This document shows, one piece after another, positions 1 through 51,022 of a stretch of 51,022 nt of DNA; position 1 is the stretch's first letter; each line of letters begins with the position of its first letter. The notes under the pieces are model-generated. The model was not told where the DNA came from. It worked only from the letters and a program-made list of their open reading frames with translations, and made no database searches. Position numbers and translations under genes: made by a program. This stretch comes from Lachnospiraceae bacterium (GTDB lineage: Bacteria; Bacillota; Clostridia; Lachnospirales; Lachnospiraceae): positions 1-51,022 of the forward strand of contig JAHAYJ010000096.1 in NCBI GenBank assembly GCA_018384375.1, in the 5' to 3' direction.

Positions 1-657
1 TCTCAGAAATCCAAAAAGCAAACCATACCGCATTTATCCCACATACTTTTCCAATCAGATATACCGTTGGCAATAGAATAATCAGTTGTCTGAGTGCTGT
101 CGCTATCATATTTACATATCCATTTCCTGCATCAGAATAGTGGGAGCTCCTACCCTATAAATTGAACTCACAATATCCTTTTCAAATCGAAATCCTTTCA
201 GCTCAAAATGTATTTCCTTGTTCTGTACCATATGCAGAACAAAGCCCATAATAGCGGCTGACCACTGACCGCAAACGGTAGCAATTGCAGCACCCCTGAT
301 TCCCATCTGCGGAAAGCCAAAGAGTCCAAATATCAATATGGGATCTAATACAAGATTGACAATCGCTCCCGCAATTTGTGCCAGCATACTGAGAAAGGTT
401 CTTCCCGTAGCCTGCAGGATTCTCTGAAAAAAGGTCCCCAAAAATATTCCCGTACAGAAAAGCTGACATATTCGAAGATATTCAGTGCCCATCTGAAGCG
501 TACTGGTATCCTGTGTAAAGCAGCCGATAAAAGCTTTGGTCCCAAGCACGCCCCACAATATGAATATTAAAGAGCTGCCTACTGTAACCCAAAGCCCGGT
601 TGTCGCTGTCCGGTTCACCTTATCAAACTTTTGGGCCCCAAGATATCTTGATACCAC
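1..657 (-). pseudogene. MATE family efflux transporter remnant
   Basis: The minus strand reads as a MATE (multidrug and toxin extrusion) membrane transporter. It starts inside the family motif VSRYLGA, which normally lies some 60-70 residues into the protein, and runs through DPILIFGLFGFPQMGIRGAA to GAPTILMQ, where the frame stops at 112. In a second frame, positions 1 to about 130 continue with a typical MATE C-terminal stretch (AGNGYVNMIATALRQ, then LLPTVYLIGK). About 110-120 residues of the usual middle are missing between the two pieces, and the frame changes at the join. The 5' end is also missing: an in-frame stop lies a few codons upstream of the first conserved residue. The gene is therefore broken at least twice and continues beyond the left edge of the window. 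Confidence 0.8.
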
Positions 658-690
658 AGCATTGATATCAAAATCCGCCTTTCAGAAAAT

Positions 691-740
691 AAAAAAGCGC
701 AAAATCACTGGAGGATGGCACTCCTCCCGATTTCACGCTT
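691..740 (-). terminator. Intrinsic terminator after the DUF4299 gene
   Basis: On the minus strand an imperfect stem (AAGCG..AAATC..GAGGA pairing with TCCTC..GATTT..GCGCTT) is followed by a run of T. It lies about 60 bases past the stop codon at 801. Confidence 0.55.
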
Positions 741-800
741 ATTAGCCGGCCTGATTGATTGGAAGTATAACATAAATTGAGAAATATTTAAAGAAGCATT

Positions 801-1676
801 TTAACAAATTTCACTAATCATATGATCTATCTCATCCTTCGTTATTGAAGGAATCAGTAAATGCGTACCATCAAATTGTCTGGCTCCGTGTTCTGACATG
901 TAGGATATAAATCTATCATACGAAAACATGCCATCCCTTGCCTGATTCTCAGAAAAGATATAAAACCTTACTAAGCCTTCATCAATTTTGATGGAATCCA
1001 AATTAAGAAAATCATCCGCCTTAACCGGAAAAATACTTACGCACTCTTCCGTAAGTGTATAAATGGCAAGAATTTTTCCATCTGCCTTATTCTGCATTAA
1101 TGTCGGTTTCGCATAATATGCATCTATCGCTTGCATATCATGGAGAAGCTGTTCAAATTTCTGCAAATCCTTACATTCACTAAATTCTAAAACCTGTTCT
1201 TTATTCATTACAAAAGGCCACATTGCCAATGTAAGAATGTATGTACTGTATTCCTTCTTACAGAATTCATGCAGCGATTGCAGGCTAAACTGCGTCATAT
1301 TCGGTATATTGTCTTCCAATGTCTGTGTCGTATATTCCCTCTCCTCCTCAACACAGTACAGAGCTACTCTCTTTAACTGCCTTTCTACTTCTTTAACAAT
1401 CCTGACAAAATCAGATATTTCTGTAGCGGTGGTTGGGATATTGTAGCTTAGGGATATTTCCCCCTCCGCAGCCTTACTGCCGTCGAAAAATATTCCCCTG
1501 CCGATTCTTGTGGGATTGTATAGCACTGCTGTATTCTGATTGATAACATCCTCCTGCAGTATGTAAAACTCATTACTGCTTCCATACTTCAAATTGCAAT
1601 TCTTTAAAATCAATTTTAAGTCAATATTTTTATTGCCAAAAAAACCTTTTTTTCTTATTTGTAATGTAAATGCCAT
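801..1676 (-). CDS. DUF4299-like protein of unknown function
   Basis: This 291-residue protein has no signal peptide or membrane segment and looks cytoplasmic. The N-terminus MAFTLQIRKKGFFGNKNID resembles what I recall of the DUF4299 family of Firmicutes, which starts with a beta strand followed by a KKxxFG motif. The rest is a mixed alpha/beta sequence with many aromatic residues and no catalytic motif that I recognise. The gene appears to be single: its 3' end has its own terminator and 5' of it lie 150 bases before the next hairpin. No function is known for the family. The assignment is by memory of the N-terminal pattern only, so treat the family name as tentative; the reading frame itself is convincing. 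Confidence 0.65.
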   Translation of the reverse strand: MAFTLQIRKKGFFGNKNIDLKLILKNCNLKYGSSNEFYILQEDVINQNTAVLYNPTRIGRGIFFDGSKAAEGEISLSYNIPTTATEISDFVRIVKEVERQLKRVALYCVEEEREYTTQTLEDNIPNMTQFSLQSLHEFCKKEYSTYILTLAMWPFVMNKEQVLEFSECKDLQKFEQLLHDMQAIDAYYAKPTLMQNKADGKILAIYTLTEECVSIFPVKADDFLNLDSIKIDEGLVRFYIFSENQARDGMFSYDRFISYMSEHGARQFDGTHLLIPSITKDEIDHMISEIC

Positions 1677-1825
1677 GTTGTATTTCCTTTCGAATCTATA
1701 TCACTTTCCATATTTTCTTATACGGTTTGTAAATACATATACATTTTTATTATATTACAACATCACTTTCCTATCAACCTATTACTATAAGGAAGGCGCC
1801 TGCATACCTATGAATCAGCAAAAAC

Positions 1826-1854
1826 AGCCGGTACAAACGCTGATTGTACCGGCT
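1826..1854 (-). terminator. Intrinsic terminator after oleate hydratase
   Basis: An 11-bp perfect stem (AGCCGGTACAA / TTGTACCGGCT, 7-base loop) lies 12 bases past the ohyA stop. On the minus strand it is followed by TGTTTTTG; on the plus strand by ATTTTTTG, so it could act both ways. Confidence 0.85.
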
Positions 1855-1865
1855 ATTTTTTGTAA

Positions 1866-3845
1866 TTAAATCATTCCATCCTTTAATACATCATGGTCCC
1901 GTAACACCTTTTCAATTACCGTTCCCTTTATCAGATTCAGGAGCGGTTTTTTCAGCGCGTTAAGTGGTCCCGGCAATTCAATTTCAAGAGGTGACTTTCC
2001 ATCCATCAGCCTCACACTGCTCTCAAGCAACTCGCGGATGTCATAGACACTGCCCCACACCTCCGGTACGCCTCTGTCCACACCCAGCAGTCCATATACC
2101 GCCTCCATTGCGGTTCTTACCGAATACTCAGTGGTGAAAACAGTATCCCTCGGAGTCTCCGTAAACTGCCCTAAGAATGCAAAGTTTACGCAGCCATCCG
2201 GGATCACATCCGGTCTATCCCCTTTAGTTCTCGGCATAAAGAAGGCTGTGATATAAGGCATCATGGTAGGCACACAGACAGCACTGTTCTCTGCCAGCTC
2301 AGGAATCTCTTCTGTCGGCACGCCAAGGTGATACAGCCATTCCTGCGTAATCTCCTTGCCGGTGCACTCCTTCATCGGCTTCTTGATAAAATCTCCCGGC
2401 ACATCCGTAAATAATCCATACACCCAGACGCATACCTTGTCCTTGTCCTGATCCTTAAACTGTCCCTGTCTGTTGATTGTCCAGCTCATTAACCAGCTGG
2501 AATCCTGACAGCTTACAATTCCACCGGTTACCACCCTGCCACTCTTGGGATCCCGCTTGCAGATATTGGTAATATACGGCAGAATCTTATCATCCAGCGT
2601 TGTTACCGTTGCAGATTCCCAATTTGTCTTTGCCACATCAGAGCAGAACTTTTCAGGATGACCAAAGGACGGATCCTGCTTTGCAATGTTTTTCCATAGA
2701 TTCCAGCAGCCACTGGTTCTCACCTCTGCATCTCCGTTCGGTGCATGGTTCTGGTCACCGTAAATGCTACCCTCCGTACAGCTTCCGTTTGTCACAAATA
2801 CCAGATCATTCTCGGAAAGCATGATTCCGTTTTCCACGCCCCCAACCCTGCATTCAATGGTCTTTGCTACCTTCCTGTTATTTTCAAATTCAAAAATAAC
2901 ATTTGTCACCTCGGTATGAAACCGGAAATCAACTCCCGCATCTTCCAAATACTTCTGCATAGGAAGAATCAATGACTCATACTGGTTAAACTTGGTAAAT
3001 TTCAATGCACTGAAATCAGGAAGTCCGGCAATATGATGAATAAATCTCTGGAAATAAAGTTTCATTTCCAGCGCACTATGCCAGTTTTCAAACGCAAACA
3101 TGGTTCTCCAGTACAACCAGAAGGTAGAATTAAATACTTCCTCATCAAACACATCCTCTATGGTCTTATCATAAAGATCCTCATCCTTTGTCATAAAGAG
3201 CTTCATGATCTCCATGCAGCCCTTCTGACTGAGATTAAATTTGCCGTCAGTATGTGCATCCTTGCCACAATTTACTGTTGCACGGCACAGAGAATAGTTC
3301 GGGTCCTCCTTATTCAGCCAGTAAAATTCATCCAGAACCGAAGCTCCCGGTATTTCCAGAGAAGGAATGCTTCGGAACAGATCCCACAGACATTCAAAAT
3401 GATTTTCCATCTCGCGGCCACCACGCATCACATATCCTCTGGTTGCATCATAAATTCCATCGCATGCGCCACCGGCAATGTCCATTGCCTCCAGAATATG
3501 GATGTGAGAGCCGGACATCTGTCCATCCCGTACCAGGAAGCAGGCTGTTGCCAAAGCCGCAAGACCACTTCCAACAATGTAGGCATTTTTATCCTCCACA
3601 CCCTCAGGCTTTTTCGGCCTTGCAAATGCCTCATAATTTCCGTTCGTATAATAAATTCCCTTACTGTTTTTTTGGTTTTTTCCCCTTTCTGTATTGCGGT
3701 ACTCCTGCCTTTCCCCGGAGGCACTCGCTTCCTTTTGCTTTCCCTCATTTTCCGCTTTTCTGTGCTTTTTTACCGCAATGGCAGTTGCCCCGGCTCCTGC
3801 CGCAATTGCTGCCATGCCAATTCCAAACTTCTTTTTTGTTGCCAT
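1866..3845 (-). CDS. ohyA: Oleate hydratase (fatty acid double-bond hydratase)
   Basis: A 659-residue FAD-dependent hydratase of the myosin-cross-reactive antigen family, which adds water to the cis-9 double bond of oleate or linoleate and so detoxifies unsaturated fatty acids in gut bacteria. The dinucleotide-binding motif VGSGLAAL lies at residues 91-98, followed by ILEAMDIAGGACDG and the family block RGGREMENHFECLWDL. The core matches the usual length of about 570-590 residues. In front of it is an unusual N-terminal extension: Lys-rich start, an Ala/Gly-rich hydrophobic stretch at about 7-25, then roughly 45 polar, highly charged residues, which may tether the enzyme to the membrane. I chose ATG at 3845 because AAAGGTGG precedes it at proper spacing; a GTG four codons upstream overlaps that ribosome site. 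A TetR-type gene lies directly upstream. Confidence 0.95.
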   Translation of the reverse strand: MATKKKFGIGMAAIAAGAGATAIAVKKHRKAENEGKQKEASASGERQEYRNTERGKNQKNSKGIYYTNGNYEAFARPKKPEGVEDKNAYIVGSGLAALATACFLVRDGQMSGSHIHILEAMDIAGGACDGIYDATRGYVMRGGREMENHFECLWDLFRSIPSLEIPGASVLDEFYWLNKEDPNYSLCRATVNCGKDAHTDGKFNLSQKGCMEIMKLFMTKDEDLYDKTIEDVFDEEVFNSTFWLYWRTMFAFENWHSALEMKLYFQRFIHHIAGLPDFSALKFTKFNQYESLILPMQKYLEDAGVDFRFHTEVTNVIFEFENNRKVAKTIECRVGGVENGIMLSENDLVFVTNGSCTEGSIYGDQNHAPNGDAEVRTSGCWNLWKNIAKQDPSFGHPEKFCSDVAKTNWESATVTTLDDKILPYITNICKRDPKSGRVVTGGIVSCQDSSWLMSWTINRQGQFKDQDKDKVCVWVYGLFTDVPGDFIKKPMKECTGKEITQEWLYHLGVPTEEIPELAENSAVCVPTMMPYITAFFMPRTKGDRPDVIPDGCVNFAFLGQFTETPRDTVFTTEYSVRTAMEAVYGLLGVDRGVPEVWGSVYDIRELLESSVRLMDGKSPLEIELPGPLNALKKPLLNLIKGTVIEKVLRDHDVLKDGMI

Positions 3846-3925
3846 AGTATTTACCACCTTTCCTCTGTTTGTAGCTTTTTGATTTAGGCTTATTTTATAC
3901 CGGCAATATTAACCCTCCAATTTAC

Positions 3926-3968
3926 AAAAAGGGCGAAATGATAAAAATTTTATCATTTCACCCTTTTT
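3926..3968. terminator. Large palindrome between tetR and ohyA
   Basis: A 43-bp near-perfect palindrome (AAAAAGGGCGAAATGATAAAA and its complement, one mismatch) lies 12 bases past the TetR stop. The arms begin with A5 and end with T5, as in a bidirectional terminator. It also sits about 80 bases before ohyA, so a role as an operator cannot be excluded. Confidence 0.75.
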
Positions 3969-3980
3969 GATTAAAATATT

Positions 3981-4547
3981 TTAAATCTTCTTTGTCTGTT
4001 CAAAATTATGAATGGAATTCGTGATATTACCGCGAAGCGTAGTACTCATCCGCTCAACAAGCATCTTGTAGTCATCCTTCATGCCCCGTCCGATCCAGTC
4101 CAGCATAATTCCCACAAAGCCGTATTTGTAGAATTCGGCAATAAATGCCTTATCCTCCTCCGGCAAATCATTTCCAACACATTTTTCCTCGACCACATCC
4201 GCAATCAACCGATAGGTAAGCTTATACAGATAGCTCTCTATTTTCTCCCGGCTGACTGTACTGTATACATTCAGGATAAAAGGCTTATTATCCAAAACTG
4301 CCTCAAACACCTGACACATTCCCTCCTGCCACGTATCGTAGGTCTTTTTGTCCTGCAACGCCCGTTTGCCATCCTCCACACAGGCCCACTCAACCAAATC
4401 GTAGATATCCTGAAAGTGGTAATAAAAGGACATTCGGCTGATACCGCAGTCATTTGTCAGATCCTGAATGGTTATCTTGTCAATCTTTTTTTGCAGCAAA
4501 AGCCTTTTCAGAGATGCTTCCAGCGCCAGTTTTGTTGTATTCGACAT
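3981..4547 (-). CDS. TetR/AcrR-family transcriptional regulator
   Basis: A 188-residue regulator. Residues about 5-50 form the TetR DNA-binding domain with the helix-turn-helix in ITIQDLTNDCGISRMSFYYHF; the C-terminal part (VFEAVLDNKPFILNVYSTVSREKIESYLY) resembles the DhaS-type TetR_C_33 ligand domain. Start chosen at ATG 4547, preceded by AGAGGAAATGCT; the reading frame is open for 29 further codons upstream but those residues are not family-like. It lies immediately upstream of oleate hydratase, separated by a strong palindrome, so control of ohyA in response to fatty acids is a reasonable guess, not shown by the sequence. Confidence 0.85.
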   Translation of the reverse strand: MSNTTKLALEASLKRLLLQKKIDKITIQDLTNDCGISRMSFYYHFQDIYDLVEWACVEDGKRALQDKKTYDTWQEGMCQVFEAVLDNKPFILNVYSTVSREKIESYLYKLTYRLIADVVEEKCVGNDLPEEDKAFIAEFYKYGFVGIMLDWIGRGMKDDYKMLVERMSTTLRGNITNSIHNFEQTKKI

Positions 4548-4635
4548 AGCATTTCCTCTTTCCGTGCAAATACAATTTATCATAAATATTATAGCGGTAT
4601 TTTTCTTTCCATTCAAGCAAAAGAATTTTGTCATC

Positions 4636-5529
4636 TCACGCAGGGAATGCTCTTTTTTCTGTTTCCCTCCTTACTACGCTTATGATCTCATCCCAGTTAT
4701 CCAACACATATCTGCCAACCACCGGATCATACATTTTTCCGAGATTCTTCTCTATTTCCTCATAGCAATATGCAAAGTCATGGGCTTTTCGATAACAGCG
4801 GTTGGAGGTAATCGCGTCAATGGAATCACAGATTGCTATGATTCTTGCCCCGATCGGTATTTCTGCACCGGCTTTGCCGGTAGGATACCCTTTCCCGTCA
4901 AATCTTTCATGATGCATCAGAACAATATCCGAAAGTTCACTGAGCTTATGGGATTTTCCGAGGATATCAGCACCAATGGCCGGATGTCTTTTCATGCTTT
5001 CAAACTCTTCCTCCGTCAGTTTTCCCTCTTTATTTAAAACAGCATCCGGCACACCAATCTTGCCAATGTCGTGCAGGTGGGCTGCTATGTGTATTTTTTC
5101 CTTATCTTCCTCCTTAAGCCCGATCAACTCACAAACCTTCAATGCCATATCACTCACGCGCTGGGAGTGTCCCGCAGTGTAAGGGTCTTTGGCATCCAGC
5201 GCGCAGGTGATACATTCAATGATCTCATGATAATTGATTTCATTTTCCAGCTTCGTACCATACGAAATACGATACATGTTTTTTCTGCTGATAGCACCGA
5301 TATCTTCTAACAGATTGATCATACGATATACGGTCGCTGTACCGATGGTCGGATCATGGGAAGAGGCTTTATAGTAGATTTCCTTACAGCTGGCGCATTC
5401 CTCCTCCAGAATGACATCCAGGAGCATCCTGCGCTGCCTGGTAATCCTGCACCCCTGCTTTCGCAGCTTTGTAAGCACCATTTCCTTCTTCATTTGTGTT
5501 CTATGGAAGTTGACCGTATCCTTACTCAT
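4636..5529 (-). CDS. Fur-type winged helix fused to HD-GYP phosphodiesterase domain
   Basis: A 297-residue fusion. Residues about 12-88 match the DNA-binding half of Fur (GCRITRQRRMLLDVI, then IGTATVYRMINLLEDIGAIS). The Fur dimerisation and metal-binding half, with its HxH and CxxC ligands, is absent. In its place residues about 97-285 form a complete HD-GYP domain: H121, HDIGKIGVP at 153-161, H182, HHERFDGKGYP at 206-216 and ARIIAICDSIDAITSNRCYR. HD-GYP domains of this type hydrolyse cyclic di-GMP or related dinucleotides. The gene starts inside the end of feoB (8-base overlap, ATGAGTAA), with AAAGGA as ribosome site, so it is translationally coupled to iron transport. The predicted role is an iron-linked regulator sensing or degrading a cyclic dinucleotide; that is inference. 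Confidence 0.9.
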   Translation of the reverse strand: MSKDTVNFHRTQMKKEMVLTKLRKQGCRITRQRRMLLDVILEEECASCKEIYYKASSHDPTIGTATVYRMINLLEDIGAISRKNMYRISYGTKLENEINYHEIIECITCALDAKDPYTAGHSQRVSDMALKVCELIGLKEEDKEKIHIAAHLHDIGKIGVPDAVLNKEGKLTEEEFESMKRHPAIGADILGKSHKLSELSDIVLMHHERFDGKGYPTGKAGAEIPIGARIIAICDSIDAITSNRCYRKAHDFAYCYEEIEKNLGKMYDPVVGRYVLDNWDEIISVVRRETEKRAFPA

Positions 5530-7681
5530 GCCATTCCTTTACATCCGTCTTAAAGGTCTTGCTCTCTTTGTATGGTCTAAACAGCAGGTAAAGAATACCG
5601 ATGATCAACAATATTGCCACCGCAGTTCCGATTCCGAAGGTTCCGGTAGTAATTAATGTACCGATCTGATAAATACACAGGGAAACTACATAAGCAAGTC
5701 CACACTGATATCCAATTGCGAACCAGAACCACTTTGCGTTGTTCATCTCTCTCTTGATTGCGCCCATGGCAGCAAAGCAGGGAGCACAGAGAAGATTGAA
5801 TACCAGGAAGCCATAGGAAGCAACAGGTGTCATGACACTGGCCAGATTACCCCAGATTTCAGCTCCGTCCTCTGCCACCTCTGCAAAACCGAAGAGCAGT
5901 CCGAAGGTTGCCACCACATTTTCCTTGGCGATCAAGCCGGTAACGGCTGCAACAGCCATTTTCCATCCTTCCCCTGCCTGTGTCCATCCAAGAGGCGCAA
6001 ATATCCACGCAATGGCGCTTCCGATTCGAGCCAGAATACTTTCATTCAGCTGTTCGGCCTCCAGCATACCAAAGCCGCCCTCTGTCCATCCAAAGCTCAT
6101 TAAGAACCAGAGAACGATCGTTGATAACAGAATGATCGTACCTGCCTTTTTGATGAAGGACCAGCCACGCTCCCACATGCTTCGAAGCACATTGGAAACA
6201 GTAGGCCAGTGATAAGCCGGAAGCTCCATAACGAAAGGTGCAGGATCACCTGCAAACATCTTTGTTTTCTTTAAGATAATACCGGAGCAGACAATAGCTG
6301 CAACACCTACAAAATAAGCGCTCCATGATACCCAGCCCGCATTGTCAAAAAAGGCACCCGCAATCAATGCGATGATGGGGAGCTTTGCTCCGCAGGGAAC
6401 GAAGGTGGTCGTCATGATCGTCATCTTACGGTCACGATCGTTCTCGATCGTACGGGATGCCATGATTCCCGGTACACCGCAGCCGCTTCCGATCAGCATA
6501 GGAATGAAGGATTTCCCGGAAAGGCCAAATTTGCGGAAAATACGGTCCATGATAAATGCCACACGCGCCATATAGCCACAGCTCTCCAGGAACGCCAAAA
6601 ACAGGAACAACACCAGCATCTGCGGTACAAATCCAAGTACAGCTCCGACACCGGAAATAATACCGTCAACAATCAGTCCTGTCAGCCAGTCCGCGCAGCC
6701 GATGCCTTCAAAAAAGCTCTGGGCTCCCGGAACAATCCATTCTCCAAACAAGGTATCATTGGTCCAGCCGGTAAGCCAGTCTCCCACAGTTGTAACCGAT
6801 ACATAATACACCACGAACATGACCAGAGCGAAAATAGGAAGTGCCAGCCACCGGTTCGTCACAATACGATCAATCTTATCTGAGGTTGTCAGCTTTTCCT
6901 TGCTTGATTTTGTCACACACTCTCCGATGATGGAAGAAATGTAGACATATCTCTCATTGGTAATGATGCTTTCCGTATCATCATCAAAGGCCTTTTCCAG
7001 CATCTGAATCTCAGCAGACACATCCGGGACCGTCTTCATTCGGCTCTGAATCTTGTCGTCCTTCTCGAGCAGCTTAATGGCAAAGAAGCGCTTCTGCTCT
7101 TCCGGCACAGAGTTTCCAAGTTTATCTTCCACTGCGGTAATGATCTCCTCAGCCTCCTGCGAAAAGGTGTGTACCGGATTTGCCACAGCTTTCTTTTGTG
7201 CCAGGGCAACCGCCTTTTCTGCGGCCTTCTGAATCCCTGTTCCCTTCAGCGCAGAAATTTCCACCACTTCACAGCCAAGCTTCCGGCTAAGCTTATCAAC
7301 GTATATTTTGTCTCCGGTCTTCTCCAGAATATCCATCATGTTAACTGCCATCACTACCGGGATCCCAAGCTCCATGACCTGTGTGGACAGATACAGATTT
7401 CTTTCAATATTAGTGCCATCCACAATATTGATGATGGCATCCGGTCTTTCCCCGATCAGATAATTTCTGGCAACCACTTCTTCCAGAGTGTAAGGGGATA
7501 AAGAGTAGATCCCCGGCAGGTCCATAATGATAACGTCCTTATGCCCTTTTAATTTTCCTTCCTTTTTTTCTACAGTTACCCCCGGCCAGTTCCCAACAAA
7601 CTGGTTGGAACCGGTCAGTGCATTAAACAACGTTGTTTTACCACTATTCGGATTACCCGCAAGTGCAATTTTAACTGACAT
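5522..7681 (-). CDS. feoB: Ferrous iron transport protein B
   Basis: A 719-residue membrane Fe2+ transporter with an N-terminal G domain: GNPNSGKT (G1, residues 9-16), the conserved FVGNWPGVTVEKKEG (G2), DLPG (G3) and NMMD (G4). The helical GDI-like domain and the two Gate regions follow, with GSGCGVPGIMASRT and a C-terminal PCFAAMGAIKREM. Length is normal for FeoB. Start ATG 7681 has GGAGGAGACGATCAATT before it. It follows two feoA genes and is followed by the overlapping Fur-HD-GYP gene. An RTTAG-N6-CTAAY dyad lies just upstream, between feoA and feoB. Confidence 0.98.
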   Translation of the reverse strand: MSVKIALAGNPNSGKTTLFNALTGSNQFVGNWPGVTVEKKEGKLKGHKDVIIMDLPGIYSLSPYTLEEVVARNYLIGERPDAIINIVDGTNIERNLYLSTQVMELGIPVVMAVNMMDILEKTGDKIYVDKLSRKLGCEVVEISALKGTGIQKAAEKAVALAQKKAVANPVHTFSQEAEEIITAVEDKLGNSVPEEQKRFFAIKLLEKDDKIQSRMKTVPDVSAEIQMLEKAFDDDTESIITNERYVYISSIIGECVTKSSKEKLTTSDKIDRIVTNRWLALPIFALVMFVVYYVSVTTVGDWLTGWTNDTLFGEWIVPGAQSFFEGIGCADWLTGLIVDGIISGVGAVLGFVPQMLVLFLFLAFLESCGYMARVAFIMDRIFRKFGLSGKSFIPMLIGSGCGVPGIMASRTIENDRDRKMTIMTTTFVPCGAKLPIIALIAGAFFDNAGWVSWSAYFVGVAAIVCSGIILKKTKMFAGDPAPFVMELPAYHWPTVSNVLRSMWERGWSFIKKAGTIILLSTIVLWFLMSFGWTEGGFGMLEAEQLNESILARIGSAIAWIFAPLGWTQAGEGWKMAVAAVTGLIAKENVVATFGLLFGFAEVAEDGAEIWGNLASVMTPVASYGFLVFNLLCAPCFAAMGAIKREMNNAKWFWFAIGYQCGLAYVVSLCIYQIGTLITTGTFGIGTAVAILLIIGILYLLFRPYKESKTFKTDVKEWHE

Positions 7682-7710
7682 AATTGATCGTCTCCTCCTG
7701 TTTGAATTTA

Positions 7711-7726
7711 GTTAGCTTTTTCTAAC
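7711..7726. promoter_or_regulatory. Putative metal-regulator box before feoB
   Basis: GTTAG-CTTTTT-CTAAC, a 16-bp dyad in the 60-base gap between feoA and feoB, 15 bases upstream of the ribosome site. Same motif as six other sites in the window. Confidence 0.6.
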
Positions 7727-7741
7727 CTATTTGCAAAAAAA

Positions 7742-7963
7742 TTACTCGACAATTATCATTTCCGCATCAGCTTTTCTTAAAGACAGCTCATAGCCGCGCA
7801 CGGTTACCTCAATCGGATCTCCAAGAGGTGCCACCTTTCGCACATAAACAGTAACTCCTTTGGTAATGCCCATATCCATGATTCTTCTCTTAACCGGTCC
7901 GTCACCGGTAAGCTTTGTAACCTTTACAGTCTGACCGCAGGCAGTCTCCTTTAATGTCTTCAT
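7742..7963 (-). CDS. feoA: FeoA domain protein (second copy)
   Basis: A 73-residue SH3-like FeoA protein: MKTLKETACGQTVKVTKLTG, then RRIMDMGITKGVTVYVRKVAPLGDPIEVTVRGYELSLRKADA, the full FeoA pattern including the DPxEVxVRGxxLSLR motif. FeoA is a small cytoplasmic partner that stimulates FeoB. Start ATG 7963 has GAAAGGAAATAAGAAG. It is the second of two tandem feoA genes, 49 bases downstream of the first. Confidence 0.95.
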   Translation of the reverse strand: MKTLKETACGQTVKVTKLTGDGPVKRRIMDMGITKGVTVYVRKVAPLGDPIEVTVRGYELSLRKADAEMIIVE

Positions 7964-8012
7964 CTTCTTATTTCCTTTCTTTATTCATTTTGGACGCATT
8001 ATACAAGGCAGC

Positions 8013-8225
8013 TTATACCATGATCTTATTTGCCATATCCCTGCCGATCGCCACACGGGAATCCTTCACATTCACAATCAGATTTCCACCTGTGTCCGAT
8101 ACAACAGTGACATTCCCGCCTACTACAAAACCAAGATTCTCAAGAAATCTCTTTGTTTCTTCCTTTCCTCCCAATCTTTTAATGGTATTGGTCTCTCCGG
8201 CATTTAACATTGTCAGTGGCATCAT
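8013..8225 (-). CDS. feoA: FeoA domain protein (first copy)
   Basis: A 70-residue FeoA-type protein: MPLTMLNAGETNTIKRLGG, then TKRFLENLGFVVGGNVTVVSDTGGNLIVNVKDSRVAIGRDMANKI. It is divergent from the other copy and has the shorter NLIVNVKDSRVAIG form of the C-terminal strand, which is common when two FeoA proteins are encoded before FeoB. First gene of the feo operon; two ATG codons in a row follow AAGGGGTGAG. A well-formed promoter with an overlapping dyad lies upstream. Confidence 0.93.
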   Translation of the reverse strand: MMPLTMLNAGETNTIKRLGGKEETKRFLENLGFVVGGNVTVVSDTGGNLIVNVKDSRVAIGRDMANKIMV

Positions 8226-8248
8226 CTCACCCCTTCTTTCTCATTAAT

Positions 8249-8263
8249 TGAGAATTGTTTTCA
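8249..8263. promoter_or_regulatory. Candidate Fur-like box
   Basis: TGAGAAT-T-GTTTTCA agrees with the 7-1-7 Fur consensus (TGATAAT-N-ATTATCA) at 11 of 14 positions. It lies between the feo promoter and feoA. The DNA is AT-rich, so chance agreement is possible. Confidence 0.4.
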
Positions 8264-8272
8264 TTTTCAATG

Positions 8273-8304
8273 GTTAGTTTACTCTAACATTTCTAAATTG
8301 TCAA
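8273..8304 (-). promoter_or_regulatory. feo promoter with overlapping metal-regulator box
   Basis: Minus-strand promoter: -35 TTGACA (8299-8304), 17-base spacer, -10 TAAACT (8276-8281). The dyad GTTAG-N6-CTAAC at 8273-8288 covers the -10 completely, as expected for a repressor site. Confidence 0.75.
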
Positions 8305-8313
8305 TTCTCTTAT

Positions 8314-8328
8314 TGATAATTTTTTTCA
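8314..8328. promoter_or_regulatory. Candidate Fur-like box upstream of the feo promoter
   Basis: TGATAAT-T-TTTTTCA agrees with the 7-1-7 Fur consensus at 12 of 14 positions, 10 bases upstream of the feo -35. Possibly read by the Fur-HD-GYP protein; AT-rich context. Confidence 0.35.
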
Positions 8329-8433
8329 ATTCCGTATTCATTCTCTATCACTGCGTTCAAAAAATGATCGATAATGCTTGAAGATGGGAAACGAATTTCC
8401 TATAATGATTTCAAACCGACAGGAGGCAGAAAT

Positions 8434-8937
8434 ATGGGAAAAAACACAGAATTATTGGATTCTCTATATCAGCACATGATAACCTACTATTCCGGAGATC
8501 CAAAAAGGATCCAGCATTTTGTTAAGGTACATGGCTTTGCAAGGCTCATCGGCCATATGGAGGCGATTCCGGATGAAACGCTTCTCATTCTGGAGGCAGC
8601 CGCTTATGTTCATGACATCGGTATCAAGCCTGCAGAACGCCTTTATGGTAGCTGCAGCGGAAACTATCAGGAAGAATTGGGACCGGCACCTGCTGCAGAT
8701 ATGCTGAAGCAATGCGGATTCTCAGCCGGACAGATTGAGCGGATCACCTATCTTGTCGGCCATCATCATACCTATAATAACATTGATGGATTGGATTATC
8801 AGATTCTGGTGGAAGCAGATTTTCTGGTTAATTTTTACGAGGATGCTACCGGGACAGACGCAATACGTCATGCCTGCGAGACTGTTTTTAAGACTGTTTC
8901 CGGAAGGGAAATCTGCAGAACGATGTTTGATCTTTAA
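8434..8937 (+). CDS. HD domain phosphohydrolase
   Basis: A 167-residue soluble protein with an HD fold: H at FVKVHGFARLIG, the HD doublet in YVHDIGIKPAE, a GHHH stretch (VGHHHTYNNIDG) and D in EADFLVNFYE, the ligand order of metal-dependent HD phosphohydrolases. The substrate cannot be told. Start ATG 8434 is chosen because ACAGGAGGCAGAAAT precedes it; the frame is open 20 codons further upstream without a ribosome site. The gene is divergent from the feo operon and 84 bases before the DtxR-type regulator, and may be transcribed with it. Confidence 0.8.
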   Translation: MGKNTELLDSLYQHMITYYSGDPKRIQHFVKVHGFARLIGHMEAIPDETLLILEAAAYVHDIGIKPAERLYGSCSGNYQEELGPAPAADMLKQCGFSAGQIERITYLVGHHHTYNNIDGLDYQILVEADFLVNFYEDATGTDAIRHACETVFKTVSGREICRTMFDL

Positions 8938-9021
8938 CCTGATTTTACGTACCTTCTCAACAGTTTCGACAATTGTTTTTTCCATTTAAAGATGATATGA
9001 TAAATAAAAAGGAGGTATTCT

Positions 9022-9402
9022 ATGAGTTTTATTCAGCATCGTTCCAGTGAATCCCTTGAAGATTATCTGGAAACCATTCTCTTATTACAAAAAAGAACCG
9101 GACAGGTTCGTTCCATAGATATCGCAACCGAAATGAATTTTTCAAAACCCAGTGTCAGTGTTGCCATGAAAAATTTGCGTGAAAAGGGCTATATCACTAT
9201 GGCAGATAACGGATATATCACGCTTACGGAGAGCGGTCTGCAGCGTGCTGAAAGTGTTCTGGAGCGCCACACCCTGCTTTCCGACTGGCTGATCAGCATT
9301 GGTGTCAGCAGAGAAACTGCTTTAGAGGATGCCTGCAAGATCGAACATGACCTGAGCGAGGAAAGCTTTGAGGCAATCAAAAAAAAGATCCGTTTCTCCT
9401 GA
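9022..9402 (+). CDS. DtxR/MntR-family metal-dependent repressor
   Basis: A 126-residue two-domain metalloregulator without the C-terminal SH3 domain of DtxR, similar in size to MntR. The winged helix lies at about 8-72 (SIDIATEMNFSKPSVSVAMK as recognition region) and the dimerisation helices after that. Metal ligands align with the family: D14 and E17 (like MntR D8 and E11), H83 (H77), then DACKIEHDLS with C105, E108 and H109. C105 stands where MntR has Glu99 and DtxR has Cys102, the residue associated with iron-type DtxR proteins. Start follows AAAAAGGAGGTATTCT. It is the best candidate for the protein that reads the RTTAG-N6-CTAAY boxes of this window. Confidence 0.92.
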   Translation: MSFIQHRSSESLEDYLETILLLQKRTGQVRSIDIATEMNFSKPSVSVAMKNLREKGYITMADNGYITLTESGLQRAESVLERHTLLSDWLISIGVSRETALEDACKIEHDLSEESFEAIKKKIRFS

Positions 9403-9417
9403 TCAGAGAAACGGATC
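9387..9417 (+). terminator. Terminator of the DtxR-type gene
   Basis: Perfect 12-bp stem GATCCGTTTCTC / GAGAAACGGATC with a 7-base loop that holds the TGA stop codon, followed by GTTTTATTT on the plus strand. Confidence 0.85.
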
Positions 9418-9418
9418 G

Positions 9419-9467
9419 TTTTATTTACGATACTCTGTGCACTCCCATCTCATATACTACATCCGCC
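9419..9467 (-). repeat. 49-bp direct repeat, copy A (orphan tail of an ABC gene)
   Basis: Identical at 47 of 49 bases to 13600-13648. On the minus strand it encodes ADVVYEMGVHRVS and a stop, the last residues of the ABC transporter gene that ends at 13606, but no ABC gene is attached to it here. The two copies are in the same orientation, 4181 bases apart. Confidence 0.9.
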
Positions 9468-9488
9468 TATCTATTTATATACGCGATA

Positions 9489-10931
9489 CTAATCCGGAAT
9501 TACCGGTTTGGCATCCGAAGGAATCGGACATACAAAACCTTCTGCTGTGCGCATATCAAATTCCGCTCTTGCCTGTGCAAGCAGATCCGGCTTCTGAAAC
9601 AAATCAACGGCTCCCATTGCAAGCACTTTTCCTGCATATACTGCTGCTTTATGACCAATTCCGGTACAATCACAAGATACATTCTGCCAACTGTGTCCGG
9701 GACATCCGTTTGGCCAGGACGCCACATGAATCTGTACTGTGGGAGTCAGCCAACTGACATCTCCCACATCAGTAGATCCGGGCTCAAAAGCATCACCTTG
9801 ATACAAGGGCATCAAAAACTGATTCATGGAATGTCCGAATTCCTGCCTCTTCTTTTCTACCTCCAAGCGAATCTGCATATCATTGGCTGCACCGATTCCG
9901 GGCAGCGCATCACTTCCGGAGTAGGTGTTTGCAAGAGCATCCGCATAACAAAGCTCCTCCTGTGTGTAAGTCGGGACACCCAGCACTTCAAAATTTTCGT
10001 ACATGACTCTTTCCAATACATGATTAGTCACTGTATCCGCACATCCGTCAATAAATTTCCGCTCATAGGAGGTCTCCGTCATCAGAGCGGCACCCTCCGC
10101 TATCTTATCAACTCTTGCCTGTAGCTCTACAGCTTCGGCTACATGATTGGAACGTACCATATAAAGAACCGATGCCTTGGGTTGTACCACATTGGCACTG
10201 ATCCCCCCCGCATCCGTGATAGCATAGTGAACCCGTGCATGATCACTCATATGCTCCCGCAAAAACTGTACACCAATATTCATCAGTTCAACAGCATCAA
10301 GCGCACTTCTTCCTTTTTCCGGGGCGCCGGATGCATGGGAAGCAATTCCTGTAAATTTATATTGTACCTGAATGCAGGAATTGGTTGACCCGGTTACAAC
10401 TTCATTGCTGTCATCGGGATGCCAGGTAAGTGCCGCATCCAAATCCTTCCAAATACCGTCTCTCGCCATAAATGCCTTGGCAGCACCACCTTCTTCTCCC
10501 GGACATCCATATAAAATTACGGTTCCGGGACATTTCGTCTCCTGCAGAAATGCCTTAACACCGATTGCGGCTGCCATGGCTCCTGCACCCAAAAGATTAT
10601 GTCCACAACCGTGACCGTTCCCTCCTGCAACAATCTCTTCCTGTTCCAAACTGCCACACTTCTGAGACAGCCCGGAAAGTGCATCATATTCGGCCAAAAT
10701 TCCGATCAAAGGTCTGCCGCTGCCAAAGCTTGCACAGAATGCGGTTTCGATACCGGCAATTTTTCTCTGCACGTCGAACCCTTCCTGCTCCAAAACCTCA
10801 CAATAATGAGCAGCAGACTTAAATTCCTGTAAAGAGAGCTCTGCATACTCCCAAATTCGATTCGCTGTTTCTATAATCAGTGATGTCTTTCGATCTATCT
10901 CATCGATTACGATTTGTTTTTCATTTGTCAT
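9489..10931 (-). CDS. AbgB-like M20 family amidohydrolase
   Basis: A 480-residue cytoplasmic metallo-amidohydrolase of the M20D group, closest by motif to AbgB, the p-aminobenzoyl-glutamate hydrolase subunit. Visible are EYDAL (81-85), GHGCGHN (106-112, metal ligand His), PGEEGG (144-149, catalytic and metal Glu), TWHPDD (H171) and a late EPGSTDVGDVSW plus PGHSWQ, all typical. It cleaves an N-acyl amino acid or peptide amide; the real substrate is unknown. Start ATG 10931 follows TAGGAG at 11 bases; a GTG 4 codons upstream overlaps that site. It is the last gene of an amino acid importer operon, so it probably acts on what the importer brings in. Confidence 0.88.
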   Translation of the reverse strand: MTNEKQIVIDEIDRKTSLIIETANRIWEYAELSLQEFKSAAHYCEVLEQEGFDVQRKIAGIETAFCASFGSGRPLIGILAEYDALSGLSQKCGSLEQEEIVAGGNGHGCGHNLLGAGAMAAAIGVKAFLQETKCPGTVILYGCPGEEGGAAKAFMARDGIWKDLDAALTWHPDDSNEVVTGSTNSCIQVQYKFTGIASHASGAPEKGRSALDAVELMNIGVQFLREHMSDHARVHYAITDAGGISANVVQPKASVLYMVRSNHVAEAVELQARVDKIAEGAALMTETSYERKFIDGCADTVTNHVLERVMYENFEVLGVPTYTQEELCYADALANTYSGSDALPGIGAANDMQIRLEVEKKRQEFGHSMNQFLMPLYQGDAFEPGSTDVGDVSWLTPTVQIHVASWPNGCPGHSWQNVSCDCTGIGHKAAVYAGKVLAMGAVDLFQKPDLLAQARAEFDMRTAEGFVCPIPSDAKPVIPD

Positions 10932-10945
10932 CCTGATTCCCACTC

Positions 10946-11722
10946 CTACAATACCTTTGACAGAAAATCCTGCAGTCGAGCACTCTTTGGATGATCAAAA
11001 ATATCCTCCGGGGTGCCTTCTTCAATCAGCATTCCGTCTGCCATGAATAACACTCTGTTTCCGACTTCCCTGGCGAATCCCATCTCATGAGTAACGACCA
11101 CCATCGTCATGCCTTCTTCTGCCAGCTTTTTCATAACATCCAGAACCTCACCGACCATCTCCGGATCAAGTGCGGAGGTTGGTTCGTCGAAAAGCATTAC
11201 ATTCGGTTCCATGGCCAGAGCACGGACAATCGCAACACGCTGTTTCTGTCCGCCGGACAATTGAATGGGATAAGCATTGGCACGATCCTTAAGACCCACA
11301 CGATCAAGAAGCTCCAGTGCCTTCTGCTCCGCTGCTTCTTTACTCATACCCTTCACCTTCATAGGTGCAAGTGTCATATTTTCCAAAATAGTCATATGCG
11401 GAAAAAGATTGAAGTGCTGAAAAACCATCCCCATTTTCTGGCGCAACTTATCAATATCAAGTCGAACGATTTCTCCGTTTTCATCCTTGTATTTCTTTTT
11501 CGTAATATCCGTTCCTTCAAATATAATAGCTCCGCCGGTAGGTTCCTCAAGAAGATTCAAGCTTCGCAGAAATGTGGATTTTCCGGATCCTGAAGGACCT
11601 ATCACCACACACACATCACCGGGATGAATGTCCGTAGAAACTCCGTCCAATGCCTTGATAGCACCACCATGATAATACTTCTTTAAATCCTTTACTTCAA
11701 TCAGGTTATCTCTTGTCTCCAT
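10946..11722 (-). CDS. Polar amino acid ABC transporter, ATP-binding protein
   Basis: A 258-residue GlnQ/HisP-type ATPase: Walker [11 protein letters not shown]-loop [11 protein letters not shown], signature [11 protein letters not shown], Walker [15 protein letters not shown] and H-loop [10 protein letters not shown]. The length and every motif are complete. It overlaps the permease gene by 17 bases and is followed after 14 bases by the amidohydrolase, giving the order binding protein, permease, ATPase, amidohydrolase. Start has GAAAGGAGAATGAGCC before ATG 11722. Confidence 0.96.
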
Positions 11723-12491
11723 GGCTCATTCTCCTTTCAAAGTATGCAATTAATTTGGAAGTTGGGAAGCACAGGCAGAAGTAGATCGCTGTTGCTACCA
11801 GCAAAGGTTCTATGATAACAAATGTTGCACCTTTTACTGCATTTACTGCAGACATGATGTCCTGAACTCCGATGGTGTAAGTAATTGCAGACTCCTTAAT
11901 GATTACAACGAACTCATTCGCAATTGCCGGCAGAATATTCTTCAATGCCTGAGGCAAAATAATATACCGCAGATTCTGTCCCTGAGAAAGCCCAAGCGAC
12001 CGCGCCGCTTCTGTCTGACCGCCGTCAATCGACTGAATACCTGCACGGATAATCTCACACAGATAAGCACCGGAATTCATGCCAAGTGCAACTACGCCGG
12101 GGAAGAAGCGACTGAACTTAATAAATCCGAACATGTTATAGGCAGGAAGCTTAACCACTCCGAATACACCAAAATAAATGATAAAAATCTGTACTATGAC
12201 AGGTGTAGATCTTAGAATTTCCACGTATGCCGTCGCAATAAAAGAGAGAGGATTAAACTTACTGATCACAGCCAAAAACCCCTTCTCTCTCTGATGACCG
12301 TCCTTGTCAATTCCCAAAGCGCGGAATGGCCTGATATTGGACATTCTCATAAGTGCCAGTATAAGTGCAAGGCAAAATCCGATTACCACTGTAAACAGTG
12401 AAAGTAATACTGTAACCAGAAGTCCCTGCTCAAACAACTGTGCATATTCAGCGATCTTGGAGAAATTTGACCATTTAATAAATTGATCCAT
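11706..12491 (-). CDS. Polar amino acid ABC transporter, permease
   Basis: A 261-residue inner membrane permease of the HisM/GlnP type. Hydrophobic segments begin at about residues 20, 85 and 185. The EAA loop [30 protein letters not shown], the contact to the ATPase, is present. It is a single permease for a homodimeric channel. An internal stretch [22 protein letters not shown] between the first two segments is a longer loop than usual. The gene is separated from the binding protein by a strong hairpin. Confidence 0.95.
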
Positions 12492-12532
12492 TGATACCCT
12501 CTCTTTTCTTGTATTTTTTCTGTATAGTTAAA

Positions 12533-12556
12533 TTCCTCCCCGTTTCCGGGGAGGAA
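12533..12556 (-). terminator. Hairpin between binding protein and permease genes
   Basis: Perfect 10-bp GC-rich stem (TTCCTCCCCG / CGGGGAGGAA, 4-base loop) then TTTAACT on the minus strand. The T run is weak, so it probably is a partial terminator or mRNA-stabilising hairpin that gives excess binding protein. Confidence 0.7.
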
Positions 12557-12586
12557 CCCATTTATCAAATCAAAAATATTCCAGAA

Positions 12587-13441
12587 TTACTGAACGTTTC
12601 CGTTCTCATCCAACAGACCCTCGTATGTATTTCCGGAAGCCTGCTCATTTGCCTCTGCAACAAATTTGTCCATGGATCCGTCTGCAATTGCAGCTGCAAT
12701 CGCTTCGTTGACAGCATCCTTAAGAGCTGTATTTCCTTTCTTGATACCGACTGCAGAACCCTCTACATCATAAGGAACTTCCAAAACCAGTGTAAGCTCG
12801 GGATAGTTTGTCTTGTAGCTCTCTGCTACTGCAGTTTCAATAAAAGCAGCATCCATCTTTCCGCCAATCAGCTCACTGATCAGATCAGTAACCTTGGGTA
12901 ATGCAACGATATCAGCATCAGGAGTGTTTTCATTAGCCAGATCCATCTGAATGGAACCGATCTGAGCACCAACAGAAATCTCAGGTTTATTCACATCATC
13001 AAAGCTCTTAATGGAATCTGCCTTGTCAGCTACAGTAACCAGTGACTGACCTCCCTTGTAATAAATCTCTGAGAAATCCATAGCATCTTCACGAGCGGGA
13101 TCGGGAGACAGACCAGCAAGACCCAAATCTACGTTTCCGGTTGCCAGCTCACTGAGCACACCGTCGAAATCCATAGGAATGATTTCCAGCTCAAGTCCCA
13201 TATAGTTTGCGATGTATTTTGCAAGAGCCACATCGAAACCTGCCATGGTAGGAGTTCCATCCTCATCGATTGCATAAAATTCATAAGGTGCAAAGTCAGG
13301 GCTGGTAGCTACGGTCAGCTTTCCCTTGGTAACCGTCTCTACACCGGAGGCGTTTGCAGCTGCATCATCAGACTTTCCACAACCTGCAACAGCTACAACC
13401 ATGCATACAGACATCAAAACAGCAAGTAGTTTCTTTTTCAT
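12587..13441 (-). CDS. Amino acid ABC transporter substrate-binding lipoprotein
   Basis: A 284-residue lipoprotein with a signal peptide ending in the lipobox VAGC (Cys21), then a type 3 solute-binding fold: GKLTVATSPDFAPYEF, AGFDVALAKYIANYMGLELEI, FDGVLSELATGNVDLGLAGLS and VGAQIGSIQ. The residues match binding proteins for polar or basic amino acids; which amino acid cannot be told. It is the first gene of the operon. ATG 13441 has AAGGAGGAATAATT before it and a good promoter about 60 bases upstream. Confidence 0.95.
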   Translation of the reverse strand: MKKKLLAVLMSVCMVVAVAGCGKSDDAAANASGVETVTKGKLTVATSPDFAPYEFYAIDEDGTPTMAGFDVALAKYIANYMGLELEIIPMDFDGVLSELATGNVDLGLAGLSPDPAREDAMDFSEIYYKGGQSLVTVADKADSIKSFDDVNKPEISVGAQIGSIQMDLANENTPDADIVALPKVTDLISELIGGKMDAAFIETAVAESYKTNYPELTLVLEVPYDVEGSAVGIKKGNTALKDAVNEAIAAAIADGSMDKFVAEANEQASGNTYEGLLDENGNVQ

Positions 13442-13484
13442 AATTATTCCTCCTTAAAATATACATTGAATTGCATATTTATAA

Positions 13485-13525
13485 TATACATGTATACATT
13501 ATATCTTATTTTGTTCATTTGGCAA
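13485..13525 (-). promoter_or_regulatory. Promoter and palindrome of the amino acid importer operon
   Basis: Minus strand: -35 TTGCCA (13520-13525), 16-base spacer, -10 TATAAT (13498-13503). Immediately downstream lies the 12-bp perfect palindrome TATACATGTATA (13485-13496), over the expected start point, a possible operator. Confidence 0.65.
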
Positions 13526-13599
13526 GAAAAAAATTGGAAATCATCATGCAATATTCTTGCATATGCTTTTATCCTCTTTTTCGAAGGTCATCTGTCATC

Positions 13600-13648
13600 T
13601 TTTACTTACGATACTCTGTGCGCTCCCATCTCATATACTACATCCGCC
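13600..13648 (-). repeat. 49-bp direct repeat, copy B (3' end of the ABC gene)
   Basis: The last 43 coding bases of the ABC gene ending at 13606, plus its stop and six bases beyond. Differs from copy A (9419-9467) at two positions. Confidence 0.9.
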
Positions 13649-15294
13649 AGATTCATGGTTGATTTTCTGTGAGACACCAGCAGCACGGTTTTTTCTCCTC
13701 TCGCTTCCTTCAGTGATTTTAAAATGATTCCTTCATTCAGGGCATCCAGATTGCTGGTGGGTTCATCCAGCAAAAGGAACGGTGCATCATGCAAAAAAGC
13801 CCTGGCAATCCCTATCCGCTGCTTTTCTCCTCCTGACAGATTATCCCCGAGTTCTCCTACCTCTGTATCATATCCCTTCGGAAGCGTCATGATAAAGTCG
13901 TGTATGGATGCCTTCTTTGCAGCCTCCACAATTTCTTTTGGGGAAGCCCCCGGTTTCCCAATCGCAATGTTGTTTGCGATGGAATCATGGAATAAATGAG
14001 TTTCCTGCGTCACATAGGATTCCATATCTCTCAAGTCAACAGTATTGACCTTTTTGATATCTTTTTCGGATATCAGTATTTTGCCGCTGTCTGCATCCCA
14101 GAATCGCATAAACAGCTTAAGCAATGTAGATTTTCCAGATCCACTAGCACCATAAATTCCCACCACCTTGCCTTTCGGAATCGCAATCGTGTAATCCTTT
14201 AAGATCTGTTCTTCCTCATAAGCAAAATTTACTTTCCCTGCTGCCGCCCCATGAAATACCGTAAGCGTCTCTCCTGCCACTTCTGCAGTCTGTGGTTCTT
14301 CCTCCAGCAGCGACAATACACGCTCTCCGCTTGCCAGTGTCTGGTTCAGATTGTTGGATAAATTCGCCAGAGCTATCACCGGGCCAAAGGAACCAAGCAT
14401 GGCGATTGTTGTGATCAGCATCTCATCATAGGTCACCTTTCCGCTTTGCAAGCTTCCGAGCATCAAAAACAACATGCCAAAGGAGAAAAACAAAATAGCC
14501 ATATTGGTCAGCGAGACCTGGGATGCTTCATGGCCATTCAGCTTTTTCTGCAGCAGACCAAGCCTTTTGGAGCGTTCATCCATCTGCTTCATTCGCTCCC
14601 GCCCTTTGCCATACTGAATGATTTCATCCAACCCGCGCAGGGAATCCAGGATAAAGCTGTTCAGTTCGCCAAAGGCACTGCGGTATTCCATACCGTCAGC
14701 TGCTCCCCTCCTCCCATTTCTAAACGGAATTGCCACCCCCACCGTCAGATAGCCCAGAAATGCAATAATACCGGCCGGAGGATACTGGATACCAATAAAG
14801 CAGACCATCACAAGAGAAGTCAGCGCAGCAATCGCAATCGGCGAAATGGTGTGTGCATAAAACACCTCCAAAAGCTCTATGTCGGAGGTGATAATCGAAA
14901 TCAGATTTCCCTTATCCCGCCCCTCCAGCTTTGCAGGACACAAATCTCTCAAAGCAGCAAATACCTTGTGCCGAAGGATTGCCAACAGTTTAAATGCAAT
15001 AAAATGATTACAATATTGTTCTCCATAATGAAGAATTCCCCGAAGCACGGCAAGCGTAACCAGCACCACCGCCAAAGCAGTGATCCCGGATGACAAAGCT
15101 TCTACGTCCGTCCCCGCTATCCCCATAAGTCCATGCAAGATACCATAGCCTGCAATAATTGTCAAAAAAATAGCACACAGATAGCCCAAAACGCCCATGA
15201 GAACGGCAAGGCACATGAAAGGAAGCAATGGCCTGACCAGCCCAATCAGGCGACTCATAATCACGATCCCTTTTCTTCTTTGTCTCTGTTCCAT
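13606..15294 (-). CDS. ABC half-transporter, permease-ATPase fusion (second subunit)
   Basis: A 562-residue type IV (exporter-fold) ABC protein similar in layout to CydC: six hydrophobic segments in the first ~320 residues, then an ATPase domain with Walker A YGASGSGKST, signature LSGGEKQRIGI, Walker B FLLLDEPTSNLD and H-loop LVSHRKST. It directly follows the first half-transporter with no gap, so the two should form a heterodimer. ATG 15294 abuts the previous stop; ATG 15258 (after AAAGGGATCGTGATT) is an alternative start. Substrate unknown; co-transcription with ybaN and a metal-type operator suggest an iron- or haem-related role, which is inference. Confidence 0.88.
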   Translation of the reverse strand: MEQRQRRKGIVIMSRLIGLVRPLLPFMCLAVLMGVLGYLCAIFLTIIAGYGILHGLMGIAGTDVEALSSGITALAVVLVTLAVLRGILHYGEQYCNHFIAFKLLAILRHKVFAALRDLCPAKLEGRDKGNLISIITSDIELLEVFYAHTISPIAIAALTSLVMVCFIGIQYPPAGIIAFLGYLTVGVAIPFRNGRRGAADGMEYRSAFGELNSFILDSLRGLDEIIQYGKGRERMKQMDERSKRLGLLQKKLNGHEASQVSLTNMAILFFSFGMLFLMLGSLQSGKVTYDEMLITTIAMLGSFGPVIALANLSNNLNQTLASGERVLSLLEEEPQTAEVAGETLTVFHGAAAGKVNFAYEEEQILKDYTIAIPKGKVVGIYGASGSGKSTLLKLFMRFWDADSGKILISEKDIKKVNTVDLRDMESYVTQETHLFHDSIANNIAIGKPGASPKEIVEAAKKASIHDFIMTLPKGYDTEVGELGDNLSGGEKQRIGIARAFLHDAPFLLLDEPTSNLDALNEGIILKSLKEARGEKTVLLVSHRKSTMNLADVVYEMGAHRVS

Positions 15295-17044
15295 TTACCC
15301 TGCCACCACCTTTCCGTTTTCTTTTCCATAAGCCTCCAATTCACTCTGATAGCAATACAGCCTGTTATATGCGCCCTCTGACTCCAGCAGCTTCTTATGA
15401 GTCCCCTCTTGAACCACAGTGCCGGATTCCATCATATAAATTCGATCTGATTCCACTACATTCGCAAGTCTGTGAGAAATCAGAATGACAGTCTTAGTCT
15501 TTGCAAGTTCCCGTATCACCTTCATGATCATTTCTTCACTCTCCACATCGATATTGGAGGTTGCCTCGTCAAAGATATAGACCGGTGTATCGTGAAGAAG
15601 CGCTCTTGCCAGTGCAAGTCTCTGACACTGACCACCGGAGAAATTGCTTCCCCTTTCCGCCACCGCCGTATCAAGTCCTTGTTGCTCCTGCAAAAATCCC
15701 AGAAGGTTCACTCTGCCGAGCACCTCACACATCTCCTGCTCCGATGCATTTTCCTTTCCCATTTGCAGATTATCTCTCACGGTTCCCTTAAATAAATAGC
15801 TGTTGTGACTTACCAACGTAATATGGTCCATCAAGCTTTTTTCAGAGATATCTCTCAATTCCTTTCCCTGAATCTCGATATGGCCCTCATAGTTTTTATT
15901 CCTTCCCATCAGAATTCCTGCTATCGTACTCTTTCCACAGCCGGATGTACCAACAAGAGCCGTGAAGCTTCCGGCAGAGAAGTCTGCATATATTCCCTTT
16001 AGGGTCTCTCGATCCTTCTCATAAGAGAATCCTACCCCTTCCATCCGGATAGAAATTTCCCCATCTGCCAGTACAAATCTCTTTTCTTCCGGCTCCGGCA
16101 GATCAAGCAATGCAAAGATTTTATCACTGGCTGCCATTCCGTTCATCGCAATATGGAAAAAGGATCCGAGAAGCCGAAGAGGAATAAAAAATTCCGAAGC
16201 CAGAAGAATAATCATCAAAGTTCCACCCAGACTGACAGCTCCTTTCCCAAATTCAGAAAGTGCTACAATCATACCGACTGCTGCGCCGCCATAAGCGATA
16301 ATATCCATGACACTGGTAGAATTGAGCTGCATGGTCAGCACCTTCATGGTAATCTGCCTGAATCTCTGCGCTTCCTCATCCATTTTGATTGCCTTATTCG
16401 CATCTGCCCGGTAAATCTTTAAGGTCGTAAGCCCCTGCAGATTTTCCAGAAACGAGTCTCCAAGCTCCGTATAGCTCTCCCAGTATTTCTGCAATAATTT
16501 CTTTGCAAACTTTTGTACACCCACAATAGAGAGTGGAATCAGGGGTACACAGATAAGAAGCACCAGGCTAGCCTTTCGATTCACAAAGGAAAGGATTGCA
16601 AATAAGGTCACGGGGGCAAGCAGACTGTAAAAAAATTGCGAAAGATATCTGCCGAAATAAATCTCCAACTGCTCTACGCCCTCTGCCGCCATCTGGACCA
16701 CCTCCGAGGTAGCTGCGCTCTCCCGGTAAGCGGCTCCCAGTCTTAACAGCTTCCCATAAATTTTCTTACGCAAAATTCTTTTGACATCCACACTCGCCTT
16801 ATATGACATATACGCCGCCTGTCTGTCACAGAGAAATTTCAACATAACAGCGCCCAAAGCAAGAATGCCATAAAACAGAATCCGATCCCCTGTTATCGTA
16901 TTTTGGAATGCATTTCTCCAAAAGCATGGAAATAACCAGAACTATCACGACCTGACCAAGCAGCGCAATCCATTTCCATATAACCTGATATACAATATAT
17001 TTTTTAGCATGAAATAACAATTTGAGCAGTCTTGTCTTAATCAT
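15295..17044 (-). pseudogene. ABC half-transporter (first subunit), frameshifted
   Basis: Reads as a normal permease-ATPase half-transporter of about 580 residues, but in two frames. The first frame starts at ATG 17044 ([19 protein letters not shown]) and drifts off after VISMLLEKCI. The second frame carries QNTITGDRILFYGILALG, then the rest: YMSYKASVDVKRILRKK, Walker A VGTSGCGKST, signature FSGGQCQRLAL, Walker B YIFDEATSNID and ISHRLAN. One extra base in the GG at 16905-16906 explains everything; removing it joins the frames cleanly. All other motifs are intact, so it is a recent mutation or a sequencing error. The ATG overlaps the ybaN stop by 4 bases (ATGA), showing translational coupling. 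Confidence 0.88.
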
Positions 17045-17436
17045 AGCTGATTTCCTTCCGGTCTTATCGTTTTAATCCTCAGGAAGAAATACCAGAGATG
17101 CCATATCCAGACGACAGCAAGGCAGATTCTTCCGACCGGCGCATTCTTCATGCACAAAAAGCTGATCGCCATCATAATGGTCACCATGCCCATGATCCGA
17201 AGCTTTGTGCCAATCGTCATGGTACGTTCTTTTACAAAGCTGTCAAGGTGCCTTCTGTAAAGCTTTGTTTCAACAAACCAGTCATGAAGCTTTTGCGAGC
17301 TTTTGGCAAAACAGAACGCTGTTGCCATATAAAAAGGTACCGTAGGAAGAACCGGCAGCGCTACTCCTACCGTTCCAAGTCCGAGACAGATAAATCCCAG
17401 CACAATCCATAATATCCGCAGTGGATTCTTGTACAT
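17041..17436 (-). CDS. YbaN/DUF454 family inner membrane protein
   Basis: A 131-residue membrane protein with the DUF454 pattern: [19 protein letters not shown], then [38 protein letters not shown] and [16 protein letters not shown]. Three to four hydrophobic segments. The family has no firmly established function. It is the first gene of an operon with two ABC half-transporters (4-base overlap with the next gene) and has a promoter followed at once by a double metal-regulator dyad. Start ATG 17436 follows GAAAGGAATCGGAAATT. Confidence 0.9.
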
Positions 17437-17459
17437 AATTTCCGATTCCTTTCATTTTT

Positions 17460-17491
17460 GGTTAGTCTTTTCTAATTAGGAAAGGCTAACC
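17460..17491. promoter_or_regulatory. Double metal-regulator operator before ybaN-ABC
   Basis: A 32-bp palindrome holding two overlapping dyads, GTTAG-N6-CTAAT (17461-17476) and ATTAG-N6-CTAAC (17475-17490). It begins directly downstream of the -10 and so covers the transcription start. Confidence 0.75.
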
Positions 17492-17493
17492 AA

Positions 17494-17522
17494 ATTCTAT
17501 TAGAAAAGGAATGAGATGTCAA
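17494..17522 (-). promoter_or_regulatory. Promoter of the ybaN-ABC operon
   Basis: Minus strand -35 TTGACA (17517-17522), 17-base spacer, -10 TAGAAT (17494-17499). Confidence 0.75.
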
Positions 17523-17661
17523 TTGGTAATACCTGCTAACAATCATCTTCTTATTGACATATTGTCATTATATTAATATAATTTTTGATACAGTGCTGTA
17601 AGTTCCTGGCAGAAAGCCAGGAGCGCAATTTCATATTCCAATTTGGAAAGGTCATGAAAAA

Positions 17662-18267
17662 ATGCCAGAATCTGGAAACATACAGGAAACAAAATCTCAT
17701 AAGCGGATGAATGATACCGAACTTCGTAAAAAGCAAATTTTGAAGGCGGCCACAGATCTATTTATGGAAAATGGTTATCAAGGGGTCAATATTGATGTTA
17801 TCGCAGAAAAATGCGGTATTGTCAGGGGAACTGTTCTTCGCTATTTCGGAAGCAAAAGGGAATTGTATAATCAAGTATTACTGACCCGTGGCAATCTGGC
17901 GAGCGACTATCTGGGACAGATCTGTGAAGATGAAAGCATATCTGTAAATGAGGCACTGGATAAACTTGCTGACATCTTAATCAAACAGTTCACCGATACA
18001 CTTACCTATATCGGTGATGATATCCGAGACCCGGAATATAGGCAGAACTTTGATGTACTACGGCTCCCAATATTTCGTGAAACGGCAAAATCACTTGAAA
18101 AATTGCTTCTAAGAGGCAATCAGGAAGGTGTATTACATATAGACAACCCCAAAATCAGAGCCTACAGTACGACTTTCGCAATATTCGGAATTGGAGAAGC
18201 TTCAGAAACTCCGGATAATATGTACGCAGAAATAAAGGCATTGATAACGGCACTGCTTCTATTGTAA
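17662..18267 (+). CDS. TetR-family transcriptional regulator
   Basis: A 201-residue regulator. After about 18 polar residues comes a classical TetR N-terminal domain: KKQILKAATDLFMENGYQG, then IDVIAEKCGIVRGTVLRYFGSK as helix-turn-helix. The C-terminal ligand domain is not informative. Start ATG 17662 lies 10 bases after GGAAAGG; ATG 17707 is an alternative. It precedes an alpha/beta hydrolase gene by 32 bases in the same direction and most likely controls that pair. Confidence 0.9.
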   Translation: MPESGNIQETKSHKRMNDTELRKKQILKAATDLFMENGYQGVNIDVIAEKCGIVRGTVLRYFGSKRELYNQVLLTRGNLASDYLGQICEDESISVNEALDKLADILIKQFTDTLTYIGDDIRDPEYRQNFDVLRLPIFRETAKSLEKLLLRGNQEGVLHIDNPKIRAYSTTFAIFGIGEASETPDNMYAEIKALITALLLL

Positions 18268-18299
18268 TGGGAAACAAATGATACAGGAGAAAAGAAAGC

Positions 18300-19256
18300 A
18301 TGAGTTTATTATATGAAATTTTAAAACCAATTGTAAAAAATATAGTAAAGAAAAAAGCCCATCAAGAAGAAACCTATGAGGAATTTGTAAAGACCTCCCT
18401 TGACATTCAGGCCAAATTCAGGCTTAAACTGCCTAGAATAAAAGGCTATACATTTCATGATGAAATGATAGGTGACTATCATTGTCTGGTAGGCAGGAAG
18501 CTGATATCCTGCAATGAAGCATCTGGCAAAAGTAAAAAAGCTGTTATGTATCTTGTTGGCGGTGGTGAACGGAGATGGCAAATGCCGTCTAACAGCTCTA
18601 TGAAGCGCTATATGGACACAGGCTGTGATCTTTGGATCCCATTATATCCTCTTTATCCTAACGCAGACGTAATAGATGAAATCGAAATGATAAGTGAGAC
18701 TCACAGAAAAATGATGGAAACCTATCATACAGAAGATATCATCTGGCTTGGCTTCTCAGCAGGAGCTGATCTGATTATGGCCACCGGCAGATATATCGTG
18801 AAAGGACAAATAAACCTTGCCATGCCCGGCCTTATGATACCTGTATCCCCCTGCAATCTCACGATTTCAGATGAATCCTTCCAGCGTATGAAAGAAATTG
18901 AGAAACGGGACATCATGATGTTTGCAGATTCCATGAAAGCTTATCCTGATTTCTACGACCACGAACATAAATATCCAGGATATATCTGGGGTGATGCCAG
19001 AACCGACGACTATACAGGTTTCCCTAAGATCGTCATGTTTTTCGGCGGAGACGAAATATTTGCAGCGGAAGCACCGGAATATGAAGCGGCCTTTATCAGA
19101 TCCGCTGTGAAAGACTATCGCATAATCGTGAAAGACGGAATGTTCCATGCTTATCCCATGTTTACTTTTTTGAAGGAGGGAAAGCTTGGAGAGGACGAGA
19201 TCATCAAAATCATCTGCTCCCTCTGGCATAACAGTGTCACGGACGCACATCTATAA
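18300..19256 (+). CDS. Alpha/beta hydrolase, esterase-like
   Basis: A 318-residue hydrolase of the alpha/beta hydrolase-3 (hormone-sensitive lipase-like) type. The oxyanion region is LVGGGERRW (GGG 87-89), the nucleophile motif GFSAGAD has Ser153, the acid is probably D251 in FFGGDEIF and the His is H283 in DGMFHAYPM. The N-terminus has a hydrophobic helix followed by Lys residues (ILKPIVKNIVKKK), perhaps a membrane contact. No signal peptide is visible. Start has ACAGGAGAAAAGAAAGC before ATG. It is paired with the upstream TetR gene. Substrate unknown. Confidence 0.87.
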   Translation: MSLLYEILKPIVKNIVKKKAHQEETYEEFVKTSLDIQAKFRLKLPRIKGYTFHDEMIGDYHCLVGRKLISCNEASGKSKKAVMYLVGGGERRWQMPSNSSMKRYMDTGCDLWIPLYPLYPNADVIDEIEMISETHRKMMETYHTEDIIWLGFSAGADLIMATGRYIVKGQINLAMPGLMIPVSPCNLTISDESFQRMKEIEKRDIMMFADSMKAYPDFYDHEHKYPGYIWGDARTDDYTGFPKIVMFFGGDEIFAAEAPEYEAAFIRSAVKDYRIIVKDGMFHAYPMFTFLKEGKLGEDEIIKIICSLWHNSVTDAHL

Positions 19257-19315
19257 GCATCTGTTTCGTATCATTTCCGCGTAATCCTTCGGGTTATTAT
19301 TGCCATCTGTCTGCT

Positions 19316-19721
19316 TTAATGCTTCCACTGTTCAAAAGTAACACTGCAAGCTGTGCACCAATTGCTGTTCCAAGTACCTATAATAATTGTCATCTCTTGC
19401 AGCCCTTTTTCCAGTATAGATACCTCCTGAATCGTTTCCAGAGAACCTGCATAAATCTTCCCCGGCATTCCCACGTTTTCACTCCGGGCGTTTATATGCG
19501 ATATCAGTCCCAGCGCAAGATTACCACCGGGTGATCCTCCCAGAATCAAAATCTTTTCAGATTGATAATCTGTAGTAGGAATCCGGAGTGCTTTTTCCCC
19601 TGTCTTAAACCTCTTCTTTTTTTCCCAGACACAATTATACTTTGACATACAATATATCTATTAAAACAGTATAAAATTCGACAATACCTAGTACCAATGA
19701 AATTATTGTTGTTGTTTTCAT
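19316..19721 (-). pseudogene. Alpha/beta hydrolase remnant
   Basis: Two overlapping pieces on the minus strand. A 28-codon frame at 19635-19721 has a good ribosome site (GGGGAGAAGCTG) and encodes MKTTTIISLVLGIVEFYTVL, like the N-terminal membrane anchor of secreted alpha/beta hydrolases. The second frame (19316-19648) carries YQSEKILILGGSPGGNLALGL, the nucleophile elbow with GxSxGG, then ends early. The region between, including the HGGG oxyanion part, and the whole C-terminal half are missing. The evidence supports a decayed gene, not a functional small protein. Confidence 0.6.
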
Positions 19722-19746
19722 CAGCTTCTCCCCTTTTGCTACATCT

Positions 19747-20001
19747 TTATAATTCTCGTTCAACAATTAACTTGTAATCTGTTTCTGTAAATCGGTGATA
19801 AATCGTATGTTCCATTTCCATTTTGATGCAATAATACCATGAGTCCGGGTTATGATCCGGGAAAAATAAAACATAGTCAAAGTCCGTTCCACCTTTCATT
19901 TTCTCGCATATGTAACAATTGTTAAATTTTGCAAAGCACTCACAGACTTTTTCTATCGTCAAATGGTGATTATTCTTAAACAGTTCTATCACACTTTCCA
20001 A
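19747..20001 (-). CDS. Hypothetical protein, possibly a fragment
   Basis: An open frame of 84 codons with protein-like composition (DFDYVLFFPDHNPDSWYYCI, then a C-terminal FTETDYKLIVEREL). I do not recognise a family. There is no convincing ribosome site: the first possible start is TTG at 20001, with GTG 19992 as another choice. It overlaps the end of the ketopantoate reductase remnant and lies in a zone of broken genes, so it may be the surviving 3' end of a longer gene. Confidence 0.4.
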   Translation of the reverse strand: MESVIELFKNNHHLTIEKVCECFAKFNNCYICEKMKGGTDFDYVLFFPDHNPDSWYYCIKMEMEHTIYHRFTETDYKLIVEREL

Positions 20002-20270
20002 AAACGGGGAATTCGGTACTCGTTTATATACATAATCTGCACCTGCTGCAGGGATACATCGTATCGCTCATCCGGTGTGAGTGCAGTCACGACCGGAATA
20101 TGACTGACCGATGTGCGGAGCGAAAATTTGTCTTTTATCCGTAACCCGTTCTTTTTGATTTCCTCCGCCCATTTTCCCCGTGCAAGTAGAGTAACGTCCT
20201 TTCCGGCGCGGAACAAGTTCCTTGCCAGATTGCAGCCCAACACGCCTGCGCCATATATCAGAATTTTCAT
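19989..20270 (-). pseudogene. Ketopantoate reductase-like (PanE/ApbA) remnant
   Basis: The start MKILIYGAGVLGCNLARNLF carries the Rossmann GxGxxG motif, followed by GKDVTLLARGKWAEEIKKNG, the NADP-binding half typical of 2-dehydropantoate 2-reductases. After about 73 residues (ALTPDERYDV) similarity ends and the frame stops 20 codons later. The family is about 300 residues long, so more than two thirds is lost. It lies 25 bases downstream of the broken ATC-hydrolase gene and was probably in the same operon. Confidence 0.75.
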
Positions 20271-20295
20271 TGCCTTACTCCTTTTCGTTGAATTT

Positions 20296-20857
20296 TCATC
20301 GATTTCTTCTGTATCCCGCCTCGTCACGATATTCGGGGTGGTCTTTCAGATACTGGTCTTTGTCTCCGCAGATGGTGAAATCGCACTTGCTGCCGTTTGC
20401 ACAAGTGCATGACCTCCAATAAATTATGCTGCCTGGCGAACTCCGCCACCGGGCAAGCGGTAAATTCGTAACAGATAGGTTTGTCCTTTTCAAAGGGTGC
20501 AACATACATCTCATAGTCGTTCCACTTACTGCACTGCTTTTCAGCGTTCTGAAAACTCTTATACATCAGTTTTTTTAACAATGGCTTGTTGCAGTCCACA
20601 AACTTCGACAAGATACGGAAAGTCGGAAGGAACAGTGAAGTCTCCATCTCCTCAATCTCAGCAAGATCTGTGACATCATGGCAGACTCTCCAATACGCCA
20701 TCAGAGCGATACAGTCATAGGTGCCACCCGCACCGTTATGGAAGTTCTTTTTGCCACCGAGATCAGTGCGACAATCGGAGAGGAAGTCCACATATTGCTT
20801 CTGTATCCACTCCCACACAACCTCCCGTTCCGTCTCCTCGTACAGTTTCAATGTCAT
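20296..20857 (-). pseudogene. ATC hydrolase (L-2-amino-thiazoline-4-carboxylate hydrolase) family, broken
   Basis: The first frame (from ATG 20857) runs through GGTYDCIALMAYWRVCHDVT and YEFTACPVAEFARQHNLLEVM, typical of the ATC hydrolase family. It then changes frame: the family's C-terminal block CANGSKCDFTICGDKDQYL and HPEYRDEAGYR is read from a second frame ending at 20296. About 20-25 residues normally found between these blocks are missing, so an internal deletion with frameshift has occurred. No ribosome site is evident before ATG 20857. A promoter-like TATAAT and an RTTAG-N6-CTAAY dyad lie just upstream, suggesting metal control of the original gene. Confidence 0.75.
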
Positions 20858-20872
20858 TCATTTATTTTCGTA

Positions 20873-20888
20873 GTTAGCTATTGCTAAT
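20873..20888. promoter_or_regulatory. Putative metal-regulator box before the ATC hydrolase pseudogene
   Basis: GTTAG-CTATTG-CTAAT, located directly downstream of a minus-strand TATAAT, the same position relative to the -10 as in the ybaN operon. Confidence 0.6.
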
Positions 20889-20947
20889 CCATTATATCAC
20901 TTTAATTTGTAAAGGCAGCATAGAAATATGATAATTTTTCTCTTACA

Positions 20948-22306
20948 TTAAATAATCACACTAAACATATACGGAGGTATTTTTATAATTTCATTATCAA
21001 TCATTAAATTCTTAGGATGAACGATGTAAGACATATCTATCCTTGCATTAAAAGACTCTTTAAAGCGATTCAGTGAAGTTGCTGTATAATTCTTTGATGA
21101 TTTTACTTCGACAGGAAATACCTTAAAGTTCATTTTGCTTTCATTTGACAACAAGAAATCAATTTCTATATCATTTCTGTGCTTTTCTTCCGAATATCTG
21201 GTATAAAAATATAGTTTTTTCCCTTTTGACGCTATCATCTGAGAAATAGCATTTTCATATATCATACCTTCGTTTAACGACAATTTATCATCCATGATTA
21301 ATTTATAAAGCTGCTGATTTATAATCTCATTTTCATTAAACGCAAGACTTACGAGAAGTCCCGTGTCTCCCATGTAGCATTTTACTGCTGATTCATTTTT
21401 GTTCAGTGCAAAACCTACATTAGGATCATTACATTTATAACAGAGATTACATATCATGGAATCATCAAGCCAAAACAGCGGATCATCATATCTGTCAAAT
21501 GTTGCGCCCTGATCTATCTCACTAAGTACAATTTTCTTTTCGTGAGTCGAAAGATATGCAGGGATATTTTCAAATAACGCTGATACTTTAGAGTTATATC
21601 TTTTAGCTGCTTTCTTTATATCATCCCTATACAGATTAAGTATATCACGCTTTTCCACATCAGCCAAAACAAAATCTCGACCATTTTCAGCAAATGCAAC
21701 AACTGCTTGTGGCATACCACCTACCAGCATATATTCCTTAAATAAATGCATTGCTTTTTCATGCATTTTTCTTTCAAGCGGAACTTTTTCCTCATAACAC
21801 TTTTTGATATATTCCACTAAAAGCTCTTCCCCTAAATACATGGCAAATTCTTCAAAATCTACCGGATACATCTTAAGTTTTCTTTCCTCAGATGGAATTG
21901 TAATATCTTCCACATTCTCTCGAATGGAAATCAATGAACCGGTTTCGATAAAATCATATCTTCCATCTGCCACAAGATATTTAATTGCTTCTCTGGCTTT
22001 GGGAAACTTTTGAATCTCATCAAATATGATCAAAGACTCTCTTTTATACAATCTTTTATTATATTCAAGAGACAATGTCTGAAAAAAAACATCAAGATTC
22101 CCCAAATCATCAAAACTCTCAAGGATTTTTTTGCTTGCCTTGTTAAAATCAATCATGATATATGATTTGTACTCATTTTTTCCCAACTCTTCTGTAATTG
22201 TCGATTTACCAATACGTCTGGCCCCTTCAATCAGAAGTGCCTTTGTTCCATTTGAACTGTTCTTCCACTCTATGAGTTTTTCATAAATTTTACGTTTAAT
22301 TTTCAT
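20948..22306 (-). CDS. AAA-type ATPase with DUF4143 domain
   Basis: A 452-residue ATPase of the widespread archaeal/bacterial AAA_14-DUF4143 type. Walker A is GARRIGKST (28-36), Walker B LIIFDEIQKFP; a C-terminal region FPVEVKSSKNYTATSLNRF is the PD-(D/E)xK-like DUF4143 part, with EIDFLLS before it. Such proteins are often accessory or mobile-region genes with unknown partners. ATG 22306 is chosen for GGAGGCTTCTT upstream; the frame opens 12 codons earlier. Composition is more AT-rich than the neighbours, consistent with acquisition. Its promoter carries three evenly spaced direct repeats. Confidence 0.9.
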   Translation of the reverse strand: MKIKRKIYEKLIEWKNSSNGTKALLIEGARRIGKSTITEELGKNEYKSYIMIDFNKASKKILESFDDLGNLDVFFQTLSLEYNKRLYKRESLIIFDEIQKFPKAREAIKYLVADGRYDFIETGSLISIRENVEDITIPSEERKLKMYPVDFEEFAMYLGEELLVEYIKKCYEEKVPLERKMHEKAMHLFKEYMLVGGMPQAVVAFAENGRDFVLADVEKRDILNLYRDDIKKAAKRYNSKVSALFENIPAYLSTHEKKIVLSEIDQGATFDRYDDPLFWLDDSMICNLCYKCNDPNVGFALNKNESAVKCYMGDTGLLVSLAFNENEIINQQLYKLIMDDKLSLNEGMIYENAISQMIASKGKKLYFYTRYSEEKHRNDIEIDFLLSNESKMNFKVFPVEVKSSKNYTATSLNRFKESFNARIDMSYIVHPKNLMIDNEIIKIPPYMFSVII

Positions 22307-22335
22307 AAGAAGCCTCCATGCTACAAATACAACAG

Positions 22336-22410
22336 TACGCAATATAAATTATATCATAATATCCAATAGTACGCAAAGTAATTTTTCTTCTTATTATTAA
22401 TTATACGCAA
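22336..22410 (-). promoter_or_regulatory. ATPase promoter with three TTGCGTA repeats at 34-bp period
   Basis: Minus strand: -35 TTGCGT (22371-22376), 17-base spacer, -10 TATAAT (22348-22353). TTGCGTA occurs at 22404-22410, 22370-22376 and 22336-22342, each start exactly 34 bases apart; the middle copy is the -35 and the last lies just past the start point. Confidence 0.7.
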
Positions 22411-22425
22411 TTTACTTCAAATTTA

Positions 22426-23235
22426 TTATAAGGAAAGATTTTCCATCACCAGTATTTTATTGGACAGATTACGGATAAACGGTATTTTCCCAAGTACTTT
22501 ATAAGCCGGATAAATCACCTTCATTCCTTCCGTAAGGCCGACATCTCTCCGGCTTATAAATTCCGGAATCAGCTTTTCCAATTCTTTTCCGTTCTTCACA
22601 CCCCACGTAAATTTTGCCTGGCTTCCCTGTATTGATTTTTCCTTTACATGAGCTGCCACAAAGGGGGACATAGTTTCCACAAATACAGTGGCCTTATCAA
22701 ATTTTTTATGGATAATATGAAAAATCTGTTTCACATCCGTTTCCTGCAGATACATTGTAAGACCTTCAACTACAACAAGAACCGGTTCCCCATGATAACA
22801 GATTTCTTCTGTATAGGAAGCATCCATGGCCGATTTTGCAAGCTGGAATACCGGTCCATTCTCTTCCAGAAAGCGCCTCCTTATTTGGATAGTTTCCGGA
22901 AGGTCAATATTGTACCAGTACTTATATTTTTCTTCCATACGATAGCATCTTGTATCCATTCCACAGGCGATATTCACCACGATGGTATCCGGATGACTGT
23001 TAAGGAACTCTTCAACCATACCATCCAGCAGAATCGTCCGTGCGATTACTCCTGAACTCATCACGGTGTCCTTCTCTGCGTTGGAGAAATCATAGTCTAG
23101 CCGCGACACAAACTCCATTGCTTTTTTGTCATAAATATAGGGATTCTCTCTCTCCGATTCTTTTGCTCTTGCATACATTGTCTGAAGCATGGTCTCAGGT
23201 ACACCGCTCACAGATATTTTTTCTTTTTTATCCAT
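22426..23235 (-). CDS. SAM-dependent O-methyltransferase, TcmP/LCMT-like
   Basis: A 269-residue class I methyltransferase. The SAM-binding motif is VVNIACGMDTRCYRM (NIACGMDTR 88-96), with a second acidic strand YWYNIDLPETIQIRR and the post-motif VLVVVEGLTMYLQETDV, the pattern of the leucine carboxyl methyltransferase/TcmP family. It transfers a methyl group to a carboxyl or hydroxyl of an unknown small molecule. The start ATG 23235 overlaps the preceding hydrolase gene by 8 bases (AATGGATAA), so translation is coupled. It is the third gene of the HMA protein/hydrolase/methyltransferase operon. Confidence 0.88.
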   Translation of the reverse strand: MDKKEKISVSGVPETMLQTMYARAKESERENPYIYDKKAMEFVSRLDYDFSNAEKDTVMSSGVIARTILLDGMVEEFLNSHPDTIVVNIACGMDTRCYRMEEKYKYWYNIDLPETIQIRRRFLEENGPVFQLAKSAMDASYTEEICYHGEPVLVVVEGLTMYLQETDVKQIFHIIHKKFDKATVFVETMSPFVAAHVKEKSIQGSQAKFTWGVKNGKELEKLIPEFISRRDVGLTEGMKVIYPAYKVLGKIPFIRNLSNKILVMENLSL

Positions 23236-24153
23236 TCGCCCTTCCCCAGGAACGGATAGCATCCGTCACATGCCTTTCAATATCTACTCTTGCTGCTTTG
23301 CATTCCTTCGGATAATTTCTTCCTGCAGCAAACACTCTTGGCATTAGGTCTCCCACCACCGGCAGAATTGCCTTCACCAAACCTTCCGGAAAAACAAAAT
23401 GCGTAGCATGCTCGTATATGTAGCTCTCCACCTCACAGTTATGCTCCCGCTTTGCAAGGCGTTCCTCCATTCGTCGGATATACTTTGCCGTGTCCCACAA
23501 AACATCATCCTCGGCGCCGATGAGCAGGAGTCTGCCCTTTATCCTTTCGATTTTGATAAATTCTTCTTCCTGAATCGGATGCACCTTCTCCGAAGTATCA
23601 AACAGCTCGCGGGATGCTATCATATCTTTGCCCTTTTGGGATTCCTCTTTTATTTTCATACCGTATTCCGGATGCCTGTAGGCATAGGGCAGATAAGGCA
23701 GCGGCTTCCCTTCCCAGGAAGCACTGGACTCACCATCCCCCGGCCATTCGCTCTGACCGTCCCGTTTCCCCTGGTAAAACCTTCCATCACAAAATCCGCA
23801 GGCGTCATTGCGATCGTAAGCGTAATCTGCGGATAATAGGAAGCTGCAAGAAGTGCATACATTCCTGTTGTGGAAGCTCCCGTGATAGCTATTTTTTCAA
23901 TACCTCGTGTCTGTAAATAGGAAATTGCGGCACCGATTCTCTCCACCGGCAGATTGTGATGACTGTAATCCTTCCGCGCAGGACTTAATGTCAAAACACT
24001 GATATGTAACTTTTTCTGTAACCATTTCACTGCAGACTTTGCCATATGGTCTTCACAATCATCTCCCAGCATGGCAATAATTGCACACTTGCTTCCTTTT
24101 ACAGGCCAGTAACAACCATAAAATCCTTTTTCTGTCTCTTTGATTTTCTTCAT
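23228..24153 (-). pseudogene. Acyl-CoA thioesterase/BAAT C-terminal-type hydrolase, frameshifted
   Basis: A hydrolase of about 307 residues split by a one-base deletion. The first frame (from ATG 24153) contains the nucleophile motif AITGASTTGMYALLAAS and DFVMEGF, then goes out of frame. The other frame supplies YQGKRDGQSEWPGDGE, SWEGKPLPYLPYAYRHPEYG and continues to EDDVLWDT (acid) and EHATHFVFPE (His). Restoring one base in the AAAA run at 23776-23779 gives a full-length family member. All catalytic residues are otherwise present, so the change is recent or a sequencing error. It lies 13 bases after the HMA gene and overlaps the methyltransferase gene. Confidence 0.85.
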
Positions 24154-24166
24154 ACGCTAATCCTCC

Positions 24167-24418
24167 CTACTTTCTCCCAAACAATCCTTTTTTCACATAC
24201 TCCTCTGTCTTTACCGACAATACCGTATAACCCGTTTCTTTGATTGTCTGCTTCAATTTCTCCTCATCCAGCGAATTATCGGACAGTATCTCCGTTAAAC
24301 CCTTACTGTGAGAAGAAGTAACCTTTTTCACCACAAAACTCTTTCGCACCGCATCATTTATATGGGATTCGCACATTCCACACGCCATGCCGTCAATTTT
24401 TAATGTTGTCTTAATCAT
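24167..24418 (-). CDS. Heavy-metal-associated (HMA) domain protein
   Basis: An 83-residue soluble protein with the HMA metal-binding signature GMACGMCESHIN (Cys13 and Cys16) after the first beta strand, and a ferredoxin-like second half (EEKLKQTIKETGYTVLSVKTEE). The variant CxMC with a preceding Ala is slightly unusual but functional in related proteins. It is the first gene of an operon with a hydrolase and a methyltransferase, and the only metal-binding protein there. Two metal-regulator dyads and a good promoter lie upstream. Start ATG 24418 has GGCGGAGGCGTTTTAA. Confidence 0.9.
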   Translation of the reverse strand: MIKTTLKIDGMACGMCESHINDAVRKSFVVKKVTSSHSKGLTEILSDNSLDEEKLKQTIKETGYTVLSVKTEEYVKKGLFGRK

Positions 24419-24450
24419 TTAAAACGCCTCCGCCTCAGAGAATAATTGCA

Positions 24451-24466
24451 ATTAGTCATCTCTAAC
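24451..24466. promoter_or_regulatory. Putative metal-regulator box 1 of the HMA operon
   Basis: ATTAG-TCATCT-CTAAC, between the promoter and the HMA gene, in the expected untranslated leader. Confidence 0.6.
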
Positions 24467-24496
24467 CTCATTCTACCAAATTAGCGGTCACCGTCC

Positions 24497-24512
24497 ATTA
24501 GTTACCGCTAAC
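24497..24512. promoter_or_regulatory. Putative metal-regulator box 2 of the HMA operon
   Basis: ATTAG-TTACCG-CTAAC, centred about 16 bases downstream of the -10. A further TTAGCGGT at 24481-24488 forms a longer inverted repeat with its right half. Confidence 0.6.
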
Positions 24513-24520
24513 TTATTTTT

Positions 24521-24550
24521 ATGGTATCACTCTCCACTAGATTTTGTCAA
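24521..24550 (-). promoter_or_regulatory. Promoter of the HMA operon
   Basis: Minus strand -35 TTGACA (24545-24550), 18-base spacer, -10 TACCAT (24521-24526). Confidence 0.6.
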
Positions 24551-24573
24551 GTCTTCCTATGCCATGCTCCCGT

Positions 24574-25746
24574 TCATCTGTTATTTGCTTTCATCTGCAT
24601 GATCCAGTTCATAAAGGTGTCAAAGGTGAGTTTCACATTTCCGCAATTACAATGATTGCACGCATCTTCCTTCTCCGTGAAAAGCCGGAATGTCAAAGAA
24701 CGCACATTGGTCAGCGCGTCAATTTCTTCGCTTACTGTCTTATAATCAATAAAGTGATCTTTGCTGGCCCCTGCAATCAGCACATCCTGGGTGATCTGGT
24801 CTGCCACATCAATCATCTGATACCTATCCATCTTAACGGCATAATCATAGGCAGAATCGGCTTCATAAGCATACATACCATGCCTAAGTCCCCAACGGAT
24901 AACCTCCGACTTCTTTGCTGCTTTCTCCATAGCCAGATTGATCAGCCCTTTTAACCGAAATCTGATGCAAAACTGCACCAGCTTCATCTGCTTTTTATCT
25001 TCTATGGTAGGCCCGCCAAGAATCACCTCCTGAAAATTAGGAAAAACGCTCCAGGCAATTACACGTGAGATACGCTTTTCAAACGCTGCTGCCCGCGGTG
25101 CCAGCATGCCACCTAAGGAAGCGCCGATAATTGTCACATCCTCCAAATGAAAATAATCCAAGATTGCCTTTACCGGTTTTTCCCACTCATGCGTAAAATG
25201 TTTTCCCTGCAGACGCATCACGCCTCCCTGTCCCGGTCCTTCAAACAGATACACCTCAAACCCGTTTTCCGCCAGATAAAGCATAGGAAAGAAGAATTCC
25301 TCATAATAGGAATCATTTCCACCATGTAGAAGAATGATATCTTTTCTCTCTCCCACAGGTTTTACATGCATCACCGGAAGTTTTACTTCCTCATAAGACA
25401 CCTGAAATTGTTCTACCGTTCCATTCGTAAAATATTCCCGATAAAACTCGTAGAACATGTCTGTCGCTTTCTTATAATATTTCTTCTTATCCGGATCTCC
25501 GTCATACATGAAAAACTCACTCATCCGGTAATAAGCAATCGCATTCTCTGTTCGTCCTTCCTCTTCTGCCTGCTCTCCCAGTTTAATCAACTCCGTCTTC
25601 CACGTCTCGCTGTTATGGATTTTTTGACTGATCGGCACTATATCCTCAATCCTTCCTCCATCCCACATGATAATGCGGTTTAACTGAAAATCAAAATTTC
25701 TCTCCTCATTGAAATGATAAACACCTCTTTTAAATGAAACTGGCAT
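24574..25746 (-). CDS. Alpha/beta hydrolase, FrsA/DUF1100-like
   Basis: A 390-residue hydrolase: an N-terminal helical cap region (about 1-115) precedes the fold. LLHGGNDSYYEEF (HGG 141-143), LFEGPGQGG, then the nucleophile elbow TIIGASLGGMLAPRAAAF with Ser210; the acid is likely in AGASKDHFIDYKT and the His in EDACNHCNCGN. The layout matches FrsA-like esterases or peptidases; the substrate is unknown. No signal peptide. Its ribosome site GGGAGGG lies within the right arm of a terminator hairpin of the upstream gene, 7 bases before ATG 25746. The paralogous folds nearby are only distantly similar. Confidence 0.88.
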   Translation of the reverse strand: MPVSFKRGVYHFNEERNFDFQLNRIIMWDGGRIEDIVPISQKIHNSETWKTELIKLGEQAEEEGRTENAIAYYRMSEFFMYDGDPDKKKYYKKATDMFYEFYREYFTNGTVEQFQVSYEEVKLPVMHVKPVGERKDIILLHGGNDSYYEEFFFPMLYLAENGFEVYLFEGPGQGGVMRLQGKHFTHEWEKPVKAILDYFHLEDVTIIGASLGGMLAPRAAAFEKRISRVIAWSVFPNFQEVILGGPTIEDKKQMKLVQFCIRFRLKGLINLAMEKAAKKSEVIRWGLRHGMYAYEADSAYDYAVKMDRYQMIDVADQITQDVLIAGASKDHFIDYKTVSEEIDALTNVRSLTFRLFTEKEDACNHCNCGNVKLTFDTFMNWIMQMKANNR

Positions 25747-25804
25747 AAAAAATCCCTCCCTGTATACTCTGCTTTCTCTCAGTATACAAGGACGGATTTT
25801 TTTT
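25747..25804 (-). terminator. Terminator hairpin that contains the ribosome site of the next gene
   Basis: On the minus strand AAAAAAAATCC..TTGTATACT pairs over about 18 bp with AGTATACAGGGAGGGATT and is followed by TTTT. The GGGAGGG in the right arm is the Shine-Dalgarno sequence of the hydrolase at 25746, so read-through transcripts would hide it. Confidence 0.75.
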
Positions 25805-25809
25805 AACTT

Positions 25810-28800
25810 TCAAATTTCTGCTATTCTATAGACATTTGTATCACCCACCAGAGAACTTGCCGTAATGCCAAACATCTTCTTATTAACTGATGCAAAATGT
25901 GCGGGGCTGTAAAATCCAGCATCCACCGATGCCTCTGTGATATTTTTCCCAAGCAGAATGCCCTCATAGGCCTTTTCTATTCTTGCCATTATCAGAAATC
26001 CCGCAAAAGAAATACCGGTATTTTCCTTAAACAAGTGGGAAAAACGGCTTTCCGACATATACTGCATTTCAGCAATTTTTTTAACTGTAATGTCCTCGTC
26101 TGCATGCTCATGCACAAAAGTAATTGCCGCCATAATTCTCTCATCCAGATTTTTCAGTCCCGGCATTTCTATTCTCAGGTATTCCATGACCTTAGCGTAA
26201 AACATTTTACAGCCTGCATTCTTATCCACAGCCTTTGCCAATAATTTCTCATAAAGTTCTGCCATTTTCACAGCAATTTCCGGTTCTATCACTCTCGTTT
26301 CCTTTATCTGTTCTGCTGTGATGGTGGTCTCCTCGAACAGAAAAATAATAACAGGCATTCCCTCACTGACTATGGTATGCTTTACATTAGACGGAATTAC
26401 AATTCCCCGGCAACAATAGTTTTCTTCGCCTACTGTACAGGTAATCTCCTGCTCTAATGCAATAATAATATGTGCTGCCTGATGCACGTGTGGTACAGGA
26501 TCTTCATAACCACTCTTAATCAATGCATGGTATGCAGAAATATCTCTGTCACCGTCCTTTATTATGATGTCCGGTGTGATCTCAGAGCCGGTATAGATAT
26601 AGCTGTCTGCATTTTCCAGGGTGACAGTGACCGCACTATCAGCCGCATTCACATTTCTGGGCTTTACAGTAAGCGTACCCGCTATGGTACTGATCAGATA
26701 ATTTTCAGAATCAAACTTATTTTCCGTATCAAAGGAAATGGAATATCCACCCTCTTTACAAGGATCCCACTGCTGATAAACACACGTCAAAGAGCCCACT
26801 GATATGTGAGCTTTTGATAGATCTGTAATATCTTCTCCCTTAAGTCCCGTATAGGTAACCTTGTATTCGGGAGCGTTATCTCCATAGGTAATCTCCTGAT
26901 CAACCGCTTTGATTTCGAGCGCTACAGGCTTGATCGTGATCGTTACAGCATCGCCTTTCAGCTCCTTTGTCTGCTCTTTATCCTCGTCATCCTTGTAGGT
27001 AATTTTTGCGTCCACTCGATATGTTCCGGAGTCACTGACATTTCTGACCGAAAATGCTCCGGTTTTATCAGAGGCTATCTCTGTAAAATCAGAGTCACCA
27101 CTGCCTTTTTTGTACCAGGTATAAATCACATCCGCTGTCGTGTCATTGACCTTTGCAGTCAGTTTAATTTCATTCCCGATATAGTCAGTTTCTTTATCAG
27201 CAAGTGCAGTTTTCCATGTAAGCTCTGTCAGATTCCACTTTGCGTAATACCTTACATCCCCGCCTGCATTTCTTGAAAGTGAGCTTACTTTTGTGCCACT
27301 CCCACCGGCTTGGGAATACCAGCCATCAAAGGTATAGCCCTTTCTATGTATCGTTTCATCCGTATCTGTAAGATCCGGTAACTGAAAGGAACCGGAACCT
27401 ATAAAGAAATCCTTGATCTCTTTCCTGTTATTATTTTCATAATAACCGTCATAGGTAATGATCGTGACAGGAACCGGTTGATCAGATCGCTTAATATTCC
27501 CATCTGCATCTTTGGCATAAAAAAAGTATTCGCCACCGGTTTCCGGCGTAAATGTGACTGTCTTTTCTTCAACTGTTGCGCTCGCCAGCTCTCTCCACTC
27601 GTTCTCCTCTATTCCGTCCGAAGAGTCTGCTGTCGAAAAGGCATATGCCTTCAGACCGCTCTGGCTGTCCTTCGCAGTTGCAACAAGCTTTCCGGCATTG
27701 TCATCGGTGCCGCTTGTGTATTCTGCTATTTCAGGCGCATTCCCCTCCTTTGCAGTTGCAAGGATCCTCACACCCGTGCTTCCGGAATAACCGTCAGAAA
27801 TCTTTACAACCGTATCAGCACTTGTCGCAGAGGTAAAGGAAATACCGCTGTCACCGTCATTTCCGTCCTCAATCGACCATTCGGCAAACTCCCAATCTGA
27901 TTCTGCATCGGCGTATATTTCTTTTTCATTGTGGCCTGTAGCGCCCGAGATCAAAAGGAAGGCGGTGTCTGAACCGGTGGTAACTGCAGTGGCAATCCCC
28001 TTTTTCGGTACAAGAGTAACCTTCACTGCATAAAGTGCATCTTCCTCTGCACTTTGAGAGCTTTCTTCTGCATCCTCGTAATAATCCTCAAGCGAAGGAG
28101 GGACCAGCGCCTTCACACTGAAGGTATACTTTCCCCCACCCCCGGTTTCCGAATCGATGACCTCCGCGAAATCGTAGGACGGGCTTACTTCATTGCTGCC
28201 GGCTACGGTTTCTTCTGCAATGCTTCTGCCGTCCTTATACAGTGTGACGATATAATCACAGACTGCGTCATCCTTAAGGGGATTGCCATTTTTATCCTCC
28301 GCAAGCGCATCCCATGTGGCATTTGTTCCGTCCCAGTCAAGATTGGAGGGAACTCCCAGCTTTGCTCTGACAATGGTAAATCCATAGTTTTCACAGGAAT
28401 CATCTTCAACATTAGTTTCGTCTTCCTTTGTATAGCTATATCCCAGCCCATAATATCCCGGCTCATATATCACCGATTCATTATAGCCTACATCTTCACT
28501 TACTCCGGCTTTTTTGATACGGAACTGAACGGAATCACTCACCCCATCCAATGACAACGTGATCTTTGTTCCATACGCAAACTCAGCCTTTTCCGATGCT
28601 GCCAGATTTACCTTAGATCCGTTGCCGGTATCGCCATACATAATTACCGTTTCCCCTTCATCGTATGGCTGTGCTGCAGGTGCGGTAAAAAGAAATGATA
28701 ATGCTTTCCTGCTCTGTCCAGGTGTTGCTTCCGGTGCCGGTGTTGCTCCTTCCGCATCGTCTTCCTCATCTGCAGATTCCTCATCCTTATTCGTTTCCTC

Positions 28801-28995
28801 ATTTGTTGGCGTTTTCGTTTCATGCGGGGACGGTGTGGGTTCTAAGGAATCCTCCGGCGTAGCATCAGGTGTATCCACCACTGACGATTCCTCTTTACTC
28901 ACCGACTCTTCTGCATTCAGTTGTATAGAAGGTATATTGATTGAAGTAATCAATAACGCAATAGCTAAAATATATGATATAATTCTCTTTTTCAT
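25810..28995 (-). CDS. Chimera: secreted repeat protein joined to AraC-type regulator
   Basis: One open frame of 1061 residues made of two unlike parts. Residues 1-27 are a signal peptide (MKKRIISYILAIALLITSIN). An acidic Pro/Thr/Glu-rich linker runs to about 110. Next come beta-rich Ig-like segments, an InlB/Listeria-Bacteroides B-repeat near 540-615 (KGYTFDGWYSQAGG, YYAKWN) and MBG-type domains (EITYGDNAPEYKVTYTGLKG). At about residue 819 a second MBG unit breaks off (IIIKDGDRDIS) and an AraC-type protein begins inside its cupin domain (DPVPHVHQAAHIIIALEQ) and ends with a full two-helix AraC domain (VKKIAEMQYMSESRFSHLF, GFYSPAHFASVNKKMFG). Export would carry the regulator outside, so the fusion is probably non-functional. 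ATG 28995 chosen for the signal peptide. Confidence 0.85.
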   Translation of the reverse strand: MKKRIISYILAIALLITSINIPSIQLNAEESVSKEESSVVDTPDATPEDSLEPTPSPHETKTPTNEETNKDEESADEEDDAEGATPAPEATPGQSRKALSFLFTAPAAQPYDEGETVIMYGDTGNGSKVNLAASEKAEFAYGTKITLSLDGVSDSVQFRIKKAGVSEDVGYNESVIYEPGYYGLGYSYTKEDETNVEDDSCENYGFTIVRAKLGVPSNLDWDGTNATWDALAEDKNGNPLKDDAVCDYIVTLYKDGRSIAEETVAGSNEVSPSYDFAEVIDSETGGGGKYTFSVKALVPPSLEDYYEDAEESSQSAEEDALYAVKVTLVPKKGIATAVTTGSDTAFLLISGATGHNEKEIYADAESDWEFAEWSIEDGNDGDSGISFTSATSADTVVKISDGYSGSTGVRILATAKEGNAPEIAEYTSGTDDNAGKLVATAKDSQSGLKAYAFSTADSSDGIEENEWRELASATVEEKTVTFTPETGGEYFFYAKDADGNIKRSDQPVPVTIITYDGYYENNNRKEIKDFFIGSGSFQLPDLTDTDETIHRKGYTFDGWYSQAGGSGTKVSSLSRNAGGDVRYYAKWNLTELTWKTALADKETDYIGNEIKLTAKVNDTTADVIYTWYKKGSGDSDFTEIASDKTGAFSVRNVSDSGTYRVDAKITYKDDEDKEQTKELKGDAVTITIKPVALEIKAVDQEITYGDNAPEYKVTYTGLKGEDITDLSKAHISVGSLTCVYQQWDPCKEGGYSISFDTENKFDSENYLISTIAGTLTVKPRNVNAADSAVTVTLENADSYIYTGSEITPDIIIKDGDRDISAYHALIKSGYEDPVPHVHQAAHIIIALEQEITCTVGEENYCCRGIVIPSNVKHTIVSEGMPVIIFLFEETTITAEQIKETRVIEPEIAVKMAELYEKLLAKAVDKNAGCKMFYAKVMEYLRIEMPGLKNLDERIMAAITFVHEHADEDITVKKIAEMQYMSESRFSHLFKENTGISFAGFLIMARIEKAYEGILLGKNITEASVDAGFYSPAHFASVNKKMFGITASSLVGDTNVYRIAEI

Positions 28996-29100
28996 AATCT
29001 GTGATGTCTGCCCTCTTTCGTCAAAACAATTTTCACCATTATGAAAAAGTATAGCAAAGCCATTGTAACCAAAACGTAACTTTATGTGGGTAATAAGCAA

Positions 29101-29127
29101 AAAAAATCGGACCTTTGTCCGATTTTT
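29101..29127. terminator. Intrinsic terminator, bidirectional
   Basis: AAAAAATCGGAC / GTCCGATTTTT with a 4-base loop and T runs on both strands. It lies downstream of rlmD on the minus strand, 131 bases past its stop. Confidence 0.85.
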
Positions 29128-29258
29128 ATCGAAAGGGGATCATCTCTATAGCTTGAAATTTCACATCGCGAATATAGCAACGCATTCTTAACTGTAATAA
29201 GTCGTACATTATCTGTAACAAGTTGCGTTCAGGATATACAAAGTGCCTCCACTGGTAG

Positions 29259-30419
29259 TCATCTTCTTTGCAACAGGACGGTACTTTCCACATGACTCGT
29301 AAACGGAAACATATCATAAGCCTTCCCCTTTACCATCCTGTATCCCTTACCACACAGATATTTTAAATCCCGTGCCAGCGTTTCCGGATTGCAGGAAATA
29401 TAGACTACCCTCTCCGGTTTCAGCTTTACGACCGAAGCTAGAAACTTCTCGTCGCTGCCGCTCCGTGGCGGATCCATAAGCACTACATCCACCCTCTCGC
29501 CGGCTTCTGCCAGTTTTACCATGAACTCTCCCGCATCCGCCTGGTAAAAACGGATATTGGAGATATGATTCTTCTTTGCTCCTGCTATCGCATCCCTGAC
29601 AGCATCCTTGTTCAGTTCTACTCCGATAACCCTTCCCGCCTTAGCTGCCGCGATCATTCCGATGGTTCCCGTTCCGCAATAGGCATCTAACACCGTTTCT
29701 TTTCCATTCAGATCCGCATATGCAATCGCTGTCCGGTACAGCTTCTGTGTCTGCTCCGGATTCACCTGATAAAAGGATTTCGGTGAAATTTTAAAGGTCA
29801 ATCCGCAAAGCTCATCCTCTATATAGCCAGGGCCATAAATCACCTGCTCCTTATCTCCCAGGATCATACTGGTTCTCTTATCATTCACATTCACCACTAC
29901 CGTAGTGATTTCGGGATGTTCCTTCCGCAATGCCTTCACAAAATTATTCTTAGAGGGCATGATCGGAGATCCAAGAACCAGCACGACCATCACCTGTCCG
30001 GTCCGGTACCCCACCCGCACAAGCACATGGCGGAGCAACCCATAGCCGGTATCTTCATCGTAGGTCTTTATTTTAAAGGATTTCAAAAGCCCCTTTATGG
30101 TCTGTATGATTTCGCCGGCCACCTGGTTCTCAATCAGACATTTTTCAACGGGAACAATGATATGCGTTCCTTCCTTATATACACCTGAGATCACATTTCC
30201 CTTTCTGTCTCTCCCAAACACGGCATGCACCTTATGGCGATAATACTCCGGATGTTCCATTCCCTCGATTCCATCAATTTTTCCATAAGGCTGTAAAAGT
30301 GCACTGACCTGATCCTTTTTCCAGCTTAACTGCTTATCATAGCTTTTGTCCAAAAGCTGGCAGCCACCGCATTTTTCAAAAACCGGACATACTGTCTTCT
30401 TCTCGTTCCTCTTTTCCAT
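29259..30419 (-). CDS. rlmD: 23S rRNA (uracil-C5)-methyltransferase, RlmD/RlmCD type
   Basis: A 386-residue TrmA-family enzyme that methylates uracil C5 in 23S rRNA with SAM. The [4Fe-4S] ligands are CPVFEKCGGC (C11, C17, C20) and C94. SAM motif DAYCGTGTIG at 245-254, PPRSG, catalytic Cys343 in YISCNPETLARDL and the base Glu378 in TSHVESTVLL. It lacks an N-terminal TRAM domain, as many clostridial members do. ATG 30419 follows GGAGGAAGAAG; the frame is open further upstream without family-like sequence. In Gram-positive bacteria one enzyme may serve both U747 and U1939, so the site is not certain. Confidence 0.93.
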   Translation of the reverse strand: MEKRNEKKTVCPVFEKCGGCQLLDKSYDKQLSWKKDQVSALLQPYGKIDGIEGMEHPEYYRHKVHAVFGRDRKGNVISGVYKEGTHIIVPVEKCLIENQVAGEIIQTIKGLLKSFKIKTYDEDTGYGLLRHVLVRVGYRTGQVMVVLVLGSPIMPSKNNFVKALRKEHPEITTVVVNVNDKRTSMILGDKEQVIYGPGYIEDELCGLTFKISPKSFYQVNPEQTQKLYRTAIAYADLNGKETVLDAYCGTGTIGMIAAAKAGRVIGVELNKDAVRDAIAGAKKNHISNIRFYQADAGEFMVKLAEAGERVDVVLMDPPRSGSDEKFLASVVKLKPERVVYISCNPETLARDLKYLCGKGYRMVKGKAYDMFPFTSHVESTVLLQRR

Positions 30420-30535
30420 CTTCTTCCTCCAATTTCCTTTCCAGAATACCATATCCGTCTGAGCCACACAATCTGTTCTGCAGGAAAAGAACAGTTGCAG
30501 GCTTCTTTTTAGGAAGACACTGCTACTCACATAAA

Positions 30536-30560
30536 AACCTCCGGATTACTTCCGGAGGTT
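30536..30560 (-). terminator. Intrinsic terminator
   Basis: Perfect 10-bp stem AACCTCCGGA / TCCGGAGGTT, 5-base loop, followed by TTTTATG on the minus strand; 21 bases past the stop of the gene ending at 30582. Confidence 0.85.
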
Positions 30561-30581
30561 GCAAATCATATCTCTATTTCA

Positions 30582-30869
30582 TTATTCTTCCTTTGCTTTC
30601 CGCAGCTTTACAGATTCAAGCCCCTTGATCAGCTCTGTTGCACGTTCTACGTCTGCTTCATTGATACGAATGGTAAACATACTCTTTTCTTTCTGTTTTT
30701 CATTCCCGAACATGCAGGACAGAAATGACCGGTCCTGCCATTCTATAAAATAGGAAATCCTGTTCTTCAAGAATAGCTTTTCCAGCTTTTCCTTACTGTC
30801 AAGACTGTACACCCTGCAAAAGGGAACCTCTCTGTTAAATACCCTGTCGTCAAAGCTCAATGATGTCAT
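30582..30869 (-). CDS. Small conserved-type hypothetical protein
   Basis: A 95-residue soluble protein starting MTSLSFDDRVFNREVPFCRV and ending in a charged helix (ADVERATELIKGLESVKLRK). It has an alternating strand/helix pattern (KLEKLFLKNRISYFIEW, SMFTIRINEADVE) like a ferredoxin-like fold of the DUF2007 or signal-transducing protein type, but I do not recognise the family with certainty. ATG 30869 is preferred over ATG 30893 because AAGGGTGGGAG lies directly before it. Its own terminator follows. Confidence 0.7.
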   Translation of the reverse strand: MTSLSFDDRVFNREVPFCRVYSLDSKEKLEKLFLKNRISYFIEWQDRSFLSCMFGNEKQKEKSMFTIRINEADVERATELIKGLESVKLRKAKEE

Positions 30870-30948
30870 GTCGTATCTCCCACCCTTATACATTATGTTA
30901 ACTATATTTATTATAAATCAAATGGGCTGCTTTTTTCAACAAAAAAAT

Positions 30949-31242
30949 TCAGATTTTCATCTTTTTTGACAATTCCCACAGTGGTTTCTGCTCCACATAC
31001 TGCTCATTCAACCAGTCAGCCGCCATTTCCACACCACTTGCAGAAAATTCAAATTCCTTCCGCTGCTTTTTTTCCTCCTCTGTTTTTGCAAAGCAGTATG
31101 GTTCCGGCCAAATGATCACCTCCAGCTTTGTATCATCGCCTACCTCTTTTTTTTTCAGCATATACCGCATTCCATCCATACTGGCAGAATACTCTTCCTT
31201 CTTCACATAGTTCAAAACATGAAAATGCTCTTTTTCAATCAT
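30949..31242 (-). CDS. Hypothetical protein
   Basis: A 97-residue soluble protein (MIEKEHFHVLNYVKKEEYSA, then RYMLKKKEVGDDTKLEVIIWPEP and SASGVEMAADWLNEQYVEQK). I do not know its family. The start at ATG 31242 is supported by AGAGGTTAAACGA. The frame is open upstream to 31404, but that part would overlap the tRNA gene and its terminator and is not protein-like, so it is rejected. Confidence 0.7.
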   Translation of the reverse strand: MIEKEHFHVLNYVKKEEYSASMDGMRYMLKKKEVGDDTKLEVIIWPEPYCFAKTEEEKKQRKEFEFSASGVEMAADWLNEQYVEQKPLWELSKKMKI

Positions 31243-31346
31243 TCGTTTAACCTCTGAGGCAATCGTTACCACAATCGTTACCACAACCAGAACTAAAAAT
31301 AGGGGTGATTCCTCGCTCCGGCTATCGGCTCTCCCCAAAACATAAA

Positions 31347-31383
31347 AACCCGAAAAGCACTGAATTTCAATACTTTCCAGGTT
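31347..31383 (-). terminator. Terminator after tRNA-Pro
   Basis: Minus strand AACCTGGAAAG pairs with CTTTTCGGGTT (one mismatch, one G-U) and runs into TTTTATG, 10 bases past the tRNA. Confidence 0.55.
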
Positions 31384-31392
31384 CTTTTCCAG

Positions 31393-31465
31393 TCGGAGTG
31401 ACAAGACTTGAACTTGCGGCCTCTACTTCCCTAAAGTAGCGCTCTACCACCTGAGCCACACCCCG
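31393..31465 (-). tRNA. tRNA-Pro (anticodon AGG)
   Basis: A 73-base cloverleaf on the minus strand: acceptor CGGGGTG / CACTCCG, D-arm GCTC AGGTGGTA GAGC, anticodon stem CTACT / AGTAG with loop TTAGGGA (anticodon AGG, G37 as usual for proline), T-arm GCAAG TTCAAGT CTTGT and discriminator A. CCA is not encoded. A clear promoter precedes it. Confidence 0.93.
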
Positions 31466-31478
31466 AAGCACAAGTTGT

Positions 31479-31507
31479 ATTATATATGGTACAGAAAATA
31501 AAATCAA
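31479..31507 (-). promoter_or_regulatory. Promoter of tRNA-Pro
   Basis: -35 TTGATT (31502-31507), 17-base spacer, -10 TATAAT (31479-31484), 13 bases before the tRNA. Confidence 0.8.
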
Positions 31508-31615
31508 CCCCTATTTTGAATTTTTATGAAAATTTCCTAATATCACTTGTACTGTTTTTTCATCTATTGTAATATTTATTTTATAATAATAAATTCTTAC
31601 GAAGGGAGTATTACT

Positions 31616-32347
31616 ATGTGGACTAGAAAAGAACTGAAAGACCGTGCGAAGATCACGCTGAAGGCGAATTACTGGAAAGCTGTACTGGTTTCCCTGATTC
31701 TGAGTTTTCTTACCGGAGGCGGTGGAAGCAGCGCAGGTAACTCCGCATCGGAATCTTACAAATCCGCCTCAGGCGGTGATAGCCTGTTTTCCGGAGTGGA
31801 TCCAAATGTTTTAGCGGCAGTCCTGTCTGCGATTGTTGTTGCTGTTTTGGTGATTTTAGCAATTTCCTTTGTTCTTTCCCTCCTGGTATTTAATCCGTTG
31901 ATTGTCGGTTGCCGCCGCTTTTTCATTAAATGCCGTGAGGAGCAGCCTTCTCTCAAAGAGCTGGTTTTTGCTTTTTCAAGCTCCTATGGGAATATCATCA
32001 AGACTATGTTTCTCGAGGGATTATACATATTCTTATGGTCTCTCCTATTTATCATTCCGGGTATTATCAAGACTTATGAATACCTGATGGTTCCCTACAT
32101 TCTTGCTGAGAATCCGGAGCTTAGTACCAAGGAAGTCTTTGCAAGAAGTAAACAGATGATGACCGGTGATAAGTGGAATGCTTTCGTATTACAGCTTTCC
32201 TTCCTTGGATGGATTCTGCTGTCCGTTTTCACCTGCGGTATTCTGCTTATTTTCTATGTTGGTCCCTACAGCGAACTGACTTATGCAGAACTCTATGCAG
32301 TATTGAAACAAAAGGTAAACAGGTCTGATTCGGAAGTGGTATCTTAG
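31616..32347 (+). CDS. DUF975 family membrane protein
   Basis: A 243-residue integral membrane protein starting MWTRKELKDRAKITLKANYWKA, the signature opening of DUF975, followed by a hydrophobic helix. A Gly/Ser-rich loop (TGGGGSSAGNSASESYKSAS) comes next, then four further hydrophobic segments; FIIPGIIKTYEYLMVPYILAENP and SKQMMTGDKWNAFVLQLSF are family hallmarks. Function unknown. Start ATG 31616 follows CGAAGGGAGTATTACT. It is one of the few plus-strand genes and converges with the transporter at 32430. Confidence 0.92.
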   Translation: MWTRKELKDRAKITLKANYWKAVLVSLILSFLTGGGGSSAGNSASESYKSASGGDSLFSGVDPNVLAAVLSAIVVAVLVILAISFVLSLLVFNPLIVGCRRFFIKCREEQPSLKELVFAFSSSYGNIIKTMFLEGLYIFLWSLLFIIPGIIKTYEYLMVPYILAENPELSTKEVFARSKQMMTGDKWNAFVLQLSFLGWILLSVFTCGILLIFYVGPYSELTYAELYAVLKQKVNRSDSEVVS

Positions 32348-32358
32348 TTTTCTATTAC

Positions 32359-32393
32359 AGAAAGCCCGTGGCAAAATCTGCCACGGGCTTTCT
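32359..32393. terminator. Shared bidirectional terminator
   Basis: Perfect 15-bp stem AGAAAGCCCGTGGCA / TGCCACGGGCTTTCT, 5-base loop, between two convergent genes. Confidence 0.85.
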
Positions 32394-32429
32394 ATATCTC
32401 ATACAGGTTTCCCCGCAAAGCTTTTCCCT

Positions 32430-33662
32430 CTACTTCTCCTGCTTTGCAGCTTTCTCCACCAAGGTTTCTCCCGAAATTTTCTCCGGTGCTTCCCCTGAAC
32501 ACGCCACACAGCACTTCACACCATTTCTCTTATTTACATTCTCCCGAAGCAGCGTATATACCGTTGAGAGCAACGGAATGAAAACCAACATTCCAAATAC
32601 CCCCATAAGGCTGCCGCCTATGGTGACCGCCGCCAGCACCCAGATAGACGGAAGTCCCACCGAATTTCCCACCACATGGGGATAGATCAGATTTCCCTCA
32701 ATCTGCTGTAGTACGATAAACAGTACTACGAACCAGATTGCCTTCACGGGATCATCCACAAACATCAGAAATGCTCCGACAAAGCAGCCGATAAACGCTC
32801 CCACAATAGGCACCAGAGACATGAAGGCAATCAATACACCGATCATTACTGCATAATCAAATCGGAAAATCGTCATCGTAACAATGAATAGCAATCCTAG
32901 GATCACTGCTTCCGTACACTGTCCGGTAATAAAATGGCTAAAGTTTCGATAAAGAAGGCTCATCACTTCCATGGTCTTTTCATATATTTTCTTATTGCTG
33001 TAAGCCTTTAATATTCTGGAAAACTGATCTCCAAGCTTTTCCTTCTGGACCAGAATATAAATAGAAAAGACGAGGGCAATGAAAAAATTGACTGTGCCGC
33101 TGATCAGGCTGCTTGCAAATGTAAATGTGGAGGAAAGCATACTCCCCATCCCGTTCTGTAAAAAGCTCATAACCGTATCAATGATCTTTTTCCAATCAAT
33201 CTGCATTTCCTCTAAACTCTGCAGGTACTGCAAAAGCTCCGGTCTTTCCGCAAATAACACCTCCAGACGCTCAAGCACGCCTGCCCAGAAAATCGGGATT
33301 TTCTCAGCCAGCACACGCACTGTCTCCACCAGCTGCGGAATCACAGCAATTGCCACCAGAACAATGACCAGAACTACCGCCAGAAGGGCGAGTACCAGGC
33401 TGATTCCCCGCCTGCATTTGCGTATCAGCTTTCCCCTGCCCGGTCTGATCCTGTCATCTCCAAACAGCTTTCTCTCAAAAAAGCTCATAGGAATGTTGAT
33501 TACAAAAGCAATCATTCCGCCCAACAGAAATGGCTTTAAGATTCCCATACAAAACATGACCGCTTCGCAAAGCAGATCAAATTTCATAATCGCCAGAATA
33601 ACTACTGCCGTAAATAGAATCAATCCTCTTATTTTTCTGATATTTTTCCGATTCAGATTCAT
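32430..33662 (-). CDS. AI-2E family transporter (YdiK/PerM type)
   Basis: A 410-residue membrane protein with about seven to eight hydrophobic segments. Family marks include GMIAFVINIPMSFFERKLF near the start, a long amphipathic soluble region (about 95-190), then ILGLLFIVTMTIFRFDYAVMIG, VPIVGAFIGCFVGAFLMFVDDP and QQIEGNLIYPHVVGNSVGLP. Members export small molecules or act as Na+/H+ antiporters; the name does not prove autoinducer transport. It starts 21 bases after the pepD stop with GGGAGGAACATC, so the two are probably co-transcribed. Confidence 0.93.
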   Translation of the reverse strand: MNLNRKNIRKIRGLILFTAVVILAIMKFDLLCEAVMFCMGILKPFLLGGMIAFVINIPMSFFERKLFGDDRIRPGRGKLIRKCRRGISLVLALLAVVLVIVLVAIAVIPQLVETVRVLAEKIPIFWAGVLERLEVLFAERPELLQYLQSLEEMQIDWKKIIDTVMSFLQNGMGSMLSSTFTFASSLISGTVNFFIALVFSIYILVQKEKLGDQFSRILKAYSNKKIYEKTMEVMSLLYRNFSHFITGQCTEAVILGLLFIVTMTIFRFDYAVMIGVLIAFMSLVPIVGAFIGCFVGAFLMFVDDPVKAIWFVVLFIVLQQIEGNLIYPHVVGNSVGLPSIWVLAAVTIGGSLMGVFGMLVFIPLLSTVYTLLRENVNKRNGVKCCVACSGEAPEKISGETLVEKAAKQEK

Positions 33663-33683
33663 GATGTTCCTCCCTGCCTTCTA

Positions 33684-35132
33684 CTATAGCGCTTCCAACA
33701 CTCTCAAAAGGTAATTCCAAACCCGCTCCGTGGAAGAAATAGACAGTTCCTCCTCTGTCGTATGGATGTTTTTCATATCCGGGCCGATAGAGACACAATC
33801 AAGTCCCGGTATCTTATATGCCAAAAGTCCGCATTCAACACCTGCATGAATCGCCTGTACCTTTGGTTCTCTTCCGTAAAGCTCCCTATATATCTCCGCC
33901 ATCTTTTCCCGAAGGGGTGATTCCTTTTGGTATGCCCAGCCCGGATAATCTCCTCTCACCTTTACCTCGGCAGCAGCAAGCTCACCGATGCTCTTAAGTC
34001 TCCCAATCAATGCCTTCTTTGCAGAATCCAAAGAGCTTCTCACGGAAATACCGATCTGAACGCTTTCCTCTGACATACAAAGAAGCCCCGGATTCAGGGA
34101 GGTCTCCACCAGTCCCGGCATTGCAGCGCTCATCGCCTGCACGCCATACGGCAAAGCGTTTAGGAGCATTGCCGTCCTTAGGGATAAGTTTTCCTCCATG
34201 ACCTTCGCTTCCCTTTCCTCATCAAACCGTACTTCTATCCAAACCGCTCCATCCTTATCCTTAAGTTCATTCTTGTATTCCTGCTCTGTATTTACACAGA
34301 TTTGTGTAAGCACTTCCTTTTCTTTATCACTTCCGGTAAGAATAAGCTGCGCTTTCGCAGCTGTTGGAATCGCATTATCTGCCACACCGCCCTCCAGACC
34401 TTCTATGCTGAATTTTACTTCTCCCTGCAATCTGTACAAAAGTCTTCCCAAAAGACAGATGGCATTGCCTCTCTCCTTATGGATCTCCTCACCTGAATGA
34501 CCGCCCTGCAGTCCCTTTACCGCTATGCTGCAGAAAGCTCCTTTCACGGAAACCGGTACATAGCCAAGGCTCAGATCCACCCTTGCACCACCGGCACAGC
34601 CTGCAAGGAAGATCCCCTCCTCCTCTGAATCCAGGTTGATTAATCTCTTAGACTTCAGTGGCGTAACATCAAGCACTCTGGCGCCGTTCATTCCCACCTC
34701 TTCATCCACGGTAATGACAAGCTCCAGCCTCGGATGCTTATAATTTCCTGCTATCAGCGCCAGCCCATAGGCAACTGCAACACCGTTGTCACCGCCAAGG
34801 CTGGTCCCCTCTGCCATCAACCGGTCACCGGAAACTACAAGCTGCAATCCATCCTTTGCCATATCAATCGCACAATCCGGCTTTTTAACCATAACCATAT
34901 CCATGTGACCCTGAAGCATCACCGGTGGATGATCCTCATAGCCTGCTGACGCTTCCTTAATGATGATCATATTTCCTGCCGCATCCTGATAATACTCCAG
35001 TTTTCTGTCGGCTGCAAATTTCTTTAAATAATCGCTGATCTTTTGTGTATTTCCTGATCCATGGGGGATCCCACAGATTTCTTCAAAATAGTAAAAAACA
35101 TCCTGGGGGGCAAGACCACTCAATTTTCCCAT
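33684..35132 (-). CDS. pepD: Aminoacyl-histidine dipeptidase (M20C)
   Basis: A 482-residue cytoplasmic zinc dipeptidase. It begins with the family motif LAPQDVFYYFEEICGIPHGSGN, then QGHMDMV with the first metal His, GTSLGGDNGVAVA, the Glu pair in VITVDEEVGMNGA, LINLDSEEEGIFLAGCAGG and the late VQAIHAGVECGLL and GPDMKNIHTTEE. These cleave Xaa-His and related dipeptides. ATG 35132 is chosen for GGAGAAGATGCAGT upstream; the frame is open 40 codons further with no support. Complete and normal in length. Confidence 0.95.
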   Translation of the reverse strand: MGKLSGLAPQDVFYYFEEICGIPHGSGNTQKISDYLKKFAADRKLEYYQDAAGNMIIIKEASAGYEDHPPVMLQGHMDMVMVKKPDCAIDMAKDGLQLVVSGDRLMAEGTSLGGDNGVAVAYGLALIAGNYKHPRLELVITVDEEVGMNGARVLDVTPLKSKRLINLDSEEEGIFLAGCAGGARVDLSLGYVPVSVKGAFCSIAVKGLQGGHSGEEIHKERGNAICLLGRLLYRLQGEVKFSIEGLEGGVADNAIPTAAKAQLILTGSDKEKEVLTQICVNTEQEYKNELKDKDGAVWIEVRFDEEREAKVMEENLSLRTAMLLNALPYGVQAMSAAMPGLVETSLNPGLLCMSEESVQIGISVRSSLDSAKKALIGRLKSIGELAAAEVKVRGDYPGWAYQKESPLREKMAEIYRELYGREPKVQAIHAGVECGLLAYKIPGLDCVSIGPDMKNIHTTEEELSISSTERVWNYLLRVLEAL

Positions 35133-35216
35133 ACTGCATCTTCTCCTGTTTTCTGTCAATTCTTTTATCAAACGATTAAAGTAATCATAACATATATCCG
35201 AAATAAATGCGACAAA

Positions 35217-35247
35217 AAATCCCGTTAACATTTCTGTCAGCGGGATT
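35217..35247 (-). terminator. Terminator of the infC-rpmI-rplT operon
   Basis: Minus strand AATCCCGCTGACA / TGTTAACGGGATT with a GAAA loop, followed by TTTTTG; 17 bases past the rplT stop. Confidence 0.85.
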
Positions 35248-35263
35248 CCCAAATATGCATTCT

Positions 35264-35620
35264 CTATGCAATTTTGCTCTTTGCCAGCTCTGCCAGTGTC
35301 TTGAAGCCTTCTGCATCATTTACTGCCATCTCTGCAAGCATCTTTCTGTTGATATCAACCTCTGCCAGCTTAAGCCCATACATAAACTTGCTGTAGGATA
35401 ATCCATTCATTCTTGCAGCTGCATTGATACGTGCAATCCAGAGCTGTCTGAACTGACGCTTCTTTTCCTTACGTCCTGCATATGAGGAAGCTAATGCTCT
35501 CATTACGGACTGCTTAGCTACTCTATATTGCTTGCTTCTGGCACCTCTGTAGCCTTTTGCAAGCTTTAATACTCTATTATGTTTCTTCTTAGCGTTCATG
35601 CCGCCCTTAATTCTTGCCAT
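35264..35620 (-). CDS. rplT: 50S ribosomal protein L20
   Basis: 118 residues, matching L20 throughout ([53 protein letters not shown]). It binds 23S rRNA early in assembly and in many Firmicutes also represses its own operon through a leader RNA. Start has GGAGGATATAAGAC before ATG. Last gene of the operon infC-rpmI-rplT. Confidence 0.99.
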
Positions 35621-35645
35621 GTCTTATATCCTCCTTACGACTTTC

Positions 35646-35843
35646 TTATAAATACGGTAAAATCTTCTTCATATTCTTAACATTCGTCTGGTCAGTAATC
35701 GCAGGCTGTCTAAGATTCCTCTTTCTCTTAGTAGTCTTCTTGGTTAAGATATGGCTCTTGTAAGCTTTACTCCGCTTTAATTTACCTGTTCCTGTAGCTT
35801 TAAAACGCTTTGCAGCAGATCTGCTGGTTTTCATTTTTGGCAT
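35646..35843 (-). CDS. rpmI: 50S ribosomal protein L35
   Basis: 65 residues, basic, with the L35 pattern [20 protein letters not shown] and [23 protein letters not shown] 35843 follows GGAGGAATCAGTT; the longer open frame upstream is not used. Second gene of the operon. Confidence 0.99.
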
Positions 35844-35921
35844 AACTGATTCCTCCTGTATACTATAATTTATTACTGCCGACAGAAGCATGTCCTTCCA
35901 TCATCTATTTTAACTGGCAGG

Positions 35922-36428
35922 CTATCGCTTTTCAGTTAAAAACATTGTCATACTTCTTCCTTCCACCTTAGGTGCTTTTTCCACCACGCAGATATCAGAA
36001 AGTGCTTCCGCAAAATCATCCAGAATATGTTTGCTGTTTGCCATATGTGCCATCTCACGGCCTCTGAATCTGAGTGTGATTTTCACACGATCTCCCTTGG
36101 AAAGGAATTTTCTTGCCGCATTCACCTTAGTGTTAAGGTCGTTGGTATCGATGTTTGGAGATAAACGAATCTCTTTTACTTCGATCACCCTCTGTTTCTT
36201 CTTTGCTTCTTTCTCCTTACGGGTAAGCTCGTATTTGTACTTACCGTAGTCAACCAGTTTACATACCGGCGGCTTTGCTGTGGGAGCGATCTTGACAAGA
36301 TCAACTCCTGCCTCCTCTGCCATCTGAAGTGCCTCTCTTGATGACATAATGCCTAACTGCTCTCCGTCTTCTCCGATAACACGTACTTCCTTGTCTCTGA
36401 TCTGTTCGTTAATGAATAATTCGCTAAT
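35922..36428 (-). CDS. infC: Translation initiation factor IF-3 (ATT start codon)
   Basis: A 168-residue IF-3: ISELFINEQIRDKEVRVIG, then LVKIAPTAKPPVCKLVDYGKY in the N-domain and the C-domain VKEIRLSPNIDTNDLNTK with MAHMANSKHILDDF. The family start falls on ATT at 36428, preceded by GGGAGGAAAAAGCC at ideal spacing; no ATG or GTG is near, and the in-frame ATG at 36473 would lie in the leader terminator. The ATT start of infC is known in E. coli and Bacillus, where IF-3 reduces initiation at its own start codon. Expression is therefore probably controlled at two levels: leader attenuation and start-codon discrimination. Confidence 0.96.
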   Translation of the reverse strand: MSELFINEQIRDKEVRVIGEDGEQLGIMSSREALQMAEEAGVDLVKIAPTAKPPVCKLVDYGKYKYELTRKEKEAKKKQRVIEVKEIRLSPNIDTNDLNTKVNAARKFLSKGDRVKITLRFRGREMAHMANSKHILDDFAEALSDICVVEKAPKVEGRSMTMFLTEKR

Positions 36429-36631
36429 GGCTTTTTCCTCCCTGCATAAGCACATAAAAAGTGGATAGCGCATAACTATCCACTTAAATCACTACGTTCT
36501 GAAACAATCCTCATACGCACTCACTTCGATACTTCTGTACTGTAGGATTTTGAACTATGAACGCCTGTAAGCTCAATTGCCACAGGGTGAGAGTGGATAC
36601 TCTGCTTGCTATTCATGCGACATCCGCATGC
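36429..36631 (-). promoter_or_regulatory. Leader RNA of infC-rpmI-rplT (L20-leader-like)
   Basis: About 200 bases between the promoter and infC hold several stems and end in a strong terminator 26 bases before the ATT start. Position and operon fit the L20 leader of Firmicutes; I have not folded it in full, and the two-stem L20-binding core is not demonstrated. Confidence 0.65.
36454..36485 (-). terminator. Attenuator upstream of infC
   Basis: Perfect 10-bp stem AAGTGGATAG / CTATCCACTT, 7-base loop, followed by TTTATG on the minus strand, directly before the infC ribosome site. Confidence 0.85.
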
Positions 36632-36637
36632 TTAATC

Positions 36638-36666
36638 ACTGTACCATCTATTTACACAAATGTCAA
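36638..36666 (-). promoter_or_regulatory. Promoter of infC-rpmI-rplT
   Basis: -35 TTGACA (36661-36666), 17-base spacer, -10 TACAGT (36638-36643). Confidence 0.75.
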
Positions 36667-36675
36667 TACTGATTT

Positions 36676-37323
36676 TCAATTTTTCTTTTCCTCAGCGCTG
36701 GCAAGATTTACTTCTCCTTCCCGCACAAGTTTAATTTCCCCATCGGAAATTTCAAAGTCAGCCATCAGATCATCGTCCGCCATCTGGCTGTAGGTAATGG
36801 TGTAGGTATTCTCTGCCAGAATCAGATAGGCAAGCTGCTCTACCTCTCCACCCTCTACCTCATAGGAGCTTCGGATCTTGTACCCCGGTACTCCCTCCAT
36901 ATCAATTTCCTCAAAGGATTCAATTGTGAGATCAATCTCCTGTCCGTTTTCTTTATAGGCATTCTCAACAATTTTCTCATAGCTTTCCTTGGAGAGCTTG
37001 TCCGAAACTGCTCCGCCCACATCACCCTCAGAAGCAGTATAGTAAATATTGGAGGAATCCAACGGATTTCTTTCATGAACATACATCCCCGGAATTTCTT
37101 CTGACTCCACATAGCCTGCGGGAATCAGCACGGCACAGCACTGAACCTCTTCCCGGCCGCTTTCCGTTTTCGCTTCCTTTAGTTCAAACTCCTTCATTTC
37201 TATGTAAGTCGCCGTTTCCGGTTCTTCTTCTGAGATCGTCCCGGTAACTGTAATCACTTCACTGGAACAGCCGGCAAGAAGGAATACCGCCATTGCTGCA
37301 ATAAAAAGCTTTGTTTTTCTCAT
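36676..37323 (-). CDS. Lipoprotein of unknown function
   Basis: A 215-residue predicted lipoprotein: signal peptide MRKTKLFIAAMAVFLLAGCS with the lipobox LAGC (Cys19). The mature part is acidic, with a beta-rich region (CCAVLIPAGYVESEEIPGMY, YKIRSSYEVEGGEVEQLAYL, TYTITYSQMADDDLMADFE) that could be a small globular extracytoplasmic domain. I do not recognise a family. Start has AAGGAAATCAGG. It is a single gene ending 10 bases before the infC promoter -35. Confidence 0.85.
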   Translation of the reverse strand: MRKTKLFIAAMAVFLLAGCSSEVITVTGTISEEEPETATYIEMKEFELKEAKTESGREEVQCCAVLIPAGYVESEEIPGMYVHERNPLDSSNIYYTASEGDVGGAVSDKLSKESYEKIVENAYKENGQEIDLTIESFEEIDMEGVPGYKIRSSYEVEGGEVEQLAYLILAENTYTITYSQMADDDLMADFEISDGEIKLVREGEVNLASAEEKKN

Positions 37324-37370
37324 CCTGATTTCCTTATTAATTGCGGAGCGATCCGCTATCTTGCAGAAAC

Positions 37371-37402
37371 AGAAAGCAGGGGAAACGGTTCACCTGCTTT
37401 CT
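37371..37402. terminator. Hairpin after the DUF1540 gene
   Basis: GAAAGCAGG / CCTGCTTTC (9 bp, 12-base loop) flanked by short T-rich runs on both strands; a weak terminator for the gene ending at 37479. Confidence 0.5.
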
Positions 37403-37478
37403 TCTCATGAATTTTCAACATCTCTTTTATTTAACCATAAATCGGACATAAATTCAAGCTGGTAAATCATGAAAACTC

Positions 37479-37793
37479 TTACTTCTCGGTAAAGGTCGCA
37501 CAAGCTGTCTCTCTGCAGTCGCATGCGCCACAGCCCTTGATATCCACATGTTCTGCCGTACACTTGTAATTACTGTTATAAACGCATTTCACTGCCTCGC
37601 AGTCAATACTGATCACTTTGCTGGGATGCTCAATTGCACTGGTAAATCTTTCGTTTTTGGCGTCTGAAAAGCTCTCGCAGCAGGTTTCCTTCTGCGTACA
37701 GGCATGCTTTCCACCTACCATAATGTCACCCTTACAACAATACTCATTCTTGTTATATACACAATTATCAACGGAACAGTTTAAATCAGCCAT
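37479..37793 (-). CDS. Tandem DUF1540 cysteine-rich protein
   Basis: A 104-residue cytoplasmic protein with 15 Cys in two repeats: CSVDNCVYNKNEYCCKGDI and CEAVKCVYNSNYKCTAEHV, each followed by a C..C pair (ETCCESF, CDCRETACATF). This is the DUF1540 pattern, thought to bind metal. No function is established. Start follows GGAGGTAGAAG. Single gene between the lipoprotein and the pilus operon. Confidence 0.92.
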   Translation of the reverse strand: MADLNCSVDNCVYNKNEYCCKGDIMVGGKHACTQKETCCESFSDAKNERFTSAIEHPSKVISIDCEAVKCVYNSNYKCTAEHVDIKGCGACDCRETACATFTEK

Positions 37794-37872
37794 TCTTCTA
37801 CCTCCTTCATTGTCCTAAATATTCTGGCAGTAAAAAGTATGACCATTATTTCAAACTGTTATTCATCGGTTT

Positions 37873-38499
37873 TTACAACGTAAGAATACTGTCTTCCACA
37901 ATCTTTCTGTAATCATTTTCCGTTTTAAAATTGTAGCATTTCGTGCATCTTGATGTTGCGTACTCAAAACCGGTCTTTAAATTTTTTATTTTTATTTTTA
38001 CTTCAATTACATTTTCCTCGTTGGCTCTTGCTATCTGCATGTCAGTAATTCGAAACCCCATATATGCTTTTGCATCCAGCGTCCAATCCTGCTGTGCCTG
38101 AATCAGTACCTCCCCCTGATCCGTTACATCCACAGATTCCTGGTATCGGAACTTTAATAGTCCATCCTGCACCATGCACAGAACCGCCCTTCCGTCCCGA
38201 TCATAAAAGGCAGCACCATTGCCTTGCGTTCCGCCGGCTTTTTCCGTATCTCCGATCACCATAGAACAGCCATCGTATGCCTGTGCCGCTGCCAGCTCCC
38301 CTGTCACCTTGTCAAGCAACATCTCCCCCACACTCTGGGCATACATGGATGCTGTCAGTTCACTGTGGGTAATGACTGCGGAAGTAATGACCGAAACAGC
38401 AGCAGCCATGAAAATCCCCACCAGAGCAAAGGTAATGATCATTTCTGTCAGGGTGACTCCCCGATTATCACTATCTGATCCTCTCCTAATTCCTGTCAT
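37873..38499 (-). CDS. Type IV prepilin-like minor pilin
   Basis: A 208-residue class III signal protein: NRG-VTLTEMIITFALVGIFMAAAV, with cleavage after Gly, Glu at +5 and a hydrophobic helix. The C-terminal half is beta-rich (AYMGFRITDMQIARANEENV). ATG 38499 is 11 bases after AGGAG and preferred over the in-frame TTG 38508, which overlaps the ribosome site. Last gene of the pilus operon, and the closest to a GspJ/PilW-type minor pilin in position and size. Confidence 0.85.
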   Translation of the reverse strand: MTGIRRGSDSDNRGVTLTEMIITFALVGIFMAAAVSVITSAVITHSELTASMYAQSVGEMLLDKVTGELAAAQAYDGCSMVIGDTEKAGGTQGNGAAFYDRDGRAVLCMVQDGLLKFRYQESVDVTDQGEVLIQAQQDWTLDAKAYMGFRITDMQIARANEENVIEVKIKIKNLKTGFEYATSRCTKCYNFKTENDYRKIVEDSILTL

Positions 38500-38504
38500 T
38501 CTTC

Positions 38505-38876
38505 TCAAGGCTCCTTTGCCTGTGTATCAAAATAATAAATCGTCCCGCTATATCCATCCTCTTTCGCACTTTTCAGGGTGCTCTGTATATAAAACTCGCC
38601 CTCTTCTCCCCGGAAGCTGATGTCAATCTGCTCCGCCACAGTCTGGTTCTGCGTTTCACCAAGATAAAAGTCTTTGATCAGCTGACTGTTATTGACGATC
38701 ATATCCTTGGAGTTCATCATCATTTCCGTAGCCATCTTTTGTACCTTGAAATAACTGGTGACCAGCAGTAAAAGCAGTGCGAAGGAAATGATGACCGAGA
38801 TCATCGTGGTTCCCCGATGATCTCCCGGCTTATTTACTTTTTTACTTATTTCTTTTCTATATGCTTCCATATCCAC
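38505..38876 (-). CDS. Short minor pilin without Glu5
   Basis: A 123-residue protein with a class III signal, HRG-TTMISVIISFALLLLLVTSYF, but no Glu at +5. The mature part is small (about 100 residues) and ends in a beta hairpin (EFYIQSTLKSAKEDGYSGTI). Start is GTG 38876, 10 bases after GGAG, or ATG 38870. It overlaps the preceding gene by 31 bases. Probably a minor pilin or tip-complex subunit. Confidence 0.75.
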   Translation of the reverse strand: MDMEAYRKEISKKVNKPGDHRGTTMISVIISFALLLLLVTSYFKVQKMATEMMMNSKDMIVNNSQLIKDFYLGETQNQTVAEQIDISFRGEEGEFYIQSTLKSAKEDGYSGTIYYFDTQAKEP

Positions 38877-39445
38877 TTTTCATAATCTCCTACCGGATAT
38901 ATCCCAAGCTCATAAACGTCCGTGATCGTACAGGTCTGATCCTTGATCGTAACCGTTGTTTCCACAAAAAGCTTTCCGGGTCTGTTGCCTTCTTCCGCTT
39001 TCGTCCAATACATAGACAACACTATATCAGCAATCTCCCCTACCACACCACTCTGCGTCATCTGAAATGTCCTTATAGAATTTTCAGCACTGTGAAGGGA
39101 ATCCTCTCCTTCCGCATAATAGACCCAGGAACCGTCGCATATATTTTGTTTCACATAATACCAGATAGAAATGCCAGAAAGCTTCTCTGCCTTCCCTGCT
39201 TCCTCATCTGCCCGGCTCTCATAAGCATTTCCCTCTCCCGTGAGCATTTGATCCACCTGTTCACTGAAGGAAACCGCAAGGATCCTGCTCTGTTCCGTAG
39301 CAAGTGCACGTCCTGATGTTTTCACGAGAACCGACGCCGATAAGAACAGCCCCAGTGAAAGCGCCATGATGACTGCCATCACACACACTACCACAATGGT
39401 CGTAGCCCCTGTGTTATCCCGGTAAACACCTGATTCCTTTTTCAA
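38846..39445 (-). CDS. PilX/GspK-like minor pilin
   Basis: A 199-residue protein with a hydrophobic N-terminal helix after TG: ATTIVVVCVMAVIMALSLGL, lacking Glu5, as in GspK/PilX-type tip proteins. The start is best placed at TTG 39445, 6 bases after AAAGGAG; the upstream ATG 39472 has no ribosome site and overlaps the previous gene. The mature domain has SILAVSFSEQVDQML-like helices and a beta-rich end (LFVETTVTIKDQTCTITDVY). Same operon as the other pilins. Confidence 0.75.
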   Translation of the reverse strand: MKKESGVYRDNTGATTIVVVCVMAVIMALSLGLFLSASVLVKTSGRALATEQSRILAVSFSEQVDQMLTGEGNAYESRADEEAGKAEKLSGISIWYYVKQNICDGSWVYYAEGEDSLHSAENSIRTFQMTQSGVVGEIADIVLSMYWTKAEEGNRPGKLFVETTVTIKDQTCTITDVYELGIYPVGDYEKWIWKHIEKK

Positions 39446-39458
39446 CTGAGGCTCCTTT

Positions 39459-40106
39459 CTAGTCAAGGCCATAGTAGCCTATCATATATTCACTTCGATA
39501 ATCTTCCTGTCTGTTGCATATATTAACGATCCCGTTCCTGTTCTTACCGGTATAAGTAAATCCGCTGCATTTGTCACTGTACAGGACACTATAGACCTGT
39601 CCGGTACCAGGGCTGAATTCAATCGCGATGCATCCGTTCAAAATGCTCTTGTCCATGAGGAATTCATCAAATATCTCGTATAAGGCCTGATAGCCTCTGC
39701 TGGTTGCATCTGTTCTGTCCCGGAATTCTCCGGCCTTATATTTCTCATAGCTCTCCCGGTTTCCTGTAAGACAATATATTACACCGGATTTTGCTTCCTG
39801 TCCGCCGGTGCTTTCTGACGCCTTACTGCCTGCAGGTGTTATGATCTGATTCAGATCTACCGTCTCCGAAACTACTTTTTCCAACCCCTCCATCTGTCCC
39901 CGGACACTATAGCCTGTGAGCTTTGTCTGTGCTGCCGAAAAGAGGGTCTGGGCATAGCTGTTCTGCCTTTTGAAATCTGCAAAATCCTGGTAGGCTAAAA
40001 TTCCTACTACACTCAAGGATACCAGCATCAGAAGAAGGACAAAGCTGACCACCATTTCCACCAGTGTAAAACCATCATCATGGGATTTTGTCTCCCTATT
40101 CTTCAT
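39459..40106 (-). CDS. Type IV prepilin-like minor pilin
   Basis: A 215-residue protein with the full prepilin motif DDG-FTLVEMVVSFVLLLMLVSL (Gly cleavage site, Glu+5). The mature part has RQNSYAQTLFSAAQTKLTGY, a helix typical of minor pilins, then a globular domain with two Cys pairs near the end (CSGFTY, NICNRQED). ATG 40106 overlaps the pilB stop by 11 bases, with AAGGTGG as ribosome site. Confidence 0.85.
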   Translation of the reverse strand: MKNRETKSHDDGFTLVEMVVSFVLLLMLVSLSVVGILAYQDFADFKRQNSYAQTLFSAAQTKLTGYSVRGQMEGLEKVVSETVDLNQIITPAGSKASESTGGQEAKSGVIYCLTGNRESYEKYKAGEFRDRTDATSRGYQALYEIFDEFLMDKSILNGCIAIEFSPGTGQVYSVLYSDKCSGFTYTGKNRNGIVNICNRQEDYRSEYMIGYYGLD

Positions 40107-41796
40107 AATATGCCACCTTCAAGACTTCCTCTACCGTGGTAATACCATTTTTCAGGTAATACAGAGCACTCTGCTTTAAGGTTTTCATCCCTTGTTTCTT
40201 AACCGCATATTCTTTGATATCTTCTACCGGTGCTCCCTCTGTGATCAGTCTGCGGGTCTCTTTATCAATCAAAAGAATTTCATGCACAGCAATTCTTCCC
40301 TTATAACCGGTATGATTGCAGGCAGGGCAGCCACAGGCACGTTTAATAGCCGGCATTGATGCTCTTTCCGCTGCAGATATCCCCAGAAGCTTCTCATCCT
40401 CCTGCGTCATTTCTTCCTCTACGCAACATTCCGTACATACCTTGCGCATCAGCCTCTGTGCTACTACCCCAACCATGGAATTGGCAATCAGATAAGGCTC
40501 CAGCCCCATATCCTTCAGGCGGATTGCAGAAGAAGCGGCATCATTCGTATGTAATGTGGAAAATACCAGATGTCCCGTAAGCGCTGCTCTGACAGAGATA
40601 GAGGCCGTCTCTGAGTCTCTGGTTTCACCCACCATGATAATATCCGGATCCTGACGGAGCAGTGCCCGAAGGCCGGTTTCAAAGGTAAGACCTGCAAGCG
40701 GATTCACCTGCATCTGATTCACCCTGGCGAGATTCTTTTCTACCGGATCCTCAATCGTTGAAATGTTTACCGTCTTTTTGGCAAGCTCTTCCAGGACCAG
40801 ATAAAGTGTCGTCGTTTTTCCGGAACCGGTAGGTCCCGTTAAATAAATGATTCCATTGGGAGAACGAAGCATTTTTAGAAACTTGCGATAGTCCTCCTCA
40901 AGCATACCAAACTGCGTGCTGTTATCAATCCTTGCATTTCCGGCAAGAAGACGGAGTACTGCCTTTTCTCCGAAAACAGTAGGAATAACGGAAACACGAA
41001 CGTTTAAATATCCTTCCGGCTGCTTTACTTTAAAATGACCATCCTGAGGCGCTCTTCTCTCTGCAATATCCAGTTCAGCCAAGATCTTAATTCTTGCGAT
41101 CAGGGAATTGTGAACGTTTCTCTTTAATGTCACATAATCCACGATCGTTCCGTCAATTCTCATTCTGACGCTGGTCTTATCCTCAAAGGGTTCTATATGA
41201 ATATCGCTGGCATTGGCACTATAGGCCTTCTGTATAAGGCTGTTTAACAGATTGATGATCGGAGTATCATCATCTCCCTCTTCGATCTCCATCTCCTCAA
41301 CGCTCTGACCGGTAGATTCATTTGCCTTATTAGCTGCCTCTCTTGCTGATATTTCCGCATAGTAATAATGAATTGCCTTCTGCAGCGGAGCCTTTTCACT
41401 GAGGAAAATAACAAGCTCCATACCTGTAATCTGCCGTACATCTTCAAGGCCATAAAAATTCAAAGGATCATTTACGATCACCTGAAGCTTGTTTCCAATA
41501 AATTCAGTTGCCAGAACACAGTACTTTTCTGCCACCTGTCTGGGAATTTTCTCAACCGCCTCAATATCCACAGTAATTCCGCTGATATTGATCACCTGAC
41601 AATCCATCTTAAGAGCCATTACCTCAAGCATCTGATTCTCCGTGATATATCCCTGTTCGATCAGCACCTCACCAAGGCGCTTCCCCTTTTGACTGCGCTG
41701 GACATCCAGGGCTTTCTCAAGGTCTTCCTCCGACAAATATCCCTGTTCTTTCAGCAAATCGCCGATTTTTAAATTTTTACCGGTTATCGTCTCCAT
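40096..41796 (-). CDS. pilB: Type IV pilus assembly ATPase
   Basis: A 566-residue GspE/PilB ATPase. An N-terminal MshEN domain (about 1-150; LKIGDLLKEQGYLSEEDLE) is followed by the motor: Walker A LTGPTGSGKTTT, Asp box IEDPVEKNLARVNQMQVNP, Walker B LRQDPDIIMVGETRD and the His box. The zinc site CTEC and CGCPAC near the C-terminus is present. It drives pilus extension. No pilT retraction gene is in this window. Confidence 0.96.
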   Translation of the reverse strand: METITGKNLKIGDLLKEQGYLSEEDLEKALDVQRSQKGKRLGEVLIEQGYITENQMLEVMALKMDCQVINISGITVDIEAVEKIPRQVAEKYCVLATEFIGNKLQVIVNDPLNFYGLEDVRQITGMELVIFLSEKAPLQKAIHYYYAEISAREAANKANESTGQSVEEMEIEEGDDDTPIINLLNSLIQKAYSANASDIHIEPFEDKTSVRMRIDGTIVDYVTLKRNVHNSLIARIKILAELDIAERRAPQDGHFKVKQPEGYLNVRVSVIPTVFGEKAVLRLLAGNARIDNSTQFGMLEEDYRKFLKMLRSPNGIIYLTGPTGSGKTTTLYLVLEELAKKTVNISTIEDPVEKNLARVNQMQVNPLAGLTFETGLRALLRQDPDIIMVGETRDSETASISVRAALTGHLVFSTLHTNDAASSAIRLKDMGLEPYLIANSMVGVVAQRLMRKVCTECCVEEEMTQEDEKLLGISAAERASMPAIKRACGCPACNHTGYKGRIAVHEILLIDKETRRLITEGAPVEDIKEYAVKKQGMKTLKQSALYYLKNGITTVEEVLKVAYYEE

Positions 41797-41810
41797 TCCC
41801 TGAACCTCCG

Positions 41811-42500
41811 TTACTGATTACACATATATATTTCAAAGCTGATCGTAAGCCTGTTGGTTTTTACTGTCTCTCCTGTCGATTTGCTTTCCATCCCGTCCGT
41901 TTCCTCTGCCAATGTGCTTTGAGACACCGCCACCGGCTTTTCCGAAACAGACCACTCTGCGCTGGAAATGCTGATTGCCGGATAATTTGCAGAAATATCA
42001 TCAATCAGATTCCACAGCTGCTTCTCATCTCCCTCTGCCACACAGGTAATTTTAGCAGCATACAAAGACAACAGCTTCTCTTCCCCTTGTTCTGTCGCTT
42101 CCCCCTGCTGTTTTGCATCATTGGAATACTGATACCACTTCACATCACTCTCAATCTCAGGCATGGTCACAGTAAGACTCTGAACAGCAAGTCCATGATT
42201 CAGCATCAACGTGGTAATCATCTTCTCAGCATCCTGACTCTGCAGCATCGGGTAGAAACGTGCAAGAACGTCTTGAAGCTGCTGGCTGGTTGATTTTTCC
42301 TTTGCAACCATATCCTGTGCTCCTAAAGCCTTATCTCCATATTCTGCCTGCAACTCCTGCATCTTGGCAACTTCCTGGTCCAGTTCCTTATTTTTTGCAG
42401 ACAAGGGTCTGAATACAGCAACAAAAAACAGCAGTGCAACCATAAATGCAGCAAGAAAACCAAGGAGTTTTTTATCTCTTTCCGTAACCGTCATATTCAT
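41811..42500 (-). CDS. PilO-like inner membrane pilus protein
   Basis: A 229-residue protein with a short cytoplasmic N-terminus, one membrane helix (LLGFLAAFMVALLFFVAVF), a coiled coil (NKELDQEVAKMQELQAEY) and a ferredoxin-like periplasmic-type domain. This is the PilO layout. The start at ATG 42500 overlaps the stop of the PilM-PilN gene by 4 bases (ATGA) with GAGAGGAGGCAGGAGA before it. It acts with PilM and PilN in the alignment complex. Confidence 0.82.
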   Translation of the reverse strand: MNMTVTERDKKLLGFLAAFMVALLFFVAVFRPLSAKNKELDQEVAKMQELQAEYGDKALGAQDMVAKEKSTSQQLQDVLARFYPMLQSQDAEKMITTLMLNHGLAVQSLTVTMPEIESDVKWYQYSNDAKQQGEATEQGEEKLLSLYAAKITCVAEGDEKQLWNLIDDISANYPAISISSAEWSVSEKPVAVSQSTLAEETDGMESKSTGETVKTNRLTISFEIYMCNQ

Positions 42501-43957
42501 TCTCCTGCCTCCTCTCTCCCTGCTCCCTGCGCAAGCGCACACACGATATGGATATTGTAATTGTTCTGTCCCTTCACAAGTGTATAGCCGGTATATTCTA
42601 CCGCTTCAAAGGTCTCCTGTTCCTGGAGTGCTGCTACAAAGCTGTTAATATCCCTCACATCCCCGGCAGAAGCACTCATGGAAAGAACACCGCTGTCACG
42701 GTTAAAGCTCTTAATTTCCACTGTAACCGCATTTCCGGCACAGCCTTCCAAAACATCCCTGATCTCCGATGTCAGAGTAGGATAGCTCATCAATTGTCTC
42801 CAGAAAATTCCCGCCTCTTCCATCTTCTTTTCCATACCTTCGATATTGGCATCAGCCAGTTCATAGGAGGTATGATCGTCTACCATGGAATTTTCCTGCA
42901 TGGTTCTTTGCAATCTGGAAAGCTCTGCATTTCTTCCAAGATAACTGATTCCCTGTATCAAAGCTATGATCAGGCATACCGTAAATACCGCAATTGCAGG
43001 TAAAAACAGCACAAGTCTTTCTCTCTTCTTAATATTCTCAGGCGAATCCCATTTCATCTGATGAATAAAGTCGATATGCTTTTCCTTCTTTTGTAAAATG
43101 CCGATCGGATAAACAAACTCAAGCTTTTCTGTGCTACCCGTTCTTTTTCTGACCTTAAACTTATCATCGTTATATATACGGGGAATGATCTTTTGGGTGA
43201 ATTCCTGATTTTCTTCAATTGCAGTCTTTAAGCCTGACTGATTCTGTCCGCAAAGATACAGAACCTCAACCGGATCCTCCACATGCTGGGAGGAGGCAAA
43301 CTGCAGAATTCTCTCTACCACAGCCCCGGCCTCCCTAGCCAGCGCCTTCTCATCATTCTCCGCAAAGATCCTGTTTCGCTGGGAGTACAGATATGACCCC
43401 TTCACAAAAAGAATACTGATAATCTCCTGTCCATCCATGATCTGAACAATACTGTTCTTCTTCTGTACTTCAAAGGATGCCGAAAATCTTCTGACGAAAT
43501 TAGAAATTGCAGGTTCTATGGAAATAAGCTCAATTCCTGCGTGCGTAAACAGACGGATATAAGCCTGCAGAAATTCCTTTTCAGCAGCGACTGCAAAAAC
43601 ACGCTGCATTTTTCCACCCGGAAGGATATCGAGTACATGGTAAGCAAACACTGTCTGCTCTGTTCTGCTGTCTGCAAATTCTCTTGCGATCATCTTCCTG
43701 AGTTCTGCATTTCCTGTTTTGGGAAGCTCCAGTACTCTGCTGTTAAGCTGGGTACTGTTTACAACCAATGTCCATTCTCTGCGCGGCAGTTTATTCTCCG
43801 TCCAGAAATTCCTGATCCAGGATAAAAATACCTCCTCATCCGTCACAATACCATTGATGATACTTCCCTCCGGTGCCATGTCCTGACATACCAGTACCGT
43901 ATTTTTATCTTTAATTTCGACTGCCTGTACCAATCGGTTTGACAAATACAAAATCAT
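42497..43957 (-). CDS. PilM-PilN fusion protein
   Basis: A 486-residue protein joining two usually separate pilus proteins. Residues 1 to about 285 are an actin-like PilM domain (LYLSNRLVQAVEIKDKNTVL, then LISIEPAISNFVRRF and SIVQIMDGQEIISILF). After a Lys-rich linker a PilN part begins with LVLFLPAIAVFTVCLIIALI as membrane helix, a coiled coil (ELSRLQRTMQENS) and a ferredoxin-like end with TYTLVKGQNNYNIHIVCAL-type strands. In most bacteria pilM and pilN are two genes. ATG 43957 follows AAGGGG at 8 bases; a GTG three codons upstream overlaps that site. Confidence 0.85.
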   Translation of the reverse strand: MILYLSNRLVQAVEIKDKNTVLVCQDMAPEGSIINGIVTDEEVFLSWIRNFWTENKLPRREWTLVVNSTQLNSRVLELPKTGNAELRKMIAREFADSRTEQTVFAYHVLDILPGGKMQRVFAVAAEKEFLQAYIRLFTHAGIELISIEPAISNFVRRFSASFEVQKKNSIVQIMDGQEIISILFVKGSYLYSQRNRIFAENDEKALAREAGAVVERILQFASSQHVEDPVEVLYLCGQNQSGLKTAIEENQEFTQKIIPRIYNDDKFKVRKRTGSTEKLEFVYPIGILQKKEKHIDFIHQMKWDSPENIKKRERLVLFLPAIAVFTVCLIIALIQGISYLGRNAELSRLQRTMQENSMVDDHTSYELADANIEGMEKKMEEAGIFWRQLMSYPTLTSEIRDVLEGCAGNAVTVEIKSFNRDSGVLSMSASAGDVRDINSFVAALQEQETFEAVEYTGYTLVKGQNNYNIHIVCALAQGAGREEAGE

Positions 43958-43971
43958 GGTTTTCACCCCTT

Positions 43972-45177
43972 TTAATAATATGTTGACGCTCCAATTGCCG
44001 AATAGGATTCATAAATCGGCATCATTACCGAGATCATAATAAACCCGATCAGACCTGCCATAAGAATGATCAACGCCGGTTCCAGATAGCTGATCATCCG
44101 GTTCATTGCCATTTCCGACTCATAGTCAAAGGAATCTGCCATGGCATCCAGCATCTGCACCAGATCTCCGCTCTCTTCTCCCACCCGGACTACGGAGGGA
44201 AGCTTTTTGCGGAAGCCCTGAATGCCTTCCAATGCCTCGCTAAGGGAACTGCCCGCCCGAAGCTTGCTGATAGCGCTATCAAACTGTCTTTCAATATAGC
44301 TGTTGCCAATCGTCTTTTTGGAAATCTGCATTGCGGAAAGAATCGGGATTCCCGAGCCGTATAAAGAGCTTAAATTTCTTGCAAACCGTGCTGTGTAAAC
44401 AACCATTAAAAGCTTTCCGATCACCGGAAGTTTCAGCTTTAATCTATCTCTCGATAATTGCACGGCGGGCATCTTCCCAAGAATTACCAGAATTACCACA
44501 GCAATAAAAATACCAACCAGAAGCCCCTTATAATGTTGCCCTACAAAGCTGCTGATTCCAAACAGGATCCGGGTTGGCAGCGGAAGCGTATCCAGACTGT
44601 CAAACAGATCTGTAAGCTGTGGCAGAATAAATGTCATAATAAATATTAGAACCAGAATTACCAACACGGATAATATTTTCGGATACAGGGTAGCTCCCTG
44701 TACCTTCCTATTCATCTGATGCTCCTTCTCATAGTGAACAGCCAGACGTTTTGCCGTTTCCGACAGCTTACCGCTGGTCTCTGCTGCCCGGTACATATTA
44801 ACCATCAGAAGCGGGAAAGCGCCGTTTTGCTGTTCCATGGCATCCGATATGGATTCCCCCTGTCGCACCAGCTTAAGAACTGCTGCCAGCACCGCACGCT
44901 CCTTAGCTTTTCGCGTTTCCTCCTGGGATAAGATTGTCAGTGCACGGACCAGCGTCACCCCGGAGCCAAGCATATCTCCCAGCTCCCGATTAAATTCCGA
45001 AAGCATCAAAGGCGGAAGCTGACTGGTACTAAAGTCCTCCGTCCCGCTTTCCGTTTCAATCAGATATTTATCCTCTTCCTTCAGTCTGCGATAAAGCTCA
45101 TCCTCGTCGATTGCGTGCATAATTCCGCTCACAACATTCCCCTGCTTGTCGCGGGCCTGATACCTGAATTTTGCCAT
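43972..45177 (-). CDS. pilC: Type IV pilus inner membrane platform protein (PilC/GspF)
   Basis: A 401-residue protein with two GspF domains: MAKFRYQARDKQGNVVSGIM, then EFNRELGDMLGSGVTLVRAL and KILSVLVILVLIFIMTFILPQ; the second repeats it with RFARNLSSLYGSGIPILSAM and ends in EPALIILMAGLIGFIMISVM. It anchors the assembly ATPase. Start has GGGGG 9 bases upstream. It follows the major pilin and a hairpin. Confidence 0.95.
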   Translation of the reverse strand: MAKFRYQARDKQGNVVSGIMHAIDEDELYRRLKEEDKYLIETESGTEDFSTSQLPPLMLSEFNRELGDMLGSGVTLVRALTILSQEETRKAKERAVLAAVLKLVRQGESISDAMEQQNGAFPLLMVNMYRAAETSGKLSETAKRLAVHYEKEHQMNRKVQGATLYPKILSVLVILVLIFIMTFILPQLTDLFDSLDTLPLPTRILFGISSFVGQHYKGLLVGIFIAVVILVILGKMPAVQLSRDRLKLKLPVIGKLLMVVYTARFARNLSSLYGSGIPILSAMQISKKTIGNSYIERQFDSAISKLRAGSSLSEALEGIQGFRKKLPSVVRVGEESGDLVQMLDAMADSFDYESEMAMNRMISYLEPALIILMAGLIGFIMISVMMPIYESYSAIGASTYY

Positions 45178-45208
45178 ACAAAAACCCCCGTTAATATACC
45201 AAAATGCC

Positions 45209-45239
45209 AGATTAGCGGTGCATACAACACCGCTAATCT
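45209..45239 (-). terminator. Hairpin after the major pilin gene
   Basis: Perfect 12-bp stem AGATTAGCGGTG / CACCGCTAATCT, 7-base loop, between the pilin and pilC. On the minus strand it lacks a good T run, so it probably limits or processes the transcript instead of stopping it fully. Confidence 0.7.
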
Positions 45240-45257
45240 TTTATCTTCTCCTGACCT

Positions 45258-45731
45258 TTACTGAATGACAGTCCATATTCCGTCGGATAACGTTACCGTT
45301 GCACTTTCATATTGTACGGTCATTCCCGTGATCGTAAAATAGCCATGATTGGAGGACGCCCCTTCACCGCCCAATGTGTCACTTTCAAATTCCACATTCG
45401 TGATGATCGCTCCATCTGCATCAGCCATCCGTAAAATTCTTTCCTTATCTGACTCAGAAAGATTATGGTTGGCATTGGCCATTGTGCCGTCCCAGGCAGC
45501 ATATTTTTCTGATTCAATCGCCTGTGCTGACATGTAAATGCTTCTCGCACTCAGGACATACTGCTTTCCCTTCGCCTCATCAATCCAGCCTAAAAGCCCC
45601 GGAATCAATATTGCTGCAAGAACCGTCAGAATGACCATTACCACGATCATCTCAACCAAAGTGAAACCGGCATTCCTATTGGCTTGCAGTCCATCGCTAT
45701 TTTCTTTCTTATGTAAAAACTGCTTATCCAT
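45258..45731 (-). CDS. Type IV major prepilin
   Basis: A 157-residue prepilin: leader with Lys and NAG-FTLVEMIVVMVILTVLAAILI, cleavage after Gly22, Glu at +5 (E27). The leader of 22 residues is long for type IVa. The mature part is about 135 residues (IDEAKGKQYVLSARSIYMSA, a helix typical of pilins, then ITNVEFESDTLGG, DGIWTVIQ). It is the first pilus gene and is followed by a hairpin, as expected for the most abundant subunit. Start follows GAGGGGAAAA. Confidence 0.88.
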   Translation of the reverse strand: MDKQFLHKKENSDGLQANRNAGFTLVEMIVVMVILTVLAAILIPGLLGWIDEAKGKQYVLSARSIYMSAQAIESEKYAAWDGTMANANHNLSESDKERILRMADADGAIITNVEFESDTLGGEGASSNHGYFTITGMTVQYESATVTLSDGIWTVIQ

Positions 45732-45779
45732 TTTTCCCCTCGCGTCATTTCAATTTAGATTCGACTATATAGCTCTATT

Positions 45780-47375
45780 TTATCTTTTTTTCTCCATTCC
45801 GTCAATGTCAGAAACACTCTTTATCCGATAAAGATTAAACCAATACCTCTCCAGCAGCACACTTTTCTCCTCCTGCGCCGTAATTCCTTCCATCTCCCAC
45901 TTATCAAGAATTTCCTCTCTGGCATTTCCACTGCCCAGGAACCATACTGTCCGCCCGGTCAATAAGAGCTTTCTGATCCGCTCAATTCCCTCTTCATCAC
46001 TGAATGCTCCTTCCACCAGGCTGTGATTTTGCGGATACATTTTTACGATCAGCTCCTCCGGTTCTTCATACCAGAGCCAGCTTTCATTCGGCAGATAGCA
46101 GGACACCACCGCCTGGACCTGCTTAAAGTTGCAGAGCAATATATCTTCCTCCCCGATCCCGGAAAGCGCTTCTTCCGTTTTCTGCATCTGCACTCTCTTC
46201 CACATTTCCTCTCCATAAAAGGAGCGATAATTACCTGCACCGGTCAGGATAAGTAACAATGTCAACGGTATCCAAAGGCAGCTCCGATTTTTCAGTTCCG
46301 AAACAAGGATGGCAAAAGCAAGCCAGAAAAGTCCCATTGCAGGCAGCATGTATCGGTAAACAAAAATCGGACGTACCAGCCAGGACGCCACAAACCCAAA
46401 CAAAATAATACCAAGCAGGCATCCAATGCTTCCTAAAACAAAAAAGGCTTTTCCGGTGTTCTTTCGAAGCCAGCTTCGCAGACAAAAAATAAGCAAAAGG
46501 CCATAAATGCCAAACAGCAGAATTGCTGCCAATATATTCAGGACGTCCTTTCCAAGAACCGGCTGGAATAAGAATTTCACGCAGCCACCCAGTGTACGCA
46601 GAGACAGCGGTGGAATCCAGTAATTTTCTTTCACGGTTCCCACCTGTGAAACAACGGCCGTCATAAGCCATGGCAGATACCCTGCCGTGCAGACAAGACC
46701 GCTTGTCAGAAATGGCTTTATTATCTGTTTTCCTCTATGCTTTACCAGAGCTGTCACAAACAGATATCCATAGATCATGCACGCTGCCACGCAGGCAAAA
46801 TAGTGGGTATAGCACGCTGCAAGGGAATAAAGCGTGAGGGCAATCCAATTTTTAACATTTCCAACTTTTGGCTGATCCGAAGCTTTGCCGTAGCTTTCGG
46901 CAAGCTCGAAAGCATGAAGCATTCCCGCCATGATAAAAAACAGTGCATAGCCGTACATTCTTATTTCCACAGTATAATCAGCCAGCTCCGGCATGGAGAT
47001 CAAAAGAAAGCAAAACAGTCCGGCCGGAAACATTCCGAAGTGCTTTCTGACCTTGGTAAACGCATAAATCACACAAAGCAAAAAAGGAAGTATGGATACC
47101 AGCTTTGCAATCACAATCTGATTCACACTTCCCGGGAGAACTGCTCCAATCATAAGAAACAGTTTCACGATCATATAATAAAGAGGCGGATGAACATCCG
47201 CAGCGGTAATGGATATCAGCCCACCAAGGGACTGGTTAGCCAGTCCCATAGTGAACAGTTCATCATACCAGATATCCTTGCTAAAGCACAAATAAACCGA
47301 TACCCCAAGCATCCCTATGCTTGCCGCTAACAAAACTACTCCTGTCAGTTCATCCCACTTCAGCTTCTGCTTCAT
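45780..47375 (-). CDS. GT39-like membrane glycosyltransferase
   Basis: A 531-residue membrane protein with about ten to twelve hydrophobic segments. Near the start is SKDIWYDELFTMGLANQSLG, with the D-E pair, and AADVHPPLYYMIVKLF; these are the DE and HPP motifs of ArnT/PMT-type glycosyltransferases, which use a polyprenyl-phosphate sugar donor. A soluble C-terminal domain follows from about 420. ATG 47375 is preceded by GAAAGAGGATATTG. It starts 14 bases after thrS and runs towards the pilin gene; modification of pilin or the cell wall is possible but not shown. Confidence 0.85.
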   Translation of the reverse strand: MKQKLKWDELTGVVLLAASIGMLGVSVYLCFSKDIWYDELFTMGLANQSLGGLISITAADVHPPLYYMIVKLFLMIGAVLPGSVNQIVIAKLVSILPFLLCVIYAFTKVRKHFGMFPAGLFCFLLISMPELADYTVEIRMYGYALFFIMAGMLHAFELAESYGKASDQPKVGNVKNWIALTLYSLAACYTHYFACVAACMIYGYLFVTALVKHRGKQIIKPFLTSGLVCTAGYLPWLMTAVVSQVGTVKENYWIPPLSLRTLGGCVKFLFQPVLGKDVLNILAAILLFGIYGLLLIFCLRSWLRKNTGKAFFVLGSIGCLLGIILFGFVASWLVRPIFVYRYMLPAMGLFWLAFAILVSELKNRSCLWIPLTLLLILTGAGNYRSFYGEEMWKRVQMQKTEEALSGIGEEDILLCNFKQVQAVVSCYLPNESWLWYEEPEELIVKMYPQNHSLVEGAFSDEEGIERIRKLLLTGRTVWFLGSGNAREEILDKWEMEGITAQEEKSVLLERYWFNLYRIKSVSDIDGMEKKR

Positions 47376-47389
47376 CAATATCCTCTTTC

Positions 47390-49354
47390 CTATTTCTGTT
47401 CTTCCTGCACAACAGTCTTTCGAATTTCCTTGGTTCGGATTTCCTTACAGATCTGATCAATAAATTCGCCAAGAGGCTTCACACCCTCATCCCCTGCGAA
47501 ACGGCTTCTCACCGAAACCGTACCGTCTGCCTCCTCCTGCTGACCTACTACCAGCATATAAGGAATCTTAGCAAGCCTTGCCTCACGGATCTTAAAGCCA
47601 ATCTTTTCGGAACGGTTATCCGTTTCGGCCAAAACTCCGTTCTTTTTGAGTTCTGCCTTTACGGTTTCTGCGTATGCCTCATATTTATCAGAAATCGGAA
47701 GCACTCTTACCTGTTCCGGACAAAGCCAGGTAGGGAACTTGCCTTCATACTTTTCGATCAGCCATGCCAGTGTCCTCTCATAACAACCCATAGAGGTTCT
47801 GTGTATGATATAAGGACGAACCTTGTCGCCGTTCTGATCAATATAATACATGTCAAACTGAGCTGCCAGAAGTGCATCCCACTGCACAGTGATCATGGTG
47901 TCTTCCTTACCGTAAACATTCTTGGTATTGATATCAATCTTAGGTCCATAGAAGGCTGCCTCGCCCACATCCTCCACAAACGGGATCTGCAGTTCATTCA
48001 TGATATCACGCATATGCTGCTGGGTCTCTTCCCAGACCTCAGGTTCACCGATATATTTTTCCCTGTTATCGGGATCCCACTTGGAAAGATGATAGGTTAC
48101 ATCCTCCTCTACACCAAGCGTCTTCAGGCAATGCTGTGCAAGCGCAATACAGTTCTTGAATTCCTCCACCATCTGGTCCGGTCTTACGATCAGGTGTCCC
48201 TCGGAAATGGTAAACTGACGCACTCTGGTCAATCCGTGCATTTCGCCGGAGTCTTCATTTCTGAACAGGGTTGAAGTTTCGCCGTAGCGCAGCGGCAGAT
48301 CCCTGTAGGAATGCTGTGTTGCCTTGTATACATAATACTGGAACGGGCAGGTCATAGGGCGAAGTGCAAATACCTCTTTATCCTTCTCCTCGTCCCCTAA
48401 GACAAACATACCATCCTTATAATGATCCCAGTGACCGGAAATCTTATAAAGATCACTCTTTGCCATAAGAGGTGTCTTGGTCCTCACATAGCCCCATTCA
48501 TTGTCCTCCAGATCCTCGATCCATCTCTGCATGGTCTGTATCATCTTGGCTCCCTTTGGCATCAGGAGCGGAAGGCCCTGTCCGATCACATCTACGGTTG
48601 TGAAAAGCTCCATCTCGCGCCCCAGCTTATTGTGGTCACGCTTTTTGATATTCTCCAGATATTCCAGATAATCCGCAAGCTCCTCCTTCTTATTGAAGGC
48701 AGTTCCGTAGATTCTCTGAAGCATTGCCTTGTTGGAATCTCCTCTCCAATAAGCCCCCGATGAAGAGGTAAGCTTAAATGCCTTGATCCCCTTTGTGCTC
48801 ATCAGATGAGGACCGGCACACAGATCCGTAAACTCGCCCTGACTGTAGAAAGAAATTTCAGCGTCCTCCGGCAGATCACGAATCAGCTCCACTTTATACG
48901 GCTCGCCCTTTTCTTCCATAAATTTTATTGCCTCTTCCCTGGGAAGCGTAAATCTTTCCAGCTTATTGCCTTCCTTAATGATCTTTTTCATTTCCGCTTC
49001 AATTCTGTCAAGATCCTCTCTGGAAAAAGGCGCATGCTCAAAATCGTAATAATAGCCCGTATCAATGCTGGGTCCGATTGCCAGCTTTGCCTCCGGAAAA
49101 ATTCTCTTAACAGCCTCTGCCATCACATGGGAACAGGTATGTCTCACAACACGCAGCCCCTCCGGATCATTTGCAGTCAAAATGTTCAGGGTGCAATCCT
49201 GATCAATGCTCGTGCGAAGATCTACCACCTTGCCATTCACCTCACCGGCACAGGCGGCCCTCGCAAGCCCCTCGCTCAGATCCTCCGCAATTTCATAAAC
49301 GCTTTTGGCGCTGTCATATTCCTTAACGGAACCATCCTTTAATGTGATTTTCAT
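47390..49354 (-). CDS. thrS: Threonyl-tRNA synthetase
   Basis: A 654-residue synthetase with TGS domain (MKITLKDGSVKEYDSAKSVY), editing domain with HxxxH (HTCSHVMAEA) and CxxxH-type site, the class II core (SSGAYWRGDSNKAML, PLRYGETSTLFRNEDSGEMHGLTRVR, the zinc-site Cys in FALRPMTCPF) and anticodon-binding domain. Start ATG 49354 has GGGAGGAAAATTAAC; longer frames upstream are the overlapping small gene. It is under a T-box and follows a small membrane protein gene with a gap of one base. Confidence 0.98.
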   Translation of the reverse strand: MKITLKDGSVKEYDSAKSVYEIAEDLSEGLARAACAGEVNGKVVDLRTSIDQDCTLNILTANDPEGLRVVRHTCSHVMAEAVKRIFPEAKLAIGPSIDTGYYYDFEHAPFSREDLDRIEAEMKKIIKEGNKLERFTLPREEAIKFMEEKGEPYKVELIRDLPEDAEISFYSQGEFTDLCAGPHLMSTKGIKAFKLTSSSGAYWRGDSNKAMLQRIYGTAFNKKEELADYLEYLENIKKRDHNKLGREMELFTTVDVIGQGLPLLMPKGAKMIQTMQRWIEDLEDNEWGYVRTKTPLMAKSDLYKISGHWDHYKDGMFVLGDEEKDKEVFALRPMTCPFQYYVYKATQHSYRDLPLRYGETSTLFRNEDSGEMHGLTRVRQFTISEGHLIVRPDQMVEEFKNCIALAQHCLKTLGVEEDVTYHLSKWDPDNREKYIGEPEVWEETQQHMRDIMNELQIPFVEDVGEAAFYGPKIDINTKNVYGKEDTMITVQWDALLAAQFDMYYIDQNGDKVRPYIIHRTSMGCYERTLAWLIEKYEGKFPTWLCPEQVRVLPISDKYEAYAETVKAELKKNGVLAETDNRSEKIGFKIREARLAKIPYMLVVGQQEEADGTVSVRSRFAGDEGVKPLGEFIDQICKEIRTKEIRKTVVQEEQK

Positions 49355-49355
49355 G

Positions 49356-49586
49356 TTAATTTTCCTCCCATTCACCAATTTCATCTTCTTCATCATCGCA
49401 GCCACCGTTTCCGTTGCCACTGTTATTGCCGTTGTTGCTTCCAATCACGGTTGATTTTCTTGGAGAAAACAGCATTCCAAATACGATACCGCCAAGAATG
49501 CACACGGCCAATGTCAGCAGAAATTCTCTTCCGCTCATGGTCCTTTCCTCCGATAAAGATGCCTTAAAGCTCTCCCATTTCTCCAT
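49356..49586 (-). CDS. Small membrane protein between T-box and thrS
   Basis: A 76-residue protein with one membrane helix (EFLLTLAVCILGGIVFGMLF) at about 21-40, preceded by a short soluble part and followed by SPRKSTVIGSNNG, an Asn/Gly-rich stretch and an acidic tail (CDDEEDEIGEWEEN). The charge pattern puts the tail inside or outside without certainty. I do not recognise a family. The start has AAAGGAGAAAGGTTATC. Lying inside the thrS transcript it should be made when uncharged tRNA-Thr accumulates. Confidence 0.75.
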   Translation of the reverse strand: MEKWESFKASLSEERTMSGREFLLTLAVCILGGIVFGMLFSPRKSTVIGSNNGNNSGNGNGGCDDEEDEIGEWEEN

Positions 49587-49631
49587 GATAACCTTTCTCC
49601 TTTCTCTCTAAAAGTTCTGCCTGCAAAACTT

Positions 49632-49903
49632 AAAAATCCCATGCACTACTTTCAGTAATGCATGGGACGTATCTTACGCGGTTCCACCCTGCTTGCTTCC
49701 TGCAAACCTGACGGCTTACGGAAACCTCTCATTCACCTGTAACGTAGGTATACGGACCGGATTGGGGTCACTCCGAGTTAGTTTTCAACTGCTTCCTGCA
49801 GGAACATTTTCAGCACAGGCATATACGCATGTATTGCCCGATGTTCCTCTCTGCTACATTTCACAGCCTACTCTTCTCATCAACGTATTTCCTTCATTTC
49901 TTC
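49632..49903 (-). promoter_or_regulatory. T-box riboswitch (threonine) of the thrS operon
   Basis: The minus strand has the T-box sequence AGGGTGGAACCGCG (49677-49690) and upstream a long stem I with AGAGTA and an apical GGAACAT / ATGTTCC pairing. A 14-bp terminator (TCCCATGCATTACT / AGTAGTGCATGGGA, 49637-49667) followed by TTTTT ends it. Uncharged tRNA binding should favour antitermination. A likely specifier is ACT (Thr) at 49780-49782 within GAAAACTA; the codon was placed by eye. Confidence 0.9.
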
Positions 49904-49909
49904 TTACTT

Positions 49910-49938
49910 ATGATAGGACAATTTTCAGTTCCTGTAAA
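49910..49938 (-). promoter_or_regulatory. Promoter of the T-box/thrS operon
   Basis: -35 TTTACA (49933-49938), 17-base spacer, -10 TATCAT (49910-49915). Confidence 0.65.
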
Positions 49939-49953
49939 GAGAAAAATAGAAAA

Positions 49954-50460
49954 TCAGCCCTTTTTACCGCAGCATTTCTTATATTTCTTTCCACTGCCGC
50001 AGGGACAGGGATCGTTGGGATAGATCTTGTCCGGTTTTACGATCGTTGTGGAAGACTTCTGCTCCCGATAGAGTGCCTTACGCTTGTCCTCGTCAAAAAT
50101 TGCTTCCCACTCAGGCAGCTCATAAAGCCAGTCAGCTCCGGCTGCCACCATATTCTTATATAAAAGTTCCTTGTCAAAGCCAAGGTTTACTTCTGTATCC
50201 TCTTCCATCTCTTCAATCGGATTGGGTGTCTTTAAACTGTCATTGATACCATCCAGGAAGCCTGTCATGGTCATAATATCAACCTCATATTTATCTGCCA
50301 GTTCCTTCACGGTTCCCTTTACTTCTTCTTCCGGATTCTTTAAAAGGAGCGCATAGATATCCTTTTCCTTCTGGAAGTATTCAGCCCAAAGCCTCTGTAA
50401 ATCTCCTTTATTTGCGGTTTCTGAGTACGCCATATCGCGCCATTTTTTCAGTAATGCCAT
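49954..50460 (-). CDS. SEC-C motif domain protein
   Basis: A 168-residue soluble protein that ends in the zinc-binding SEC-C motif [19 protein letters not shown] (Cys152, Cys154, Cys163, Cys164). The N-terminal part is helical and acidic ([40 protein letters not shown]). Similar proteins in clostridia have no known function; the motif often contacts SecB or ribosome-linked partners. Start ATG 50460 follows AGGAGGAACAGAATTT. Confidence 0.9.
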
Positions 50461-50513
50461 AAATTCTGTTCCTCCTGATCTGCCTTGGCAGATATTCTAA
50501 ATAGTACCTTGCT

Positions 50514-50542
50514 ATTATATCCTATCTTCTCTGAAAAGTAAA
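50514..50542 (-). promoter_or_regulatory. Promoter of the SEC-C gene
   Basis: -35 TTTACT (50537-50542), 17-base spacer, -10 TATAAT (50514-50519). A 16-bp palindrome (ATCTGCCTTGGCAGAT, 50479-50494) lies between the start point and the ribosome site. Confidence 0.7.
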
Positions 50543-50668
50543 TTTTTAATTTTAAATGAATAGATTCAGATTTCCGGGGTAATAATACTAATGTCAATGG
50601 ATCCCCCTCCTTTGATAAACGTGGGAAACCACAAATACCAACAGATAAATAAATACTTATCCTCCCCT

Positions 50669-50716
50669 AAAAAAGCCCTCTCAGGCTGCAAAGGCGCAGC
50701 TTTTGGGGGCTTTTGT
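50669..50716. terminator. Terminator of the right-edge gene; gap 50543-50857
   Basis: AAGCCC..GGCTGC / GCAGC..GGGGGCTT with A/T runs on both sides; on the minus strand it ends in TTTTTT. It lies about 140 bases past the stop of the right-edge gene. The rest of the gap has a second hairpin (50823-50850) and no supported gene. Confidence 0.75.
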
Positions 50717-50857
50717 ATTAATTATTATTTTTGTCTAATGCTCTCATTTTTCATCACCAATGCTTTCTCACATCCTGCTTTTATTTTAAATCCTTATTCA
50801 TCCGGGTACAATTGCTTTCTAAGATTTGAGCTTGTAAAAAGCTAAAATCTATATAGG

Positions 50858-51022
50858 TCAAAAGGATGACAGCTTATCCTCAATTGCCTCCTGCCGCTGT
50901 CTTGCAAGCTCTGCAATTCCGGCAAGGCTGCTCTTTGCCTCTTCCACCTTATTGATCTCCTCCTGCACCGTACTCTGATATACCATTTCCCTGCGAACTC
51001 TCATATCGTTATTGGAAAATCC
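50858..51022 (-). CDS. C-terminal end of an unrecognised gene
   Basis: The last 54 codons of a gene that enters from the right edge: GFSNNDMRVRREMVYQSTVQ, then EEINKVEEAKSSLAGIAELA and RQEAIEDKLSSF, stop at 50858-50860. The segment is a continuous charged helix, likely a coiled coil. It is too short to name a family. Confidence 0.7.
   Translation of the reverse strand, partial: GFSNNDMRVRREMVYQSTVQEEINKVEEAKSSLAGIAELARQRQEAIEDKLSSF

Follow-up and report, generated by a model that had tools for sequence, protein, structure and literature searches.

The window analysed here is a stretch of 51,022 nt from a Lachnospiraceae bacterium (GCA_018384375.1, contig JAHAYJ010000096.1, positions 1 to 51,022, forward strand). 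Its minus strand carries a feo run, made up of two feoA genes (8013-8225, the first gene of the run, and 7742-7963, both PF04023), the ferrous iron transporter gene feoB (5522-7681, 72-84% identical to loci of 29 relatives; its homologue in L197, at 65% identity, matches the FeoB Pfam domains) and, as last gene, a fusion of a FUR domain with an HD-GYP domain (4636-5529, PF01475 and PF13487). On the plus strand, a gene for an HD-domain-like protein (8374-8937, HD score of 21.3 bits, just below the cut-off of 22) lies ahead of dtxR (9022-9402), which encodes a DtxR/MntR-family regulator of 126 aa. Three further minus-strand groups are found in the window. The first one comprises ybaN (17041-17436, DUF454, PF04304) and two ABC half-transporter genes, one CydD-like (15295-16857) and the other CydC-like (13606-15294); the CydD-like gene looks split, because an ORF in another frame (16826-17044) occupies its start. 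A TetR-family regulator gene (17662-18267) diverges from ybaN. The second is an ORF of 177 aa resembling ATC hydrolases (20324-20857), which has no Pfam match of its own and is 72% identical to a protein of a related locus (L305:9193-9894) where PF14196 scores 42.4 bits (cut-off 28.1). The third is an operon that begins with a small HMA protein containing a CxxC motif (24167-24418, PF00403), followed by a BAAT_C-like alpha/beta hydrolase (23228-24153), present as two ORFs (23656-24153 and 23228-23659) and as a single 316-aa ORF in the related locus L200, and by an LCM-family methyltransferase (22426-23262, PF04072).

The dyads and their promoters

A preliminary description of this DNA had pointed to seven dyads of the pattern RTTAG-N6-CTAAY, more than chance would provide, and both points were confirmed. 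All seven are exact matches of 16 bp, and none of 100 shuffled windows with dinucleotides kept reached this number (mean 0.16, maximum 2); the TTAG-N6-CTAA core alone occurred on average 0.76 times in such shuffles, with a maximum of 4. All seven fall outside the 18 ORFs of the window taken as genes, in agreement with the non-coding location that had been proposed. The idea that they all simply precede minus-strand genes held less well: the dyad GTTAGCTTTTTCTAAC (7711-7726) is an internal site, because it lies between feoA and feoB, and the gap containing GTTAGTTTACTCTAAC (8273-8288) is a divergent one with, 145 bp further on, the plus-strand HD gene that precedes dtxR. In the mechanical ORF list, short antisense frames cover the dyads at 7711 and 20873.

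As had been claimed for feoA, one dyad covers a -10 box, that of the feoAA-feoB genes: at 8273 we recognised the promoter TTGACA-N17-TAAACT, with its -10 within the dyad. Upstream of the YbaN-ABC genes, the dyads GTTAGTCTTTTCTAAT (17461-17476) and ATTAGGAAAGGCTAAC (17475-17490) share 2 bases, and a promoter TTGACA-N17-TAGAAT stands ahead of both, its -10 starting 23 bases before the former and 9 bases before the latter. The HMA operon is likewise preceded by a proximal site, ATTAGTCATCTCTAAC (24451-24466), and a distal one, ATTAGTTACCGCTAAC (24497-24512), where the -10 of TTGACA-N18-TACCAT starts 14 bases before the dyad; the 46-bp spacing of this pair is seen again elsewhere in the genus. The dyads of ybaN and of the HMA operon thus lie just downstream of a -10, as first described, but the same could not be said of GTTAGCTATTGCTAAT (20873-20888), upstream of the ATC-hydrolase-like ORF, where no good promoter was found and the best candidate was very poor. 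Across all loci collected, 145 promoters were predicted, and for 115 of them the -10 began at -30 to +16 relative to the dyad start, against an average of 21.5 of 52.2 when the flanks were shuffled. Leaving out the loci obtained with a TATACT-containing fetch pattern gave 89/114 promoters in this range, against 15.9/39.8 with shuffled flanks. The dyads therefore sit on or beside the -10 box.

Distribution of the dyads in the genome and among relatives

The genome of origin (3.11 Mb) contains nine distinct exact dyads by pattern search, seven of them inside the window. The eighth one is on another contig (C69:20423), 37 bp before the gene of a FeoB-associated protein (PF12669, 61.3 bits), and the ninth is inside an aroC-like ORF, so named from its translation only. 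The regulon first presented as local is not only so: it extends to the FeoB-associated gene on another contig and to other genera and families. No genome-wide excess was observed in this genome (9 matches per strand, the reversed control giving 11) nor in 37 genomes of the genus, including this one, where GTTAG-N6-CTAAY gave 344 matches against 370 for the reversed pattern, both strands being searched and sites ending in CTAAC counted twice. One would then wonder whether a motif that contains TAG and TAA, and is not in excess over whole genomes, has merely clustered by chance in intergenic DNA. We consider this extremely improbable, since no shuffled window reaches seven sites, the reversed control is absent from all 80 feoB loci of a wider sample, the same genes carry the dyads in other genera, and the dyads have a preferred place against the -10 box. 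The dyad signal is where the sites lie, not their genome-wide number. Across the genus, the number of ATC genes correlates weakly with that of dyads (Spearman 0.39, p 0.018, kinship ignored). A helical phasing of dyad pairs was also considered (vector strength 0.338 at 10.5 bp, n=46) and set aside, because the spacings are not independent.

The strongest conservation was observed before the feo genes. A dyad is present in the vicinity of feoB in 25 of 29 family relatives, and 17 of 30 family loci, ours included, have one no farther than 130 bp from the feoB ATG. This conservation was not lost in the wider sample of 80 titled loci (the best 80 of 541, two of them, L339 and L349, from one genome), where 73 of 80 carry a dyad in the 1200 bp ahead of feoB, as do 61 of the 65 with a full flank; the strict dyad is absent from the other 4/65. 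Sets of loci centred on each gene family were then compared, our own locus being counted; these loci were the top-scoring ones from 120 genomes rather than a random draw, flanks are short in L042, L067, L142 and L213, and simple rules served for ORF calling, with the result that some of the first genes listed are antisense frames. Dyads were found upstream in 26/30 feo loci, 10/30 dtxR, 9/30 HMA, 5/30 YbaN, 3/8 ATC-like and 4/20 FUR-like loci, for shuffle means of 0.02 to 0.14 and no reversed pattern in any set. The predicted enrichment before the same families and before dtxR was thus verified in every set, but the strict dyad concerns only a minority of loci outside feo. It is absent in 4/30 feo loci, two of which have forms with one mismatch, and in 20/30 dtxR, 21/30 HMA, 25/30 YbaN, 5/8 ATC-like and 16/20 FUR-like loci; given these counts, most loci of the last five families lack a strict dyad close upstream. 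Two dyad-led genes, in L098 and L058, fuse the HMA protein to an N terminus of the FeoB-associated type.

A refined form of the motif, GTTAGNATATACTAAC, was found in 31/120 family genomes, and its reversed control in 0/120. Outside the family it occurs in 12/223 genomes, the reversed control being present in 4 of all 294 genomes. Eleven of these twelve other-family loci were examined: two contain feo genes (L239, L259), one a FUR-like gene (L241) and one an ABC gene at 25% identity (L237), and seven revealed nothing telling (L245 having only a 26% GTPase-type match). We took the conservation of operators before iron-uptake genes as the mark of an iron-responsive regulon, and such conservation is observed. 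The best reading of these sequences is that the dyads mark a family-wide regulon that would reach other families of the order.

The TetR-family protein encoded next to ybaN could be proposed as the binder, since two of the dyads lie in its divergent gap and TetR-like genes are found near dyads in L203, L213 and L237. This appears very improbable: only 2 of 157 dyad-gene rows have a TetR-like protein as first gene, feo genes and HMA being far commoner.

The DtxR-family protein as candidate repressor

As announced in the preliminary description, the gene at 9022-9402, inside the set of dyads, belongs to the DtxR/MntR superfamily; both domains of its product exceed their cut-offs (PF01325, 44.3 bits for 26; PF02742, 50.6 bits for 27). 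A search for DtxR-type proteins gave a single match in its genome at E <= 0.001. Such a match was also obtained in 24 of 25 relatives that carry dyads at feo; in relative G009, whose assembly is 86% complete, feo dyads are present and no DtxR match was found. The 400 bp ahead of dtxR are free of dyads in the window. Dyads do occur within this distance upstream of dtxR in relatives, the 10/30 dtxR loci concerned including L056 and L058, whose listed ORFs comprise neither feoA nor feoB.

It is very probable that an iron-sensing repressor docks on the dyads, and the earlier reading of an iron-responsive repressor regulon is supported by these comparisons of sequences. We propose that they are probably the operators of the 126-residue DtxR/MntR-family protein, with one dimer per dyad. 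The sites, their conservation, their position on promoters, the half-site spacing discussed below and the presence of dtxR beside dyads in some relatives were all computed; we infer the identity of the binder, Fe2+ as corepressor and repression as the effect. One subunit would contact each TTAG/CTAA arm, as an IdeR dimer does on its half site. The iron-loaded dimer would then cover the -10 box or the transcription start and block transcription of feoAA-feoB (where another site lies within the run), of the YbaN-ABC genes, of the HMA-hydrolase-methyltransferase operon and of the ATC-like gene, and it would release the dyads when iron is scarce.

A different binder could come from the FUR family, for instance the FUR-like product of a gene next to feoB. 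FUR-like genes are close to feoB in several relatives and have dyads upstream in 4/20 loci, in L084 such a gene adjoins dtxR downstream of two dyads, and our genome has a second FUR-family match at C24 (33.2 bits) besides the fusion. On the other hand, a FUR domain scoring above 60 bits occurs in 12/25 relatives with feo dyads, when 24/25 have a DtxR match; in the window, the feo run has its FUR domain fused to HD-GYP; the dyad has the spacing of the IdeR half site, and a Fur box would look unlike it. We thus regard a FUR-type binder as quite improbable.

The metal deserves separate attention. Because the position of IdeR Met10 is occupied by Asp or Asn, as in MntR, the DtxR-type protein could sense Mn2+ or both metals. 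The same operators would then respond to manganese, alone or together with iron, an explanation that differs from ours in the metal only. It agrees with MntR proteins being the best relatives of solved structure, with the statement that DtxR proteins serve for manganese in low-GC Gram-positives (PMC10317159), and with the ZIP permease gene found after the dyad-led HMA gene of L188 (and, by its translation, a similar one in L196). But the dyad targets are feoAB and the FeoB-associated and FUR-like proteins, no manganese transporter was recognised by eye among the first genes after dyads (157 dyad-gene rows), and the Cys in the place of Cys102 resembles IdeR. Manganese sensing therefore seems unlikely to us, and iron is the metal that we retain for the proposed repressor.

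The dyads also mark further genes that had no previously known link with iron. A more speculative hypothesis, which we hold to be doubtful, is that the repressor also controls an undescribed module for iron acquisition in gut Lachnospiraceae and related bacteria, in which the HMA protein would act as an iron chaperone with FeoB, the YbaN-linked ABC pair as an importer, the hydrolase as an enzyme opening or modifying the ligand, together with the ATC-hydrolase and LCM enzymes, and that the iron switch reaches cyclic-di-GMP signalling. Within this putative module, the ABC pair would import an iron-ligand complex, by analogy with IrtAB and YbtPQ. The metallophore or haem handling first suggested for the HMA, ABC, hydrolase, LCM and ATC genes is likewise hypothetical.

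Comparison with known systems

The IrtAB and YbtPQ siderophore importers are likewise two-gene ABC pairs of exporter fold, a likeness that is one of analogy only. By sequence, the best NCBIfam matches of the pair are the CydDC exporters, although both cut-offs are missed (376.7 bits against 435 for TIGR02857, CydD; 318.2 against 329.05 for TIGR02868, CydC), and a search of solved structures with one subunit gave general exporters among the 60 of 581 matches listed.

The Fur regulons of low-GC Gram-positives (PMC10317159) would share with the one proposed here the iron-responsive control of iron uptake. They differ in that a match to the window's FUR domain exceeding 60 bits is missing from 13/25 relatives whose feo genes bear dyads. 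A 2023 review describes low-GC Gram-positives as using Fur for iron, with DtxR proteins limited to manganese, and presents one-dimer half sites in other IdeR species as still to be investigated (PMC10317159). Among the matches listed in the open-licence literature (titles and starts of abstracts), we found no description of an iron regulon under DtxR, or of its operator, in Lachnospiraceae. In this family of common gut anaerobes, iron uptake seems to be governed by a DtxR-family protein acting mainly at one-dimer sites. If this is true, one short word would predict iron-regulated genes across these commensals, including several families of unknown role.

The MntR proteins of E. coli and Bacillus (PDB 2h09, 1on1) are the closest relatives of solved structure by sequence, with the same two-domain size and Asp/Asn at the Met10 position (PMC10317159). 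In the regulator rows, Glu, His, Glu and His are invariant at positions that we take to be MntR ligands. However, MntR has Glu where IdeR has Cys102 (PMC10317159), whereas our proteins have Cys there and iron-uptake genes as putative targets, and the window protein stays below the NCBIfam MntR equivalog cut-offs (92.1 against 153 bits and 71.5 against 138).

IdeR and DtxR of Actinobacteria, with 226-233 aa, are longer than the 126-aa protein, which lacks their third, SH3-like domain, its dimerisation-domain match ending at residue 125. In 31 aligned rows, with positions placed by motif and our own protein counted twice, the Met10 position holds Asp in 15 and Asn in 16, and the Gln43 position Val in 30 and Ile in one. 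Gln43 of IdeR contacts the inner base of the half site, TTAGG-N4-CCTAA or TTAGGNNNNCCTAA, which a single IdeR dimer binds alone (PMC8464063). The inner G and C are both kept in only 1/273 unique dyads, and an outer G/C is common in ours (195/273), this composition and this count being influenced by the fetch patterns used. This joint change of helix and operator is weak evidence, because IdeR Q43A is reported to bind like the wild type, recognition being mostly indirect (PMC8464063). Full 19-bp DtxR boxes, in which a second dyad is shifted by 5 bp, gave no clear sign among our dyads (10/273, against a shuffled mean of 5.06 and a maximum of 12). On the other hand, the published 19-bp consensus of IdeR contains TTAG-N6-CTAA twice, once per dimer, and the spacing of its half site is the same as that of our dyads. 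The DtxR-family domains and the iron-uptake targets are also shared, as is the Cys at the Cys102 position, found in 31/31 rows; such sulphur ligands are said to raise the selectivity for Fe2+ (PMC10317159).

Dyads of the contig and of the feo loci

The preliminary description had placed seven 16-bp dyads of the form RTTAG-N6-CTAAY in the window, and a pattern match found every one of them at its exact position. Shuffling of the window produced on average 0.16 copies of this dyad and 0.76 copies of its 14-bp core, TTAG-N6-CTAA. None of the 18 window ORFs taken as genes is overlapped by a dyad. Across the whole genome (3.11 Mb, 125 contigs) there are nine distinct sites, and the window accounts for seven. 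One of the others lies inside an ORF reading, by translation only, as aroC, and is probably due to chance. The remaining one, GTTAGCATATACTAAC, is located 37 bp upstream of a 45-codon gene matching PF12669 (FeoB-associated Cys-rich membrane protein, 61.3 bits) and is an independent link of the dyads to iron.

The feo run comprises two feoA genes, feoB and, as last gene, a fusion of a FUR with an HD-GYP domain (4636-5529). A FeoB match is present in 120/120 family genomes, and the feo loci of 29 relatives were fetched, making 30 with our own. The idea that the dyads are conserved at the feo run was borne out: the strict dyad is found in 25/29 relatives' loci, whereas none of the 30 loci matches the reversed pattern used as a control. 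A second set, the best 80 of 541 titled feoB loci, covers Roseburia faecis, Blautia wexlerae, Oliverpabstia, Faecalimonas, Anaerocolumna, Lacrimispora and many Lachnospiraceae bins. In this set, a dyad occurs at most 1200 bp upstream of feoB in 73/80 loci (61/65 of those with full flank; reversed pattern 0/80), and 58/80 loci carry two or more dyads. Within the family set, the dyad lies 131-1000 bp upstream of feoB in 20/30 loci and at most 130 bp upstream in 17/30, 11 loci having both.

A refined form, GTTAGNATATACTAAC, was detected in 31/120 family genomes (reversed form 0/120) and, across the order, in 31/294 genomes, 12 of these 31 being outside the family (reversed form 4). Eleven of the loci outside the family were examined: two contain feo, one a FUR-like gene and one an ABC gene with 25% identity; the other seven show nothing telling.

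Promoter position and sensed metal

We surveyed 422 unique dyads from all loci collected, giving 452 pairings of a dyad with a gene. Of the 145 pairings with a recognised promoter, 115 have a -10 box beginning in the interval from 30 bases upstream to 16 bases downstream of the dyad start; shuffled flanks gave means of 21.5 of 52.2. When loci fetched by a TATACT-holding pattern are left out, the figures are 89/114 versus 15.9 of 39.8; for the feo loci alone they are 36/49 versus 11.8 of 25.6 (largest 21). The -10 starts favour two positions: +7, where the box falls within the dyad (41 cases), and -15 to -13, where the dyad comes shortly after the box (39 cases). In the window, the -10 of feoA is covered by its dyad, and the boxes of ybaN and HMA begin 9 to 23 bases upstream of their dyads. 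This arrangement is the layout expected of a polymerase-blocking repressor.

The signal would be iron, as judged from the targets and from the proposed regulator, a DtxR/MntR-family protein. In a 31-row alignment of DtxR-type proteins (our own protein entered twice; positions assigned by motif; IdeR numbering), a cysteine occupies the Cys102 position in 31/31 rows, and sulphur ligands are said in PMC10317159 to raise Fe2+ selectivity. On the other hand, the Met10 position is Asp or Asn, and therefore the metal sensed may be manganese.

Other genes behind the dyads

In the window, a pair of CydD/CydC-like ABC genes comes after the YbaN gene (DUF454); its CydD and CydC scores are under the model cut-offs. 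An HMA gene is followed by a hydrolase reading as two ORFs, then by an LCM methyltransferase. The ATC-hydrolase-like ORF (20324-20857) gave no Pfam match of its own; it is 72% identical to 9193-9894 of locus L305, which matches PF14196 (ATC hydrolase) with 42.4 bits for a cut-off of 28.1. Both the CydD-like gene (15295-17044) and the BAAT-like hydrolase (23228-24153) are divided between two ORFs that differ in frame, which may reflect decay or sequencing errors. A string of gene pieces at 19747-20857 (a DUF3877 piece, an ApbA piece and the ATC-like ORF) looks like a decaying operon; at locus L188, an ApbA gene and a hydrolase lie downstream of dyad-led HMA and ZIP genes. By translation only, the single ORF 25810-29100 reads as a surface protein rich in repeats whose C terminus is AraC-like; recombination or the assembly has perhaps joined the two.

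Dyads were counted up to 300 bp upstream of each gene (400 bp for dtxR), own locus included. They precede dtxR in 10/30 loci, HMA in 9/30, YbaN in 5/30, ATC-like genes in 3/8 and FUR-like genes in 4/20, with shuffle means of 0.02 to 0.04 and no match of the reversed pattern. Each gene family named in the preliminary description thus recurs with a dyad in other genomes, though most loci in each of these non-feo sets have no close strict dyad. Operons are also found: dyad-YbaN-CydD-CydC in G084 and G040, a dyad pair before a 176-aa protein, LCM, HMA and hydrolase in G138, and a dyad pair before HMA-CydD-CydC in G130. In the genus, 9/30 PF14196 loci (8 distinct places, four of the nine loci from G138) and 6/10 PF04072 loci (own locus being one) have a dyad within about 1.5 kb on either side, against 1/30 and 0/10 for the reversed control. 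As these genes recur behind dyads, HMA, the ABC pair, the hydrolase, LCM and the ATC-like enzymes are candidates for iron uptake or for iron release from a ligand, and the ABC pair could be compared, by analogy, with IrtAB/YbtPQ.

Several genus genomes hold many forward pattern matches (G138 13, G143 19, G150 15); their ATC-hydrolase matches number 5, 8 and 1, respectively. Pairs of dyads whose starts are separated by 45 to 51 bp are found repeatedly in the genus (window 24451/24497; G125, G127, G128, G130, G137) and precede HMA genes (L164, L188, L190) as well as CydD-like (L189), FUR-like (L191) and hydrolase (L198) genes.

Loci chosen by the motif have among their first genes FeoB-associated proteins (L008, L085), an FMN_bind pair (L097), DUF2325 (L203), DUF3793 (L193), an ATC hydrolase (L177) and ABC genes. 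The first gene of L098 encodes a protein that carries an HMA domain and matches FeoB_associated below its cut-off (22.1 versus 27 bits); a similar HMA protein, with HMA as sole domain matched, occurs at L058, a locus found via dtxR. The dyad-led FMN_bind proteins (L097 311-1468 and 1694-3016 by Pfam; L093 1712-3016, alike by translation) perhaps act at the cell surface, reducing iron or transferring electrons. Enolase-reading genes (L096 1616-2917 and L180 98-1390, translation only) have a dyad about 100 bp upstream, and a NifH-family gene (L170 658-1437) has two, 34 bp apart. Also dyad-adjacent in the genus are an HD-GYP gene that follows a feoB with 43% identity (L204 6600-7244), a GGDEF gene in the same place (L171 68-1312) and a PilZ-chemoreceptor gene (L205 9003-11099). 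Together with the FUR/HD-GYP fusion of the feo run, they make a link between iron and cyclic-di-GMP possible.

The DtxR-type protein and the IdeR/DtxR operator

Both DtxR domains are recognised in the proposed regulator (9022-9402), which reaches the cut-off of no NCBIfam model; its nearest relatives of solved structure are MntR proteins, IdeR and DtxR ranking lower. It is the one DtxR-type match of its genome. A dtxR homologue is divergent from feo in 21/80 titled loci (best 80 of 541, flank available), and at L056 and L058 dyads lie upstream of dtxR, feoA and feoB being absent among the ORFs listed for these loci. Among the 25 relatives with a feo dyad, a DtxR match is present in 24 and a FUR-domain match scoring above 60 bits in 12.

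The IdeR/DtxR consensus, as given in PMC7762939 and PMC8464063, is TTAGGTTAGCCTAACCTAA, which contains two copies of TTAG-N6-CTAA. Each copy takes one dimer, and according to PMC8464063 a single IdeR dimer can bind the half site by itself. The dyad shares this spacing but differs in two respects: G/C is found at the inner position on both sides in 1/273 unique dyads, and a second dyad shifted by 5 bp is rare (10/273; shuffled mean 5.06). According to PMC8464063, IdeR Gln43 contacts the first C of CCTAA. In the same 31 rows, this position is Val in 30 and Ile in one; Ser37 is kept in 21/31, Pro39 in 25/31, and the Thr40 position is Ser in 31/31. The changes of operator and recognition helix would thus fit each other, but since the same paper found wild-type-like binding by Q43A IdeR and a largely indirect mode of recognition, this fit lends weak support to the protein as binder.

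Among the matches listed, the titles and abstract starts of the open-access literature report neither this operator nor such a regulon in Lachnospiraceae. A DtxR-family regulator of iron uptake is of a known kind; what varies here is that the operators are mainly of the one-dimer type with changed inner bases, that the hosts are another group, and that further targets are included.
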